64,000 nt of DNA from Tachypleus tridentatus (taxonomy: Eukaryota > Arthropoda > Merostomata > Xiphosura > Limulidae). Location of the stretch: positions 32,973,771-33,037,770 of the forward strand of contig NW_027467782.1 in NCBI RefSeq assembly GCF_004210375.1. Direction: 5' to 3'. Positions 1 through 64,000 of the stretch are shown here, piece after piece. The position numbers were made by a program, and so were the translations under genes. Position 1 is the stretch's first letter; each line of letters begins with the position of its first letter. The notes beneath the pieces were generated by a model. The model searched no databases. It had not been told where the DNA came from and saw nothing but the letters and a program-made list of their open reading frames with translations.

Positions 1-828
1 CACTCACACTTCATATCCAACATCACACCCTCTATAGTGGCAGTGGATCACCACTTGGCTGCTATGGTGTCTCTTATTATTTCTCTAGCTCAGTCTAAAG
101 TTTGGCTGGCTTAAGCCAGCTCTGTCAGCAGCTGGTGGTGTTACTGCAGTAGATATTTGCAGTTATACATGGTCCAAGTTTTTGTGGATATTTCCTGACG
201 TGCATACTTTAAAAAATTGAACTTGCATCACTGTCAGGACTATGGCAATGAATGTTGATGGTTTCATTTACAAGTCAGCCATCATCTGCAACTGATGCAA
301 TCTTCAGAACCTCTTGGTCACTGGCCTCATATTTAACACTGCCAGTAGTCCAGTGATCCCTTTGTTTATCCCTCTGTTGTTATTGATGACACTACTGACA
401 ATAAGATCTTCACAGTTTGTTGGCTACTAGCAACAATGATTCCAAAGGTGTTGTATTTGTTATTTGTGGTACTGAGTTCTGGAAGACGTGTTTCTCTGCC
501 ACCCAACATTCAGCTGTCCTTTAGGACAACCTCAACTCTCACAGGGCTTCTCTGGCTTAGAGATATAGTGATATTTTGCACAGACCAATGCACATACACT
601 ACTTGTGGCTCATTGTTTATAGACACATTATGATAAGACACTTAGGAGAGGGTTCTTGATACTGAAGGGCCTACCATTCATCTTTCTTGATAACAATGTT
701 TTGGAAGCTGACTGCCATGTCTGCACCACTGGTACAAAAGTGGTGCTTAGCTAATCATTAGTGGATTCTGCCACTCTGTCCAATAAGGTGTAAGGCTCTT
801 AGGTCTGCTTGGTCCCCAGACTTCAGAA
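1..828. other. Unassigned non-coding stretch
   Basis: No frame longer than about 65 codons and no domain I recognise on either strand. Base composition is less AT-rich than the neighbouring introns, as often seen in old transposon bodies, but I found no diagnostic motif. It runs directly into a 5'-truncated SINE. Confidence 0.5.
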
Positions 829-1087
829 TCAGTTAGGTCTCGTAATCTGAGGGTTGCGGGTTTCGCATCCGAGTCCCGCTAAATATGCTCGCTTATTCAG
901 CCGTGGGGGCGTTATAATGGGACGGTCAATCCCACTTTTCGTTGGTAAAAGAGTAGCCCAAGAGTTAGCGGTGGGTGTTGATGACTAGCTGCCTTCCCTC
1001 TAGTCTTACACTGCTAAATTAGGGACGGCTAGCACAGATAGCCCTCGAGTAGCTTTGTGCGAAATTCCAAAAACAAACAAAAAACAA
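829..1087 (+). mobile_element. SINE family A copy, 5'-truncated
   Basis: Matches the consensus visible in the other copies of this window: remnant of a tRNA-like head with a B-box-like segment (about 853-870), a conserved body ('GACGGTCAATCCCAC', 'CTAAATTAGGGACGGCTAGC', 'GTAGCTTTGTGCGAAATTC') and an A-rich AAAC tail. The first 30 or so bases of the head are missing. It lies next to the end of the hAT relic. Confidence 0.88.
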
Positions 1088-2150
1088 AGCTTTTTGTAGT
1101 CTGAATCCATCGCCTTACAGAGAAGAGAGAAAAGTCAAGACTAAAGTGGCCGAGACTTGATGAAATTTACTACTTGAATAACTTGATTCATAACAGACTG
1201 CAAATCTTTCAGTAAAGATTTGAGGGGAGCACCTCTCTGTGAATCATGCAGTGAACAATCGTAATGTTTGGATTTTGTTGGCGCACCAGAATGACGAATC
1301 CCTTCTTTTTACCTTACATTGAAGAACAGCCATCGGTGCAAACGCTGACACAGTTATTTCAATGTAATTTGAAGAGCAAAATGTTTTCATTCACCAACTC
1401 GAAAATGTCTTGGCCTTTCCTGTACTTTTTAAATCTTTGCAAAATTAGTATTCGTTTACGATTTTCCATCTTTATGAATCGAACAAAAGTCAGAACTTGA
1501 GATTTTCCACTAACGTCAGAAGATTCATCAACTTCAAGAGACCAGAGCAGAGACAATTCATCTTCAGGCGCTTCCAAGTGTTCGCAAACTTGATCCTTCA
1601 AATCCAACGATAAGTCTACAATTCTGAGTGAAATTGTGTCACTGGACAGTGGAACTTACTTAACCTTTTTGGCAGCATCCGTTCCAAGCATAGTTTCAAC
1701 AATGATTGCTAATGCTGGCACAATGACTGATTTGGCCTCCGTATGCGCTTTGCAAACAACTGAAAACCTTATAACTTGCAATCAATCCTTTTCGAACAGC
1801 TTCATCTATTTCACAAGCTTCCTTGATCGCTCATGTTGTTGAACCGCGAGATTCTCGAAGTAATCTTTTGGTCTATCCTTCACAGCTGAATGTTTTGTTT
1901 CCAAGTGTCTCTTCACTTTGCTAGGAACAAGCGCCTCGTTCGATAAAGCTGCATTGAGAGTAGGCAGAATGGTAATTGAGAATGTTCCGATTCCAAAGCG
2001 ATAAAACCGTATTCGATGTATTTGTTTTTGTACTTTCGTTTGATTCCTTGCTTTTGATTCAACACATTCTCCTTTGCAGCACCAGACTAACTTAATTTTT
2101 TTTTTCATGGATAAATGATAAGCTAATTCATACACGATAAGCACGAAGTT
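1088..2150 (-). pseudogene. hAT (ZBED5-like) transposase relic
   Basis: On the minus strand an open stretch (2144-1806) contains 'NEALVPSKVKRHLETKHSAV', typical of the end of a BED zinc finger in ZBED5/FAM200-type hAT proteins; the Cys pair that should precede it is degraded. A second stretch (1607-1359) has 'LEVDESSDVSGKSQVLTFVR', the conserved L-DES-D segment leading into the RNase H-like fold, followed by 'DIFELVNE'. Further on (about 1260-1130) 'CMIHREVL' and 'VVNFIKSRPL'-like residues keep the order of that family. Several stops and frameshifts separate these blocks, so the gene is dead. The C-terminal dimerisation region is absent, probably cut off where the SINE begins. Family assignment is from recognised motifs, not a database search. 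Confidence 0.8.
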
Positions 2151-2941
2151 CTGCAGTTGGTATAAAATTCCTACCTACAAAGTAGTAGCTGTAACTTACC
2201 GCATAATGAGAACGTGTTCCAGAAAGCAGTTTGATTGTTTGATGCATCATTTATGACGTACGAAGCGCTTTTTATGCATAATAAAAATTCACTGTTAATT
2301 CATACCATTATAGTTAAAGGAAAAATGTGTTGGTTAAACATAGTAGCCTACTTTTTTCAAATTAATATAAATCAAACATAATTATGTGAATCATACATAC
2401 TTACATTACAATTTTTGATGAAACCTTTTGTAGTCCATTTCTTAAGCTTTTTCTAATCACATTAGCCATCTTAAGCCTAATGTTTGGAAGAGCGTAAACT
2501 TAAAACTCAATAAATCACTAAATTAAAAACACAAAACTAAATAAAAGTTCTGGATTTTCAAAAACGTAAAAAGGATGGTAAAGCTTTTGATATTACCAAG
2601 AGTTTTCTGAATTTCTCAAATTTATGTTGTTATAGATAACTAAGAGTACTTACGTTTAAATGATTCTTCCACAACGGTTAAAAACGTTCTATTTTGCTAA
2701 GCAATCGCAATTCAATATCTCAGAATAGAACAATGTGATATAACCAATCAAATTCAGCTAGGAACAAGCGACACTTTACAAAAACGAAAAGAAAAATGAA
2801 TATACTTTCTAAAATTAACAAATGTTTAAGTAATCCACTTTTTAACACATTTTTCATAATTCTTGCAACCACTTTATTTTTTATTAATTTTTCCAAAATT
2901 AATTCAAATAAAAATTAGTTACGTTATATGCAATAAAACCT
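2151..2941. other. AT-rich non-coding DNA
   Basis: About 790 bases of AT-rich sequence with no usable open frame and no repeat family that I recognise. Confidence 0.6.
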
Positions 2942-2952
2942 AAATGACAAGT

Positions 2953-3081
2953 TTGTTGTTGTTGTTTTGAATTAAGCACAAAGCTACACAATAGGTTATC
3001 TAGGCTCAGCCCACCACGGCTATTGAGAGCCGAATTTTAGCGTTGTAAGTCCACAAACATTCCGCTGAGCCACTGGGTAGC
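2953..3081 (-). mobile_element. SINE family B copy with target-site duplication
   Basis: Short (about 130 bp) tRNA-derived element, minus strand: head 'GTGGCTCAGCGGAATGTTTG', body 'GGGCTGAGCCTAGATAACC', end 'AGCTTTGTGCTTAATTC' and a CAA-repeat tail. The 11-bp direct repeat AAATGACAAGT stands on both sides (2942-2952 and 3082-3092), so this is a clean insertion by target-primed reverse transcription. Confidence 0.9.
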
Positions 3082-3135
3082 AAATGACAAGTAATTAGAA
3101 AAATGAATCAATAATGGCATGTTTAATTATTTTTA

Positions 3136-3402
3136 GGCCCGGCATGGCCAAATGCGTTAAGGCGTGCGACTCGTAATCCAAGGATCGCGGGTTCGCATCC
3201 CCATCGCGCCAAACATGCTCGCCCTTTCAGCCGTAGAGGCGTTATAATGTTACTTTCAATCCCACTATTTGTTGGTAAAAGAGTAGCCCATGAATTGGCG
3301 GTGGGTGGTGATGACTAGTTGCCTTCCCTCTAGTCTTACAGTGCTAAATTAGGGACGGCTAGCGCAGATAGCTCTCGGGTAGCTTTGTGCGAAATTCAAA
3401 AC
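3136..3402 (+). mobile_element. SINE family A, full length
   Basis: Best-preserved complete copy outside the inverted arms. Head 'GGCCCGGCATGGCCAAATGC' with an A-box-like start, B-box-like 'GGTTCGCATCC' (about 3190-3200), and a seven-base loop CTCGTAA whose centre CGT would be a Thr anticodon, suggesting tRNA-Thr ancestry (inference). The body and GTGCGAAATTC end follow. Confidence 0.92.
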
Positions 3403-3464
3403 ATTTGCTGCTTTTTTGTTTTCTTAAAAATACAGGCTATCAGTGATGCGTATGTGTTTTCCTG

Positions 3465-3572
3465 CAGTAAAGCCACATCAGGCCATCTGCTGAGTCCATC
3501 GAAGAGAATCAAACCCATGATTTTAGAATTGTAAATCCGTAGACTTACCGCTGTACCAGTGGGAGACATTGA
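3465..3572 (-). mobile_element. Degenerate SINE family B copy
   Basis: Reads in reverse as a diverged family B head and body: 'CTACCACTGG'-like start lost to mutations, but the order 'GTACAGCGGTAAGTCTACGG', 'TTACAATTCTAAAATCATGG' and 'GCAGATGGCCTGATGTGGC' follows the family. Older than the neighbouring copies. Confidence 0.65.
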
Positions 3573-3631
3573 TAATGTTGAAAAGATAAAATAAAATGAA
3601 TTACCTAAACCTCATGTTCTATGCCTAAAGG

Positions 3632-3755
3632 GGCGGTTTGTTTGTTTGTTTTTGAATTTCGCGCAAAGCTACTCAAGGGCTATCTGCGTCGAGGTCGAAA
3701 CCCGTGTTTTCACGTTGCACATCCACTGACTTACCATGCTCTTTGCCGGGTGGCT
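3632..3755 (-). mobile_element. SINE fragment, mixed A/B character
   Basis: The tail-proximal part (TTTGTTTGTTTGTTTTTGAATTTCGCGCAAAGCTACTC read on plus) is family A-like, while the head-proximal part (GAAACCCGTGTTTTCACGTTG) follows family B. Either a chimeric SINE or an intermediate subfamily. Confidence 0.65.
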
Positions 3756-4152
3756 TTCTTCTTATCAAAGGCACACAGTTGGTTTTTTTTAATCCCAAAC
3801 ATTGTATATTAAAATGCTTTATACACGCAACATAACTGGATTGTATATATAAATATTTATTTACTTATCAGTTACATGTCGCCACAGCACTACGTACATA
3901 TTTCCAGAGGTGAAATATTTATAAAGTCTTCAAGTCATTTTAAACTTATTATTTTGTAACCAAGATTATTTGAGTGTGTGAATAATATTGTTCTCCTTGG
4001 CCAAATTTATGATTTTGACCAACTATTTACTGTATAGATTTCTTTTATTTTCTTTAGGTTACTAGATGATGAATAATGAAGAACTCAAAAAGACCATAAA
4101 TATTGGAAACAATATTTGCTAGTACCTTAAACATTGTCATCTCCAAAATCTG
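3756..4152. other. AT-rich non-coding DNA
   Basis: No coding frame and no repeat recognised between two SINE insertions. Confidence 0.6.
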
Positions 4153-4388
4153 GGCCCGGCATGGCCAGGTGGATAAGGCACTCGACTCTTAATCTGAGGA
4201 GTCGTGAGCTCGAATCCCGATTATAATGTGACGGTCAATCCCACTATTCGTTGGTAAAAGAGTAGCCCAAGAGTTGGCGGTGATGACTAGCTATCATCTC
4301 TCCAGTCTTACACTGCTAAATTAGGGACAGCTAGCACAGATTAGCTCGAGTAGCTTTGTGCGAAATTCAAAAACAAGCAAACAAACCC
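4153..4388 (+). mobile_element. SINE family A with internal deletion
   Basis: Head 'GGCCCGGCATGGCCAGGTGG' is present and the body resumes at 'TTATAATGTGACGGTCAATC'. About 40 bases of consensus between them (the AACATGCTCGCCC block) are missing at about 4220. It ends in an AAAC-type tail. Confidence 0.88.
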
Positions 4389-5136
4389 TAGGTTTAGTTC
4401 ACGTAGTTTCGATTGTAACGGCATTTCATTAACATATATTTATTTTAATATGAACGATTCTTTTAGTTAAATGTATATTAATATTTAGAAATATACGCCA
4501 CTTCTTGTGTTAAATATGTATTGCGAAATTCTCCTCTATTTTATAAATTTGTAGAAGATTCTAGAGTAAAGAATCATCAATTGCAGATATGTGTGTTTAA
4601 GTTCTAGTTACTGCCAGTATTGTTGCCAACTGAAATTTGAACCTTGTCTAATGATTATGAAAGATAGTCATCAAACTCGCTGAGAAATAGCATATATTGT
4701 TAGTTTGTAACAGTTAGTATACTATAAACCTCAGAACTGATAACTGTTATAAACGCTTATTAATCGAAAAAAAAAACTACCTATATTTGACCAAGAACGT
4801 TCATTGATGTCGAACACTGCAAACCATTTAACTTTAGACGATAGTATTTTTACGAGGACATTAGATATTTTCCGCGGTTAAAAGTCAGCTTATAAACGGC
4901 GTGAGTCCAGCGAATAATAGAGTTAGCTAGTTTCCTCGTTAAGTGAACTGCATCTATATCAACTTGAAAGTTATTATCATGCCAGATAGAGGACTTGATA
5001 TTGTTTTTGTGTGTATGAATCTTGTTGGCAATTATTATAAATTTGATACACATTCACATTAAATTAACTTTTAAATTAAAATTAAAAGTTCCGGCTATTT
5101 GAACTTGTACTACATCGCAAAAAATAAAAATAAACG
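4389..5136. other. AT-rich non-coding DNA
   Basis: No gene or named repeat seen. The 67-codon frame at 5053-4850 (minus) has no recognisable motif and looks like chance. Confidence 0.6.
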
Positions 5137-5256
5137 TCCCCCAGTAACTCAACGGTATGTCTGCGGACTTAAAACGCTAAGAACCGGGTTTCGATACTCG
5201 TGGTGGGCAAAGCAAGACAGCCCATTGTAGCTTTGTGCTTAATCAAAACAACAACG
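5137..5256 (+). mobile_element. SINE family B copy
   Basis: Head 'CCCCCAGTAACTCAACGGTA', body 'CCGGGTTTCGATACTCGTGG' (B-box-like) and 'TAGCTTTGTGCTTAATC' followed by a CAACAA tail. Confidence 0.85.
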
Positions 5257-5949
5257 CAAAATAAATCATCGGCTCGTCAGATGTACATTATAATACGTAT
5301 GTATAATTTTGTACGTAAATATATTGAAGTGAACCAATGCCATTAACCTTTTTCTCGCTGCTTTCATTCATATAAGAAAAACTACAAAGACATTTTAGTT
5401 TCCGCATGTTGTTTTACCATTTATATTATACTTATGTAAATATATATAGTTTCCATAATCTTTCCAAATACAGACAAATACTATAAAACGAGTTTATATA
5501 AAATTGTGTTATGATGCAGTTGAAGTTAAAATATTAATAACTAAATCAAACTTCAAAGAGATTGTAATATTTACAGAAATACTATGTACTATTCATGTTA
5601 ATGTAACACAAATAATATTTAATAAATAGATGTATGTCGGAATGAACATGAATTCGTGAAATCAAAGTATTTTGATGGCTAAAAATTATTATACCAAGAT
5701 ATTGAGTCTTACATTTACTAAAGAAAAACAAAGCAATTCTATAAAGATATAAGACGAAACCCCAATTTTCAAATTAAAAAAAAAACATCGATGCAAAAAA
5801 TAGTAATAATGGACACTTCATAAAAAAAGGCATAATGTCAAACAAACAAATACATTAAAATTTTAGAAATAAATAACTTCACTTTTGTCATCCTGCAATT
5901 ATTATGTCAAATACATAAGCAAATACCTAATTGGATTACCGAAACGATT
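5257..5949. other. AT-rich non-coding DNA
   Basis: No coding frame or repeat recognised before the minisatellite. Confidence 0.6.
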
Positions 5950-6895
5950 CACTAAGAAACACATCGACATATATACCATAATCACACCAAATCCAGATAT
6001 TCATTAAGAAACACATCAACATAATTATACCAAATCCAGGTATTCATTAAGAAACACATTGACGTGAACACCGTAACTATACCAAATCCAGGTATTTACT
6101 AAGAAACACATTGACCTCTATATTATAATCATACCATATCCAGGTATTCTGTAAGAAACACATCGACATCAATACTATAATCATACCAAACACATCGACA
6201 TATATACTATAATCATACCAAATCCAGGTATTCACTTAGAAAAATATCGACATAAATACTATAATCATACCAAACACATATATATACTATAATCATACCA
6301 AATCCAGGTATTCACTAAGAAACACATCGACATATATACTATACTATAATCATACCAAACACACCGACATTTATACTATAATCATACCAAATCCATCCAC
6401 ATAATACTATAATCATACCATATACATACTATAATCATACCATATCCATCGACATATATACTATATCATAACTGAGAAACACATCGACATATATACTATA
6501 ATCATCAAATCCATCCACATATTTACAAATCCATCCACATATTATACTATAATCATACCTATAATCATACCATATCCAGGTATTAACTGAGAAACACATC
6601 GAGAAACACATCGACATATATACTATAATCATACCAAATCCATTTACTATAATCATACCAAATCCAGGTATTCACAAAGAAACACATCGACATATATACT
6701 ATAATCATACCGAAAAAATCCACATATTTACTATAATCATACCATATCCAGGTATTCACTGAGAAACACATTGACATATATACTATAATCATACCAAATC
6801 CATCCACATATTTACTATAATCATACCAAATCCAGGCATTCACTAAGAAACACATCGACATATATACTATAATTATACAAAATCCAAGTATGAAA
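5950..6895. repeat. Minisatellite, about 52-bp unit, irregular
   Basis: Repeats of a unit built from CCAGGTATTCACTAAGAAAC, ACATCGACATATATACTATA and ATCATACCAAAT. Some units are whole, many are shortened to the ACTATAATCATACC core of 25-35 bp, and a second variant (ATCCATCCACATATTTACTA) is interspersed from about 6390 on, so there is higher-order structure. The minus strand stays open for up to 105 codons purely because of the repeat; the tyrosine-rich peptide is not a credible gene. Confidence 0.9.
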
Positions 6896-6901
6896 ATCAA
6901 T

Positions 6902-7171
6902 ATTTGTTTTTGTTTCGCTTGAGGCTATTTGAGGGCTATCTGCGCTTGTCGTCCCTAATTTAGTAATGTAAGAGTAGGTGGAAGACAGCTGATCATCAGT
7001 ACCTACCGCTAATTTCTTGCGTTACTCTTTTAACAACGAATAGTGGGATTGACCGTTACGTTAAAACGCACCCACTTCTAAAAGAGCGAGCATGTTTGGT
7101 GCGACGAGGATTTTAACCCGCGACCCTTGGATTACAAGTCGAGTGCTTGAACCACATGGCCATGCCGGGCG
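6902..7171 (-). mobile_element. SINE family A, full length, moderately diverged
   Basis: Reverse of the family A consensus from the tail (TTTGTTTTTGTTTCGC read on plus) to the head (CATGGCCATGCCGGGC). About one change per ten bases against the copy at 3136-3402. Confidence 0.88.
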
Positions 7172-8009
7172 AAAGTAATGAGAAGTACTTGTAGTTACTA
7201 AGGGTAATCTGAAACAAGTAACGTTGAGATGCTTGTTTCATATGGAGGATTATCACACAAAAATATATTATTCCTGGTAGGATTTTTCTTTACTAATTAA
7301 AATACTTTTTATTGGTGTTTTAAATAGAAAGTTCTACCGTTCATGATTTTGGCTTAAAAGATTACACGTTCGCCAGTGGCGTAGCTAGGGGGGGGGGGGG
7401 TCAAGGGTGTACATCTGTCCCCGGGCGCAGCGTCGGGGTGGGGCGCCAAATTGATGTTACATAATTAGGAATGAATTTCAGAATGAAATGTTTTCCCCTC
7501 TTATCCAAGTAATGTCCAGTGTCCCATATATGAGAGTTGCAACGTCATGTGTTGCCACAATTTGGTTGTGATTTGGTCACGTTATACCATAACGCTGTTA
7601 TGAAATCGTCAAAATGCAGTCACTTCATAGCGAATAATCAACGTTGTCATGTAACATTGTGTGAACGTTGTGAAATGAACATTATATGCTGTAAATCAGT
7701 AATCAGAACGCACATTACACGAGTACTTCACCGAACAAAGTCGGTAAATTGTCTATTACTTGATCCAGTTATGCAATGCTACCATGACCTCAGCGCCTTG
7801 TCCTGCGGGAGTAACCGAACGGCTATAACAGATAATTGACCCCCGCAAGTCTGACCAATGTTTCATGACCAATGCTGTCAGTGAACAAAGGTCATGGAGT
7901 GACATTATTCACTGGACTAAGAATGTAAGTTGAAATTCTTGATATGAGTATGCTCTCTTTGTACACACTCCCATTAAATGATCAAGAAAAAAGATGTTTA
8001 ACATTACAG
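7172..8009. other. Non-coding DNA with G-homopolymer repeat edge
   Basis: Contains GGCGTAGCTAGG followed by a run of about 13 G (7388-7400) and a GC-rich patch (to about 7450), an arrangement common at the ends of old DNA transposons. The 100-codon plus frame at 7537-7839 has no recognisable domain. Confidence 0.45.
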
Positions 8010-8089
8010 ATATTAGTTTTGAGGTAAAGAGGACTGGAAGGTTAAACACGAACCATCTTGTAGAAGAAGACATTGTATTGTTTGAAATG
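8010..8089 (+). other. Orphan exon-like open frame with splice sites
   Basis: An 80-bp stretch sits between an acceptor-like TTTAACATTACAG (ends 8009) and a strong donor G|GTAAGTGAG (8090 on). With two leading bases it is open for 26 codons (phase 2 start, phase 0 end), peptide beginning ISFEVKRTGR and ending EEDIVLFEM. I do not recognise the protein and found no partner exon nearby. It may be a genuine small exon of an unidentified gene, a relic, or chance; both splice signals plus an open frame make it worth recording. Confidence 0.35.
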
Positions 8090-10367
8090 GTAAGTGAGTT
8101 GTACCAGTGATGAATATTAGTAGTCTGTTCTCTTTATTATACTTTTAAAATTAAACAATAAGTTATTCTCTTGTAAACACTCTTAAACTCCTATATTTTG
8201 TTTGTTTTAATTGATTTTTTTTACCTAGTGTTTTCCTAGCATCATTACAATATGTACCTGATTTGCATGTTTGTTTGTTTTTTCTCTTTATCATTTAATA
8301 CTGAAACTTATGTTAGTGAACTTTCTATTTGTCTTTCCTACAAGAAAACATCTCTTAAACAGCAACTTCTATAACTTTTAAGAAATAAAAATTCATTCAA
8401 TGTTTTAGGTAAAAATAAAATATCTACTATTTCTAAACTACTTAGTTCAGAGACGTCTCAAGAAATGTTTCCAGGAACAGAGGGTTAAAGTTAAGAGCAA
8501 TGAATCTGCCATTACAGACAAGTGCTTACAATCAGACTTGATCATTATGATTTGTAAGACTCATTTAAGTCATACTGTAGATTTGCAGCTATATATACTC
8601 TATAATAGTAAATGTTGGTTTGTTCTTTTCGGTTCTTAACCCTGCAGGAGAATTTCGTCCCACATAAAACAGCTGCTTATATAGGTACAGTAATCTGAAA
8701 TTACATAAAGCACATTATTTCAATGGCATTTACTGTATATGTATGGTAAGAACAAAATATATCTGTGGTAACCTGCTGCTGATATTACCAGCAAGCAGCA
8801 ACAAGTTAATCCCAATCACATTATGTCAGGGTTTACAGAATGTCATCAAGACTGCATAGATTTCTTTGAAAACCTGACTGATAATTTCCATATTTTATAT
8901 CCAAGAAGCTGCTGTAGTAGTGACATTTTCCAATATTAAGCTACAAGGTAGGTATCTAAAGGTTTTAAGTAAAGCTGTTGATAAACCTGGCAATTTTTAT
9001 TAGAACTCATAATCAAGTATTCTTTATAAACATAATAAAGGAGAATCAGGATTAATTTAATGCATCACTTCTTAGCTTGCAGCCTGAGCTATTATAAAAT
9101 TATTGTCAGAAAACAACAAAATTATAAACCCTGTCATTTTGAAACTCCTTTAAAGGTAATGAGCACATTGTTTTTTGTAACTTACAAGAGGGTAACAAAT
9201 TGTAAATAATGGAAAAGTAATTAAAAGTTTTAATGACATTACAAAACCTAAAAAATGATCAAATGTTTATACACTAATATTTTAGTATTATTAAAAGGAT
9301 AAACAAGTTCTTGCTTTTCTGACCCTGATGTTATGCACAAGAAACACTTTTATAGGGTATAAAACTGTTAATGCTGAGTTCCTTTAAATTTTTTCACGAG
9401 TAAAAATTACTGAAGACAACGATTGTATGAAAAGTTAACAAATGTTTGAAAATATCTAGATATTATTACTTTTGACTAGAATTTTCATGATACCAAAACA
9501 CTGGATTAACATCTCAACAGGACAAAAATCAAATACTATGATTACATAATGCACTAAACTCATACCTCACTAAAAAACAAAATATACAACATGATCACTT
9601 CTGTTATGTTTTACCAGATAGGGATGATAATTAACACCTAAAGGCTATAATTACCTAATAAAGCAATGTAGTTAAACCCCACTATTTAATAAAGCATGTA
9701 TCACAACCACTCAAAAAACATAGCTGATTATGACCAGAAAAAAAATACATACCAGTAGTGTTAAAATGTGATAAAACATTGTACTGTAGCCAGCTGTGTT
9801 TTAATGTACAGAAAACCCACACAATGGCTCTCTATGGAGAGCATACGTCAGCTTCCACTTGATAAATCCACTACCACTGCTACATAGCCCATGAACACAT
9901 TAGCAAATTTTTTATACGTACAGAATTTTTTCATCGTCTTGTGACTTCTAAAAATAACCCTCAAAGTTGATGATGAAAACATAATGATATGAGCTGTCTC
10001 AGATATATATTTTTTCAGCTTTACGAGATTCTAGATTGACCAAATGTTATTATTTTACATGAATAATAAATGTAAAAAGGTTCAATCATAAAGGAGAGAT
10101 ATTCTAATAAAATATAATAACTTTTAAATAGTTGTGTGAAAAAAATAGAGAAAAATTACAAATAAACTTTAAGAATATAATATAACAAGTTAGAAACTTA
10201 AAATCTCCCTCTGAATGCATTAATTAATTTAAAAACTACATGTACTTTGGACTTCAAAGGTTTATTACATGCATTAATGATCTAATGATTTCATTCATAT
10301 ATAATTTCAGTCAGACAATACGGTGAGTGGATGGTAGATAATATTCTAGACATATCAGACAGAATGT
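8090..10367. other. Intron-like AT-rich DNA
   Basis: No coding frame above 60 codons and no repeat family recognised in about 2.3 kb. Confidence 0.6.
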
Positions 10368-10490
10368 GTTTGTTTTGTTATAGCAAAGCAACAACGGGCT
10401 ATCTGCTGTGTCTACCAAAAGGAATCAAAACCCTGACTTTAACATTATAAATTCAAACACTAACCTCTGTTCTACTAGGGAACAGACAAT
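10368..10490 (-). mobile_element. Degenerate SINE family B copy
   Basis: Reads in reverse as a family B element: 'GTAGAACAGAGGTTAGTGTT', 'AAAGTCAGGGTTTTGATTCC', 'AGATAGCCCGTTGTTGC'. Many substitutions indicate an old insertion. Confidence 0.65.
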
Positions 10491-10879
10491 GAACACTTGT
10501 ATAACAGTTGTTATGGAGTGAATACCTTTTCTAAGTTAACATTTACAAACTTCATATTATAAAAACTGTTGTAATAACAAACTACTTACATCAATAGTAT
10601 TCCAACCACTACTGTAGTTGTTGTATGCCAGTGAGCCTTATAAGCTATTAAATGCAATGGTAGCCCACATCAAAATCTTATATCAAGGTTAAAATAGCCT
10701 TCTTGTTTTCAAATTATAAATTTCTCTAAAAACACGATTCCTAATTCTTTTAGCTTTTTTCACCTCAATCAAATACATTAAACTACTGAAGGTTTTTCAA
10801 TGTGTGTAAATAATCATACTTAAATAATTTTAAACCTTTACACCACTATTATTTTCTAATGGGATTCAAAACATATAGT
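10491..10879. other. AT-rich non-coding DNA
   Basis: No gene or repeat recognised. Confidence 0.6.
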
Positions 10880-11205
10880 CTTCAAAAAAAGAAACGCAAA
10901 AGGCAGAATATAAGACATATTGTTAACAAGTTTATTCCGGGTAGTTCTGTGTGACATGTGTGAAACTTTGCACAGTCACTGCTGAACATCCAAAGTCTGC
11001 AAAGGCGAAGTCCGTAAGATTCCCTCGAATGTGCAAAAGGACTGTTGAAGCAGTAGACGTCGCAGTGGTGGTCCTATCCCGAAGGTGACGTAACCGGATG
11101 TAGTGATCCTGTGCGGGCGTGGTCACACGAGGTCTGCCAGATCGTGGACGGTCACGAGTTGATCCATGTTGTTGGTGACGATTCCATAGCCTTGTGATGG
11201 TGCTA
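10880..11205 (-). mobile_element. Internally deleted Tc1-like transposon fragment
   Basis: The plus-strand left end CTTCAAAAAAAGAAACGCAA is a terminal-repeat-like sequence. Reading the minus strand from about 11200, the frame gives 'GSTRDRPRSGRPRVTTPAQD' then 'HYIRLRHLRDRTTTATSTAS', the helix-turn-helix/linker region that precedes the catalytic core in a common Tc1 family. The frame then jumps straight into 3' sequence ending at the terminal repeat, so the whole DDE domain is deleted. The other terminal repeat is missing at the 11205 side, where AT-rich DNA begins. A non-autonomous remnant. Confidence 0.8.
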
Positions 11206-11420
11206 TATTAATATAATAAAATAAATAAATTATATATTCAAACATCTAATACCGCCCTCTACATTCCGACACTCAGGTAGCTTTCGGTCAGTTACCTCTT
11301 TCTTTGTGAACCTGACAATGACCGAAGAAGGTCGAAACGTTGTTCGCTCTTCTATGTAAAATATTTTCTCAACCCAAACGAGCCGTTTTTGCAGATCTCT
11401 CAAACAAATTTATTGGATAC
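11206..11420 (+). ncRNA. Decayed hammerhead-like motif in a dispersed repeat
   Basis: At 11312-11338 the order CTGACAA, GACC, GAAGAA, GGTC, GAAAC matches the hammerhead core CUGANGA, stem II, GAAA with one core change (G to A at the sixth base of CTGACGA). A possible stem III pairs AAACG (11334-11338) with CGTTT (near 11383). Such motifs are carried by Penelope-like elements and retrozymes in animals (established knowledge); membership here is inference. The core change probably abolishes cleavage. Confidence 0.45.
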
Positions 11421-11885
11421 GCATGCGTTTTGGCGAAAATCCGATGTTTTCCTCCGTTTTCAAAGTGCACAACTTTTATTGTCATTTTGGTCTGACAATC
11501 AGTGCCTTAACACGTGTAACATCACATACTCTGAGCTTGTAACGTTATTACATATATTTCTCTTTAAAATAACAAAATATCCCTTTTGCCTTTCTTTTTT
11601 TAAAGAGTATATTTATATATGGTGCCTTTGTTGTTAATATTTGCAATAATTTTATCAAGATACAAATAATAGTTGATACTATGGAATAAGAACCAGAATT
11701 TTATTTGATTAAGTAAGTGGTTCAAAAGTTGTATGAAGTTTAAAGTTAGGCAATTGAAAACAGATGTTTCATTTCAAAGAGAATAACTGATATTTACCAG
11801 TAAGACAGGAGCATTATGCAGTGAAAACAATATTTTATTGTTAAAAAAGGCTCCATTACCTACAAAGATTCATCAGAAATCCATC
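11421..11885. other. AT-rich non-coding DNA
   Basis: No gene or repeat recognised. The 82-codon frame at 11389-11637 has no motif. Confidence 0.55.
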
Positions 11886-13018
11886 ATCATATCATATTAT
11901 TTACAATAGGAAAATAATTAAATGTTCAAAAAAATACCTTTCAAAATTATGTGAGAGTGTAGATGTTATCTTGTGTAATCATAGATAACTCAAATGATAA
12001 AAATATTACACTTAAAATATTTTTAAAAATTATTTTATAAACTGCTATAGTTTATGACTGTATATATACATATATGAAGTATAGTCAGTATATACGTATT
12101 TTTTATCAAATTAGCACTAAAATGGTGAAAATGTTTTTATATTACATTTCTATAAAATGTGCAAATATTTGAAATTTACGTAATAACATTTTATTGTGAA
12201 AATTATTTGTATTTTATCCAAAAAAATCACAAGCATAAGCAAAATAAGTAACTGAACAATTTAAAAATGTTTTCATCTTCAGTAATATTAGACCCTTTGG
12301 CTCCCTGTTAATGGCCAGTGATCCCACAAGAATATATATGTGTGTGTATGAAATTTCCAAGAATGCTTCAAATGAATGTCCTAAATGAGTTGTATTATAT
12401 GCTACAACAGCAGTTTCTTTGATACTATATTATCAATCAAAGACAAAAGCTTTAAGAATTAACATTTTTCACTTAATCTGCTAAGTGTATTACGTCTATT
12501 ATTAATACTCTTAGGTAACATTTGAGGACTTAACTGACACCTAATAAAATTCAATTTAGATGTTAGAAAATTGCTCATACTGATGTCCAAGCCCCTAATG
12601 GCACAGCGGTATGTCTGCAGACTCACACCACTAAAATCTGGGTTTCGATGCCCCTGGTGGACAGAGCACAGATAGCCCATTGTGCAGCTTTGTGCTTAAT
12701 TCTAAACAAACAAACTGATGTCCAACAAATATTCGAAATTTTGAATAACTTACAAGTTATTGTGTCACAAAATATTGTGAACTCAGATAATAAATGAGCC
12801 ATTTATCCCAGTCTCATACACACTTTGAAGAACTTTAAATTGTATTTGCAATAATTAACTTACAACTACCTCTACTACTAGTTTTGAGTTTGATCAGCAT
12901 CCAACATTGAATTTTAGCTTTACACATTTCATGGGTGTGAGCGCGCTAGTTCTAAAACTAATGCAATATCAAAAATTACAGATTAAAATCATATTAATTA
13001 CTTATCTTTTCTGTTCCC
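11886..13018 (-). repeat. Diverged inverted copy of the 24.95-27.12 kb segment
   Basis: Read in reverse, this interval matches 24.95-27.12 kb block by block: GGAAAATAATTAAATGT near 11905, TATATATACATATATGAAG, CCAGTGATCCCA near 12315, CTTTAAGAATTAACA, a shared family B SINE, CACCTAATAAAATTCAATTTAGA and TACAATAATCAATATTAATTACTTA-like end near 13000. It lacks two later insertions of the 25-27 kb copy (SINEs at 25010-25284 and 26243-26937) and so preserves empty sites. By eye divergence is roughly 10-15 percent, far more than between the two 6.9-kb arms. Confidence 0.85.
12588..12715 (+). mobile_element. SINE family B copy shared by the duplicated segments
   Basis: Head 'AAGCCCCTAATGGCACAGCG', B-box-like 'GGGTTTCGATGCCC', end 'GCTTTGTGCTTAATTC' and an AAAC tail. 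The same insertion occupies the equivalent site at 25571-25705 and 57320-57450, so it predates the duplication that produced these copies. Confidence 0.88.
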
Positions 13019-13228
13019 TTTGTTGTGAATTCTGAATGTATTTGTGTATAAAATTATATTTTAAAGCTATAGTTTTAGTTTTATTCAAAGAGAAAATATA
13101 TGATAACTTTACATAAGGTAAGTAAGCTTATACAGTTTAAAGATGGGTTGAATTGATAACAAATCTTATTAAAAGTTTAACATGATAATGAATGTATAGT
13201 GTTTGGAAAAAGTTTTGTCATCATCAGG
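13019..13228. repeat. Inverted repeat, left arm (partner 15053-15260)
   Basis: TTTGTTGTGAATTCTGAATG through GTTTTGTCATCATCAGG recurs in reverse complement at 15053-15260 with only a few changes. The arms enclose 1.8 kb holding a gypsy relic. This arm contains a donor-like ATAAG|GTAAGTAAG at 13118. Confidence 0.9.
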
Positions 13229-13888
13229 TTTAATAATATACCTATACACTGAAATGTATATTGTATGAAGCAAAGAGGTTGCATAACTTGAGATTGCTTA
13301 AAGCATAATAAAGTTATTTGGTTGATGCTCTGTTTATAGTTACTGTTTTTACTTTTTAATAAACACAATTAATGTTGTCCTTTGCATAATTTTTGCTTCT
13401 TTCATAAGTACTCTTAACTGGTGGTAATAAATACAAACTGTAGATGTTTAAATCCTTAAACAGAACTAATTTACAAAAATTGTAAACTTGTTAAGCATTT
13501 TTAAGAAGAAACCCCCCACTAAAAAAGTAAGTTCTAATACAGAAAATCAAGATTTTCTAACTTGTTTACAATACCACTTAGATGGAAAGTACATAAGTTA
13601 TAAAATATTTCTATTTAATGTTGTTTTTAAGCATTAAACACACAGAAAATACATTTTTGTCATTTAAAAACTTGACAGTCAGACATGTACAGATCATATA
13701 TAAATTTGTAACTGTAAAAGGTGATGCATTTGGTTTGTTCTCTCAAAACATCTCAGTGATGGTATACTTAACATGTGATGAAACTTGTGGTTACCATGAA
13801 ACACATTCATCTATTTAAAAAAACTGATACTGACACTCATAATGTATAAATATTAAAAAACAGACTTATTTGTGAGCTTTCTGATATT
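13229..13888. other. Non-coding DNA inside the inverted repeat
   Basis: No domain recognised. The 66-codon frame at 13618-13818 is probably chance. Confidence 0.5.
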
Positions 13889-15052
13889 TTAGTTATTAAA
13901 CTTTCTATATTCCAGTTGGTAACAAAATATTTTGTTGTTATCCCATTTCACAGTGTCAGGATGGCATCTGCATAGTGCTTGATATTGGTGGTGTTGCACA
14001 GCATCATCCTTATCATACAGTTGAATGTTTCTGCAGAGTTGACTTGGCACCTGCTGAAATTGGTAAATCCATCTAGTATTAAAAATGCTGTCTTCTCTGT
14101 AAATCCTGTCTTCATTAGGATTTGGCAATAACCTTTACTGAGGTTGATCTTTGAAGAGAACCTGACCTTATAATTTCTAGGTTGTCCATAGTTTCAGAGT
14201 TGAACTTCATCACAAGATTCAGCTTTTGGAAATTTATTTAGAAACAGTTAACCTATCTCTAATTTTTGTGATTAAAACTGGTAAATGGTAGGCTAAATTT
14301 GAAGGCTTAACAATTCCAGCTTCCAACATTGCCTCAGCTTCCTGCTTTGTAAGGTACAGTGGAGCGCCATTAAACCGCGAAATTGCTTAAGCCGCTGTAG
14401 CAAGTCTTGTCCCAGAATTTTTGATGTATTAAATCTACTACCTGGCTTTCTAAAGTTTCTCACACTCTCCTTGTCGTTGACACTGACATGACGAATATGA
14501 GCGAGGATTATCGCTCATCACCACTAATTTAAGAAAGTGCAAAACGTGGCTTACAAATTTAATCCTGGCTTTATAACTTCAAGGAGATATTTAAAAAGGA
14601 TTTGCTTTAATTTGGGAAATAACTAGAATATATTACAGTAGAAATTGACCGTTAATCTACCTTATCCGCTCTGTATGCCAGCTTTATGGAGGCTGCCATT
14701 GTTACCGAATCACACCTCTCCATACATTAAACTTAATCCGCGGTAAATCCGTGAAAAAAGTGATCAATAATTAAAGTATTATTTTAAATTCGATAATCCA
14801 ATATTTTTATGGAATTGTATAAATATTAGCCACACACCCAATAGACATCACTTCAGTTTCTGAGCTGTTGGCGACTTCGGCTTTTCAGTCACAAAGGTTT
14901 AATCCGCGGACCTATTAAGCCGTGGTTAACAAGGTTGACTCCCCAAATACTGCATCTTAACGGCACTCCACTGTATTTCATTGCATAAGGTATCTGAAAG
15001 GGCTTCACTTTAGCTGGATACCATGTTGTTGTGTTGCACAAGGCCTATCTTT
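13889..15052 (-). pseudogene. Ty3/gypsy reverse transcriptase relic, interrupted
   Basis: On the minus strand the reading runs from about 15050: 'VKPFQIPYAMK' (the stretch before the RT), then, after the inserted transposon at 14357-14973, 'KQEAEAMLEAGIVKPSN' and 'AYHLPVLITK' (the RT entry, normally followed by the FCVDYR motif, here lost), 'PNPNEDRIYREDSIFNTRWI' and 'YQFQQVPSQLCRN', corresponding to the KTAF-T-G-YQF-MPFGL block of gypsy RTs. Stops and frameshifts are frequent and the catalytic DD motif is not visible. It resembles the RT part of the larger element at 50-54.7 kb. Confidence 0.75.
14357..14973. mobile_element. Tigger/pogo-like MITE with TA target duplication
   Basis: Terminal inverted repeats CAGTGGAGCGCCATTAA (14357-14373) and TTAACGGCACTCCACTG (14957-14973) match at 15 of 17 bases, flanked by TA at 14355-14356 and 14974-14975. 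No transposase frame inside; sub-terminal CCGCG and TTAAGCCG motifs recur. It splits the gypsy relic exactly: coding homology resumes on the other side. Superfamily (Tc1/mariner, pogo-like) is inferred from the TA duplication and end sequence. Confidence 0.85.
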
Positions 15053-15260
15053 CCTGATGATGACAAAACTTTTTCCAAACACTATACATTCATTATCATG
15101 TTAAACTTTTAATAAGATTTGTTATCAGTTCAACCCATCTTTAAACTGTATAAGCTTACTTACCTTATGCAAAGTTATCATACATTTCCTCTTTGAATAA
15201 AATTTCTTTAGCTTTAAAATATAATTTTATACACAAATACATTCAGAATTCACAACAAAA
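15053..15260. repeat. Inverted repeat, right arm (partner 13019-13228)
   Basis: Reverse complement of 13019-13228; see there. The arm boundary coincides with the end of the recognisable gypsy sequence. Confidence 0.9.
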
Positions 15261-18200
15261 GAAACTTTACAAAGCTATAAAAAACAACCTATATTTTAAC
15301 TTTATCAACACATGATAGTCTATGTGCTATATCCAAGTACATTTAAACTTTCTCAACAACTGTTATCATAGCAAGAATAGTTTCTCTTTCTTTCTTTTAT
15401 GAAGAGGGGTCCAATTAGACTTCTAGTGGTTTAATTAATAAGTGTACATCACATTCATTGTTTTTATTATTTATACCTGTGTTACAAGTCATTAGTGATA
15501 AAATTAATTAGAAAGTCCATTATTATTAGTTCATATAGGTTGTAATGAACAATTTAAAATCTATATCTTTATTTCTACTAATGTGATCAATTGGAAAATA
15601 AAAACAAACATTTTAAACTTTAATTGAAATAAATTATTATATTTTGAAAGGAAAACCATGTCTACACCTCTATTCACATTTTAGTGTTTGCAAACATGAG
15701 TTTGTTTTCAATTCTTTTTTGTCACTTGCATTTTACTTATTTTGGATATCAACAGTACTAAAACACTTGTGACATTATAACTTTCAAACAATGAAAACAG
15801 ATTTTAAAGTAGGCATATGTTACAAGAGCTACAAGTGTCATAAATATAAGGGCTACAAATGATGTAAGAAATAATAACCATAAATTTTTTTCAAAATTTT
15901 GGTTAAAATAAAGTTTTTTTATTACCATTTAGATAAAAAAGGTAATTTTTTTCTAACTTCATTACCAAAATGTCTGGTGCAGACAGCCTAGTTGCTTTGC
16001 ACCATGAAATGCCAAGCTAACCAACCAACAATGAAAATGTCTAAATCCCTCCACTGTGCATTATAAATTCAGAAAAATAATGCTAACTTTATTAAAAACA
16101 AATCTCCATAAAGTCTAGAATGCATGCACACTGTTAATTTCTGGAAAAAAGCCAAGGCCTGATAATTTACCAGGGAAACATTCAGTTGATGTTCATATCA
16201 TTGTATTCATAAGTTAATGGCTGAATCTACACCTGACTGTTACAGATTCAAAATAAAGTAAATTCAAATAAATAATAATAAAGGTAATTAATAGACCAAT
16301 CAAACAGATATTGAAACCTAATATTTATTTTCAATACTATTGACTGTTTTCCTAATTAAATGAATGGGGGGGGAAATGGAGGGAGGAGTTAAGACCCCAC
16401 AGATAAAAACATTAAATGATACAGGTATTACATTAAAAAAGAAGAGCTAGAAGGGATGGGGTTTCAACTCCCTTGATCTCTACCTTAAATTAATGTCTAT
16501 TTAAATATAATATTAAACAATATTATTATTAATCTCTGAAAAATGTGCATAAAGTTTACCCCGATGGATCCATTCACCTCACCTGCATTCTCTTATACAA
16601 AACAGAAGAATAAAGTTATTAACTACTAAAAATATGAATGACTGGACCACTTAGGTTCCTGCCCTAGATCTGCTCATGCTTATACAACCTTAAATAATAG
16701 TGATACAATTGTAATGTACAAACATTACACAGTGTTGAGAAAAAAAATCAAAATACAATAAATTTACACCTTATTATTAAAATAGCCAGAAAGCTGACAG
16801 TCAATGGTTCAAAATTGGTGCAGTGATAGATAGCTTCTGTAGCTTTGCAGTAACAATGACAGGAATAGTAAATTTAATGGAAATGGAAGTCGTAAAGCAT
16901 CCCCACACCTGCCTCTTATGTAAGTTTGTACCTAACAAATATTTTGATCATCTGGATATTTGGAATAACTAGAAACATTAATTTCAATTAGTTTATTATT
17001 AACATGACAACTGATTCAATCATAATTTTGATTAATTGCTAAAATAATTATTACAAACACTTATTTTGATTGGTTAAATGATTCAGTTCTTCTGTAAGCA
17101 GATGCACGTTAACATCACATTAGTAAAGAAATCACAAGTTTTACTAATGAAGAAAATTAAAGTTAAAATGAAAAACATTTTACAACATACAATACATAAT
17201 GCAAGACATGAACTAGTAAATGTTGTTACTATTATATGGATGCAGGCAGTGTGTATGGGTGAGAAGTTTCACTGATCTCTCAGTTCCCACTAAAGTGAAT
17301 ACAAACAAGTTTGATCCATAGTTCACATCCCCACAAAGATAGAATACATTTAACTGCAAGAAATATGAGGTGAAGAACATGTGAACTGCTTGCTCCAAAC
17401 CTGAAAAGGAGAAGGCTAGGCCCAAATGAGGTTGAAAAGAAGAAAACTACCCAAATGAATGGGTTATTGAGAGGAGTTAAGAATGGATTTCCCCCACTGT
17501 CATGAGGAATCCTCCCTCTATTGTATCTTGTAGAATCAGTGGAGTGTGGTCTATGGACTGTGAATGAGCAGAAGCAAACATTATCTAGTTATTCATAGAG
17601 AGAAGAGCACAAATTATCATAGAGTGAAAAAAGAATTGAGGTTTGTCCAAACAAACAGGAAAGTCCTGAAATGGAAAACATGATATAGGGCAATGAAGTG
17701 GACACTGTGGGGAAGAATTTTAAATTGTGGATTATGAAGAGAAAATGGTTTAGCACATGATTAACAATTTTGAAAAATAAAATAATTATATGTTACTAGT
17801 AGTAATAATTGTAACTTACAAATAATCTAGGCTAAACATACCTAGTTAAATTACTAATAATGAACTAACAAAGCCATGAAATCTGTTGAGACCACAAAGT
17901 ATGTAAGATTAATGTACTTGCAAAGTGATTAAATGTATCTAGTAATAACACAATTAATAATCAACATCTCATTTACAATTCATTTAAAATAACTTAGGTG
18001 AATAAAGACATATAAATATTTAACTTACCAAAATCCATACATTAATGACATGAAATACTCAATTCTCCCATGTGTAAATAAGAGTAAAGCCACACAAATG
18101 ACATCTGAGTCACAACTACCATAGGTATATCAACCAGATTTGAAGTGTGGTAAAGTTTATCAACATGTACCGGTCCCCTGGTAGAACTGGTATCAACAGA

Positions 18201-19006
18201 AACAAAAGTATGAGAAGAGCAATTCTCTCCCAAAACAAACAACTTGGAAGCATGAAAAGTAGTGGAAAACTAAAACTCTTGAAATGGTGTGGAATATGAC
18301 AGGCTAAAATAAAAAGTGTTAAAAACAAAGAAAAACAGACTCCAAATGTCTTCTTATTGATTACATTCTTACTCAGAAACATTGTTTTACTGAAAAGAAG
18401 AAGAAATCAGTGGCTAAACCCATGAATCTAATTTCCTTAGAATTAGTCTGTATATAACGTTGAATTAAATTCCTGGAAAATCTTACCAGTAGCATGTTTA
18501 GCTATAATGGGAATTTCTATAGTCAATACACTGATCATATATTACTGCAGCAGTAATTTGGTTTGTCAACATATTAGATACCCAGAGCTTTCATAAATGT
18601 GAACAAGTGACCTCAATGTAAGGCTCAGGAAAAAGAGGAAAATACCAAAGACAGGAATTTTGTTTCTTTTGTTGTTGTGGTTTTACTTCTGAAAATATTT
18701 TGACTATTTGAAAGCTGCAGGAATATTCTTCTATGATATCATATGTTTATTCTGGTTTATCAAGTGCAGTATGCAATAATTGATTGAAATCCAAATTATT
18801 TATTAGATAAAAATTCATCTTGACCAAAAAATATAGAATTTAAACTTTTTATATTTGAAATGAAAGATATAAACCCTTAACAGAATTAGATTTATCTACA
18901 TTAATTTTTAAAAAGGTACAACTGAAGATTGTCATTTAAACTCTTAAAATGCTTCAGTAGTCTAACACTAATAATGCAAACACAGAAAACCATACAGTTG
19001 ATTTAA
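15261..19006. other. Intron-like AT-rich DNA, no gene recognised
   Basis: About 3.7 kb with frames no longer than about 90 codons and no motif. The block 17200-17760 is richer in G and purine runs than its surroundings and may be an old transposon, but I could not identify it. I looked here, on the minus strand, for the next ZC3H15 exon (the second zinc-finger block) and did not find it. Confidence 0.55.
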
Positions 19007-19072
19007 AAAACCTTTATACTTTACATTTTTAGTAGATAATAGATACATAGATAAAAAAATAAACTACATTAC

Positions 19073-19210
19073 CTTCATCTCTCAAGTCTACATAAATACT
19101 CTTCTTTTCACTCTTATTTTCAACATCATCGTGGGAAAACTTGCATTTGTCACCTTTCTTACACTGTCCTTACTTATAAAAAACATACAGTACAGATTTA
19201 GGATCAGTTC
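19073..19210 (-). pseudogene. ZC3H15: ZC3H15 (DFRP1) CCCH zinc-finger exon, inactivated
   Basis: ZC3H15 is the partner that stabilises the translation-associated GTPase DRG1 in the cytoplasm (established knowledge). The minus-strand exon starts after AATTTCAG (19211) and ends before GGTAATG (19072), 138 bp. Its peptide, GTDPKSVLYVFYK, stop, [15 protein letters not shown], then [12 protein letters not shown], follows the family's [18 protein letters not shown] and ARDE landmarks. The codon for the first zinc-binding Cys is now TAT (Tyr), and a conserved Gln codon has become TAA (19170-19172). Splice sites are intact, so this is a duplicated genomic copy, not a retrocopy. The following exon was not found downstream. 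A sequencing error cannot explain both changes, since the other arm shares them. Confidence 0.85.
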
Positions 19211-21382
19211 CTGAAATTAAAATAGTTATATCACCTTTCTGCAAGAGATGAATATAACTGAACTGTAGCCTTGTTGAGAGTAACAAGATAAAACACTTCA
19301 ATGCTGTGGTATGTGATTTACATTAAACAGACTTTTATCACTTGTTTTGATTCACCCTAAGAATATCAGTGACCTAACTATTGAAAAACACACAAAAATT
19401 ATGAAAACTCATTTAATATTAAAGATAGTTATGTACAGTATAATAATTCATGCTTTTAGTTAATATGTACACAATACTTGTACCACACACTTGTTACATA
19501 AGTTGTTTTAATTTTTAAAGTTATAAAAAACAGATAAAATGTACCAACATGCATTTTTAAGATGTATAAAAATAACATTCATTAAAGTTACAGTAATATA
19601 ATAGCTTATGCTTTTTGTTTTGAATGAGTTTTAGCTACGTAAATAATGTCATTGTACTTATAAAGCCAATTATTGTTGGTTAGTCACAATTATCTACCTG
19701 ATTTATGTCTCTGCTAAGTGTTATAACTACAGAACTCATATGGAATAAAACTGTATTTCTTTCCAACCACTCCGAAAGAAAATATTTAACTCTCACTGAT
19801 AAAGAATAAATATTTATAATTACAAGTTATACATTAGTACAATTTTAGTGCCAGACCTTAAAAAAATAATGAAAAATAAATATTTAGAACTTTAAATGGG
19901 TGAAATTGTAAACCTGATGTTCCACACTTTAGAAATTCTTTTATATATGACTAATGCTAAAAAAATCCTCACTTATGTCAGGGAAATGTATCTCTAAAAG
20001 TAGAAAGCAAAGAGGTTCCATCTTTAAACACATTTAAGACTACATGTCAAGAGCAATATTAATATGGTAGAATACATCATGATGTATTTCAGTTTCTATA
20101 TAATACATAAGGTATAAAAAAACCATAATAATTCTGGAAAGTATTTTAACTTTTTCTTGAATAACTCAGTTTGAAAGATTCAACTTATGTTATTTGCTAT
20201 TTCTAAAAAATAATATCTTAAAATCCTTTATCACCAACTTAGACAGCCAGATCATTGATGTATCCAAAGATAATCTGTATTAATAACATTTTATGTAGTA
20301 ATTCTTAAAAGTCTTCAGTTAACTATAAAATCCTATGTTTTTTAGTACTATTAAACCTCACATTGACATATTCTCCTGCTCATTTTACACCACTTCAAAA
20401 CAAGCAAAAGCAACACTAGAAAAAAAGAAAAATCTTTGTATTTATATGTTTACAAAAACATGCCATATCAACATGTAGGGAGAGGTTAAGTGATTAACAA
20501 TATATCACATATTTCGTGATGACGAGAAACCAACTTGAAGTAAAAAATGTATTTCAGGACAACTGTTGCAAACTCCTTCTTTGTTAATCTGGAGATGACC
20601 TAAGAAGGTCAAAACATTGTTCTCAATTTTGTTTTGGTATCACCAGTTGTCCTAAGATACATATCACATACTTGTTATGTTACTGGAAAGTGATACAACA
20701 ATGGGAATATACAAATTTCAGAATTTCCTGCTCACACTCTCTATTGAATTACATAGAAATAACTTATGAGAAAGCTAGTCTAATCTAGCATTTGTATTAG
20801 GTAAAATTAAAATAATAAACCTTTACACTCCATACAAAAATTATACTGCACAACAATTTTTTTGAAATTTTTTGCTTCCTGAAAAGGTTTTGCTGATTGT
20901 GGCAGGTATCTGGTGGGAATGCACAAATATAGTTTTGGTTTTGCTTCATCAGTAGAAACTTTGAGAAATAGTCAGTTAACTGTTTACTGGCAATAACTTA
21001 TTTAATTGTGTTTATGTTTGTAATACACTATTAAGTTCAACATAATTAAAAGTGTTTTGCTCCTGATTTTGTTTGTATTCAATGTCCAGTGCATCACGTT
21101 CCAGTGTTCAAGAGTAGTCAGCAAGCATTGACAAATTCCAGTTGCCCTGATATTGTTTTCCCATTGTAGCAAAACTGAAGATTTCAATGAAATTATACGT
21201 AATGGGCAAATGTGGACGTGATTTTCATGATCAGCAGCCAAACATCTATAAGGAACACCCAACAGTGTTCAAGAAGCAAAAACTTTGTTGTGCAGTGTTA
21301 TCTAACATTAACTTCATTCTCCACAAGCAAGGAAAGGTGACAGAAAAAAACCTATTTCTTAATATAAAGAGTAGTATTTTAC
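19211..21382 (-). other. Intron of the ZC3H15 relic
   Basis: Intervening sequence of 2.17 kb between the two recognised exons, with GT-AG borders in minus orientation. It holds the hammerhead-like motif at 20556-20653 (plus strand) and otherwise nothing that I recognise. Confidence 0.6.
20556..20653 (+). ncRNA. Hammerhead-like three-way junction (decayed core)
   Basis: A perfect 10-bp outer helix AGGACAACTG (20556-20565) / CAGTTGTCCT (20644-20653) encloses CTGGAGA (20589-20595), a 4-bp helix GACC/GGTC (20597-20600/20607-20610) with loop TAAGAA, then AAAAC (20611-20615); AAAACA (20611-20616) can pair with TGTTTT about 16 bases on. This is the hammerhead layout (stem I, CUGANGA, stem II, GAAA, stem III). 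Two core bases differ from the active consensus (CTGA to CTGG and GAAA to AAAA), so catalysis is unlikely today. Related to 11312-11338; copied in the right arm at 62350-62447. Confidence 0.5.
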
Positions 21383-21469
21383 CTTTCTCATCTTTCTGTG
21401 TTGTTACAGATTTTAATGTCAAGTTCAGGTCCTCAATTTCCTTCTTTTTCTTCCTACTTGTTGATCTAC
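21383..21469 (-). pseudogene. ZC3H15: ZC3H15 (DFRP1) exon upstream of the zinc finger
   Basis: An 87-bp minus-strand exon, acceptor TTACCTTAG before 21469 and donor G|GTAAAATAC after 21383. It encodes RSTSRKKKKEIEDLNLTLKS then VTTQKDEKG, aligning with the Lys-rich KKKEL-ELNELFKPV segment that immediately precedes DPKSV in ZC3H15. The split Gly codon joins in phase to the exon at 19210. Here the frame is open, but the usual Phe-Lys-Pro core is replaced by Leu-Lys-Ser, consistent with relaxed constraint. The N-terminal KTFGLKNKKG exon was not found. Confidence 0.8.
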
Positions 21470-24400
21470 CTAAGGTAATGTGAGTAGAGGGTGATTACTC
21501 TTATATTACCAACAATTTGTTTGAACCTTTGTATCAATAACTTTAATAAACATGGCATACTATTTCACTGATTAAGTAAACAAATTATGCATTACAAAGA
21601 TAATTAGAGTTTTAAAATATTCAAAACATATTATGTAATAAATGTTCATTAAAAATAAAGAAAATGTGACAGCTGTTAAGATGAAAATTACACTTTATGA
21701 ATTTGACATTAATGTGGTACTTATAAGATAACTATATGGAAGTATTATTTTACACAGCCTTTCATACTGTTTTTCTTCATACTTTTCTACAGACAATGTT
21801 GATGATAATTATGAAATTACAAAGTGTTAAAGACATGTTAAAAGGTCAACAGAAAATTCTGCAGTTTCAAACACTGGTAAAAGTTAAGGTAGCCTTGGAT
21901 ACCTTGTTTGACTAATATTTTGAATGCTAATGCACTGTCTTCTCATAAGTTTATAAGAACTGACCACACCTTTTCAGCATGATATTAAAGCAGTAAAATG
22001 AAGTAAATAACACCCAGAATTTGCCTTTATCAGACCCAACTTAAATTCATCTGATCTATTTAGGATGTGTGTGTGTTGGTGTGCATCACCACTGAATATA
22101 CCCCAAATCAGTCATTTTCTGACCTCAACAAAGTATTTGGTTATTTCAAAATCAGATTTGATACACTAGCCAAAGAATACTATAAAAAACAGAAACAAGA
22201 AACAGTCTCATCTTTACCTGACACACCATCTCATGTGCACCAGACAAAACAATATCACCAAACAAGAAGCATCACAATGTAATTGAAAAAACAATTAGTC
22301 AACATGACTGTAATCCATCATTACTACACAACCTGTGTGAGGAAATTAGTTACTCACACAATCAGCAGAACTTCACAAGTAGCATGGAAATTTCTAAGGC
22401 AGACATAAAGACAGCTTTCTGTGCAAGATGTGAACTGCCTCTAAAAGATTAATTTTGATTACTGAATATTGAAGATGGTAATAATTGGACACACAAGTTG
22501 ATTATTTTCATAAAATTAATTGATTACTTTGCATGAAACTAACTCATGTATCAATTCTCATTCTGATTAAGAAATTTTGAAATTTAACCATGAATTTTGC
22601 AACAAGTTATTTTATGGTCTGGCCTAAAGCTAAGCAATGTAAATCTAATTCAGATAGTCAAAGTGAGAGAAAAATAGTGCCTCCATCAACACAGATAACA
22701 ATTTATTTTAGTTTCTGTTCATATACATTAAAATTACAAATGGTTGATATAAATAAATCAACTTTTTTTAGACTGTTTGCAAATTTTAACACTGCTTCCA
22801 CAGGCCAGACACCCAGGATTTGTGCTGAATGGCTATCCTTAATAAATAAAATCATTCTAGAATGAGCTAAAACTCACTTTTAGAGTTTTCTGGTTGAACA
22901 AAATCTCCTACAAAGTTTTATGAAAAAATATGCAGATTTAGTAATGCTATTGAAAGTTTTTGACTCCCATAGTACACAGTAGTAAACTTGGAAGATGTGT
23001 ATGTTATGTTATTAACTATTTGTTCTCATTCTTGCTCTTTGTTTTCAGAGTAGGTACAAAGGCCATGACCTTCACATCAGTGGGATAATTCTCATCTAGC
23101 TATTTCAAAAGTTTGTTCTTCAATCTATCTTTCATTTCTTTAAACATCATTGACTAGAATATCAGTGCAAGTATAACTTTTTCTGGCAAAACTTGTTGCA
23201 CATTATTGGCATATGAGAATAGTTTTGTATCATCAGATTTAATTGTATTTCCAGTCATGTTCATAAGATCATCTGGATCTCCTGGAAGTAATGTAGTACT
23301 AAAAATCCTTAATCCTGCCATGCAGAATGCAAGCAATCAACTGTTCTTTTCAAGAGCACTGAAACTTGATGCTTTTCATCGAGCTTCTTGATTTGGAAAG
23401 TTTAATGTTGTTGTGCATTCAATACCAAATTGAATCGGCATTGCTCCTGTGCCATGTTGAAATACCACAACGTCTTGCTTTTACACTTCAATTTTTGGAT
23501 TATCTGCATCATTCATTCAGTGTCACAAACTCCATGGGATCCTCAGAAGTTCTGCTAGACATTTCATCTTCATCACTCTCCAGTGGAATAGATGAATCAG
23601 TCCTTTATTTTCTCTTTCTTCATACTTTTAAATTACCTTGCAGTTCTTTCACACCTGTTTTTTATGCAATTTTGACCTCTAAGTCTGAACCATTACATCT
23701 ACACTGTCACTTTGAACTTACAAGTCACTTTCTTCTTTTCCTGTATCAATGTTACTTTATCAATACAGGATCAGCACACTTAATCACTGAATGTTGTAGC
23801 ATGTTGACATCTGTTTTGTGGCCAGCTGTAGATCAAATTTTCACAAAGTGTGCAACAGTTATCTGTATTTTGGCCAATCAGGTTTTGGTAAAGGTATCAA
23901 CCAATTAACTAAAGATCCGAAGTGACTGCAAAGTGCAATTATCTACCCATGCTGTTTTTTGGTCTTGTATCTGAATTTGATTTAATGAAAAACTATTTAA
24001 TATTATAAAAAACTAGTTTTTCATAGTTTAAAACTTGCACATAAAGAGTCATTAATACAATTAAGTTATAAAGAGAAGTACTTGCCCTGTTAAGTGCTCT
24101 TGAAGCTTTACTAGTTGCTTCACGTGTACAAGTGACAGTAAGAATAAAACCATAATAACCTGTAGGACTCACTCAACCACTAGAAATACCTTTTCTGATT
24201 ACAATAGAGCCACAATTCAAAGCACGTTTTCACCATTGCCTTTAAAGTCTAAAATTGTAAATTTACAATTTATGTAGTCCCAACTTATAAGTTATATACT
24301 AATAATTTCATTTTAAAATGTTGTCCAAATCTACTTACATAATTCGGCAGACACTACTTGTAATGAGAATGAACAATTATTAATTATGTGGTTAACTAAC
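21470..24400 (-). other. Region 5' of the ZC3H15 relic exons, unassigned open frames
   Basis: Contains several 70-180 codon frames on the plus strand (for example 22590-22865 and 23366-23908). The opposite strand of 23100-23700 reads, across stops, acidic and Ser-rich stretches such as LESDEDEMSSRTSEDPMEF and then MKDRLKNKLLK and LDENYPTDVKVMAFVPTL, faintly like the end of an hAT-type transposase. The match is too weak to name. The long plus-strand frame at 23366-23908 is probably the shadow of that decayed minus-strand sequence. Confidence 0.25.
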
Positions 24401-24880
24401 TCGTTTTCGTATTAACCCTCACAGACCAGCATTAGGCTTAGCAGCTACGATAAATTCAAGTTACAGTACATTTTTACAAGTACAAATATTGCACTGGTTA
24501 ATATTTACAATGTCCTTGTACACGACAATAAAATTTAAATATGTTTCACTTTTTTCTTCTTGTAAATTTTCTTTTCTGATTCGTTTGATTTTTCCTTGGG
24601 GTGATCACTTCACATAAATAAATCTATAAACATTTTACTGCATCATATCTTTTAACCCCAACGTATTGAATGCAATATTTTGCTTGCAAATTGTCAGTGA
24701 CCTGCGTAGTAAGCTACATGTGTTATCGAGCGACCTCTACAATTCCAAAAAAGTGCCAAGCGAATCTGCAAGAAAATTCTCGTCATATTAAGAATATTAA
24801 AAAGCTTACGTATGCTTATATTCTTGTCATTGTTAGTAGAATAGAATATTTTGTAATTCTAGCAGTATTATGAGGTTAAA

Positions 24881-24933
24881 AGGTGACAAATAGGACTTGG
24901 ATGATATCACAATAGTTGTCTCCAGATCCTAAG
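24881..24933 (+). other. Possible 5' exon end with strong donor
   Basis: TCCAGATCCTAAG|GTAAGTAATT at 24921-24943 is a near-consensus splice donor. The sequence before it has no long open frame, so if real it would be a 5' untranslated exon, oriented away from the ZC3H15 relic. The donor is preserved in the right arm (58070-58090, minus) but mutated in the diverged copy near 13000 (ACTTATCTT). No downstream exon was identified. Confidence 0.3.
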
Positions 24934-25009
24934 GTAAGTAATTAATGTGATTGTATTCTGTAATGTTTAATATTGCATTAGTACTAAAACTGGCGCTCAT
25001 GCCCACGAA

Positions 25010-25284
25010 GGCCCGGCATGGCCTAGCGCGTAAGGCGTGTGACTCGTAATACGAGGGTCGCGGGTTCGCGCCCGCGTCGCGCTAAACATGCTCGCCCTCC
25101 CAGCCGTGGGGGTGTATAATGTTACGGTCAATCCCACTATTCGTTGGTAAAGAGTAGCCCAAGAGTTGGCGGTGGGTGGTGATGACTAGCTGCCTTCCCT
25201 CTAGTCTTACACTGCTAAATTAGGGACGGCTAGCACAGATAGCCCTCGAGTAGCTTTGTGCGAAATTCCCAAACAAACAAACAA
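25010..25284 (+). mobile_element. SINE family A, full length, with target-site duplication
   Basis: Complete copy from GGCCCGGCATGGCCTAGCGC to an AAAC tail. The 11-bp target duplication ATGCCCACGAA flanks it (24999-25009, 25285-25295). The diverged inverted copy near 12930 has the unoccupied site, so this SINE was inserted after that older duplication. Confidence 0.95.
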
Positions 25285-25570
25285 ATGCCCACGAAATGTG
25301 TAAAGCTAAAATTCTACGTCGGATGTTGATCAAAGCTGGTAGTAGCGGTAGTTGTGAGTTTATTATTGCAATTACAAACTATAAATTAAAGTACTTCAAA
25401 GTGTATATGAGATTGGGATAAATGGCTCATTTATTATTTGAGTTCATATTGTTTTGTGATACAATAACTTGTAAGTTACTCAAAATTTCGAATAGAAAGA
25501 CTTACATTTTCAAAGCAGTATAGTTTTGTAATAAACTTTTCAAATTCGAGTGAAAATTCGTTGGATATCA

Positions 25571-25706
25571 GTTTGTTTGTTTGTTCAGAATTAAGCACAA
25601 AGCTGCACAATGGGCTATCTGTGCTCTGCCTACCATGGGCTTCGAAACCCTGGTTTTAGTGGTGTGAGCCTGCAAACAAACCGCTGTACCATTTGAGGCT
25701 TGGACA
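25571..25706 (-). mobile_element. SINE family B copy (left arm)
   Basis: Same insertion as 12588-12715 and 57320-57450, reverse orientation: tail TTTGTTTGTTTGTTC on plus, then GAATTAAGCACAAAGCTGC and head ending CCATTTGAGGCTTGG. Confidence 0.88.
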
Positions 25707-25935
25707 TCAGTATGAGCACCTTTCTAAAATCTAAATTGTATTTCATTAGGTGTCAATTAAGTCCTAAAACGTAACCTTAAGAATATTAACAATAGAAATA
25801 ATACATTTAGCAGATTAAGAATAAAATATTAGTTCTTAAAGCTATAGTCTTTGATTGACAATGTAGTACCAAAGAAACTGCTGTTGTGGCATATAACACA
25901 ACTCATTAAGGATGTTCATTCGAAGCATTCAATTT

Positions 25936-25967
<32 letters not shown>

Positions 25968-25975
25968 CATACATT
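25936..25975. repeat. (CA)n microsatellite passing into (TA)n
   Basis: About 12 CA units then ATATATATACATACAT. The equivalent position at 12335-12350 has only a short TATATATGTGTGTG, so the tract expanded or shrank after duplication. Confidence 0.9.
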
Positions 25976-26242
25976 CTTTTGGGATCACTGGCCATTAATA
26001 GGAAGCCAAAGGGTCTGATAATAATGAAGATGAAAAAGTTCTTAAACTGTTCAGTTACTTATTTTGCTTATGCTTGTGACGTTTTGGATAAAATACATAT
26101 AATTTTCACAATAAAAGATTATTACTTAAATCTCAAATATTTGCGTATTTTATACAAATTTATTATAAAAACATTTTCACCATTTCAGTGTTGATTTGAT
26201 AAAAATACACATGTACTGATTATACTTTATATATGTATATAT

Positions 26243-26463
26243 TTGTTTGTTTGTTTTGAATTTCGTGCAAAACTGCTCGAGGGCTATCTGCGCTAGACAT
26301 TCCTAATTTAGCAGTTTAAGACTAGAGGGAAGGCAGCTAGTCATCACCACCCAGCGCCAACTTTTGGGCTAATATTTTACCAACGAATAATGGGATTGAC
26401 CGTCACATTATAACCTTCCCACGGTTAAAAGGGCGAGCATGTTTAATGTGACGGGACTCTCAA
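26243..26463 (-). mobile_element. SINE family A part, tail side of a composite insertion
   Basis: Tail and body in reverse, up to the AACATGCTCGCCC block. With the head-side part at 26788-26937 it lies between 14-bp direct repeats ATATATGTATATAT (26229-26242 and 26938-26951); the copy near 12070 has this sequence once. Confidence 0.85.
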
Positions 26464-26787
26464 AGTAATTACAGGTATTAGAAAATATTTCTTCTGTCTG
26501 GTGATAAGGAGGAGTGAGAAACTTCAAATTCAGAAATAATCCACGAAGTACAAATGACTCAATAAAGGAAAATGAATACTGAATACTACATGTTGTCTTC
26601 GTTTCTTTGTATCAGAAACATTACGCGAAAAGTAAAACAACAAAATATGTTTTGTGAGGTGGATAGACTTAAAAGTACATTATTTTGTTATTTTGCTTCT
26701 CTTGTACTCCTGGAAGGTTCTACATTTATGTTATTTCCTCTGAGACCTGAATATCCACCTCGGTGTTTGCCTTATATGGAGACTGCT
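26464..26787. other. Unassigned insert between two SINE parts
   Basis: 324 bases absent from the diverged copy near 12070 and unlike SINE sequence. A plus frame crosses it (26572-26868) but carries no motif and runs into the SINE. Confidence 0.5.
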
Positions 26788-26937
26788 ACTCCTTTACCAA
26801 CGAATAGTGGGATTGACTGTAACATTATAAAGCCCCCATGGCTGGGTGGGCGAGCGTGTTTGGTGTGACCGGGATTCGTACCCGTGACCCTCGGATTCCC
26901 GAGTCGAACACCTTAACACGCTTGGCCATGTCGGGCC
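26788..26937 (-). mobile_element. SINE family A part, head side of a composite insertion
   Basis: Contains the tRNA-like head in reverse (GGATTCGTACCCGTGACCC, GGCCATGTCGGGCC) and the first part of the body. It overlaps in consensus position with 26243-26463 (both include ACGAATAGTGGGATTGAC), so the two are not simply halves of one element. Confidence 0.85.
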
Positions 26938-27121
26938 ATATATGTATATATACAGTCATAAACTTTCGCAGTTTGTAAAACAATTTTAAAAATATTTTTA
27001 GCATAATATTTTTACAATTTGAGTTATCTATAAGTATATAAGATAACGTGTACACTCTTGCATAATTTTAAAAGGTAATAGTTTTTATACATTTAATTAT
27101 TTTCCTACTGTAAATTGTTGC

Positions 27122-27316
27122 TTTGTTTTTGAATTTTGCGCAAAGCTACTCGAGGGCTACCTGCGCTAGTTGTCCCTAATTTAAGACTAGAGGGAAGGTT
27201 GCTAGTCATCACCACCCAATGCCAACTCTTGAACTACTCTTTTACCAACGTACAGTTGGATAGACTGAACCATTATAACGCCTCCACAGCTGAAAGGTCA
27301 AGCATGTTTGGTAAAA
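27122..27316 (-). mobile_element. SINE family A, head-truncated
   Basis: Tail and body in reverse (GCGCAAAGCTACTCGAGGGC, TAGAGGGAAGG, CATCACCACCC). It stops at AGCATGTTTGG, so the tRNA-like head is missing; a short internal deletion removes the AGCAGTG segment. Confidence 0.85.
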
Positions 27317-28808
27317 GACTAACCTAGGTAGTTAAGGTAGTGTTTTGTAAAATATAATCACATTTCAGTTACATTATGTATGTATGTATATTATTACTAT
27401 TTTCAAATTAATTTTTAAATTTCAGTCATTATTCATAAAACAGAAAACTATGTGAACAAATATAGAAAATAATTATCTTTGCTACCTACAAATGTTAAGG
27501 TTTATACTTGCTTGGCATAAACTGTAAACATTGTTAAATTTGGCACGAGAAAAATATAAAACAAAATAATCTTTTTAAATTTTATATATGCATTTTGAAA
27601 TGACAAAAAAAATATATAAATTATTATGTAAATGCCATAGAATTTCACTGCAATGTATCAAGGCTACCAACTAAGCAGCATTTGGGTCTAAAAAATACAT
27701 CCAATCTCCATTTTGTCTATATTTAAAAAAGGTGGTTCTTTAGTACTTAAGCCTTGCAAAGGCTGAGAAAAGAATGTGAAGGAGAAGTCTGAGCTTTTGA
27801 TTTGCTATGTATACCTCATGAAGTGCAGTGGGTTATGTGTAAAAATATGGTTTCAAAAATGGAAAAGGAGACAGAGCAATTATGGTGGATTCATTGAACA
27901 GAATGATATCTCAGGACACAGAAAATATAAGAGGTTCTTATTTTATATTCCAGCTTGCAATATTAATAATTTGAGTTTGTAACTCATAAGAAACTAGAGA
28001 TGTTGTATTGTGAGCTTTATAAAATGTAATATGACCAAACACATCACATGACAAAAAAAACTGATATTTAGCAATCTTATTTTGATATTTATTTTCAAAT
28101 TAAGAAATTAAATAATGTATAGTTTTATGCCAAATTTACTGACATGAATTTATAAAATAGTAGTTCAATAATATTTTGAATATAACTCTACAAACATGAT
28201 AACATGCCCTCTGCCTCCAATCCATAGGAAATTTGCCTCGATGGGGTTAATCACTACAAAAATTATGCTTTGCCTGAGTAGTAACAATATTATAATAAGT
28301 AATTTACATCAGTTCCATATTCCTTGAAGGGATAGTAAATTAATTAGAGAGGAGACTTAGGGAGTAGACATCACAATTTTCATACTGTATAAAATTAAGA
28401 ACTCAAACTGACATAATATTACATGTTTTAACATTTGATTTATTATCTTTATTTGTGACCATCTTTATTTGAAGATGTTGATACTACTATCATGATATTC
28501 TGTAAAAGGGTTGCAAAGTGCAGAAAAGGGTGCTTGTATAGAAAATGTTAAACATAAAAATATAAAGACAAATTAGATTTAAAGGAAAAAATAGTAAAAT
28601 TTATCAGAAGATGTTAATTCAACAGTGTTTGTAAAATGCAACATAACCCTGAAATTGTCAAGCCAAGTCATTCAGCATAGATGTATATGATATAATGATG
28701 AATTTGATTGATGAAGAAAAATTCTGAGTGTGAAAAACATATACTTATACTGTGTAAGAAATTTAGCAATAAAATATTTTGTGAAATAAACAACCTAGGC
28801 ACACACAC
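27317..28808. other. Non-coding DNA downstream of the ATR relic
   Basis: I searched the minus strand for the next ATR exon (the block with GDLI and LHFG-SL-YG) and did not find it. A purine-rich stretch at 27755-27960 (GAAAAGGAGACAGAGCAAT) stands out but encodes nothing I recognise. Confidence 0.5.
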
Positions 28809-28984
28809 CTTTTCTTTTCTGATTTCTCTAATGTAGTCATAACTCGGTCATAATACTTGGCTAAATGGAAGTGACCTTCTTCCCGTTCAGGCTGAATGGC
28901 AACCACATCTCGGTACATTAGAATAAGGGCATTACTCTCCAAGACAGCCGATTCTTCACTATATTTGGCAAGCATTAATGTTGC
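28809..28984 (-). pseudogene. ATR: ATR kinase FAT-domain exon (relic, frame open)
   Basis: ATR is the large PI3K-related kinase that signals replication stress in the nucleus; this exon belongs to its helical FAT domain, not the catalytic part. It runs from an acceptor ATCTTTATTAG to a donor AAAAG|GTGTGTGTG, 176 bp, phase 0 start and phase 2 end. The peptide contains KYSEESAVLESNALILMYRD and EEGHFHLAKYYDRVM, matching the family's MEETA-FESNA and GHF-LAKYYDKLM landmarks. The normally invariant Trp of the PEWEDGHF motif is Arg (CGG) here. The exon is open, but its partner at 42052-42191 is broken, so I call the locus a pseudogene; a fast-evolving functional paralog is the alternative. Confidence 0.8.
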
Positions 28985-31419
28985 CTAATAAAGATAACAG
29001 AAAGTGGTATTACAATAAATGAACTTAATTATCTTAAATTATTTCATATGCTCTATATTATTCATGTGGTCCTAAGCAAAATTTATACAGAGATGGAACT
29101 ACCACAGTATTCAGATTTGAATTTATTCAAAACACCCAATCTACATTATGATTTTATATCTACACACTAATAACCCAGATGGAAGGAGAAGATACCAATA
29201 GTTTAGGGTGATGGAATAATATTTTACATTATTTGATCAGACTGAAGCTTCAAATTTTACAGTTGAATAAACTATTAAAACTCTGGAGAATTTAACAGTG
29301 TAACAAAGGCAGTATATATTTCACAAAAATATTAGATATTTTGAAATGAGAATGGAAAACTTCAGCTTTCTTAAATCATAACTTACCATTAGAAAAGTTC
29401 AAAATGAAGCACTTATTATGTATTTTTGCTTTTGTTAAAATACCCAAAAAAGAAATACCATTGTTAACTCTCTCAACATGGGCTTGGTTGACTTGACTGA
29501 CCACAAGACCTCTTTGCACTCACTTCTACTCTTTTATATTTAATACTTCTAACTTTCAATAGAGTGTATCTGTCCTCACAAAATTTGGCATACTTTCAGT
29601 TAACATTCCAAGTCATTCACATACAAATATCATATCTTTAGTGAAGAATTAAAAAAATACAATGGAGATTTTTCACAAATTTATTGAGCATTTACTTTGA
29701 ATAGTCCACAGGCAAAGTAATTTTCATATTAAAATAAAAAAATACTTTTGTCACCTCAAGAATCTCAAATTTCCTTTGTGTAGTCCCTATAATCTCGTAA
29801 ATAATACATTTCAAACAATTTTTGTTCCAGTAAAAGTTTATAGTTCATGTTATATTCTTTACCTTATCTCAAAATAAAATCAGTCAATTTTAGATACCTT
29901 GTAAGCACCAGAAAAAAACAACCAAAAAAGTACCCATCTTTTCTTTCTAGAATGACTTAAATTGTAACATAAACCTACATTCTTTTATCCCAAGTAGTTT
30001 TAAGCTCATAGCAGAATAAACCTACTTATAACTAAACCACTATCCCACCATTATGAGATGTTAATCACCTGGGAAACATGCAGCTCACATTACATTAATG
30101 AATTACATTACTTGTGAGTTGCTTGCTCATGAAAAAAATATTACTTATTTTGTCTGAACTAAACTACACTAAAAGGATACTTATTTTTACACTTTAGTTA
30201 CTTTTATAAATATACATAAAAATATACATGAAAAATAAAATGCTTAACCATTTTCATTTTTTTCTTGCTATTGACTATTAAAGAGACTTCATCCTAATTA
30301 TGCTAGACTCCTAATAGTAATGCATTTAATAATTTGTATTTAATTAAATAATGCACCAAACAATATAGATTTCTCAAAATTTTCCCTGGCTTTCCGGCTA
30401 TGTGACAAAAGTCGTTACAAATTCATTCAACGTAGTTGTTAACTTTCTTGTAAGAACGACGTTTGTACTCCGAGTGACATCAACATTTCAGAACATTGTA
30501 CAATATGCCATTTGATACATAAAAACCTTGACTTTCTATTGATCATAGGTAACATATCATTAAACATAGAGAGAACAACTGATGAACTGTGAAAGGCATG
30601 ATGTGACAGGAAGGGTCTGATTTTCTCTTTGATAGCTCTGTAACCAAACAGAATTGAAGGCTATAAAAAATCTGGTTTGTCTGAGTCATGATGAGTGTAT
30701 AGAGAGAAATTTACTTTGAATTTTTTACTTTTCTGAATAGTGGTTGATAAAATATGAAAGATGACATGCTAGAAGAAAAGGTGTTTGAACAGAAGAAATA
30801 CATGATTTTAAATATTGTAGAATTTAAAACTTATACACTATTAAAATATGCATTATTAGCTATGCGATTGTAATTAGTATAACACAAACACAAAGTAGTT
30901 TAATAAACTTCTGAATGTAAGACACTTAAACTTTGTATCTTATACATTAAAGAATAACACACAATATTAAAATAGATAAACAATCAATCACATTTTAAAT
31001 TCAGGCCAACCTACAGCCTATAAAATGTTGACTCTATTTGGTTGGGGCCAATTGAAAGTGTGAGAGTTGGCAGGCCATAACATTTCTTTCTATAAAATAA
31101 ACAAAAAAGAGTCCTTTATATTTTCTACCAACTATAAAACTAATCAAATTTCTATTAAATTGTGATATAGAAACTCTTAAATTTAATAACAGATGAAAAA
31201 TAATTCATCAGATAAAAAACAAAAAACTATCAAATTTAAGCACTATAATTTCATGTCATGAGCTGTATAGTGAGTTGGTGAACCAAATCTGACCTGCAGG
31301 CCACATGTTGTATACTCTGTTCTACATGTTTAATATTTTCTACATTATCATCAGCAAAAAGTACCTAAGTAATGTAACATAAGTGTTAAAACTTCTGTAT
31401 AAGTAGCATCCATTATTAC
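28985..31419 (-). other. ATR relic intron
   Basis: 2.4 kb with GT-AG borders. It holds a 448-bp interspersed repeat (29836-30283) and, at about 31270-31325, GTGAACCAAATCTGACCTGC followed by AGGCCACATGTTGTATACTC, which looks like the worn end of a non-autonomous hAT element. Confidence 0.55.
29836..30283 (-). mobile_element. 445-bp interspersed repeat, copy 1 (inverted partner 34899-35341)
   Basis: Begins TTTATAGTTCATG and ends CTATTGACTATTAAAG; the ends are imperfect inverted repeats of each other (TTTATAGT-TCA versus TTTAATAGTCA). The whole length recurs in reverse complement at 34899-35341 at high identity. Flanks TAAAAG/TTAAAG may be a target duplication. No coding frame; a MITE-like element is the simplest reading. 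Confidence 0.65.
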
Positions 31420-31539
31420 CTTGGCACAAGCAGCAGTTTCTTTCTGTTTTTGAGCTGGGTTATTCTTGAACTGAGAAACATCTGGAAAATGTTCCTGAAT
31501 TCCTTTCTGAAGAATATTGATAGCTTGTTCCTGTTCATT
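31420..31539 (-). pseudogene. ATR: ATR kinase FAT-domain exon (relic, frame open)
   Basis: A 120-bp exon, exactly 40 codons, phase 0 at both ends, acceptor CTTGTTATACAG and donor AAG|GTAATAATG. The peptide starts NEQEQAINILQKGIQEHFPD; its ALIVLQKGVELCFP-like core is the ATR signature at this position, and its last codon joins in phase to the exon at 28984. The residues after FPD are divergent, as expected for this variable loop. Codons look unconstrained at several otherwise conserved sites. Confidence 0.78.
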
Positions 31540-34500
31540 CTGTATAACAAGTCACAAAATAAGCATACAGGTAACCAGAGTACTAGCTGGCTATTAAAAT
31601 TTTAGAAACATGACAAGTTTGCATATCATATAACTTTTGGTGTATCATCCTATTTAACTGATATCAATATCTACTGAAAACTTAAAAAACATTTAAAACC
31701 TCAATTTTTATATACATATCAATTTTGACATAGTTTTAAAATAATATTGATTTACTACTGATTCACATGTATGTTTCTACAAATATCTTGTACAACATCC
31801 GTTTTGAAGATTCTTTACTTGATAACACTGTATTATCAACCCTTCTGTTTCATTTAATTTTAATATCACCAGAGGAAGGGTGTTCAGGCTATTTATCATT
31901 TTTTGTGGTATAAATTTTTATTCTCCATTTTTCTTTAATACTAGACCACAGTAAGATGTAACAGGGTCATTCAGTACAGTGGTTACAAATCTACATTATC
32001 ACGAATGAAATACAATATTAGGCCTAGATGAGTAATAACAAAATATTATACAGATAGATCAAAGACTAGTTTATCCCAAGTACAGTTCAAGAAAAGACTT
32101 AGTTGAATAACAGGATTATTCTATACAGAGATCTTAGTTTACACTATCACAAGTACAGTTCAACATTAGGCACAGTTGAATGGAAAAAAGGATCATTTAA
32201 TACAGTGATCTAAGACTATATTATCACAAGTACAATTTAATATTATGTTAAGAAAAGTGACACATGATCATTCAATTTGAGGTGTTATAGTTTAAAAGTC
32301 AGATATAACTTTTCAATCAGTAGGAGAAAAAATATATAGAAAGCTAGTACATCAGAAATATATGATAATATTTTAAAATGTAAGATTTTTCACAGAAAAC
32401 TTACTGTTCATTATTTTAACCCAAACCACATAACATTAAATACTCAAAACAAATCAAACTCACTTTAAACTATAAATCTTACAATTCAAGAGAGCAACAC
32501 TCATTTGGAAATTGTTAACTTTCATGTAATCTAAAACCTACAGTGTTGAATTTGTTCACAAGTAAAAAAGTAAGTTGAAGTTAATACCTACATCAATGTG
32601 CCCTCTATCTTATATTGATAGTGTTCATAAACACCTCTGCACAATACTGACATTTTTTCGAGACAGACCCAATCCACAGTCCCTCCCTTAGACATGAATG
32701 TCTGCATAGACTGTGGACATACTAAAAGAAATATATAATACTAACAACATAGTGAGGAACTGCACCACAGCCACAACAGGCATGTTACACACTCAGAAAC
32801 TAAACTGTGCAGTGGATGTGGAACTTGAAATGATATGTTATAATCACTGGCCAAGCCCCAACCACATATCCAAGGTATCACTGTTCAGGGTTGGAATCAC
32901 AGGATCATGGTTCCTAAATCCCATGTTGGTGGATAGGGCATTTGGATCATAATATATATATGTGTGTGTGAGACAGGATGGATCCAAACCCATAGCTACA
33001 GAGTGATGCATCTGGAATCATAAGAAGTAAATAAATAACACCAATGTGGACAAGCCCTTTCCTCAAACTGAAGAAGTCCAAAAGCAAAACCACAGATTTG
33101 GAATAACATGACACTGCATGCAATATTTAACCTGAGGAAACAGAACTTATCCAACCTGAAATTACAGACACTCATCCTCTCTCCCTAGCCAAGTGGGCAG
33201 CATAAATTCCATTTGTCCCTGGAATTACTGGAAAGATATGGAACAAACTGTGATGAACCAAAACACAGAATGGGACTACTCTGCATCCACAATTATGAAG
33301 TGACAATGAACAATGTACTGAACCAACATTAATCAAGAAGAAAGACCACACCAAACCCAACTGGATAGTTGAGCGTCGAAACTGAAATACTCTTACGAGT
33401 AAGCTCCTGTTTAAGCTGGTGCTGCTCCTACCAAAATCTGGAAAAAAAAACAACACTCAAAATCCTGAGTAGAAAGGTTTCTAACTGGGGGCAGGGGTAG
33501 TGCACATTAGAGAAGTCCTGAAAACAATGCTCTAGAATCAGCAAAGTAAGTGAACCAAATTTCCTAAATTTCTAAAAGCAAACTGATCCTGATTTATTCA
33601 ATCCACTGATCAGCAGAGATGGGGAAGAACCCCTTATGCTTTATTCATTATATTTTCTGAGTGGTAATCCAGCATAGTAGAGTATTACCACTCAGTCTGT
33701 CTCTGTGTGGTTGTATGTGACACCATATTTCCACAGAGCCTGTAACAACCTAGATAAAGTATACTGTGTCAGTAGTTGCTAGAGTGAATTTGGTTTGATA
33801 AAAGCACACTTGATTGGGCAACACTCACCAAAAAGTAGAATTTTGAAATTAAAAAAAAAGAGAGAAGATTAGTAATGCAAATACTTACCTTTCAGTATAA
33901 CCTAGCAGATGAGGTTAACATAGATGTTGGGGTAGTAAAAAAACCCTCAAAGAAAGATAATGCCAGATTATGTAAATAATGTGAGATAAAAGTATTGGGG
34001 AAGGTTCACACACAAGCTCAGAATGTCCTCCAGTGAGCAATTCAACTGGGCCACGATGAACATAGAAATGTGATGAATCTGATAAGTTGAGACTTGTAGA
34101 ATTTTCCTTGCCTTCAGAGAGAGCCCATAAAAATCAATATGGATCAATTCTACCACTCATCCCATTGAGGTAACCAGAGGTAAGCCCTGGGAAACTAAAG
34201 AGACACAAATAAAAAGTCATTGTCCAGCACCACTAAAACCTTTAGTTTAGGCAACCTAACACCTCAAGGCCTTCATTAGACATAAGAAACAATGGGGACC
34301 CATCATTTATATGTGTGAAAATAAAGAGGTCAGATGAATCAGTGAAAAGTATTTATCCCTTTCCCTGGCTGCCAGTGGTAAGGTAAGGAGGACCTATCTG
34401 GGTACAGAAAAACATGGGTAGAATGAAAAAGTGTCCTCTGTAAGTGTAATGCAAATAACTCTGACTGGTGATGTCCACAGGCCAGAAGCAACATAAAATA

Positions 34501-34898
34501 AACCCTAAGGGAAAAGTGGTACATGGTATATGAGATAAGGGTTGATTAGGCCAATCTCGTGCAATCAACAGAATACGACAAGAGATTGAAGAAATCATTG
34601 CTAGGAAGCTGGGTAACAGATCAATCAGTGGGTAGGTGTATAAGCACAATCCAGTCCAGTTATGACTGAATAGAACTATTGTCAATGCCTAAGGGTGGGT
34701 TACTAGAGACCAAAAGGCTGGTAGTTGAGTGTTCCAAAGAAAATGAGAAGTTTTAGCTCTGATAATAAATTCTATCTTTTTTGCTTTAGAGAAATAGTAT
34801 CTGACTGTGCTGTGATGCTGCTACTAGTAGCAAGATGTCCATGTAATGGTGTGTGCATAGGCCCAGAGGATGGGGTTAATTAAAAAAGATTTGTAAAC

Positions 34899-35341
34899 TT
34901 TAATAGTCAATAGCAAGAAAAAAATGAAAATGGTTAATCATTTTATTTTTTATTTTTATGTATATTTATAAAAGTAACTAAAGTGTAAAAATAAGTATCC
35001 TTTTAGTTTAGTTTAGGCAAAATAAGTAATAATAATATTTTTTCATGAGCAAGCAACTCACGAGTAAATTTAATTTATTAATGTAACGTGAGCTGAATGT
35101 TTCCCAGGTGATTAACATCTTATAATGGTGGGATAATGGTTTAATTATAAGTAGATTTATTCTGCTATGAGCTTAAAACTTCTTGGGATAAAAGAATGTA
35201 GGTTTATGTTACAATTTGAAGTCATTCTGGAAAGAAAAGATGGGTGCTTTTTTGGTTGTTTTTTTCTGGTGCTTACGAGATAGCTAATATTGACTGATTC
35301 CATTTTGAGATAGGGTAAAGAAAATAACATGAACTATAAAC
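34899..35341 (+). mobile_element. 445-bp interspersed repeat, copy 2, in the DIRS-like relic
   Basis: Reverse complement of 29836-30283. Flanked by the 7-bp direct repeat TGTAAAC (34892-34898 and 35342-35348), which marks it as an insertion into the DIRS-like element. Confidence 0.75.
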
Positions 35342-36470
35342 TGTAAACATATGGAACCAGTGTGAGTTTAAAGGGCTGAGAGATGACCTGCAGCACCAAA
35401 CCCTTGTGCACAAAACATAGATAGTAGCAGGATGACTTCACCATGGAAATGTGTAGATAGGCATTAGCAACATTAAACATGGTCAACAACATTCCCAACA
35501 AAAAAAACACCAATATAGAATGAGGAATGACTCCACCGTGAACTGTGGAAGATTTAGGAATTGACTCAAATGAAAAGACTGATGACAATATGGGCACAAC
35601 AAATATACAGAAATAAACCTTAGTAAGAACTGAAACAACTCTCTCAATCACTCCAATGACCAACACATCTCTGATAACCATGGATGGAATGAAGTTAAAA
35701 CATTTGAGGACTTGCAGGAAGTGAAATACTATAAGATGATGAAAAAAATGGTAGTGGATATGAGAAATGAATGATCAATTCTGATGCAAGGGCCTGTAGT
35801 ACCCATGGATCTGTGGTAACGGTTTTCTACATGTACAAAAATTAATGTAGATGAGTCCCCACAGGACACAAAGGAATACAGTAGTCATTTACACTGCTGG
35901 CAATACTCCAATCAATTGAACATGGAACCCTGTAGATAAGGGCATAAAATATTGTAAGTAATGATGAAACAAGGGGTTGTTGTTAGGGTCAGGACAACAT
36001 TGGAACTAGACCTCCTGTAAGAGCTGAGGAAAGTCAAGCAACCAACAACTAAGACGAATGCAGATGGGTGACATAAGCTCTTCAATATGAAGGGTCTGGA
36101 ATGCCTGCAAAAATCAAGAGTTTGAGAAAAAAGGACTCATATAACACATGGAGGTTGTCAGTAAGTAGACAAATGCCCTCTAATATGTTTCAATGAAATA
36201 CCAGCCACGAAATTCAGGAAAGTGTTGAAGTCGACAACTGAAATGAGGAGAAAAAAAAAGTGTCCATACAGTAAATATTAGTGTTAGTTAAGGTCAAACA
36301 AATCCTACAAAACTGTGATATATTCAGATCAAGCATAAACTTCTTTATGGAACATTTTCAGGAGCTGATCTATTCTCTGAGAGTCTAAACGTGTATCTAC
36401 CTCATGATAATGAGTTAAACATGCTGTTCTGACAAACATGGCAGACAAGACATAGCTGTCCCTTCACAAA

Positions 36471-36607
36471 ACTGAGCAATAAACATCTCTTATATGAGCC
36501 TCAGTATCAGGGAATGGAGGGAGGACTAAGTACTCACCAAACTGAGCAGTAAACATCTCTATATGAGCCTCAGTATTAGGGAATGGAGGGAGGACTAAGT
36601 ACTCACC
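36471..36607. repeat. Tandem duplication, two units of about 69 bp
   Basis: ACTGAGCARTAAACATCTCT through GGAGGACTAAGTACTCACC is present twice (36471-36540 and 36541-36607) with three small differences, inside the gag-like end of the DIRS-like relic. Confidence 0.92.
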
Positions 36608-38013
36608 TTCAGACCTTTCCACCCCCCAAGGAAAACCCACCAAGTAATGACAAAAAACATGACACACTGAATGAACTAAGTAAAGAAAAGAAGTTGGTAA
36701 AAGGTGATCAAAATTAGCCTCATTAGAAGCAAACAGATGAAAGGAAGGCACAAGAAAAAGCAAATCTAAATTCTCTCCAGAATGTCCAGGATCACCTAAA
36801 AGTTCAGCATCACAGTCCCCTGAAGATCACCACATCAAACCTATGTTTCCACTTTACTACAGATAAGGTCATGGACAGCCTCAACTAAGAGCGACTCCTT
36901 TCCCAATTTGGGAGCAATGTTATATATCAGAGGTGAGATAGGAGAGGCCTAATTTGTTTCCATGCTGGATACATTAATTCATGAATTCAAGCTGTAAACG
37001 TACATACCAAACAATTTTTTTTTTTTTACTACATGAAAGTCAAATATAAAAACCTGAAAAAATGCATAAAATATCTTCAACAACTGTACTACATGCACCT
37101 GTTAAGAAATGTTTATATACAGTTTTAAAACAGAGGTCACATTGATGAAGATGAAAAGTGTAATGAGATAGATTTAAAGGTGAAATAAAACACTGGAGCA
37201 AAGGAGAAAAAAAATCAAACCTATACTTAGATGGACAAAGGAAAAGAAACCATAGCAGCTGAATAATAACTGTAAGGTAAGAAGATATAAATATATTTTG
37301 GAAATTTTATTTTTGATGTAATGCAACTCACATTTGAACTAATTGTTTCTTTTTTTAAGAGGTATAAGATACTAATACTGCACTTATGTGGTTCTAATTT
37401 GAGATAACAATCATATGCATAAATAAAATTTATTTATTTACTATTAGTTCAAAAAATGCAAGTCGACAGAAAACTGTTATAACTAAACACTAAAATTTGC
37501 CAGTAAAGTGCCAAAATAAATAGACTGCTGTAACATTTTTTGTTAATTGCAAATTCATCATTATAATCTTCACAAAAACTCAGATTCAAAGTAAATATTA
37601 CAGTTTAGAAATACCAAATGTTATGGTGTTTGATGAGAAAACATTTTTTACTGCCTCAAATATAAAAATTTTTCACTTCCAAGGTTAAATTCTTAATGCT
37701 TTTAAGTTCCAGAATCTTGTACTTCCAAATGTATACATTTAGAACATACAATGTTCATAATTTAACAGTTTCAAAGTTTATAAAAGTGACATTTATAAAT
37801 TAATAATTTTCAAATTTACTACATTATAACATAATAGTTCAAAAATTTTAAATCACAGCAAAATCCTGGAGCTTCCAATTTCACAATTTTGGCATTTCAA
37901 AAATATTAAAAAAGAGGTACTTTAAATAATTTCATCAAAAGTTTTACAAACAACTAAGAACAGTATCTGCTTTAATAATTACAAAAAATATTACCACTGA
38001 GATTTATATTTAC

Positions 38014-38113
38014 TTTATTCCAGTGCCACTTAGATTTTTCCACAAATGTCTCAGGTATGTTTAATACTGAAGCTTCTAGCAGACAACTATAAGCCCTCTG
38101 TTGATGACCACTT
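38014..38113 (-). pseudogene. ATR: ATR kinase FAT-domain exon (relic, frame open)
   Basis: A 100-bp exon too short for ordinary frame tracks. Its first base completes a Lys codon begun at 41118, then 33 codons: SGHQQRAYSCLLEASVLNIP and ETFVEKSKWHWNK, aligning with the AGHHQTAYNALLNA and LYVERAKWLWSKG landmarks of ATR. Acceptor GTGTTTTTTAG, donor AAA|GTAAATAT, ending in phase 0 as the exon at 31539 requires. Correct phasing across all neighbours supports the assignment. Confidence 0.8.
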
Positions 38114-41100
38114 CTAAAAAACACAGGTTGAAAATACTATTCTGAAAATTAATGGACATGATTCATTGTACAGTTAATGGATTCTAATCATAATGTATGC
38201 AATATAATAATGCAATTAATTATTACATAATTAATATAATTATGCAATTAATTATTACACAGATACTTCTTAGTTTTTAATAACAGTTAAATCTAATGAT
38301 ATAATTTAATTACAACTCATTCTTAAATAAATTCTTCACTTAGTGTATGGTACTAATTCTACAGTTATCAGATGAATTACTATCAAATATAATATTTATT
38401 CTAATGATTCAAATCTAGTACCAGTTCTGGACTTTAGCAGTGAACTTGAATACAAGCTATTAATATGCACAAGATTAGTTGATGAACACATGAAAGCTTC
38501 AAGCATGTCAAGAACTTGAAGTGGCTATAAAAATACACGAGTTAAAACAAAGAGCATTTATTATCATAAAAAAAACAAACCTAGATACAGCACTTACAGA
38601 TTCCTGTACTAACAAACTTCCAAAACAAGCACTGAGAAACTAATGTCCCCATAAATTAAATCAATTATAGAAAGCATGGTGTCCTGAGACTCGTTGTTGA
38701 ATGTTTATGCAAAGCTACACAAGAGCCATCTGCACTAGCCTTCTCTAATTTTGAGTGATGAATTATATAGAAAGCAATTAGCCAATACCATTCACCACTA
38801 ACCTTTGTCAGACTGAATAGTGGGACAGACTGTCACAATATATAATGTTCCCACAGCTGAGAGGGCAAACATGTTCAGTAATGAGGTTCAATCCTGTAAT
38901 CTGTAGATTACGAGCTGAAAAGCCTAATTATCAAGTTTCAGATGTAATTTCTACATGACAGTTGCATGAAAGAGCCTTCTGTAATGGAGACTGTGCTGTC
39001 AGAATATTGTCAAGATGTACAATCGTTAGACAGAGCACAACTATGTGGCAACATGAGCTGCAGTACTCCAACAAAATCATTGACTCATTCTCTGTGTTTG
39101 AATATTTTCAATAGGGGTATACAAGTTTAGATTGATTGATATCCTAGGTAGATTATGTATGATATCAGTAGTAACCAGATGTATACATTTATTCGTATTA
39201 CCTTTTGTTATATGGGGTTCAAGTCCTATTATTTTAGCATTACTCTAAGAAGAAAACTATATGTCAGAAATTTCTCTAAAAACACATATACAGGATATGT
39301 ACACAATATTAAGTCAGAAAAGCATTTAGAAGCCAAAACAACTGTAATTAATTTGTATCAAATCACCTAACAGAGAGAGATCATATACAGCATCTTCTGT
39401 GGATTCCAATATGCTGTAGAAACATCAAGACTAAAAAACACTAGAATTCAGAAATATAAGAGATACACAGTAACTGGTAAAAGTAATCTATTATGAAAGC
39501 CCACCATGCCACAGAATAATTCCACCTTAAAGTTCAGAAAACTGCTAGTGGGGTAATTGTCAAATTATCAATACAATATCATTTTCATATTCAAACCCAG
39601 TTCTGCACAAGAACCATATCAATCCACACACACACAAAATGTTATCCTCATCACCTCTTATGCCAGACTTACAGTCCCCTGAAACATGTATGTTGTATTT
39701 ATTCACTTATGTACAGAAAATGTGAGATAGAAGAACATAATCAAATATCTATCAGAACAACTGAAACAAGCTTTAGTTTCATTACATCCATCAGTAGGCC
39801 TCCATATTTCTGTAAAGTTTGAGGTCTGTACCCTCACGATTTTGGACATTTTGCTACTCTGGTATCAAGCTAATCCCTAAAAATTAAGCAACTTCAAAAA
39901 TAATCTATTCTGAACAAAGTTCAATGGTTCTTACAATATTCTGAGTAATGGCACACATTTAAATCTCCATTATCATACTGTTGACAAAAAGAGAAATAAA
40001 AGCAATGCCAGATGGTGAACAAAATTATTTTTGAAACAGTATGATTTGGTTTGTAATGTCCTCTTTTGTTTGATCATTCCTGTATAAAACTTATGGACCT
40101 TATCTATGAAGATAGAATCATTTTAAATATGAAGTTTTCTTTCACAACTTATAACTGGGTTACAAATAATACATGTCTTTTAACTTGACATAATTTTAGG
40201 CTAAAGTGACAATGCATAATTAAAATATATATGTAAAAACGGCTGGTATGAGCAGAGAAAAACTCTATGTAGCAGGTTTTTCTCACCATCATGGATCATA
40301 AATTATTTCTTTAACATTTTACTATGTGACACTAACAACAGAATCAAAAAGTCAGATTTTGATGAGAAATACTCCCCCAACTTAACTCAGTAAACTGGAT
40401 TACAAATTTGTTTTTTTTTAAATTGCATTTAGTTTAAATTTTCATCAGAAGCTTACAACCAAGGTGTGCAACTTGTATAAATTGTGAGACTAATATATAA
40501 CTTTACTGTGATTATAAATTAAAATAATTTAATAAACATGAATGATTCTGTTAATGTGAACAAAGTGTTAGAAGAAAATGATACCCCATAAACACATTAT
40601 ATAATATTCTCTCTGTGAGAATGTACATAAAAGCTCAATAATGTCTTACAAAGAATTAGAAATGAGTAATAACTTCTACATGCATGCACTGACAGGTTTA
40701 GGAACTTTTCAATGCGATATCTTCAGTATTAGTGGTGCAGGAAGGAGAGAAATAGGTGGAGTGCTTGACTAGACACGCAAAATTTACAACGAGGAATTTA
40801 AAGTATAAGAAGCTGCTAAAAGTGTTTCCCCCTGCTGTCAAAGTCAGCTAAGTCTGTAAAGATTTAGGTCATGTCCTCACCAGAAAATTGATATAATAAT
40901 TTACAGTTGCTATGCATGTAAAATATGTAAAAGTGGGGATGTTACAACACCTCCAGGTCTGATGCTTCTGAAATACTCCATACACATTTCAGAGAAATGT
41001 ATGTTACTATATGATATTAATGAAAGAATAGATCAGATTAATAATCGACTGAAAAGTTAAAGGAACAGTACAGATGAGGTGATTACAAGAATTTATTTGC

Positions 41101-41117
41101 AGTGTAATAAAACCTAC
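38114..41117 (-). other. ATR relic intron
   Basis: 3.0 kb, mostly AT-rich DNA. Holds one old SINE (38700-38930). The palindromic run around 38200-38260 (ATGCAATTAATTATTACATA) is a simple AT-rich inverted repeat. Confidence 0.55.
38700..38930 (-). mobile_element. Very old SINE family A copy
   Basis: Reverse family A order survives (GCAAAGCTACACAAGAGCCA, CAATTAGCCAATACC, GAATAGTGGGACAGACTGTC, AACATGTTCAGT, AGATTACGAGCTGA) with about a quarter of positions changed. Confidence 0.75.
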
Positions 41118-41260
41118 TTTCTGGCAAGTTTTGCACTTTGTAACCAGCAAGTTACGATTTCGTAATCAATCTTTTTGGTCTGCTCAGGAATGTTGTTCTT
41201 GGCTATTGTAAGGAGAACCCGGTACAGATTAAGAAGAGGTTCCTGATAACGAAGTGAGGA
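41118..41260 (-). pseudogene. ATR: ATR kinase FAT-domain exon (relic, frame open)
   Basis: A 143-bp exon, phase 0 start and phase 2 end, acceptor TTGTTTTACAG and donor AAA|GTAGGTTT. The peptide SSLRYQEPLLNLYRVLLTIA then KIDYEIVTCWLQSAKLARK matches the ATR landmarks EPILALRRALL and DYNEMVGECWLQSARVARK. The conserved CWLQSA-LARK core is unchanged. The donor is non-canonical at the fourth base (GTAG) but usable. Confidence 0.82.
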
Positions 41261-42051
41261 CTGTAAAACAAAGAAGTTTAAAAAAAAACACTCATGAATA
41301 CAAAATATTATTTCTAATTCAGGATCTCCTCTACTAAGTACTGTTTAAAGGGAAGTTATATACAATTAACAAATATTTATAATCATAAAATATAATTTAT
41401 CTAAATTTTAGCCTTTAAAATAAAGAATTAAGTAAAAATAGACAAATATTATATGAAAACCAATGAAACAGTTGTTATAATTAAAATGGTATATCTTTAA
41501 GTTTGGGTCATGGTATTTCAGTAAATTTCATTTCTATATTACTTTTAATTATTTCTAGAGAGACAAACAGAACTATAAGTGCCTGTTCAAGGTTAGATTA
41601 ATAAAATTTTAATCTTTGTTTTAATGTAGACTTTGATTATTAGTATACTAATTATTTTAAAACGTTTGTGTATATGATCATTAAATGATTCTTTATTATT
41701 TATATTGTATAATCTGCTTTAAACAATTTATGTTTTTAAACTCAGAAATGTGTTCTCGTACCTAAAAAATGTACAATATCAAAGATATAAATGTTGAAGT
41801 TCTTATCATTAGAGTAGCTGCTCCCGATATATAATGAGACACTTTTTTTTTAAAACAAGAATGATAAGTGCTTTCTATTTTTCTCTTCACATCTCATTTG
41901 GTATCTTTAAAGCTTTAAAGAAATAATCAGTAATGTATACAAACTATAAGTTAAATTATCAATATCATTAGATAAAAAAATCATTCCTAGCTTTTGAGAC
42001 TGCAGTTTTATATATTCTATTTGCAATAAAAGTAAAACCTGAAACACATAC

Positions 42052-42191
42052 TTGAACCAATTTTCTTCTTCCTCTCCACTCTTCTAAGAGTGGAGTTCAA
42101 TCTACTGACTGAGGAGTAGCTTCCTTGAAATGAAGGGCAGAGACCTGTAAAAACTTAGACTGCTTTCTCCATATCTGTCAACATGTGTAGT
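42052..42191 (-). pseudogene. ATR: ATR kinase exon, broken by frameshift and stops
   Basis: A 140-bp exon between CTTCCAG (42192) and CAA|GTATGTG (42051). Its start reads LHMLTDMEKAV in the frame expected from the ATR landmark RLHMLCELE, then meets TAA. Its end reads LLEEWRGRRKLVQ in the frame that joins the exon at 41260, matching the NW-ARLEMTQ-S block, but that frame carries a TGA at 42097-42099. The two frames differ by one base, so at least one indel and one nonsense change have occurred. This is the clearest evidence that the ATR copy is dead. No exon 5' of this was found up to 50 kb. Confidence 0.75.
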
Positions 42192-42265
42192 CTGGAAGAA
42201 AAAACAAACACATACTCCCTAAAATCTTAAACTACATTTCAGTGTCTGACGAATACAGAAAAACT

Positions 42266-42290
42266 AGTATATATATATATATATATAAAA
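42266..42290. repeat. (TA)n microsatellite
   Basis: About ten TA units followed by an A run. Confidence 0.9.
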
Positions 42291-43019
42291 AAGTAAACTA
42301 ACAAAAGAAAAACACAACTGAGATAGAGAATCATGTTAAATATCTTTCTAAACCATTTAAACATTTTTTAGCATGAAAAAGAAAACACAGCTGAAAGCAG
42401 CATAATAAAAAAACATACTTCTAATTCACTGTTACTAAGATAAAAGAATAATATCTGATGATATGATGATACCCCCAAATATAATGTAACATTTCCATGC
42501 AACTAGACATGGAAACAATTACATGGATGGCTGGTTGATTTGGTGTTCTAGCAACCAGGCTATGTGCACCAAACATCTGGTTAAAAGTTAAAAGTAAAGT
42601 AAAATTATTAAAATTCATTAAAGGAAATTAAAATAAAACAAAACAAAGTTACATTTTGAATTAAAACACAAATAGCATTAAATCCAACTTTTACATCTAG
42701 TCTACAGCAGTAAGAAAAAAACTACAGTAATACAAGTTGTGAAGGACTTTTTATAGCATAATTATAATTATCATAACTTGCCAGAATGACCAACAGGTAG
42801 TTAAAAAGTAGCATTAGTCACCTGAAATTGGTCTTTCCATTCCTGGTTTCAAGTTATTGGATGTTATGGCCATTTTCTAATTTTAGATTGAACTAGATGT
42901 ACTTTGATCCTTAAAAGTGAATCACATCAAAAAAATGTCTAATATATAAAGTAAAAAAAAAACAAACTTAAATAGCATTAAAAAGATTAATAGACTTTAA
43001 ACAACTAAAATCATTTCAA

Positions 43020-46000
43020 AGGTGGACAATGTCACCATCGCCAATAACAATATCTAACAAATAAACCTTGGGACAAAACATGTTTAAAATGGTGCCATAA
43101 TTAAGTCGTAATGACACCGAAACAGTAAAATGTGGCTTAATGTAACACACAATACATTGGTGCATCAGTCCCAGATAAAAGAAAACGATGAATTAAAAAA
43201 CTGTGACCAATGTGTAGTCTAGTTAGGACAATTTCCTCTTTCCATTTCTGGTCCTTAAGAAAGCAAGATAGCCAAAGTCCAATAGCACGTTTTATTTAGA
43301 AAAGCTTGTTTTCACGTTGCTCACTCCAAGTCGACTGCTAACTGGCATAGAGATGAGCCTTGAATACAGGACCATAGTCCACGTATGGAACAGAAACAGC
43401 AGTGATAGAGCCAGAGCAGACAGATTTATCTGCAGTGTCACCAAGCTCGTTCCTGCAAATACCAATGTGGCCCAGTATCTAGAAACACTGGACAGAAGTA
43501 GATGTTAAAGAGAAATGGGCCAGTCGATTTTGAATATCAGTAAGAACTAAGATGAAACAATTCAAGGACCAGTAGAGAACTAAGCGAATCAGTATAAATA
43601 GTACAATTTTAGTACTGCTTAGCTTCTGTGTGATACAGGACAAGAGAAATGACATACAGTTCAGCAGTGAACACAGAAACTGTAGAGAGGATTCTCTGCA
43701 CAACCACCAAACCATGGCTGAGCCCACAGAGTCACCTGATTTTGAACCATCTGTATAAATAGGAATGGAAGGGTGGTTTGAAAGATGTTCTGCAAATAAC
43801 ATACAGTATTTCAAATCAGGAGTGTCTGCTTTTCTCAGATGACTTAAAGAAAGGTTACATCTTGGGACAGTAATAGCCATGGTAGGATAAGCTGACCAGT
43901 GGATACAGCAAATGTTTCCAAGGATAGACCCAATTCATCCAACTGTACTTGGATACAAAGGCCAAAAGGAGCAATGGCTGATTGTCTATTTTGCAAAAGC
44001 ATGGCCCACTGAGGAAGGAAAACATAATCCCAGGTGGAATGTTATGGTAAGGACTGAAGTTTTGAAGCATACAGTAAAGACAGTTGCAAACGGCAGAGGT
44101 GCAAAGAAAGTTCATGAGATTCTACGTATAAGCTATGAACAGGGGAAGTGCTGAAAGCCCTGGTGCAGAGCTGAAGTCCCTGATGATGATCTTGAAGGCC
44201 AAGGTGCTGGCAGAGCCATAGACCAGTGATCCATACTCTAGTTTTGATCAAGTAATAGCCTGATATATCTTTAGCAAAGAACATTGATCCACTCCCAAGA
44301 TGTGCAAGAGTGGACGTGGAGGATGTTCAGTGCTCTTGTACATTTGACCTGTAGCTGCTTGGTATGTGTTATGAAGCTCAGCTTTCAGTCAAAGATAAGT
44401 CCACAGTTAGCACAACTTCACCAATATTGAGTTCAGAATCAGGGTGAATACCCCATTGGTGGCAAAAGTGCATACAAACAGTTTTAGAGAGAGAGAATTA
44501 AAACTGTTTGCAGTGATCCACTTCAGAAAACAATTGAGGGCAGTTTGTAGCTGTCGCTCAATATACTGCATGTTTGATGATTGACATGAAATGTGAAAGT
44601 CATTGACATAGAGACCGTATGCAACAGTAAGAGGGAGTAGTTCAGTGATGGCATTAATCTTTATACTGAAAAATGTGTCACTCAAAACACAGCCCTGAAG
44701 AACTCCAAGTTCCTGTAGATAAAAAACGGGAATGTGTTGAACCCACATGAACTTGGAATCACCTGTCCATTAAAAAATTTTTAATAAACATGGGTAAATG
44801 GCCAAGTAACCCATATATATGGAGGTCTCGCGAAATGCCATACCTCCATGTTGTGTCACAAGCCTTCTCAATATCAAAGAATATTGATACAAGATTTTGT
44901 CATTTGAGAAAAGCTTCTCTGATTAATGTTTCAGGTTGAATCAAGTGGTCCATGGTGGAGCACTGTCGTTAGGACACACACTGGGTGGGCGAGAGGAAGT
45001 TATTTTCTTCGAGGAACCAAACAAGACGAGCTTTAACTATCCTCTCTGAGGTCTTACAGAGACATTTCATCAAAGCAATTGGATGGTAGTTTGAAGGAAT
45101 CTTCGGATCCTTCCCAGGCTTAGAGAAAGATGGGAATATAGCTCAGTGCCAGGCATCAGGAAAACATTCTCCTGCCAGATCTGGTTGAAAACAATAAAAA
45201 AAACAGCAAGAGAAGCAGGAAAGAGATAGCACAGCATTTCATTGTGCACATCATCAGATCCAACCGAATGTACTGACAGACTGATGAAGAGCCAGTGTAA
45301 GGGGACGATTATAGTCACAGAGACAATCAGCTCAAAGGAAAGAAGTGATTACTCTGCCCAACTGGTGATAAAAGATATGTTGGTTGTGAACTTAATCCAA
45401 GAGTCCTTCTGGCTTTGACATATTACCCACCAAGCATGTGCACGGGCCTGTTGGAAAGCGATGCGATTCGAGAATGTGGGATACCTATGAAAAGTATCCC
45501 ACGTCCATTTTTTGAGTCTTCTGTGCCATGTGGCAGGCAAGATTCCACCACAGATGATGATATTGTGGAAAATATGTCAAGGCTTTAGGAATACTTTGAG
45601 CAGCTTTCTGTACAATACAGTCAGTTATTGCTGTCACACAGTCATCTATTGATGGCATACAGATGATGGCAGGATCAAGTTCTGTAAGAACAGTAAAAGA
45701 GAGCAAGTTTGCTTGATCCTTTTTCCATTGGTGCACATGGGTTGGGTGGCATTGACCACAGCCAGTCTCTCTCAAAATTGTAGAAAAATTATCACTGCTG
45801 CATGGGTTATTGTCAACCCTCCACGAAAAGTGGGAGAATAGTGAAGGGGAGTAAATGGAGAGATCAAAAGCAGTAAAGAACTGACAAGATGCATGAAAAT
45901 AAGTATAAGAACCACTATTGAAGAGAGAAAAGTTGTGATCAGAGAGCATACACTCTACGGAGTGACCCTCTTATCAATATCAGCACTTCCTCAGAGGGGA

Positions 46001-46390
46001 CGATTTCCATTAAAGCCCCCCCAGCATTAAAAATGGAGATGGCAACTGTTTAATGAGAGCATCAAGGTCTGATTGATCATAGGTCTCTCTAGGCAACAGG
46101 TAGAGAGAACAAACAGTGATGATACGACACAAAGAAACACAAATGGCTACAGCCTCCAAGGGTGTGTTGAGTAACAAAGACAGGGTAAGCACATGCTGAT
46201 CAACCAACAGTGCTACCCCTCCATGCACTTGTCCATCACACAGCCTGTCATTTCTGTACAAAGAAAACTGCTGAAAGGTGATTGTATCAGCAAGTTTCAG
46301 AAAGATTTCCTGCAAGGAAAGACATACAGGATGGTAGGAAGAAATAAGTGTTTTGATGTCACCCAGATTAGAATGTAAACTTCAACAGTT
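43020..46390 (-). pseudogene. LINE ORF2: endonuclease, RT, RNase H, inactive
   Basis: Endonuclease: MQEIFLKLADTITFQQFSLY and VHGGVALLVDQ (46315-46190), then SLYLLPRETYDQSDLDALI; the region at 45949-45485 continues it. Reverse transcriptase: NNFLSPTQCVS and TMDHLIQPET near 45000, FFDIEKACDTTWRYGI near 44860, GVLQGCVLSDTFFSIKINAI (44710-44650) and AYGLYVNDFHISCQSSN (44620-44570). The catalytic YxDD motif reads YVND, so the first of its two Asp residues is Asn (44602-44604). RNase H: HPSIPIYTDGSKSGDSVGSA (43770-43710), with the TDGS motif intact. Near the end, KWKEEIVLTRL and HRFLLSGTDAPM (43240-43150) are typical of the C-terminus of these ORFs. Frames are interrupted repeatedly. Confidence 0.85.
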
Positions 46391-47560
46391 TACATTGTAT
46401 CAAGGTGGCTACTTTTATTTATGTTTAGGCAAATTGGGTGCAGACCATGTTTTATTTCTTTATTGTCTTTATTCGAGGGAGGTTTACCAACCTCAATGGA
46501 TCCTACCCTGAGTTGATTGGGCAAGTCTTTGTTGTTAGAAGAGGATTCCAGTGACTTAGGGTGCAAACAAATGATCATTTTGCACCTTGGGAAAGGAGAA
46601 GAAAGTGTAACCAAAACCAAAGGAAGCAGATATTGGGGTTTGCTGAAATTAATGTTAGAGACAAAGATGGGTGTTGACATTGATTCATTAACTTTTTTAA
46701 CCATGGATGTCAGAAGACTTTCTGTTTGTTTTGAGAATGATTCTTTTGGAGGTACAGAGAGATCTGTCTGCACTCCCACTGTAGTAGTGGAATGAAGTGC
46801 ATCAGCATAAGTCAAACATAAAGTGGTAGATAGCAATTTTCAAGCCTCAGGGCAAGTAATGTTTTGAATCGTCTTTAAACACTGTACCTTTTTATTCCTT
46901 CCAACCATTTAGGGCAAGAATAAAAGTAAGATGGGTGAGAGCCATTGCAAGTGATGCAACAAGGGTCTGTTTCATACTCAGAGGCACCATAATCCTTGCC
47001 ACTGCAACGAGCACATGTCAAGGAACCAAGACATGATGTCTCCGAGTGATGAAATGGCTGACACCGGAACTATCCGAGAGGGTTTGGAATGTATGGCCGT
47101 ACCTTGCAGTTAAAATAACCTGCCTTGTTGGTAGTAGGTGGATGCTGTGATGTAAATGTTAAAATGAGGACATTGATCGGCATCAAAATTCCATCTTTGG
47201 GAGTGGAGATACACCTTACTGAAGAAACTCCTTGTGGTGGGAGAAACCAGTGGGAATCTCTGACTCAGGATGTTCTTCAAGTCCCTATCAACAATAACTT
47301 CTTGTTACGAATTCAAAGTTGAATGAGGCATAACCTCAATAGGTATATTGCCTTGGAATGTAAGAGGAATTCACTGTGCTCGAGATGTGGATATTTCTAC
47401 CAATATGTCACAAGAGCGAATCCTTCTGACCAACTTTGGAGAGCCAGTGAGACCTTCTGGTCCCTTCTGAATGAAAAGGGAGACATTTGCCCTAAAGGTT
47501 TGTCTGAAAGAAAATGTAGTATAATAAAATAAGGTACAGAAGTTACAAATGTTAAAGATT
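46390..47560 (-). pseudogene. LINE ORF1 (gag-like, zinc knuckle), inactive
   Basis: The start resembles FIQKGPEGLTGSPKLVRRIR and SCDILVEIS, the usual N-terminal fold of I-type ORF1. The mid part holds Cys/His-rich remnants around 47000-46920 (SLTCARCSGKDYG-like and PCCITCNGSHPSYFYSCPKW), i.e. CCHC knuckles. The C-terminal 148-codon frame (46836-46390) is Ser/Pro-rich with GVQTDLSVPP. The first knuckles are disrupted by frameshifts. Confidence 0.75.
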
Positions 47561-48099
47561 GCTGCTCAGAATCTTCAAGATGTTATTGTTTACTCATAAA
47601 CTGTTTTTCACTATTTTGGTTAACTTTTTATTTGGATGGTCAATAATAAAAAATGAATTTATCGGTGTCCACTGTCCCCACCCACCATAAAGCCCTATGA
47701 GTGGATGGCATTACAATGCCAAACAAGAACACTGGAGCAACACCAGGGTTTCATGAGCACTATACCCAAACACCAGCATCAGATACAATGTCCACAACAC
47801 CTGCTGAGAACATCCAACACTGGTACTTGGTTAACCCTAGGCCAAGTGAACCAGCCAACTGACCCAAGGGGAGCCACCCCAAGGCTGCCCATCTACAGGA
47901 ATTCAAGGCCACAGTGGTATGTTAGGGTTGGACCCCTCAACCATCAGGATCTTCTCCTCCTCTTCATGGGTCACCATGCACAACACACATGTTGGTGGAT
48001 CTTTAGATCACAAAAGAGGTAAACTAAAAGAACAGAACCTCCCCTGGGAGGTCCCCTCACCAATCACAGGAATCCAGAATGAGGGGAACAACTACCTGA

Positions 48100-49108
48100 A
48101 GAAATCCACAATGGTAAATATTATTCATCATGTAACTACACATGAAAACAATTACTTCAAGATATCCACAATGATATGTGCCTTTCTCCTTGTAATTAGA
48201 CATTATAACAATTACTTCAAAGATATCCACAATGATATGTGCCTTTCTCCTTGTAATTAGACATTAAAACAATTACTTCAAAGATATCCACAATATGTAC
48301 CATTCTCCATGTAATTAGACATTAAAACAATTACTTCAAAAATATCCACAATATGTACCATTCTCCATGTAAGTAGACATTAAAACAATTACTTCAAAGA
48401 TATCCACAATGATATGTACCATTCTCCATGTAATTAGACATTAAAACAATTACTTCAAAGATATCCACAATGATATGTACCATTCTCCATGTAATTAGAC
48501 ATTAAAACAATTACTTCAAAGATATCCACAATGATATTGTACCATTCTCCATGTAATTAGACATTAAAACAATTACTTCAAAGATATCCACAATGATATG
48601 TACCATTCTCCATGTAATTAGACATTAAAACAATTACTTCAAAGATATCCACAATGATATGTACCATTCTCCATGTAATTAGACATTAAAACAATTACTT
48701 CAAAGATATCCACAATGATATGTACCATTCTCCATGTAATTAGACATTAAAAAATTACTTCAAAGATATCCACAATGATATGTACCATTCTCCATGTAAT
48801 TAGACATTAAAACAATAACTTCAAAGATATCCACAATGATATGTACCATTCTCCATGTAATTAGACATTAAAACAATAACTTCAAAGATATCCACAATGA
48901 TATGTACCATTCTCCATATAATTAGACATTAAAACAATTACTTCAAAGATATCCACAATGATATGTATCATTCTCCATGTAATTAGACATTAAAACAATT
49001 ACTTCAAAGATATCCACAATGATATGTATCATTCTCCATGTAATTAGACATTAAAACAATTACTTCAAAGATATCCACAATGATATGTACCATTCTCCAT
49101 GTAACCTC
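48100..49108. repeat. Minisatellite, 61-bp unit, about 16 copies
   Basis: The unit is built from ACAATTACTTCAAAGATATC, CACAATGATATGTACCATTC and TCCATGTAATTAGACATTAAA. Inner copies are nearly identical and the first two or three differ more, including CCTTTCTCCTTGTAATTAG variants. It abuts the 5' end of the LINE. A 113-codon frame (47919-48260) enters it but is not a gene. Confidence 0.95.
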
Positions 49109-50040
49109 AGAACTTTTATATTTTTGCTTCTTCAGTTTATTTTGTGCCCATTACTTTAAGACTTTTGTCAATATGATTGTTAATCCTTTGTTAGTTACTT
49201 TCATTTAAACTCTTATTTCTTAATTCTGTAAGCATGAAATGCATCACTTTTCTTATAATGTGATAAAAACAGTTACGTGAGAACATTATATCTACCTTGG
49301 TACATACAATTTATCTTGTAAATAGAAATAAAATTAATTGCAATCACTTGATACCATGGTGGAATCCACACTGGTATTAACTATTCCCTTGTAAGTAGAT
49401 ATAAAAAATTACTGAAGAACATGATAACATGTATGGTGATTTATACTTTTATATAAATGGAGATTTAATATAATTACCTGAGAATGTGACTGTATCCACC
49501 ATTTTCCATGGAGGCTGCTGATAAAGGTCCCATCTGCTGAGTTCTTACAATTTTACACTATGTGAGATAGTCAAGGGTGGAACAAAATTTACCACATCAA
49601 TCCAAAAAGTATTTTGAATATTTCCTAGAGACATGAACAATCTTTAAGTGACATGCCTCTTCACTTCTTCCAAATACATTTACATTACTAACATATAAAA
49701 AAAAATATATATTGCACTTGAATGTTGGAAATACATCTTTGCTAATTAAAGCATTTATTTTCTTATTGAGATACAAAAGTTTATTTATACTATGATTATA
49801 CTTTAAAACTCAGGAAGGAAACTAAGTTTTTCTCAAGAACTTTGCTATAATGTTGTGTATGATTATAACCAATGGCAAAAATCAAAATTAATTGAAAATT
49901 TATGTTACAAGATCTTCTACATAACATCACATTCATGGTATGAACTTATTTTCATATGCTCTCAATGAACAGGTAGATTTAAACAGTTTGAATACATCTT
50001 TGGTGTTAAATTCACTTATTTTTTGTGGAGATGGTTTACC
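49109..50040. other. AT-rich DNA between minisatellite and LTR element
   Basis: Partly decayed repeat units may continue (GTAAATAGAAATAAAATTAA, GTAAGTAGATATAAAAAATT recall the GTAATTAGACATTAAAACAA core), then plain AT-rich DNA. No gene seen. Confidence 0.5.
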
Positions 50041-50049
50041 ACAGGTTTG

Positions 50050-50575
50050 TTACATAGCTGTGCATGTATCATACTTTGATTAAATTGTTGTGAATTGGCA
50101 CTTGTTGTATATTGCTGAATCATGTCAGTAGAACCTTCCAAGGTTTACACACTATCACAAATTATTGCATCATAATATCCCATGAAGACCATTGTGTAAA
50201 GCAACTGAGGCCTCTTTCAGACAACAAATATGCATCCAAAATGCACTTTGAGTTGGTCACTTAGATATATCTAGACAGTCTGAGTGGGAGTTTAGCCATA
50301 AAGAGTGTATTCTGGCTATTTCTGAAGTGAAATTATCACAGACTGTATTGTAACAACAAAGTAAAAATTATATAATATGAACAAGATTGTGTGAGCTTTA
50401 AGAAAAGGAGACAACAATTTAAAGATTTGGATACAACTGTAATAGCCAACAGTGTAATGAACATTTGAATATATGTTTGACTTGCTTTAATTTACTATTA
50501 TTTAAAAAAAAGTGAACTCTATGCTGTTTCTTCACTGTTGAAATGCCAACAAGTCAGACACTTACTGTAAAGCAT
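50050..50575 (+). repeat. 5' LTR (approximate borders)
   Basis: GAGTTTAGCCATAAAGAGTG, GAAATTATCACAGACTGTAT, TTGTAACAACA and GATACAACTGTAATAGC at 50280-50450 recur in the same order and orientation near 54400-54600, and the ends (ATGCTGTTTSTT..., CCAAGTC-type) also correspond. The outer border is uncertain by about 100 bases. Confidence 0.65.
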
Positions 50576-50699
50576 AGGCCTATAAATTCACAGCTGAAGC
50601 AATAGAATAAATATTGTAGAGGCCACATATACACCATTTTAACTGGCTTTGATAAGTGGATGGTGAAGGGCAAATAACTTAGCCTTAAAGATGGTGATA

Positions 50700-51560
50700 T
50701 ATGAGAGTTTGTTACACAACAACAAGACATAAAGAGAGAAACAAACAACAAAAAAGAGAAGAAGAAAAAGAAAGGCTGAAAAAAGAAATGAAAAAACTGG
50801 AAACTGAGAGAAAGGAGAGACTAAAAAACAAAGAGAATATAACAGTACAACTTGAAGTCACTAAGTTTAACAAGCAAATTGAAGGATCATTAACAATGGG
50901 CTGACAGAACTTGATGAATAGAAAGACAACATGAATGATCTAATGAGAAGTGAAACATTCACCCCTCAAGGTCAAAACTGGGACAAAAACAATTTGACAT
51001 TTTGGCTTAGTTTCCTTTTCACAGTAAAAGGACTACAAGTGTATGTAGGTGTAATATCAGAAGATGCCATGGACTAGAATATGTTAAAAATTGCCTTGCT
51101 GAAATGCAATGAAATTACATAGGATGGTTTTTTGTTAGAATTTAGAAAAGGCAAAGTTGACACTAGAGAAACTATATTTCAGTTTGTGGCATGTCTACAG
51201 CAATATTTCACAAGGTGAATTTACATGGCCAAGTGTGAAGATAGTTTTGAAGGACTGGTAATCCTACTAACAGATGAATAATTCATTATCATGTACTCCA
51301 CTTACATGTCATTTTTTGTACCAGAAAGAGCACCAAATGACATGATAAAGATGATCAAGCTGGCAAAATAGTATGTGGAAGCCCATGGGGAGAACATAAC
51401 AGGCAAATCCAATCATAACCATTCAAAGCCAACAAGAGGGATTACAAGCAGGATGCCACCACAGGTGACAAGAAGTCGTCAGACAAATGGGAGATACTAC
51501 ACTTGTTAGAAAATGAGACTTATTGTGATATGATTGCAAGTTTGCAACCAACAAGAATCT
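50700..51560 (+). pseudogene. gag-like region of the LTR element
   Basis: A Lys/Glu-rich coiled-coil-like start (50701-50904: REEEKERLKKEMKKLETERK) is followed across stops by VKGLQVYVGVISEDAMD, LLEFRKGKVDTRET, YMAKCEDSFEGLVIL, FFVPERAPNDMIKMIKLAK and YVEAHGENITGK. These match in order the capsid-like gag of Gmr1-type elements (GKAL-VYS-L---DAMDY, FRKGKPE, MAKCEESYEGL, ERAPKSLEEM, YLEAHGG). No zinc knuckle survives. Confidence 0.75.
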
Positions 51561-52429
51561 CAAATCAAGCAGTTAGAGTTACCTACAAAGATGGTGCTAG
51601 TAAGATACTAGAGAAGAATGATTGTCAATGTTGCCAGAAATCACATAAAATAATTCATGATTAAACAGTACTTGAATGACAGTCAGTTCAAATTAAGAAA
51701 CGGATCAATCACAACTTATCAGTAGGTGAACACTATGTTTGGCAACAAGAACATGACAGTGAAATGAAACACTGGGAGAAGAAGTGAGAATTACTCTAGT
51801 ATCAAATGACCAGATAATGGCAAAAGTACATATATGTGTGCTGACTGATGGGACAGTGAGAAAGTTTCCTATAGTAACAATAAAGGGGAAACTCCATACT
51901 ATGTGGGAGACCTTGAGACAACACATAAGAAAGCACCCATCTATGACATGGTAATCAGCAATATACCTGACAACAGAAATTTGAAGGAACCAGACAGAAA
52001 GGAGACTGATGAAGTATCTGCAGTCACCACAAGAATTCAAAAAATAAAAGCAAACAAAACATCAACCCTCTGCAAATCTCAAAAAGTGACATTGTGTATG
52101 TATGTCTATGGGAATTGAAGGAAGCACAGAAGAAAGACCCTTCAATGATGAAACTTTGAAACAATGTCTAAGAGACAATTGAGCACAAAAATGAGGAAAA
52201 AAAGGATATACAGAACAGAGAATCAGAAGAAAGTGCTGTATCAGATCTATCAAAGCACTTCTACCAGAAGTTAAACAGATCATTGTACCAACAAAGCACT
52301 AGACTCAAGTAATGAAGAAGTTGGCCAACAAGTAACTTTTGAAATGACACCAAGGAATAAAGAAGATGGCATACAAAATAAAGGGACTCTACCTAGAATG
52401 AATGTAGCCATAGAGCCATGAGATGAAAT

Positions 52430-53115
52430 GTCTCTTATAGGAGTGCTATCCAACACAGTTGCCATGGACTTGATTGGACAACTAACACCTGACATGAGCA
52501 ATATGTATGTGATGATAGTAGCTATGTAACACTTTACCCAGAAGCCATAGCACTACCAAAGACAGAGAAACTCGCAGAAACCTTCCTTATAGGTGTTCTG
52601 CAGAGAAGGGTTTTAAAAAGAAGTCTCAAGTGACAGAGGGACCTAGTTTACCTCAAAATTGATTCAAGAGGTGTGCAGACTCATCAGCACTAAGCAGCTC
52701 TTTGCAAGACAGTTGATGACGTCCTAAAGAGCATGATGAAAATGTTCGAGAAAAGACCACGTGACCAGGACAAGTACCTCCAGGCAGTAGTATTTGCTTA
52801 TTAATAATTCTCGTATGTAAATATAAGATTTTCAGTATTCATGTTACTGCATGGAAGAGCAGTATGAGGTCCAATGCGGATACTGTGAAAACTGTTCACA
52901 GAAGAAGAAGAGTCAGAAGTGATGCGCATATACCAATATGTGTTAGACCTAAGAAACCAACTGTAGAAGACTTGTCAACTCACTCAAACAAGTTTGTATG
53001 CAGCCGATGTCAGACAGAAATGCTTCTATGATAAGAAGTCCAAGGATTAACATTTCAGAAAGAAGGTTTCTGTTCCTTAAAGACACAACAAACTCATCTG
53101 AAGGTTAGTAATTTT
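52430..53115 (+). pseudogene. Integrase region of the LTR element
   Basis: Fragments in order: AMDLIGQLTPDMSNMYVMIV (first catalytic Asp block), YPEAIALPKTEKLAETFLIG, RPRDQDKYLQAVVFAY, FSVFMLLHGRAV, GPMRIL and YQYVLDLRNQL. They correspond to VAVDL-GP, RYPEAVPL, QW-RYI-ALLFAYRE, FSPFELLYGR-VRGPM-IL and YQYV-DLRERL. Stops and shifts separate them; the second catalytic Asp segment is not preserved. Confidence 0.8.
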
Positions 53116-53229
53116 CACACACAAAAAAAATGAAAATCTGAGACCACTGGGTGTAGATGACATGTACAAAAGTGTCAACATCAATGAAGAAATTAATGAC
53201 AAATTGAAGAAAGAAGTAGCAGTGTGCAC

Positions 53230-53800
53230 CTGTCTCCACAGACAGATAAAGCCAGACAGACTGTGACCATGACCAAGAACTCAGTCAAAGTGAAGCCCTA
53301 CCAAATGTTCTACATAATAAAAGCCTGATTAAGCTAAAAGTTAAAGTAATGTTAGAAGCTGGAATAACTGGGCCTTTGAATTAAGTTTACTGTTCACTGG
53401 TGGTAATCATGAAGACCATGAATGTCTCACAACCATCTGTACAGATTTCCAGAAAATAAACTTTATGACAGAATTTGGCTCCAAACCTATGGGCAACCCA
53501 GATGCTATTGCAGTGAAAATAAATGGGCCCAAGTTCTTCACTAAGGTCAATCTCAGAAAAGTGTATTGGCAAAGTTTCAAGAGAAGACAGCCTTTTTGAC
53601 ACCTGATGAATGGTACCAATTCAAGAAAGATGCCATCTGGATTAATCAATTCAGCAGCAGCATTCAACTTCTTGATGAGAAAAATGTTGCAAAAAACCCA
53701 CCAACATTGTGTACGATGTAACCATCTGAAGAAACTCAGGGATCTGTTCAGAAAGACACTGAGCAGTGAGATCTGTGACTCAAGAAGTGTTTGGCCACCA
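53230..53800 (+). pseudogene. Reverse transcriptase region of the LTR element
   Basis: VKPYQMFYIIKA-like entry, VMLEAGITGPLN, LTTICTDFQKINFMTEFGSK, PMGNPDAIAVKINGPKFFTK, VNLRKVYWQ, EKTAFLTPDEWYQFKKDAIW and LINSAAAFNFLMRKML correspond to the gypsy RT blocks (MLDAGII-PSN, RFC-DFRKLN, PMP-PD, YF-K-DLSKGYWQ, KTAF-TPDG-YQF--MPFG-INSAATF-RMMRKML). The Asp-Asp catalytic box after this is destroyed and RNase H is not seen. Confidence 0.82.
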
Positions 53801-54189
53801 TACTGACATTTGGAACTTCTTCAACAGTCTGTATGGAAGGAGTTCATCATCCAAATGAATCATCAACCACTTGACTTATAAAACTGAATGTGCAATAATC
53901 ATGAGTTAGGTATTGTACCCCAAGAACTTCTGGTCCCACACTGAATCCAACAAGAGGACTGCAAATGTTGGTGCAAGACTGTATGAGTAGATTTTTTGGA
54001 TGAACTGGAAACAGTCTTTGTATATAGTACAAAAAATAATTGTAAACACGTTTCTTAAAGAGAAGCTTATTGTTATATCCACACAAGTGTTTAAGTTTAT
54101 TGTAAGTGTTATTACTTAAGTAGTATAAGAGAGAGTGTTCAATTTAGTTATTTTTAGTAGCAGTAGTTTATAATTACTTTTCTGTGTAC

Positions 54190-54715
54190 GAATCACAGAC
54201 TGTGATTTATACTTGCTGTACTATTGCATTATTTTATTAGAAACTTCTAACTTTTTCTCATTGTTTTGATTGAATATTATTTTATCACAATAATTCATAA
54301 TGTGAAAAATGTTTAAGACCTCTGTGAGGTTATAAAAATGTGTGTCAAAAATGTAGTTTGGGTTAGTTTGATTGAACAGATAGATCTAGCCTGTGTGATT
54401 GTGAGTTTAGCCATAAAAAGCATATATTGGTGATTTCTAACTTGAAATTATCACAAACTATATTGTAACAACATAGAAGCCAAGAATTAATTTGTTTTGT
54501 AAATTGGATTCTAAAGTAACTGGACCAGGCTATGTGGATTTTGATGAAAAGAAGACAAGTATTTAATGCTCTAGATACAACTGTGCTAGCAAATAATGAA
54601 AAAAACATTTGTTTATACATTTTAATTGTTTTAATACATTATTACCTGAAATAAGAGAACTGTATGCTGTTTGTTTGTTATTGAAATTTGTTGCCAAGTC
54701 CCACACACCAACTAT
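54190..54715 (+). repeat. 3' LTR (approximate borders)
   Basis: Direct repeat of 50050-50575 (GTGAGTTTAGCCATAAAAAG, GAAATTATCACAAACTATAT, TTGTAACAACATAG, AGATACAACTGTGCTAGC). By eye roughly a quarter of positions differ from the 5' copy, so the insertion is old. Confidence 0.65.
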
Positions 54716-55440
54716 AAAGAATCCAGCCCATATATATATACATATATATATTTATATATACAATAAACTAAAACACCCTGACAACAAACAAGGTAAACAG
54801 ATGCAAATCTCTATGTCACCTGTTCCAAATAAATAGCTAGATTTAAAATAAAAGCCACACCTATGATAAACAAATGCACATACTTATTTTAATCTGTTTC
54901 AAATAAATAGCTAAATTTAAACTAAGAACTATTACTATGATACAGATACACATACTTATTTTCATCCCTTTCAAATAAATGACTAGATTTCAACTATATA
55001 CAACAACTACAATAAGTAGATGTACATAGTTCTTTAAAGGGAGCCATTTTCTTTTCCCATGATGTAGATTTAGTTTGAATATTCATACAGTGTAGATAAT
55101 ATATATACATACATACAATAACAATTACAAAATATGATACTTTTGTTGATATTATATTTTCTTGACTAATAAGTACTAGCAAAAAAAGACTATTTGTTTT
55201 TAAAATTACAAAATAGTTTTCCACTACAGTTTATGGAATCAATGAAATGGACAATCTTAGCTCACCTTTTACTATGTAAGAGAACTCATAATTTTTCAAA
55301 CTGTGTGACTTAAAAAAGGACATGAACTCAAGTGTTCTTGTTTTAATATATATTATTTATTATTTGAATGTTTACTCACACAATAATATTCCAAACATAA
55401 CTCATAAACAACTTGATATATCTTATATATGAGTTCTGAT
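54716..55440. other. AT-rich DNA with (TA)n tract and a diffuse short repeat
   Basis: TATATATACATATATATATT at 54728-54764. Between 54830 and 54990 a block of about 70 bp (TTTCAAATAAATRRCTARAT, followed by AAACTA and CACATACTTATTTT) occurs three times. No gene. Confidence 0.65.
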
Positions 55441-55469
55441 CAAAAAGATTTCTTCTGTTACAGGTGCCA

Positions 55470-56642
55470 GTACAGAGGCAGTAAGCTTTACTGAGGTGTG
55501 TACAAAGTACAAATAGTGATCTACCTCACGGATAAACCACTTATCCAGACCTTATACCCGTGTTCAAAGACAGAAGCATCTCTTGCTTCTGTTGAAATAT
55601 AAATGGACAGAAAATAAAAGCAACATGTTTGCATCAAATTTTTATGAAAAATGGTACAGTAGGAACAGAAATCATTGAAATGTTAAGAACTGCTTTTAAT
55701 TATGATTGCTTAAGTAAAACTGTTGTTTATCAGTGGATAAAACACTTCCAAGATGTCCAGAAATCAGTCAAAGATGACGACCATTCTGGGCAATCACCGA
55801 CATCATCCACTGATGAAATGGTTGCTAAGATGAAAGAAAATAGTCAAAGTCATCAAAGATTAACTATTCATGAAATTGCTGACAAACTGAACATTTCCTT
55901 TGCATTATGTCATGTGATTTTAGCTGAAAAACTCTGCATGTGTCAAGTGTCTGCAAAATTTTTTCCAAGGCTGTTGATGGATGACCAAAAGTTTCACCAT
56001 CAACAAGTGTGTGAGGATTTGAAAAGAAGGCTAGAAATTGATCCAAATTTCATCAACATCATTATTACTGGTGATTGAGTCATGGGTACACAGTTATGAC
56101 CCTGAAACGAAATTTCAGTCACCCCAGTGGAAATCTCCATCATCACCACTTCCAAAAAAAACATGACAGTCTTGATCAAATGTAAAGACAATGTTGATCG
56201 TGTTTTTTGATGTTCAAGGTATTGTTCATCATGAATGCGTGCCTAATGGCCAGACAGTTAACCAAGCATTTTATAAAAAGGTCCTAATTTGCTTGAGGGA
56301 AGAAATTAGAAGAAACTGCTGCGAGCTGTGGAAAATGATTATTGGTTTCTCTGTCACGACAATGCACCTTCACATAGTGCTGTATCTGTTCAAGAACGTT
56401 TGGCAGAAAGAAACATTCCTGTGATACCACACCCCCTGTAATCTCCCAATCTTGCCACATGTGATTTTGTTCTGTTCCCAAAAATCAAAATTAAGTTGAA
56501 AGGAAGGTGATTTGATGACATTCCAACCATCCACAATTGTGTGAAAGCAGAACTTAGTCACACAAAAGTTGAAGGCTTTCGAAAATGGCAGGAACATCAG
56601 GACAAGTGTGTATTAGCTGGAGGATATAATATATTACTGATG
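55470..56642 (+). pseudogene. mariner transposase relic, cut by the assembly gap
   Basis: A 149-codon open frame (55629-56078) has the paired helix-turn-helix part: KNGTVGTEIIEMLRTAFNYD, LSKTVVYQWIKHFQD, DDHSGQSPTSSTDEMV, RLTIHEIADKLNIS, then IIITGD, the first catalytic Asp. After a stop, a second frame (56191) gives FFDVQGIVHHECVPNGQTVN and FYKKVL. After a shift come WFLCHDNAPSHSAVSVQERL (second Asp) and NLATCDFVLFPKIKIKLKGR (third Asp), 34 residues apart, so DD34D spacing is preserved. The tail FRKWQEHQDKCVLAGG precedes the gap. Dead through at least one stop and two frame changes. Terminal repeats not identified. Confidence 0.88.
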
Positions 56643-57142
56643 NNNNNNNNNNNNNNNNNNNNNNNNNNNNNNNNNNNNNNNNNNNNNNNNNNNNNNNNNN
56701 NNNNNNNNNNNNNNNNNNNNNNNNNNNNNNNNNNNNNNNNNNNNNNNNNNNNNNNNNNNNNNNNNNNNNNNNNNNNNNNNNNNNNNNNNNNNNNNNNNNN
56801 NNNNNNNNNNNNNNNNNNNNNNNNNNNNNNNNNNNNNNNNNNNNNNNNNNNNNNNNNNNNNNNNNNNNNNNNNNNNNNNNNNNNNNNNNNNNNNNNNNNN
56901 NNNNNNNNNNNNNNNNNNNNNNNNNNNNNNNNNNNNNNNNNNNNNNNNNNNNNNNNNNNNNNNNNNNNNNNNNNNNNNNNNNNNNNNNNNNNNNNNNNNN
57001 NNNNNNNNNNNNNNNNNNNNNNNNNNNNNNNNNNNNNNNNNNNNNNNNNNNNNNNNNNNNNNNNNNNNNNNNNNNNNNNNNNNNNNNNNNNNNNNNNNNN
57101 NNNNNNNNNNNNNNNNNNNNNNNNNNNNNNNNNNNNNNNNNN
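56643..57142. other. Assembly gap, exactly 500 N
   Basis: A run of exactly 500 undetermined bases, a length that Hi-C scaffolders insert by default. True distance and even adjacency of the flanks are unknown. The mariner relic runs into it from the left and the inverted-duplication arm starts at its right edge. Confidence 0.98.
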
Positions 57143-57319
57143 AGTTTCTTTGGTACTACATTGTCAATCAAAGACTATAGCTTTAAGAACTAATATTTTA
57201 TTCTTAATCTGCTAAATGTATTATTTCTATTGTTAATATTCTTAAGGTTACGTTTTAGGACTTAATTGACACCTAATGAAATACAATTTAGATTTTAGAA
57301 AGGTGCTCATACTGATGTC

Positions 57320-57450
57320 CAAGCCTCAAATGGTACAGCGGTTTGTTTGCAGGCTCACACCACTAAAACCAGGGTTTCGAAGCCCATGGTAGGCAGAGCA
57401 CAGATAGCCATTGTGCAGCTTTGTGCTTAATTCTGAACAAACAAACAAAC
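57320..57450 (+). mobile_element. SINE family B copy (right arm)
   Basis: Counterpart of 25571-25706: CCAAGCCTCAAATGGTACAG head, GGGTTTCGAAGCCC, AGCTTTGTGCTTAATTC and an AAAC tail. Confidence 0.88.
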
Positions 57451-57735
57451 TGATATCAACAATTTTCACTCGGAATTTGAAAAGTTTATTACAAAACTAT
57501 ACTGCTTTGAAAATGTAAGTCTTTCTATTCAGAAATTTTGAGTAACTTACAAGTTATTGTATCACAAAACAATATGAACTCAAATAATAAATGAGCCATT
57601 TATCCCAATCTCATATACACTTTGAAGTACTTTAATTTATAGTTTGTAATTGCAATAATAAACTCACAACTACCGCTACTACCAGCTTTGATCAACATCC
57701 GGCGTTAGAATTTTAGCTTTACACATTTAGTGGGC

Positions 57736-58013
57736 ATTTGTTTGTTTGTTTGAATTTAGCACAAAGCTACTCGAGGGGCTATCTGTGCTAGCCGTCCCTA
57801 ATTTAGCAGTGTAAGACTAGAGGGAAGGCAGCTAGTCATCACCACCCACCGCCAACTCTTGGGCTACTCTTTACCAACGAATAGTGGGATTGACGTAACA
57901 TTATACACCCCACGGCTGGGAGGCGAGCATGTTTAGCGCTGACGGCCTTGACGAACCAGCGACCCTCGGATTACGAGTCCACCGCCTTCACAGCTAGGCC
58001 ATGCCGGACCTTC
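57736..58013 (-). mobile_element. SINE family A copy (right arm)
   Basis: Counterpart of 25010-25284 in reverse, tail TTTGTTTGTTTG at 57738. Several single-base gains and losses in the head (about 57930-58010) not seen in the left arm. Confidence 0.9.
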
Positions 58014-61000
58014 GTGGGCATGGCGCCAGTTTTAGTACTAATGCAATATTAAACATTACAGAATACAATCACATTAATTACTTACCTTAGGATCTGGAGA
58101 CAACTATTGTGATATCATCCAAGTCCTATTTGTCACCTTTTAACCTCATAATACTGCTAGAATTACAAAATATTCTATTCTACTAACAATGACAAGAATA
58201 TAAGCATACGTAAGCTTTTTAATATTCTTAATATGACGAGAATTTTCTTGCAGATTCGCTTGGCACTTTTGGAATTGTAGGGTAAATTCGATAACACATG
58301 TAGCTTACTACGGGTCACTGACAATTTGCAAGCAAAATATTGCATTCAATACGTTGGGGTTAAAGATATGATGCAGTAAAATGTTTATAGATTTATTTAT
58401 GTGAAGTGATCACCCCAAGGAAAAATCAAACGAATCAGAAAAGAAAATTTACAAGAAGAAAAAAGTGAAACATATTTAAATTTTATTGTCGTGTACAAGG
58501 ACATTGTAAATATTAACCAGTGCAATATTTGTACTTGTAAAAATGTACTGTAACTTGAATTTATCGTAGCTGCTAAGCCTAATGCTGGTCTGTGAGGGTT
58601 AATACGAAAACGAGTTAGTTAACCACATAATTAATAATTGTTCATTCTCATTACAAGTAGTGTCTGCCGAATTATGTAAGTAGATTTGGACAACATTTTA
58701 AAATGAAATTATTAGTATATAACTTATAAGTTGGGACTACATAAATTGTAAATTTACAATTTTTAGACTTTAAAGGCAATGGTGAAAAACGTGCTTTGAA
58801 TTGTGGCTCTATTGTAATCAGAAAAAGGTATTTCTAGTGGTTGAGTGAGTCCTACAGGTTATTATGGTTTTATTCTTACTGTCACTTGTACACGTGAAGC
58901 AACTAGTAAAGCTTCAAGAGCACTTAACAGGGCAAGTACTTCTCTTTATAACTTAATTGTATTAATGACTCTTTATGTGCAAGTTTTAAACTATGAAAAA
59001 CTAGTTTTTATAATATTAAATAGTTTTTCATTAAATCAAATTCAGATACAAGACCAAAAACAGCATGGGTAGATAATTGCACTTTGCAGTCACTTCGGAT
59101 CTTTAGTTAATTGGTTGATACCTTTACCAAAACCTGATTGGCCAAAATACAGATAACTGTTGCACACTTTGTGAAAATTTGATCTACAGCTGGCCACAAA
59201 ACAGATGTCAACATGCTACAACATTCAGTGATTAAGTGTGCTGATCCTGTATTGATAAAGTAACATTGATACAGGAAAAGAAGAAAGTGACTTGTAAGTT
59301 CAAAGTGACAGTGTAGATGTAATGGTTCAGACTTAGAGGTCAAAATTGCATAAAAAACAGGTGTGAAAGAACTGCAAGGTAATTTAAAAGTATGAAGAAA
59401 GAAAATAAAGGACTGATTCATCTATTCCACTGGAGAGTGATGAAGATGAAATGTCTAGCAGAACTTCTGAGGATCCCATGGAGTTTGTGACACTGAATGA
59501 ATGATGCAGATAATCCAAAAATTGAAGTGTAAAAGCAAGACGTTGTGGTATTTCAACATGGCACAGGAGCAATGCCGATTCAATTTGGTATTGAATGCAC
59601 AACAACATTAAACTTTCCAAATCAAGAAGCTCGATGAAAAGCATCAAGTTTCAGTGCTCTTGAAAGAACAGTTGATTGCTTGCATTCTGCATGGCAGGAT
59701 TAAGGATTTTTAGTACTACATTACTTCCAGGAGATCCAGATGATCTTATGAACATGACTGGAAATACAATTAAATCTGATGATACAAAACTATTCTCATA
59801 TGCCAATAATGTGCAACAAGTTTTGCCAGAAAAGTTATATTTGCACTGATATTCTAGTCAATGATGTTTAAAGAAATGAAAGATAGATTGAAGAACAAAC
59901 TTTTGAAATAGCTAGATGAGAATTATCCCACTGATGTGAAGGTCATGGCCTTTGTACCTACTCTGAAAACAAAAAGCAAGAATGAGAACAAATAGTTAAT
60001 AACATAACATACACATCTTCCAAGTTTACTACTGTGTACTATGGGAGTCAAAAACTTTCAATAGCATTACTAAATCTGCATATTTTTTTCATAAAACTTT
60101 GTAGGAGATTTTTGTTCAACCAGAAAACTCTAAAAGTGAGTTTTAGCTCATTCTAGAATGATTTTATTTATTAAGGATAGCCATTCAGCACAAATCCTGG
60201 GTGTCTGGCCTGTGGAAGCAGTGTTAAAATTTGCAAACAGTCTAAAAAAAGTTGATTTATTTATATCAACCATTTGTAATTTTAATGTATATGAACAGAA
60301 ACTAAAATAAATTGTTATCTGTGTTGATGGAGGCACTATTTTTCTCTCACTTTGACTATCTGAATTAGATTTACATTGCTTAGCTTTAGGCCAGACCATA
60401 AAATAACTTGTTGCAAAATTCATGGTTAAATTTCAAAATTTCTTAATCAGAATGAGAATTGATACATGAGTTAGTTTCATGCAAAGTAATCAATTAATTT
60501 TATGAAAATAATCAACTTGTGTGTCCAATTATTACCATCTTCAATATTCAGTAATCAAAATTAATCTTTTTTAGAGGCAGTTCACGTCTTGCACAGAAAG
60601 CTGTCTTTATGTCTGCCTTAGAAATTTCCATGCTACTTGTGAAGTTCTGCTGATTGTGTGAGTAACTAATTTCCTCACACAGGTTGTGTAGTAATGATGG
60701 ATTACAGTCATGTTGACTAATTGTTTTTTCAATTACATTGTGATGCTTCTTGTTTGGTGATATTGTTTTGTCTGGTGCACATGAGATGGTGTGTCAGGTA
60801 AAGATGAGACTGTTTCTTGTTTCTGTTTTTTATAGTATTCTTTGGCTAGTGTATCAAATCTGATTTTGAAATAACCAAATACTTTGTTGAGGTCAGAAAA
60901 TGACTGATTTGGGGTATATTCAGTGGTGATGCACACCAACACACACACATCCTAAATAGATCAGATGAATTTAAGTTGGGTCTGATAAAGGCAAATTCTG

Positions 61001-61545
61001 GGTGTTATTTACTTCATTTTACTGCTTTAATATCATGCTGAAAAGGTGTGGTCAGTTCTTATAAACTTATGAGAAGACAGTGCATTAGCATTCAAAATAT
61101 TAGTCAAACAAGGTATCCAAGGCTACCTTAACTTTTACCAGTGTTTGAAACTGCAGAATTTTCTGTTGACCTTTTAACATGTCTTTAACACTTTGTAATT
61201 TCATAATTATCATCAACATTGTCTGTAGAAAAGTATGAAGAAAAACAGTATGAAAGGCTGTGTAAAATAATACTTCCATATAGTTATCTTATAAGTACCA
61301 CATTAATGTCAAATTCATAAAGTGTAATTTTCATCTTAACAGCTGTCACATTTTCTTTATTTTTAATGAACATTTATTACATAATATGTTTTGAATATTT
61401 TAAAACTCTAATTATCTTTGTAATGCATAATTTGTTTACTTAATCAGTGAAATAGTATGCCATGTTTATTAAAGTTATTGATACAAAGGTTCAAACAAAT
61501 TGTTGGTAATATAAGAGTAATCACCCTCTACTCACATTACCTTAG
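58014..61545 (+). other. Region 5' of the right-arm ZC3H15 exons
   Basis: Mirror of 21470-24990, with the same decayed frames and no named gene. A stretch at 58857-58935 (GFILTVT-like) recalls the FI-VT residues of the ZC3H15 exon that should lie here, but two residues in common is not enough to claim it. Confidence 0.25.
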
Positions 61546-61632
61546 GTAGATCAACAAGTAGGAAGAAAAAGAAGGAAATTGAGGACCTGAACTTGACATT
61601 AAAATCTGTAACAACACAGAAAGATGAGAAAG
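61546..61632 (+). pseudogene. ZC3H15: ZC3H15 exon upstream of the zinc finger (right arm)
   Basis: 87 bp, acceptor ACCTTAG, donor G|GTAAAATAC; identical in content to 21383-21469 (RSTSRKKKKEIEDLNLTLKS). The frame is open and in phase with 63799. Confidence 0.8.
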
Positions 61633-63798
61633 GTAAAATACTACTCTTTATATTAAGAAATAGGTTTTTTTCTGTCACCTTTCCTTGCTTGTGGAGAATG
61701 AAGTTAATGTTAGATAACACTGCACAACAAAGTTTTTGCTTCTTGAACACTGTTGGGTGTTCCTTATAGATGTTTGGCTGCTGATCATGAAAATCACGTC
61801 CACATTTGCCCATTACGTATAATTTCATTGAAATCTTCAGTTTTGCTACAATGGGAAAACAATATCAGGGCAACTGGAATTTGTCAATGCTTGCTGACTA
61901 CTCTTGAACACTGGAACGTGATGCACTGGACATTGAATACAAACAAAAAATCAGGAGCAAAACACTTTTAATTATGTTGAACTTAATAGTGTATTACAAA
62001 CATAAACACAATTAAATAAGTTATTGCCAGTAAACAGTTAACTGACTATTTCTCAAAGTTTCTACTGATGAAGCAAAACCAAAACTATATTTGTGCATTC
62101 CCACCAGATACCTGCCACAATCAGCAAAACCTTTTCAGGAAGCAAAAAATTTCAAAAAAATTGTTGTGCAGTATAATTTTTGTATGGAGTGTAAAGGTTT
62201 ATTATTTTAATTTTACCTAATACAAATGCTAGATTAGACTAGCTTTCTCATAAGTTATTTCTATGTAATTCAATAGAGAGTGTGAGCAGGAAATTCTGAA
62301 ATTTGTATATTCCCATTGTTGTATCACTTTCCAGTAACATAACAAGTATGTGATATGTATCTTAGGACAACTGGTGATACCAAAACAAAATTGAGAACAA
62401 TGTTTTGACCTTCTTAGGTCATCTCCAGATTAACAAAGAAGGAGTTTGCAACAGTTGTCCTGAAATACATTTTTACTTCAAGTTGGTTTCTCGTCATCAT
62501 GAAATATGTGATATATTGTTAATCACTTAACCTCTCCCTACATGTTGATATGGCATGTTTTTGTAAACATATAAATACAAAGATTTTTCTTTTTTTTTCT
62601 AGTGTTGCTTTTGCTTGTTTTGAAGTGGTGTAAAATGAGCAGGAGAATATGTCAATGTGAGGTTTAATAGTACTAAAAACATAGGATTTTATAGTTAACT
62701 GAAGACTTTTAAAATTACTACATAAAATGTTATTAATACAGATTATCTTTGGATACATCAATGATCTGGCTGTCTAAGTTGGTGATAAAGGATTTTAAGA
62801 TATTATTTTTTAGAAATAGCAAATAACATAAGTTGAATCTTTCAAACTGAGTTATTCAAGAAAAGTTAAAATACTTTCCAGAATTATTATGGTTTTATAC
62901 CTTATGTATTATATAGAAACTGAAATACATCATGATGTATTCTACCATATTAATATTGCTCTTGACATGTAGTCTTAAATGTGTTTAAAGATGGAACCTC
63001 TTTGCTTTCTACTTTTAGAGATACATTTCCCTGACATAAGTGAGGATTTTTTAGCATTAGTCATATATAAAGAATTTCTAAAGTGTGGAACATCAGGTTT
63101 ACAATTTCACCCATTTAAAGTTCTAAATATTTATTTTTCATTATTTTTTTAAGGTCTGGCACTAAAATTGTACTAATGTATAACTTGTAATTATAAATAT
63201 TTATTCTTTATCAGTGAGAGTTAAATATTTTCTTTCGAGATTGGTTGGAAAGAAATACAGTTTTATTCCATATGAGTTCTGTAGTTATAACACTTAGCAG
63301 AGACATAAATCAGGTAGATAATTGTGACTAACCAACAATAATTGGCTTTATAAGTACAATGACATTATTTACGTAGCTAAAACTCATTCAAAACAAAAGC
63401 ATAAGCTATTATATTACTGTAACTTTAATGAATGTTATTTTTATACATCTTAAAATGCATGTTGGTACATTTTTTATCTGTTTTATAACTTTAAAAATTA
63501 AAACAACTTATGTAACAAGTGTGTGGTACAAGTATTGTGTACATATTAACTAAAAGCATGAATTATTATACTGTACATAACTATCTTTAATATTAAATGA
63601 GTTTTCATAATTTTTGTGTGTTTTTCAATAGTTAGGTCACTGATATTCTTAGGGTGAATCAAAACAAGTGATAAAAGTCTGTTTAATGTAAATCACATAC
63701 CACAGCATTGAAGTGTTTTATCTTGTTACTCTCAACAAGGCTACAGTTCAGTTATATTCATCTCTTGCAGAAAGGTGATATAACTATTTTAATTTCAG
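61633..63798 (+). other. Intron of the right-arm ZC3H15 relic
   Basis: 2.17 kb, GT-AG borders, mirror of 19211-21382, including the hammerhead-like motif (minus strand, about 62350-62447). Confidence 0.6.
62350..62447 (-). ncRNA. Hammerhead-like junction (right-arm copy)
   Basis: Reverse complement of 20556-20653, with the same two core changes. The outer helix AGGACAACTG/CAGTTGTCCT is intact except possibly at its edges. Confidence 0.45.
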
Positions 63799-63934
63799 GA
63801 ACTGATCCTAAATCTGTACTGTATGTTTTATAAGTAAGGACAGTGTAAGAAAGGTGACAAATGCAAGTTTTCCCACGATGATGTTGAAAATAAGAGTGAA
63901 AAGAAGAGTATTTATGTAGACTTGAGAGATGAAG
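63799..63934 (+). pseudogene. ZC3H15: ZC3H15 CCCH zinc-finger exon, frameshifted (right arm)
   Basis: 136 bp after AATTTCAG and before GGTAATG. It carries the same Cys-to-Tyr and Gln-to-stop changes as 19073-19210, and in addition a T run of four instead of six (63826-63829) that shifts the frame. The 2-base difference fits an allelic or sequencing-type homopolymer change. Downstream [15 protein letters not shown] and RDE residues are unchanged. Confidence 0.85.
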
Positions 63935-64000
63935 GTAATGTAGTTTATTTTTTATCTATGTATCTATTATCTACTAAAAAATGTAAAGTATAAAGGTTTT

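Follow-up and report, generated by a model that had tools for sequence, protein, structure and literature searches.

Inverted near-identical repeat copies beside a scaffold gap, and a direction-switching satellite, in Tachypleus tridentatus

Results

Two inverted arms at a scaffold gap

The window, the whole 64,000-nucleotide stretch of Tachypleus tridentatus DNA analysed here, contains two arms in opposite orientation with a spacer and a scaffold gap between them. The earlier note had described 57143-64000 as the reverse complement of 19007-25879, the right-hand match starting directly after a 500-N gap, and both statements hold. BLASTN comparison of the window with itself aligned 19007-25879 to 64000-57143 on the minus strand at 98.75% identity (6,892 columns, 33 mismatches, 43 gap openings), and the single run of N in the window, 500 bases at 56643-57142, is followed immediately by the right arm at 57143. 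With flanking sequence added, the match became 8885-25879 against 74086-57143, a 17.0-kb alignment reaching beyond the window end (17,042 columns, 98.5%, 108 mismatches, 114 gap openings). A chance match of the arms is excluded, as the longest exact run common to both is 1,362 bases. The features are as follows, with window numbering continued past position 64000.

8885..25879, plus strand: whole left arm, pairing with 74086-57143; 19007-25879 is the portion whose partner lies inside the window
8885..10700, plus strand: outer part of the arm, with 73 substitutions between right and left (about 4-5%)
10701..24600, plus strand: arm core, in which 33 substitutions (16 isolated) separate left from right and indels are more numerous than substitutions
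13367..13368, no strand: site at which copy B has 518 bp that are absent from both arms; the extra sequence was located in B only
25880..56642, plus strand: spacer, ending at the gap; the probed stretches 25880-29880 and 52900-56642 recur elsewhere within the 44-69 kb repeat unit
27338..27344, plus strand: 7-bp overlap at which all nine joinable match pairs in other copies lie 8.0-14.2 kb apart
43479..46839, minus strand: decayed LINE-like fragments, with reverse transcriptase and endonuclease pieces both below Pfam cut-offs (two of five ORFs scanned matched)
55424..56623, plus strand: dispersed element, 75-82% alike on C1, C2, C7, C10, C11 and C13, with a weak Pfam HTH_23 match; presumably mariner-like, judged by eye
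56643..57142, no strand: scaffold gap of 500 N between two contigs
57143..64000, minus strand: in-window part of the right arm, which runs on to 74086 and is followed by satellite to 97171 and then a second gap

Within the arms, a Pfam scan of one of the four listed ORFs found no known protein family.

Copies of the repeat unit

The arms are part of a repeat unit some 44-69 kb long, of which dozens of copies occur among the matches listed, mostly on scaffold C19 (69.8 Mb), and each probe taken from the unit found many near-identical places among the matches listed in a genome search. The outer edge at 8885 is crossed by 36 of the 37 other copies scored (a set that does not include the right arm) and the inner edge at 25879 by all seven copies fetched, by at least 497 bp. 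Since other copies extend beyond both, the edges are a property of the right contig, and their interpretation as transposon edges is ruled out. This bears on the earlier proposal of a scaffolding error, which took it as a telling coincidence that the match sets in directly after the gap: that a gap rather than contiguous sequence lies between the arms stands, while the coincidence loses its meaning because the contig ends inside a repeat present in dozens of copies.

One of these copies, copy A (C19:37.84-37.91 Mb), lies 4.9 Mb away and is collinear across 19007-56625, through both arm and spacer. Compared with the left copy it has 8 substitutions in a stretch of 3.9 kb, only one of which is isolated, and 12 over 19007-21006. 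Neither copy A nor the left copy has the 8.0-14.2 kb of extra sequence at 27338-27344. Given that copy A is nearly identical to the left copy at such a distance, near-identity in this region is not peculiar to alleles.

Assembly gaps are common across the repeat region. A 500-N gap separated the copies in all three of the other inverted pairs looked at, and the one direct-orientation pair taken as a control was gapped as well, so that a gap between inverted arms was dropped as proof of an artefact. The family also includes an older inverted pair (95.3%) within one gap-free stretch, and a candidate inverted piece with 18.5-18.6 kb spacing is present at three loci.

These older inverted duplications lend some support to a true inverted pair, in which the copies would truly be opposed, with about 31 kb or more between them, and would undergo arm-to-arm gene conversion. 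Such conversion leaves a near-identical core and a diverged outer edge; here it would have homogenised the core and left the outer edge with an older divergence of about 5%, and the arms do have a nearly identical core and an outer edge that diverges ahead of non-homologous flanks. The arms are, however, not joined by contiguous sequence, the right arm abutting the N gap on its inner side; the cluster of copy A, a copy collinear across the spacer as well, shows no inverted arm among the matches listed; and an indel excess in the right contig, described below, may reflect few reads of its own. We consider a true inverted pair quite improbable. The mirror-image stretches are no evidence of a true palindrome, and the idea of a recent inverted duplication with a 31-kb spacer, able to mediate inversion, finds no backing in contiguous sequence.

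Kinship of the arms and mosaic structure of the right contig

The two arms are sister copies: outside the outer 1.8 kb they are mutual closest relatives among the copies compared, and the left arm is the closest relative of the right among the 37 other copies scored. They have alleles in common and, relative to other copies, a common absence of about 0.5 kb; over 10900-19007 each of the 11 collinear copies, among them B, exceeds the arms by 443-509 bp, so the missing segment is seemingly present in all of them. This closeness is unexplained by a randomly placed copy and counts against a mere scaffold join. It speaks for the right contig being an allele of the left arm's locus that was assembled as a contig of its own and set beyond the gap in reversed orientation (a heterotype false duplication), as does a core that differs by 16 isolated substitutions in 13.9 kb. 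A gap between the members of a pair on one scaffold is a further trait of false duplications (PMC9516828); it is found here, as weak evidence, since the direct-orientation pair is gapped too.

The outer end of the right contig tells against an allele. This contig (57143-97171, 40,029 bp) has a 500-N gap on either side, the second at 97172-97671 in the added flank, and is a mosaic. Beyond the arm it consists of a 40-bp satellite, which it enters at the position equivalent to 8885, where the left copy extends 10.7 kb further, and this satellite junction has no second occurrence in the genome with up to 3 mismatches allowed. Every one of the 39 copies scored differs by at least 5% from the outer 1.8 kb of the right arm; the best match of this block is 95%, with the left arm at 95% and another copy at 95% with a higher score. 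Left and right satellite are at most about 90% alike among the matches listed. The diverged outer block, the unique junction and the longer left copy leave a same-locus haplotype unestablished. What survives of the earlier proposal, besides the gap between the arms, is that the left arm is the nearest relative among the copies scored and that the right is rich in private indels.

Private indels in the right contig exceed those of every other copy in three of the four stretches compared. Over 11000-19006, private deletions and insertions number 28 and 5 in the right arm, 3 and 8 in the left, and 13 and 6 in copy B, and over 24500-25879 the right arm carries 25 substitutions and 14 indels, against 0-5 and 0-1 in the other eight copies. 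Judged from these counts, the right contig appears error-rich and of poor consensus quality, and the indel excess suggests that it was built from few reads of its own. The stretch 23560-24500 of the right arm has no error excess, which counts against an error-rich, wrongly joined contig. Pure sequencing error is a candidate explanation of the substitutions private to the right arm. The isolated differences between right and left (14 transitions, 2 transversions) look real, their spectrum being similar to that of the divergence between left and copy B (21 to 2).

At the 14 isolated sites that could be polarised, the right arm is derived at 12 and the left at 2. Because the right arm has the common base at those two left-derived sites, it is more than the left molecule read again with errors, and the candidate explanation that both arms represent the very same molecule is weakened. 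Between alleles, derived sites would be expected to divide evenly, unless many of the 12 are errors. With this imbalance, the outer end of the contig and the near-identity to copy A all standing against it, we regard the other-allele explanation as unlikely, though by no means negligible.

A direction-switching satellite beside the arms

The 40-bp satellite beside the arms reverses direction about every 0.75 kb, and its switch sites are conserved. Two arrays free of N, 28.1 and 23.1 kb long, contain 33 and 36 switches, respectively, and the L038 array contains 13 more. Exact switch-site variants fell at switches in 29 of 29 and 32 of 32 occurrences in the first two arrays, from which the variants had been chosen; in L038, which played no part in that choice, the exact switch strings occur 2 and 2 times for 13 switches. 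On C3 the same satellite runs in a single direction.

Discussion

Taken together, we think it probable that the arms are two copies of the amplified, satellite-linked 44-69 kb unit of C19 that became neighbours through a scaffold join. In the right contig, satellite is followed by the 1.8-kb block with its divergence of at least 5% and then by some 15 kb that hardly differ from the left arm. The contig stops within the repeat, where assembly is hard, and the scaffolder would then have decided, perhaps arbitrarily, where beside the left arm and in which orientation to put it. The source of the mosaic would be another copy or a chimeric contig, not an allele. These features agree better with a copy that is mosaic, or that comes from another location, and was put there by the scaffolder than with either a true palindrome or a simple allele. 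As the region is a field of unit copies that are often separated by gaps, inverted neighbours may often be effects of joining. For counts of genes, SINEs and rearrangements, the arms should not be treated as a palindrome, and neither arm should be deleted as a haplotig without read depth.

A broader reading would place inverted symmetry on C19 at two scales, in the switch-site satellite and in 44-69 kb units that lie in both directions with gene-converting arms, the pair in the window being a live example; we consider this rather unlikely. The satellite is the more interesting feature than the mirror-image arms.

Palindromes of sex chromosomes and ampliconic regions have inverted, near-identical arms with arm-to-arm gene conversion and lower identity at the outer edge. 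The present arms resemble them in their inverted near-identity and in the fall of identity at the outer edge, and differ in having an N gap in the centre and in being two of dozens of copies.

False duplications have half depth when heterotype and very low depth when homotype (PMC9516828). The window matches that account in that a single scaffold carries two near-identical members, one of them error-rich, on either side of a gap, and departs from it in the dozens of copies, so that an extra one need not be false. By our own reading of the definition given there, both members should stand for a single locus and the flanks should match, whereas here the inner flank of the right arm is the gap and, on the outer side, the left unit continues for 10.7 kb and the right contig enters satellite.

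Two known satellites are comparable in their changes of direction. In the holocentric plant Chionographis japonica, the Chio satellite, with monomers of 23 and 28 bp, forms centromeric, CENH3-bound arrays in which forward and reverse direction are mixed and alternate frequently (PMC10264360, PMC12722358, in the portions available). Short monomers and mixed-direction arrays are common to both species, whereas the conserved switch-site variants found here are not described for Chio in those portions. For Tribolium madens, PMC13081366 describes macro-dyad arrays whose direction flips where conserved variant sequences mark the switch sites. Confirmation on raw reads and pericentromeric domains of megabase size would further mark such an array. 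The satellite described here likewise reverses direction repeatedly within one contig and has conserved, diverged sequences at its switch sites; it differs from that description in its 40-bp monomer and blocks of about 0.75 kb, as against several kb in T. madens, in its 2.17-Gb genome, and in having a one-directional version on C3. The mitochondrial gene order also differs from that of a beetle: nad2-cox1-cox2-atp6 with cox1 and cox2 abutting (nad2, cox2 and atp6 identified by eye) suggests a chelicerate or myriapod. The one-directional version on C3 would serve as an internal comparison, and the contrast between C19 and C3 would permit testing what the switches do. Should reads confirm the arrays, satellites that change direction at conserved switch sites exist outside Tribolium; on the broader two-scale reading, an animal lineage outside the beetles would join the few direction-switching satellites described in the literature available to us, those of Tribolium and Chionographis.

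The inverted match and its limits

The window corresponds to C19:32973771-33037770. Its inverted relation depends on two copies of an amplified unit having been joined during scaffolding. The coordinates in the earlier note proved exact, with 19007-25879 matching 64000-57143 on the minus strand at 98.75% over 6,892 columns, and the match does start, as noted there, at the first base past a 500-N gap (56643-57142). When the window was extended leftward by 30 kb and rightward by 50 kb (flank positions are given as window equivalents), the match grew to 8885-25879 (left arm) against 74086-57143 (right arm), covering 17,042 columns at 98.5%. The right side is one contig of 40,029 bp, 57143-97171, bounded by two 500-N gaps, and its counterpart on the left spans 94,708 bp, reaching from the gap at C19:32935205-32935704 up to 56642. 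The genome assembly comprises 2.17 Gb in 205 contigs, one of which (C205, locus L017) is mitochondrial, with the order nad2-cox1-cox2-atp6 and cox1 and cox2 abutting; the genes except cox1 were named by eye. This arrangement resembles that of chelicerates or myriapods, so the animal is not a beetle.

The inner edge of the match merely reflects where the right contig stops, and contigs often end inside the repeat in this region. Gaps of 500 N separate the members of three further inverted pairs inspected, and the single same-direction pair used as a control likewise has such a gap between its copies. The start of the match at the gap, earlier read as a pointer to an artefact, counts neither for nor against either reading.

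The amplified unit

Both arms are portions of an amplified unit of about 44-69 kb found mostly on scaffold C19. Near-identical copies were numerous for every probe (0.9-4 kb; six window sites and the right contig's outer block), the counts being lower bounds because each search scored no more than 40 candidates. At least 172 C19 matches, taken from six probes, formed 50 clusters, a tally made without rows on C3, C4, C6, C8, C9, C11, C14 and C103 and without dispersed-element rows. Several clusters, at 24.48, 28.67, 35.76 and 37.84 Mb, preserve the unit's order over 44-69 kb, from 6900 to at least 52900. The repeat does not end at either arm edge, because other copies cross both: 8885 is crossed by 36 of the 37 other copies scored with probe 6900-10900 (the right arm was not among them), and 25879 is passed by all seven copies fetched around 25000-25879, three reaching 26376 and four reaching 27344 or beyond.

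Several further features were recorded. At 27338-27344, an additional 8.0-14.2 kb is present in other copies (9/9 joinable match pairs), bounded by a 7-bp overlap and absent from the left copy and from copy A, a comparison copy at 37.87 Mb; insertion in the former and loss in the latter two are both possible. The unit contains an inverted repeat (12062-12734 versus 25552-26242, 85% identity), and the window holds a tandem array at 48099-49104 (period 61 bp, 16.6 copies, 95% matches). A dispersed repeat of ~250 bp, called a SINE in the earlier note and here a putative one, lies at 839-1084, 3135-3397, 25009-25286, 57737-58011 and elsewhere; its first part (25012-25078) holds 15 of the 26 right-versus-left substitutions beyond 24600.

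A true inverted duplication is possible, and the unit family does contain older ones (C19 7.48, 31.50 and 33.21 Mb; loci L029-L031): 4.6 kb recur in reverse at 95.3% within one gap-free stretch, and, judged from matches alone, an inverted internal piece recurs at a spacing of 18.5-18.6 kb at C19 7.48, 31.50 and 33.21 Mb. Against this, no inverted arm occurs, among the matches listed, in the cluster of copy A, which keeps in step over 19007-56625, and we regard a true facing pair of inverted copies as improbable here.

Relation and divergence of the two arms

Among 37 other scored copies, the best match of right-arm 59400-63400 was the left arm (7,070 bits; next 7,040). Over 19007-21006 the right arm has 6 substitutions versus the left and 16-23 versus comparison copies A-E. 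In a comparison with copy B spanning about 9.1 kb, 39 differing sites are common to left and right, one is found on the left alone and 68 on the right alone, 45 of which fall below 11000. Both arms are missing 518 bp that copy B carries at 13367; of 19 checked copies with matches on both sides of this point, 11 are collinear, all 443-509 bp longer than the left, and the remaining eight differ by -4.8 to +19.4 kb. On these grounds the two arms are sisters.

Divergence along the right arm is uneven, with 73 right-versus-left substitutions from 8885 to 10700 (43 transitions, 30 transversions), 33 from 10701 to 24600, 16 of them isolated, and 26 from 24601 to 25879. For the outer block, no copy closer than 95% was present among 39 others scored. 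The whole right-left alignment holds 100 indel events, 84 of which involve a single kind of base, and private indels over 11000-19006 number 33 on the right, 11 on the left and 19 in copy B; no excess of private indels or errors was found in 23560-24500 of the right arm. Many right-arm differences outside the outer block look like consensus error. Other copies polarised 14 of the 16 isolated core sites, with 12 changed on the right and two on the left (two-sided binomial, 0.013), an imbalance suggesting that some of the differences on the right are errors. The two sites derived on the left point to a different molecule as the source of the right-hand sequence. Even so, the isolated core differences comprise 14 transitions to 2 transversions, a spectrum that looks like real divergence (left versus copy B, 21 to 2).

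Outer flanks and the satellite

At 74086 the right arm runs straight into a 40-bp satellite, at a junction that occurs once genome-wide with up to 3 mismatches allowed. The left copy extends 10.7 kb further and gives way to satellite of the same family only at -1869.

Satellite arrays flanking the two arms
C19:32935705-32971901 (window-equivalent -38065 to -1869), blocks of both directions: 40-bp satellite
Window-equivalent 74090-97171, blocks of both directions: 40-bp satellite

This difference should not be seen if the right contig were just an allele from the left locus, and such an allelic origin is rather unlikely. On balance, the right contig is probably a mosaic or a separately placed copy; gene conversion acting on a separate copy, or chimerism of the contig, would account for both the junction and the diverged block with no extra steps.

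The satellite changes direction roughly once per 0.75 kb, at switch sites marked by conserved variants, and no N bases were found inside the arrays. On the left, 28.1 kb hold 34 blocks of at least 100 bp, and on the right, 23.1 kb hold 37; median block lengths are 620-779 bp. In these two arrays, from which the variants were themselves derived, a one-base monomer variant marks plus-to-minus switches (14/16 left, 15/18 right) and a second variant marks minus-to-plus switches (14/17 left, 18/18 right), with 0/29 and 0/32 exact occurrences away from switches. A further 13 switches lie in an 8-kb part of the array on the left contig (L038) that was not used in the derivation; there the exact variant strings occur 2 and 2 times and the junction core, judged by eye, is kept in six of seven plus-to-minus switches. 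A 26-base part of the monomer has 21,053 genome occurrences (control, 0), and on C3 two arrays of the same satellite (L036, L037) keep a single direction over 8.0 and 5.4 kb. Macro-dyad satellite arrays of the beetle Tribolium madens (PMC13081366) likewise turn around at switch sites with conserved variants. In the part of the literature on such satellites that was surveyed, no further animal case of direction switching was found. The arrangement is of a known kind, because mixed satellite arrays that frequently alternate in direction have been described for the plant Chionographis japonica (PMC10264360, PMC12722358).
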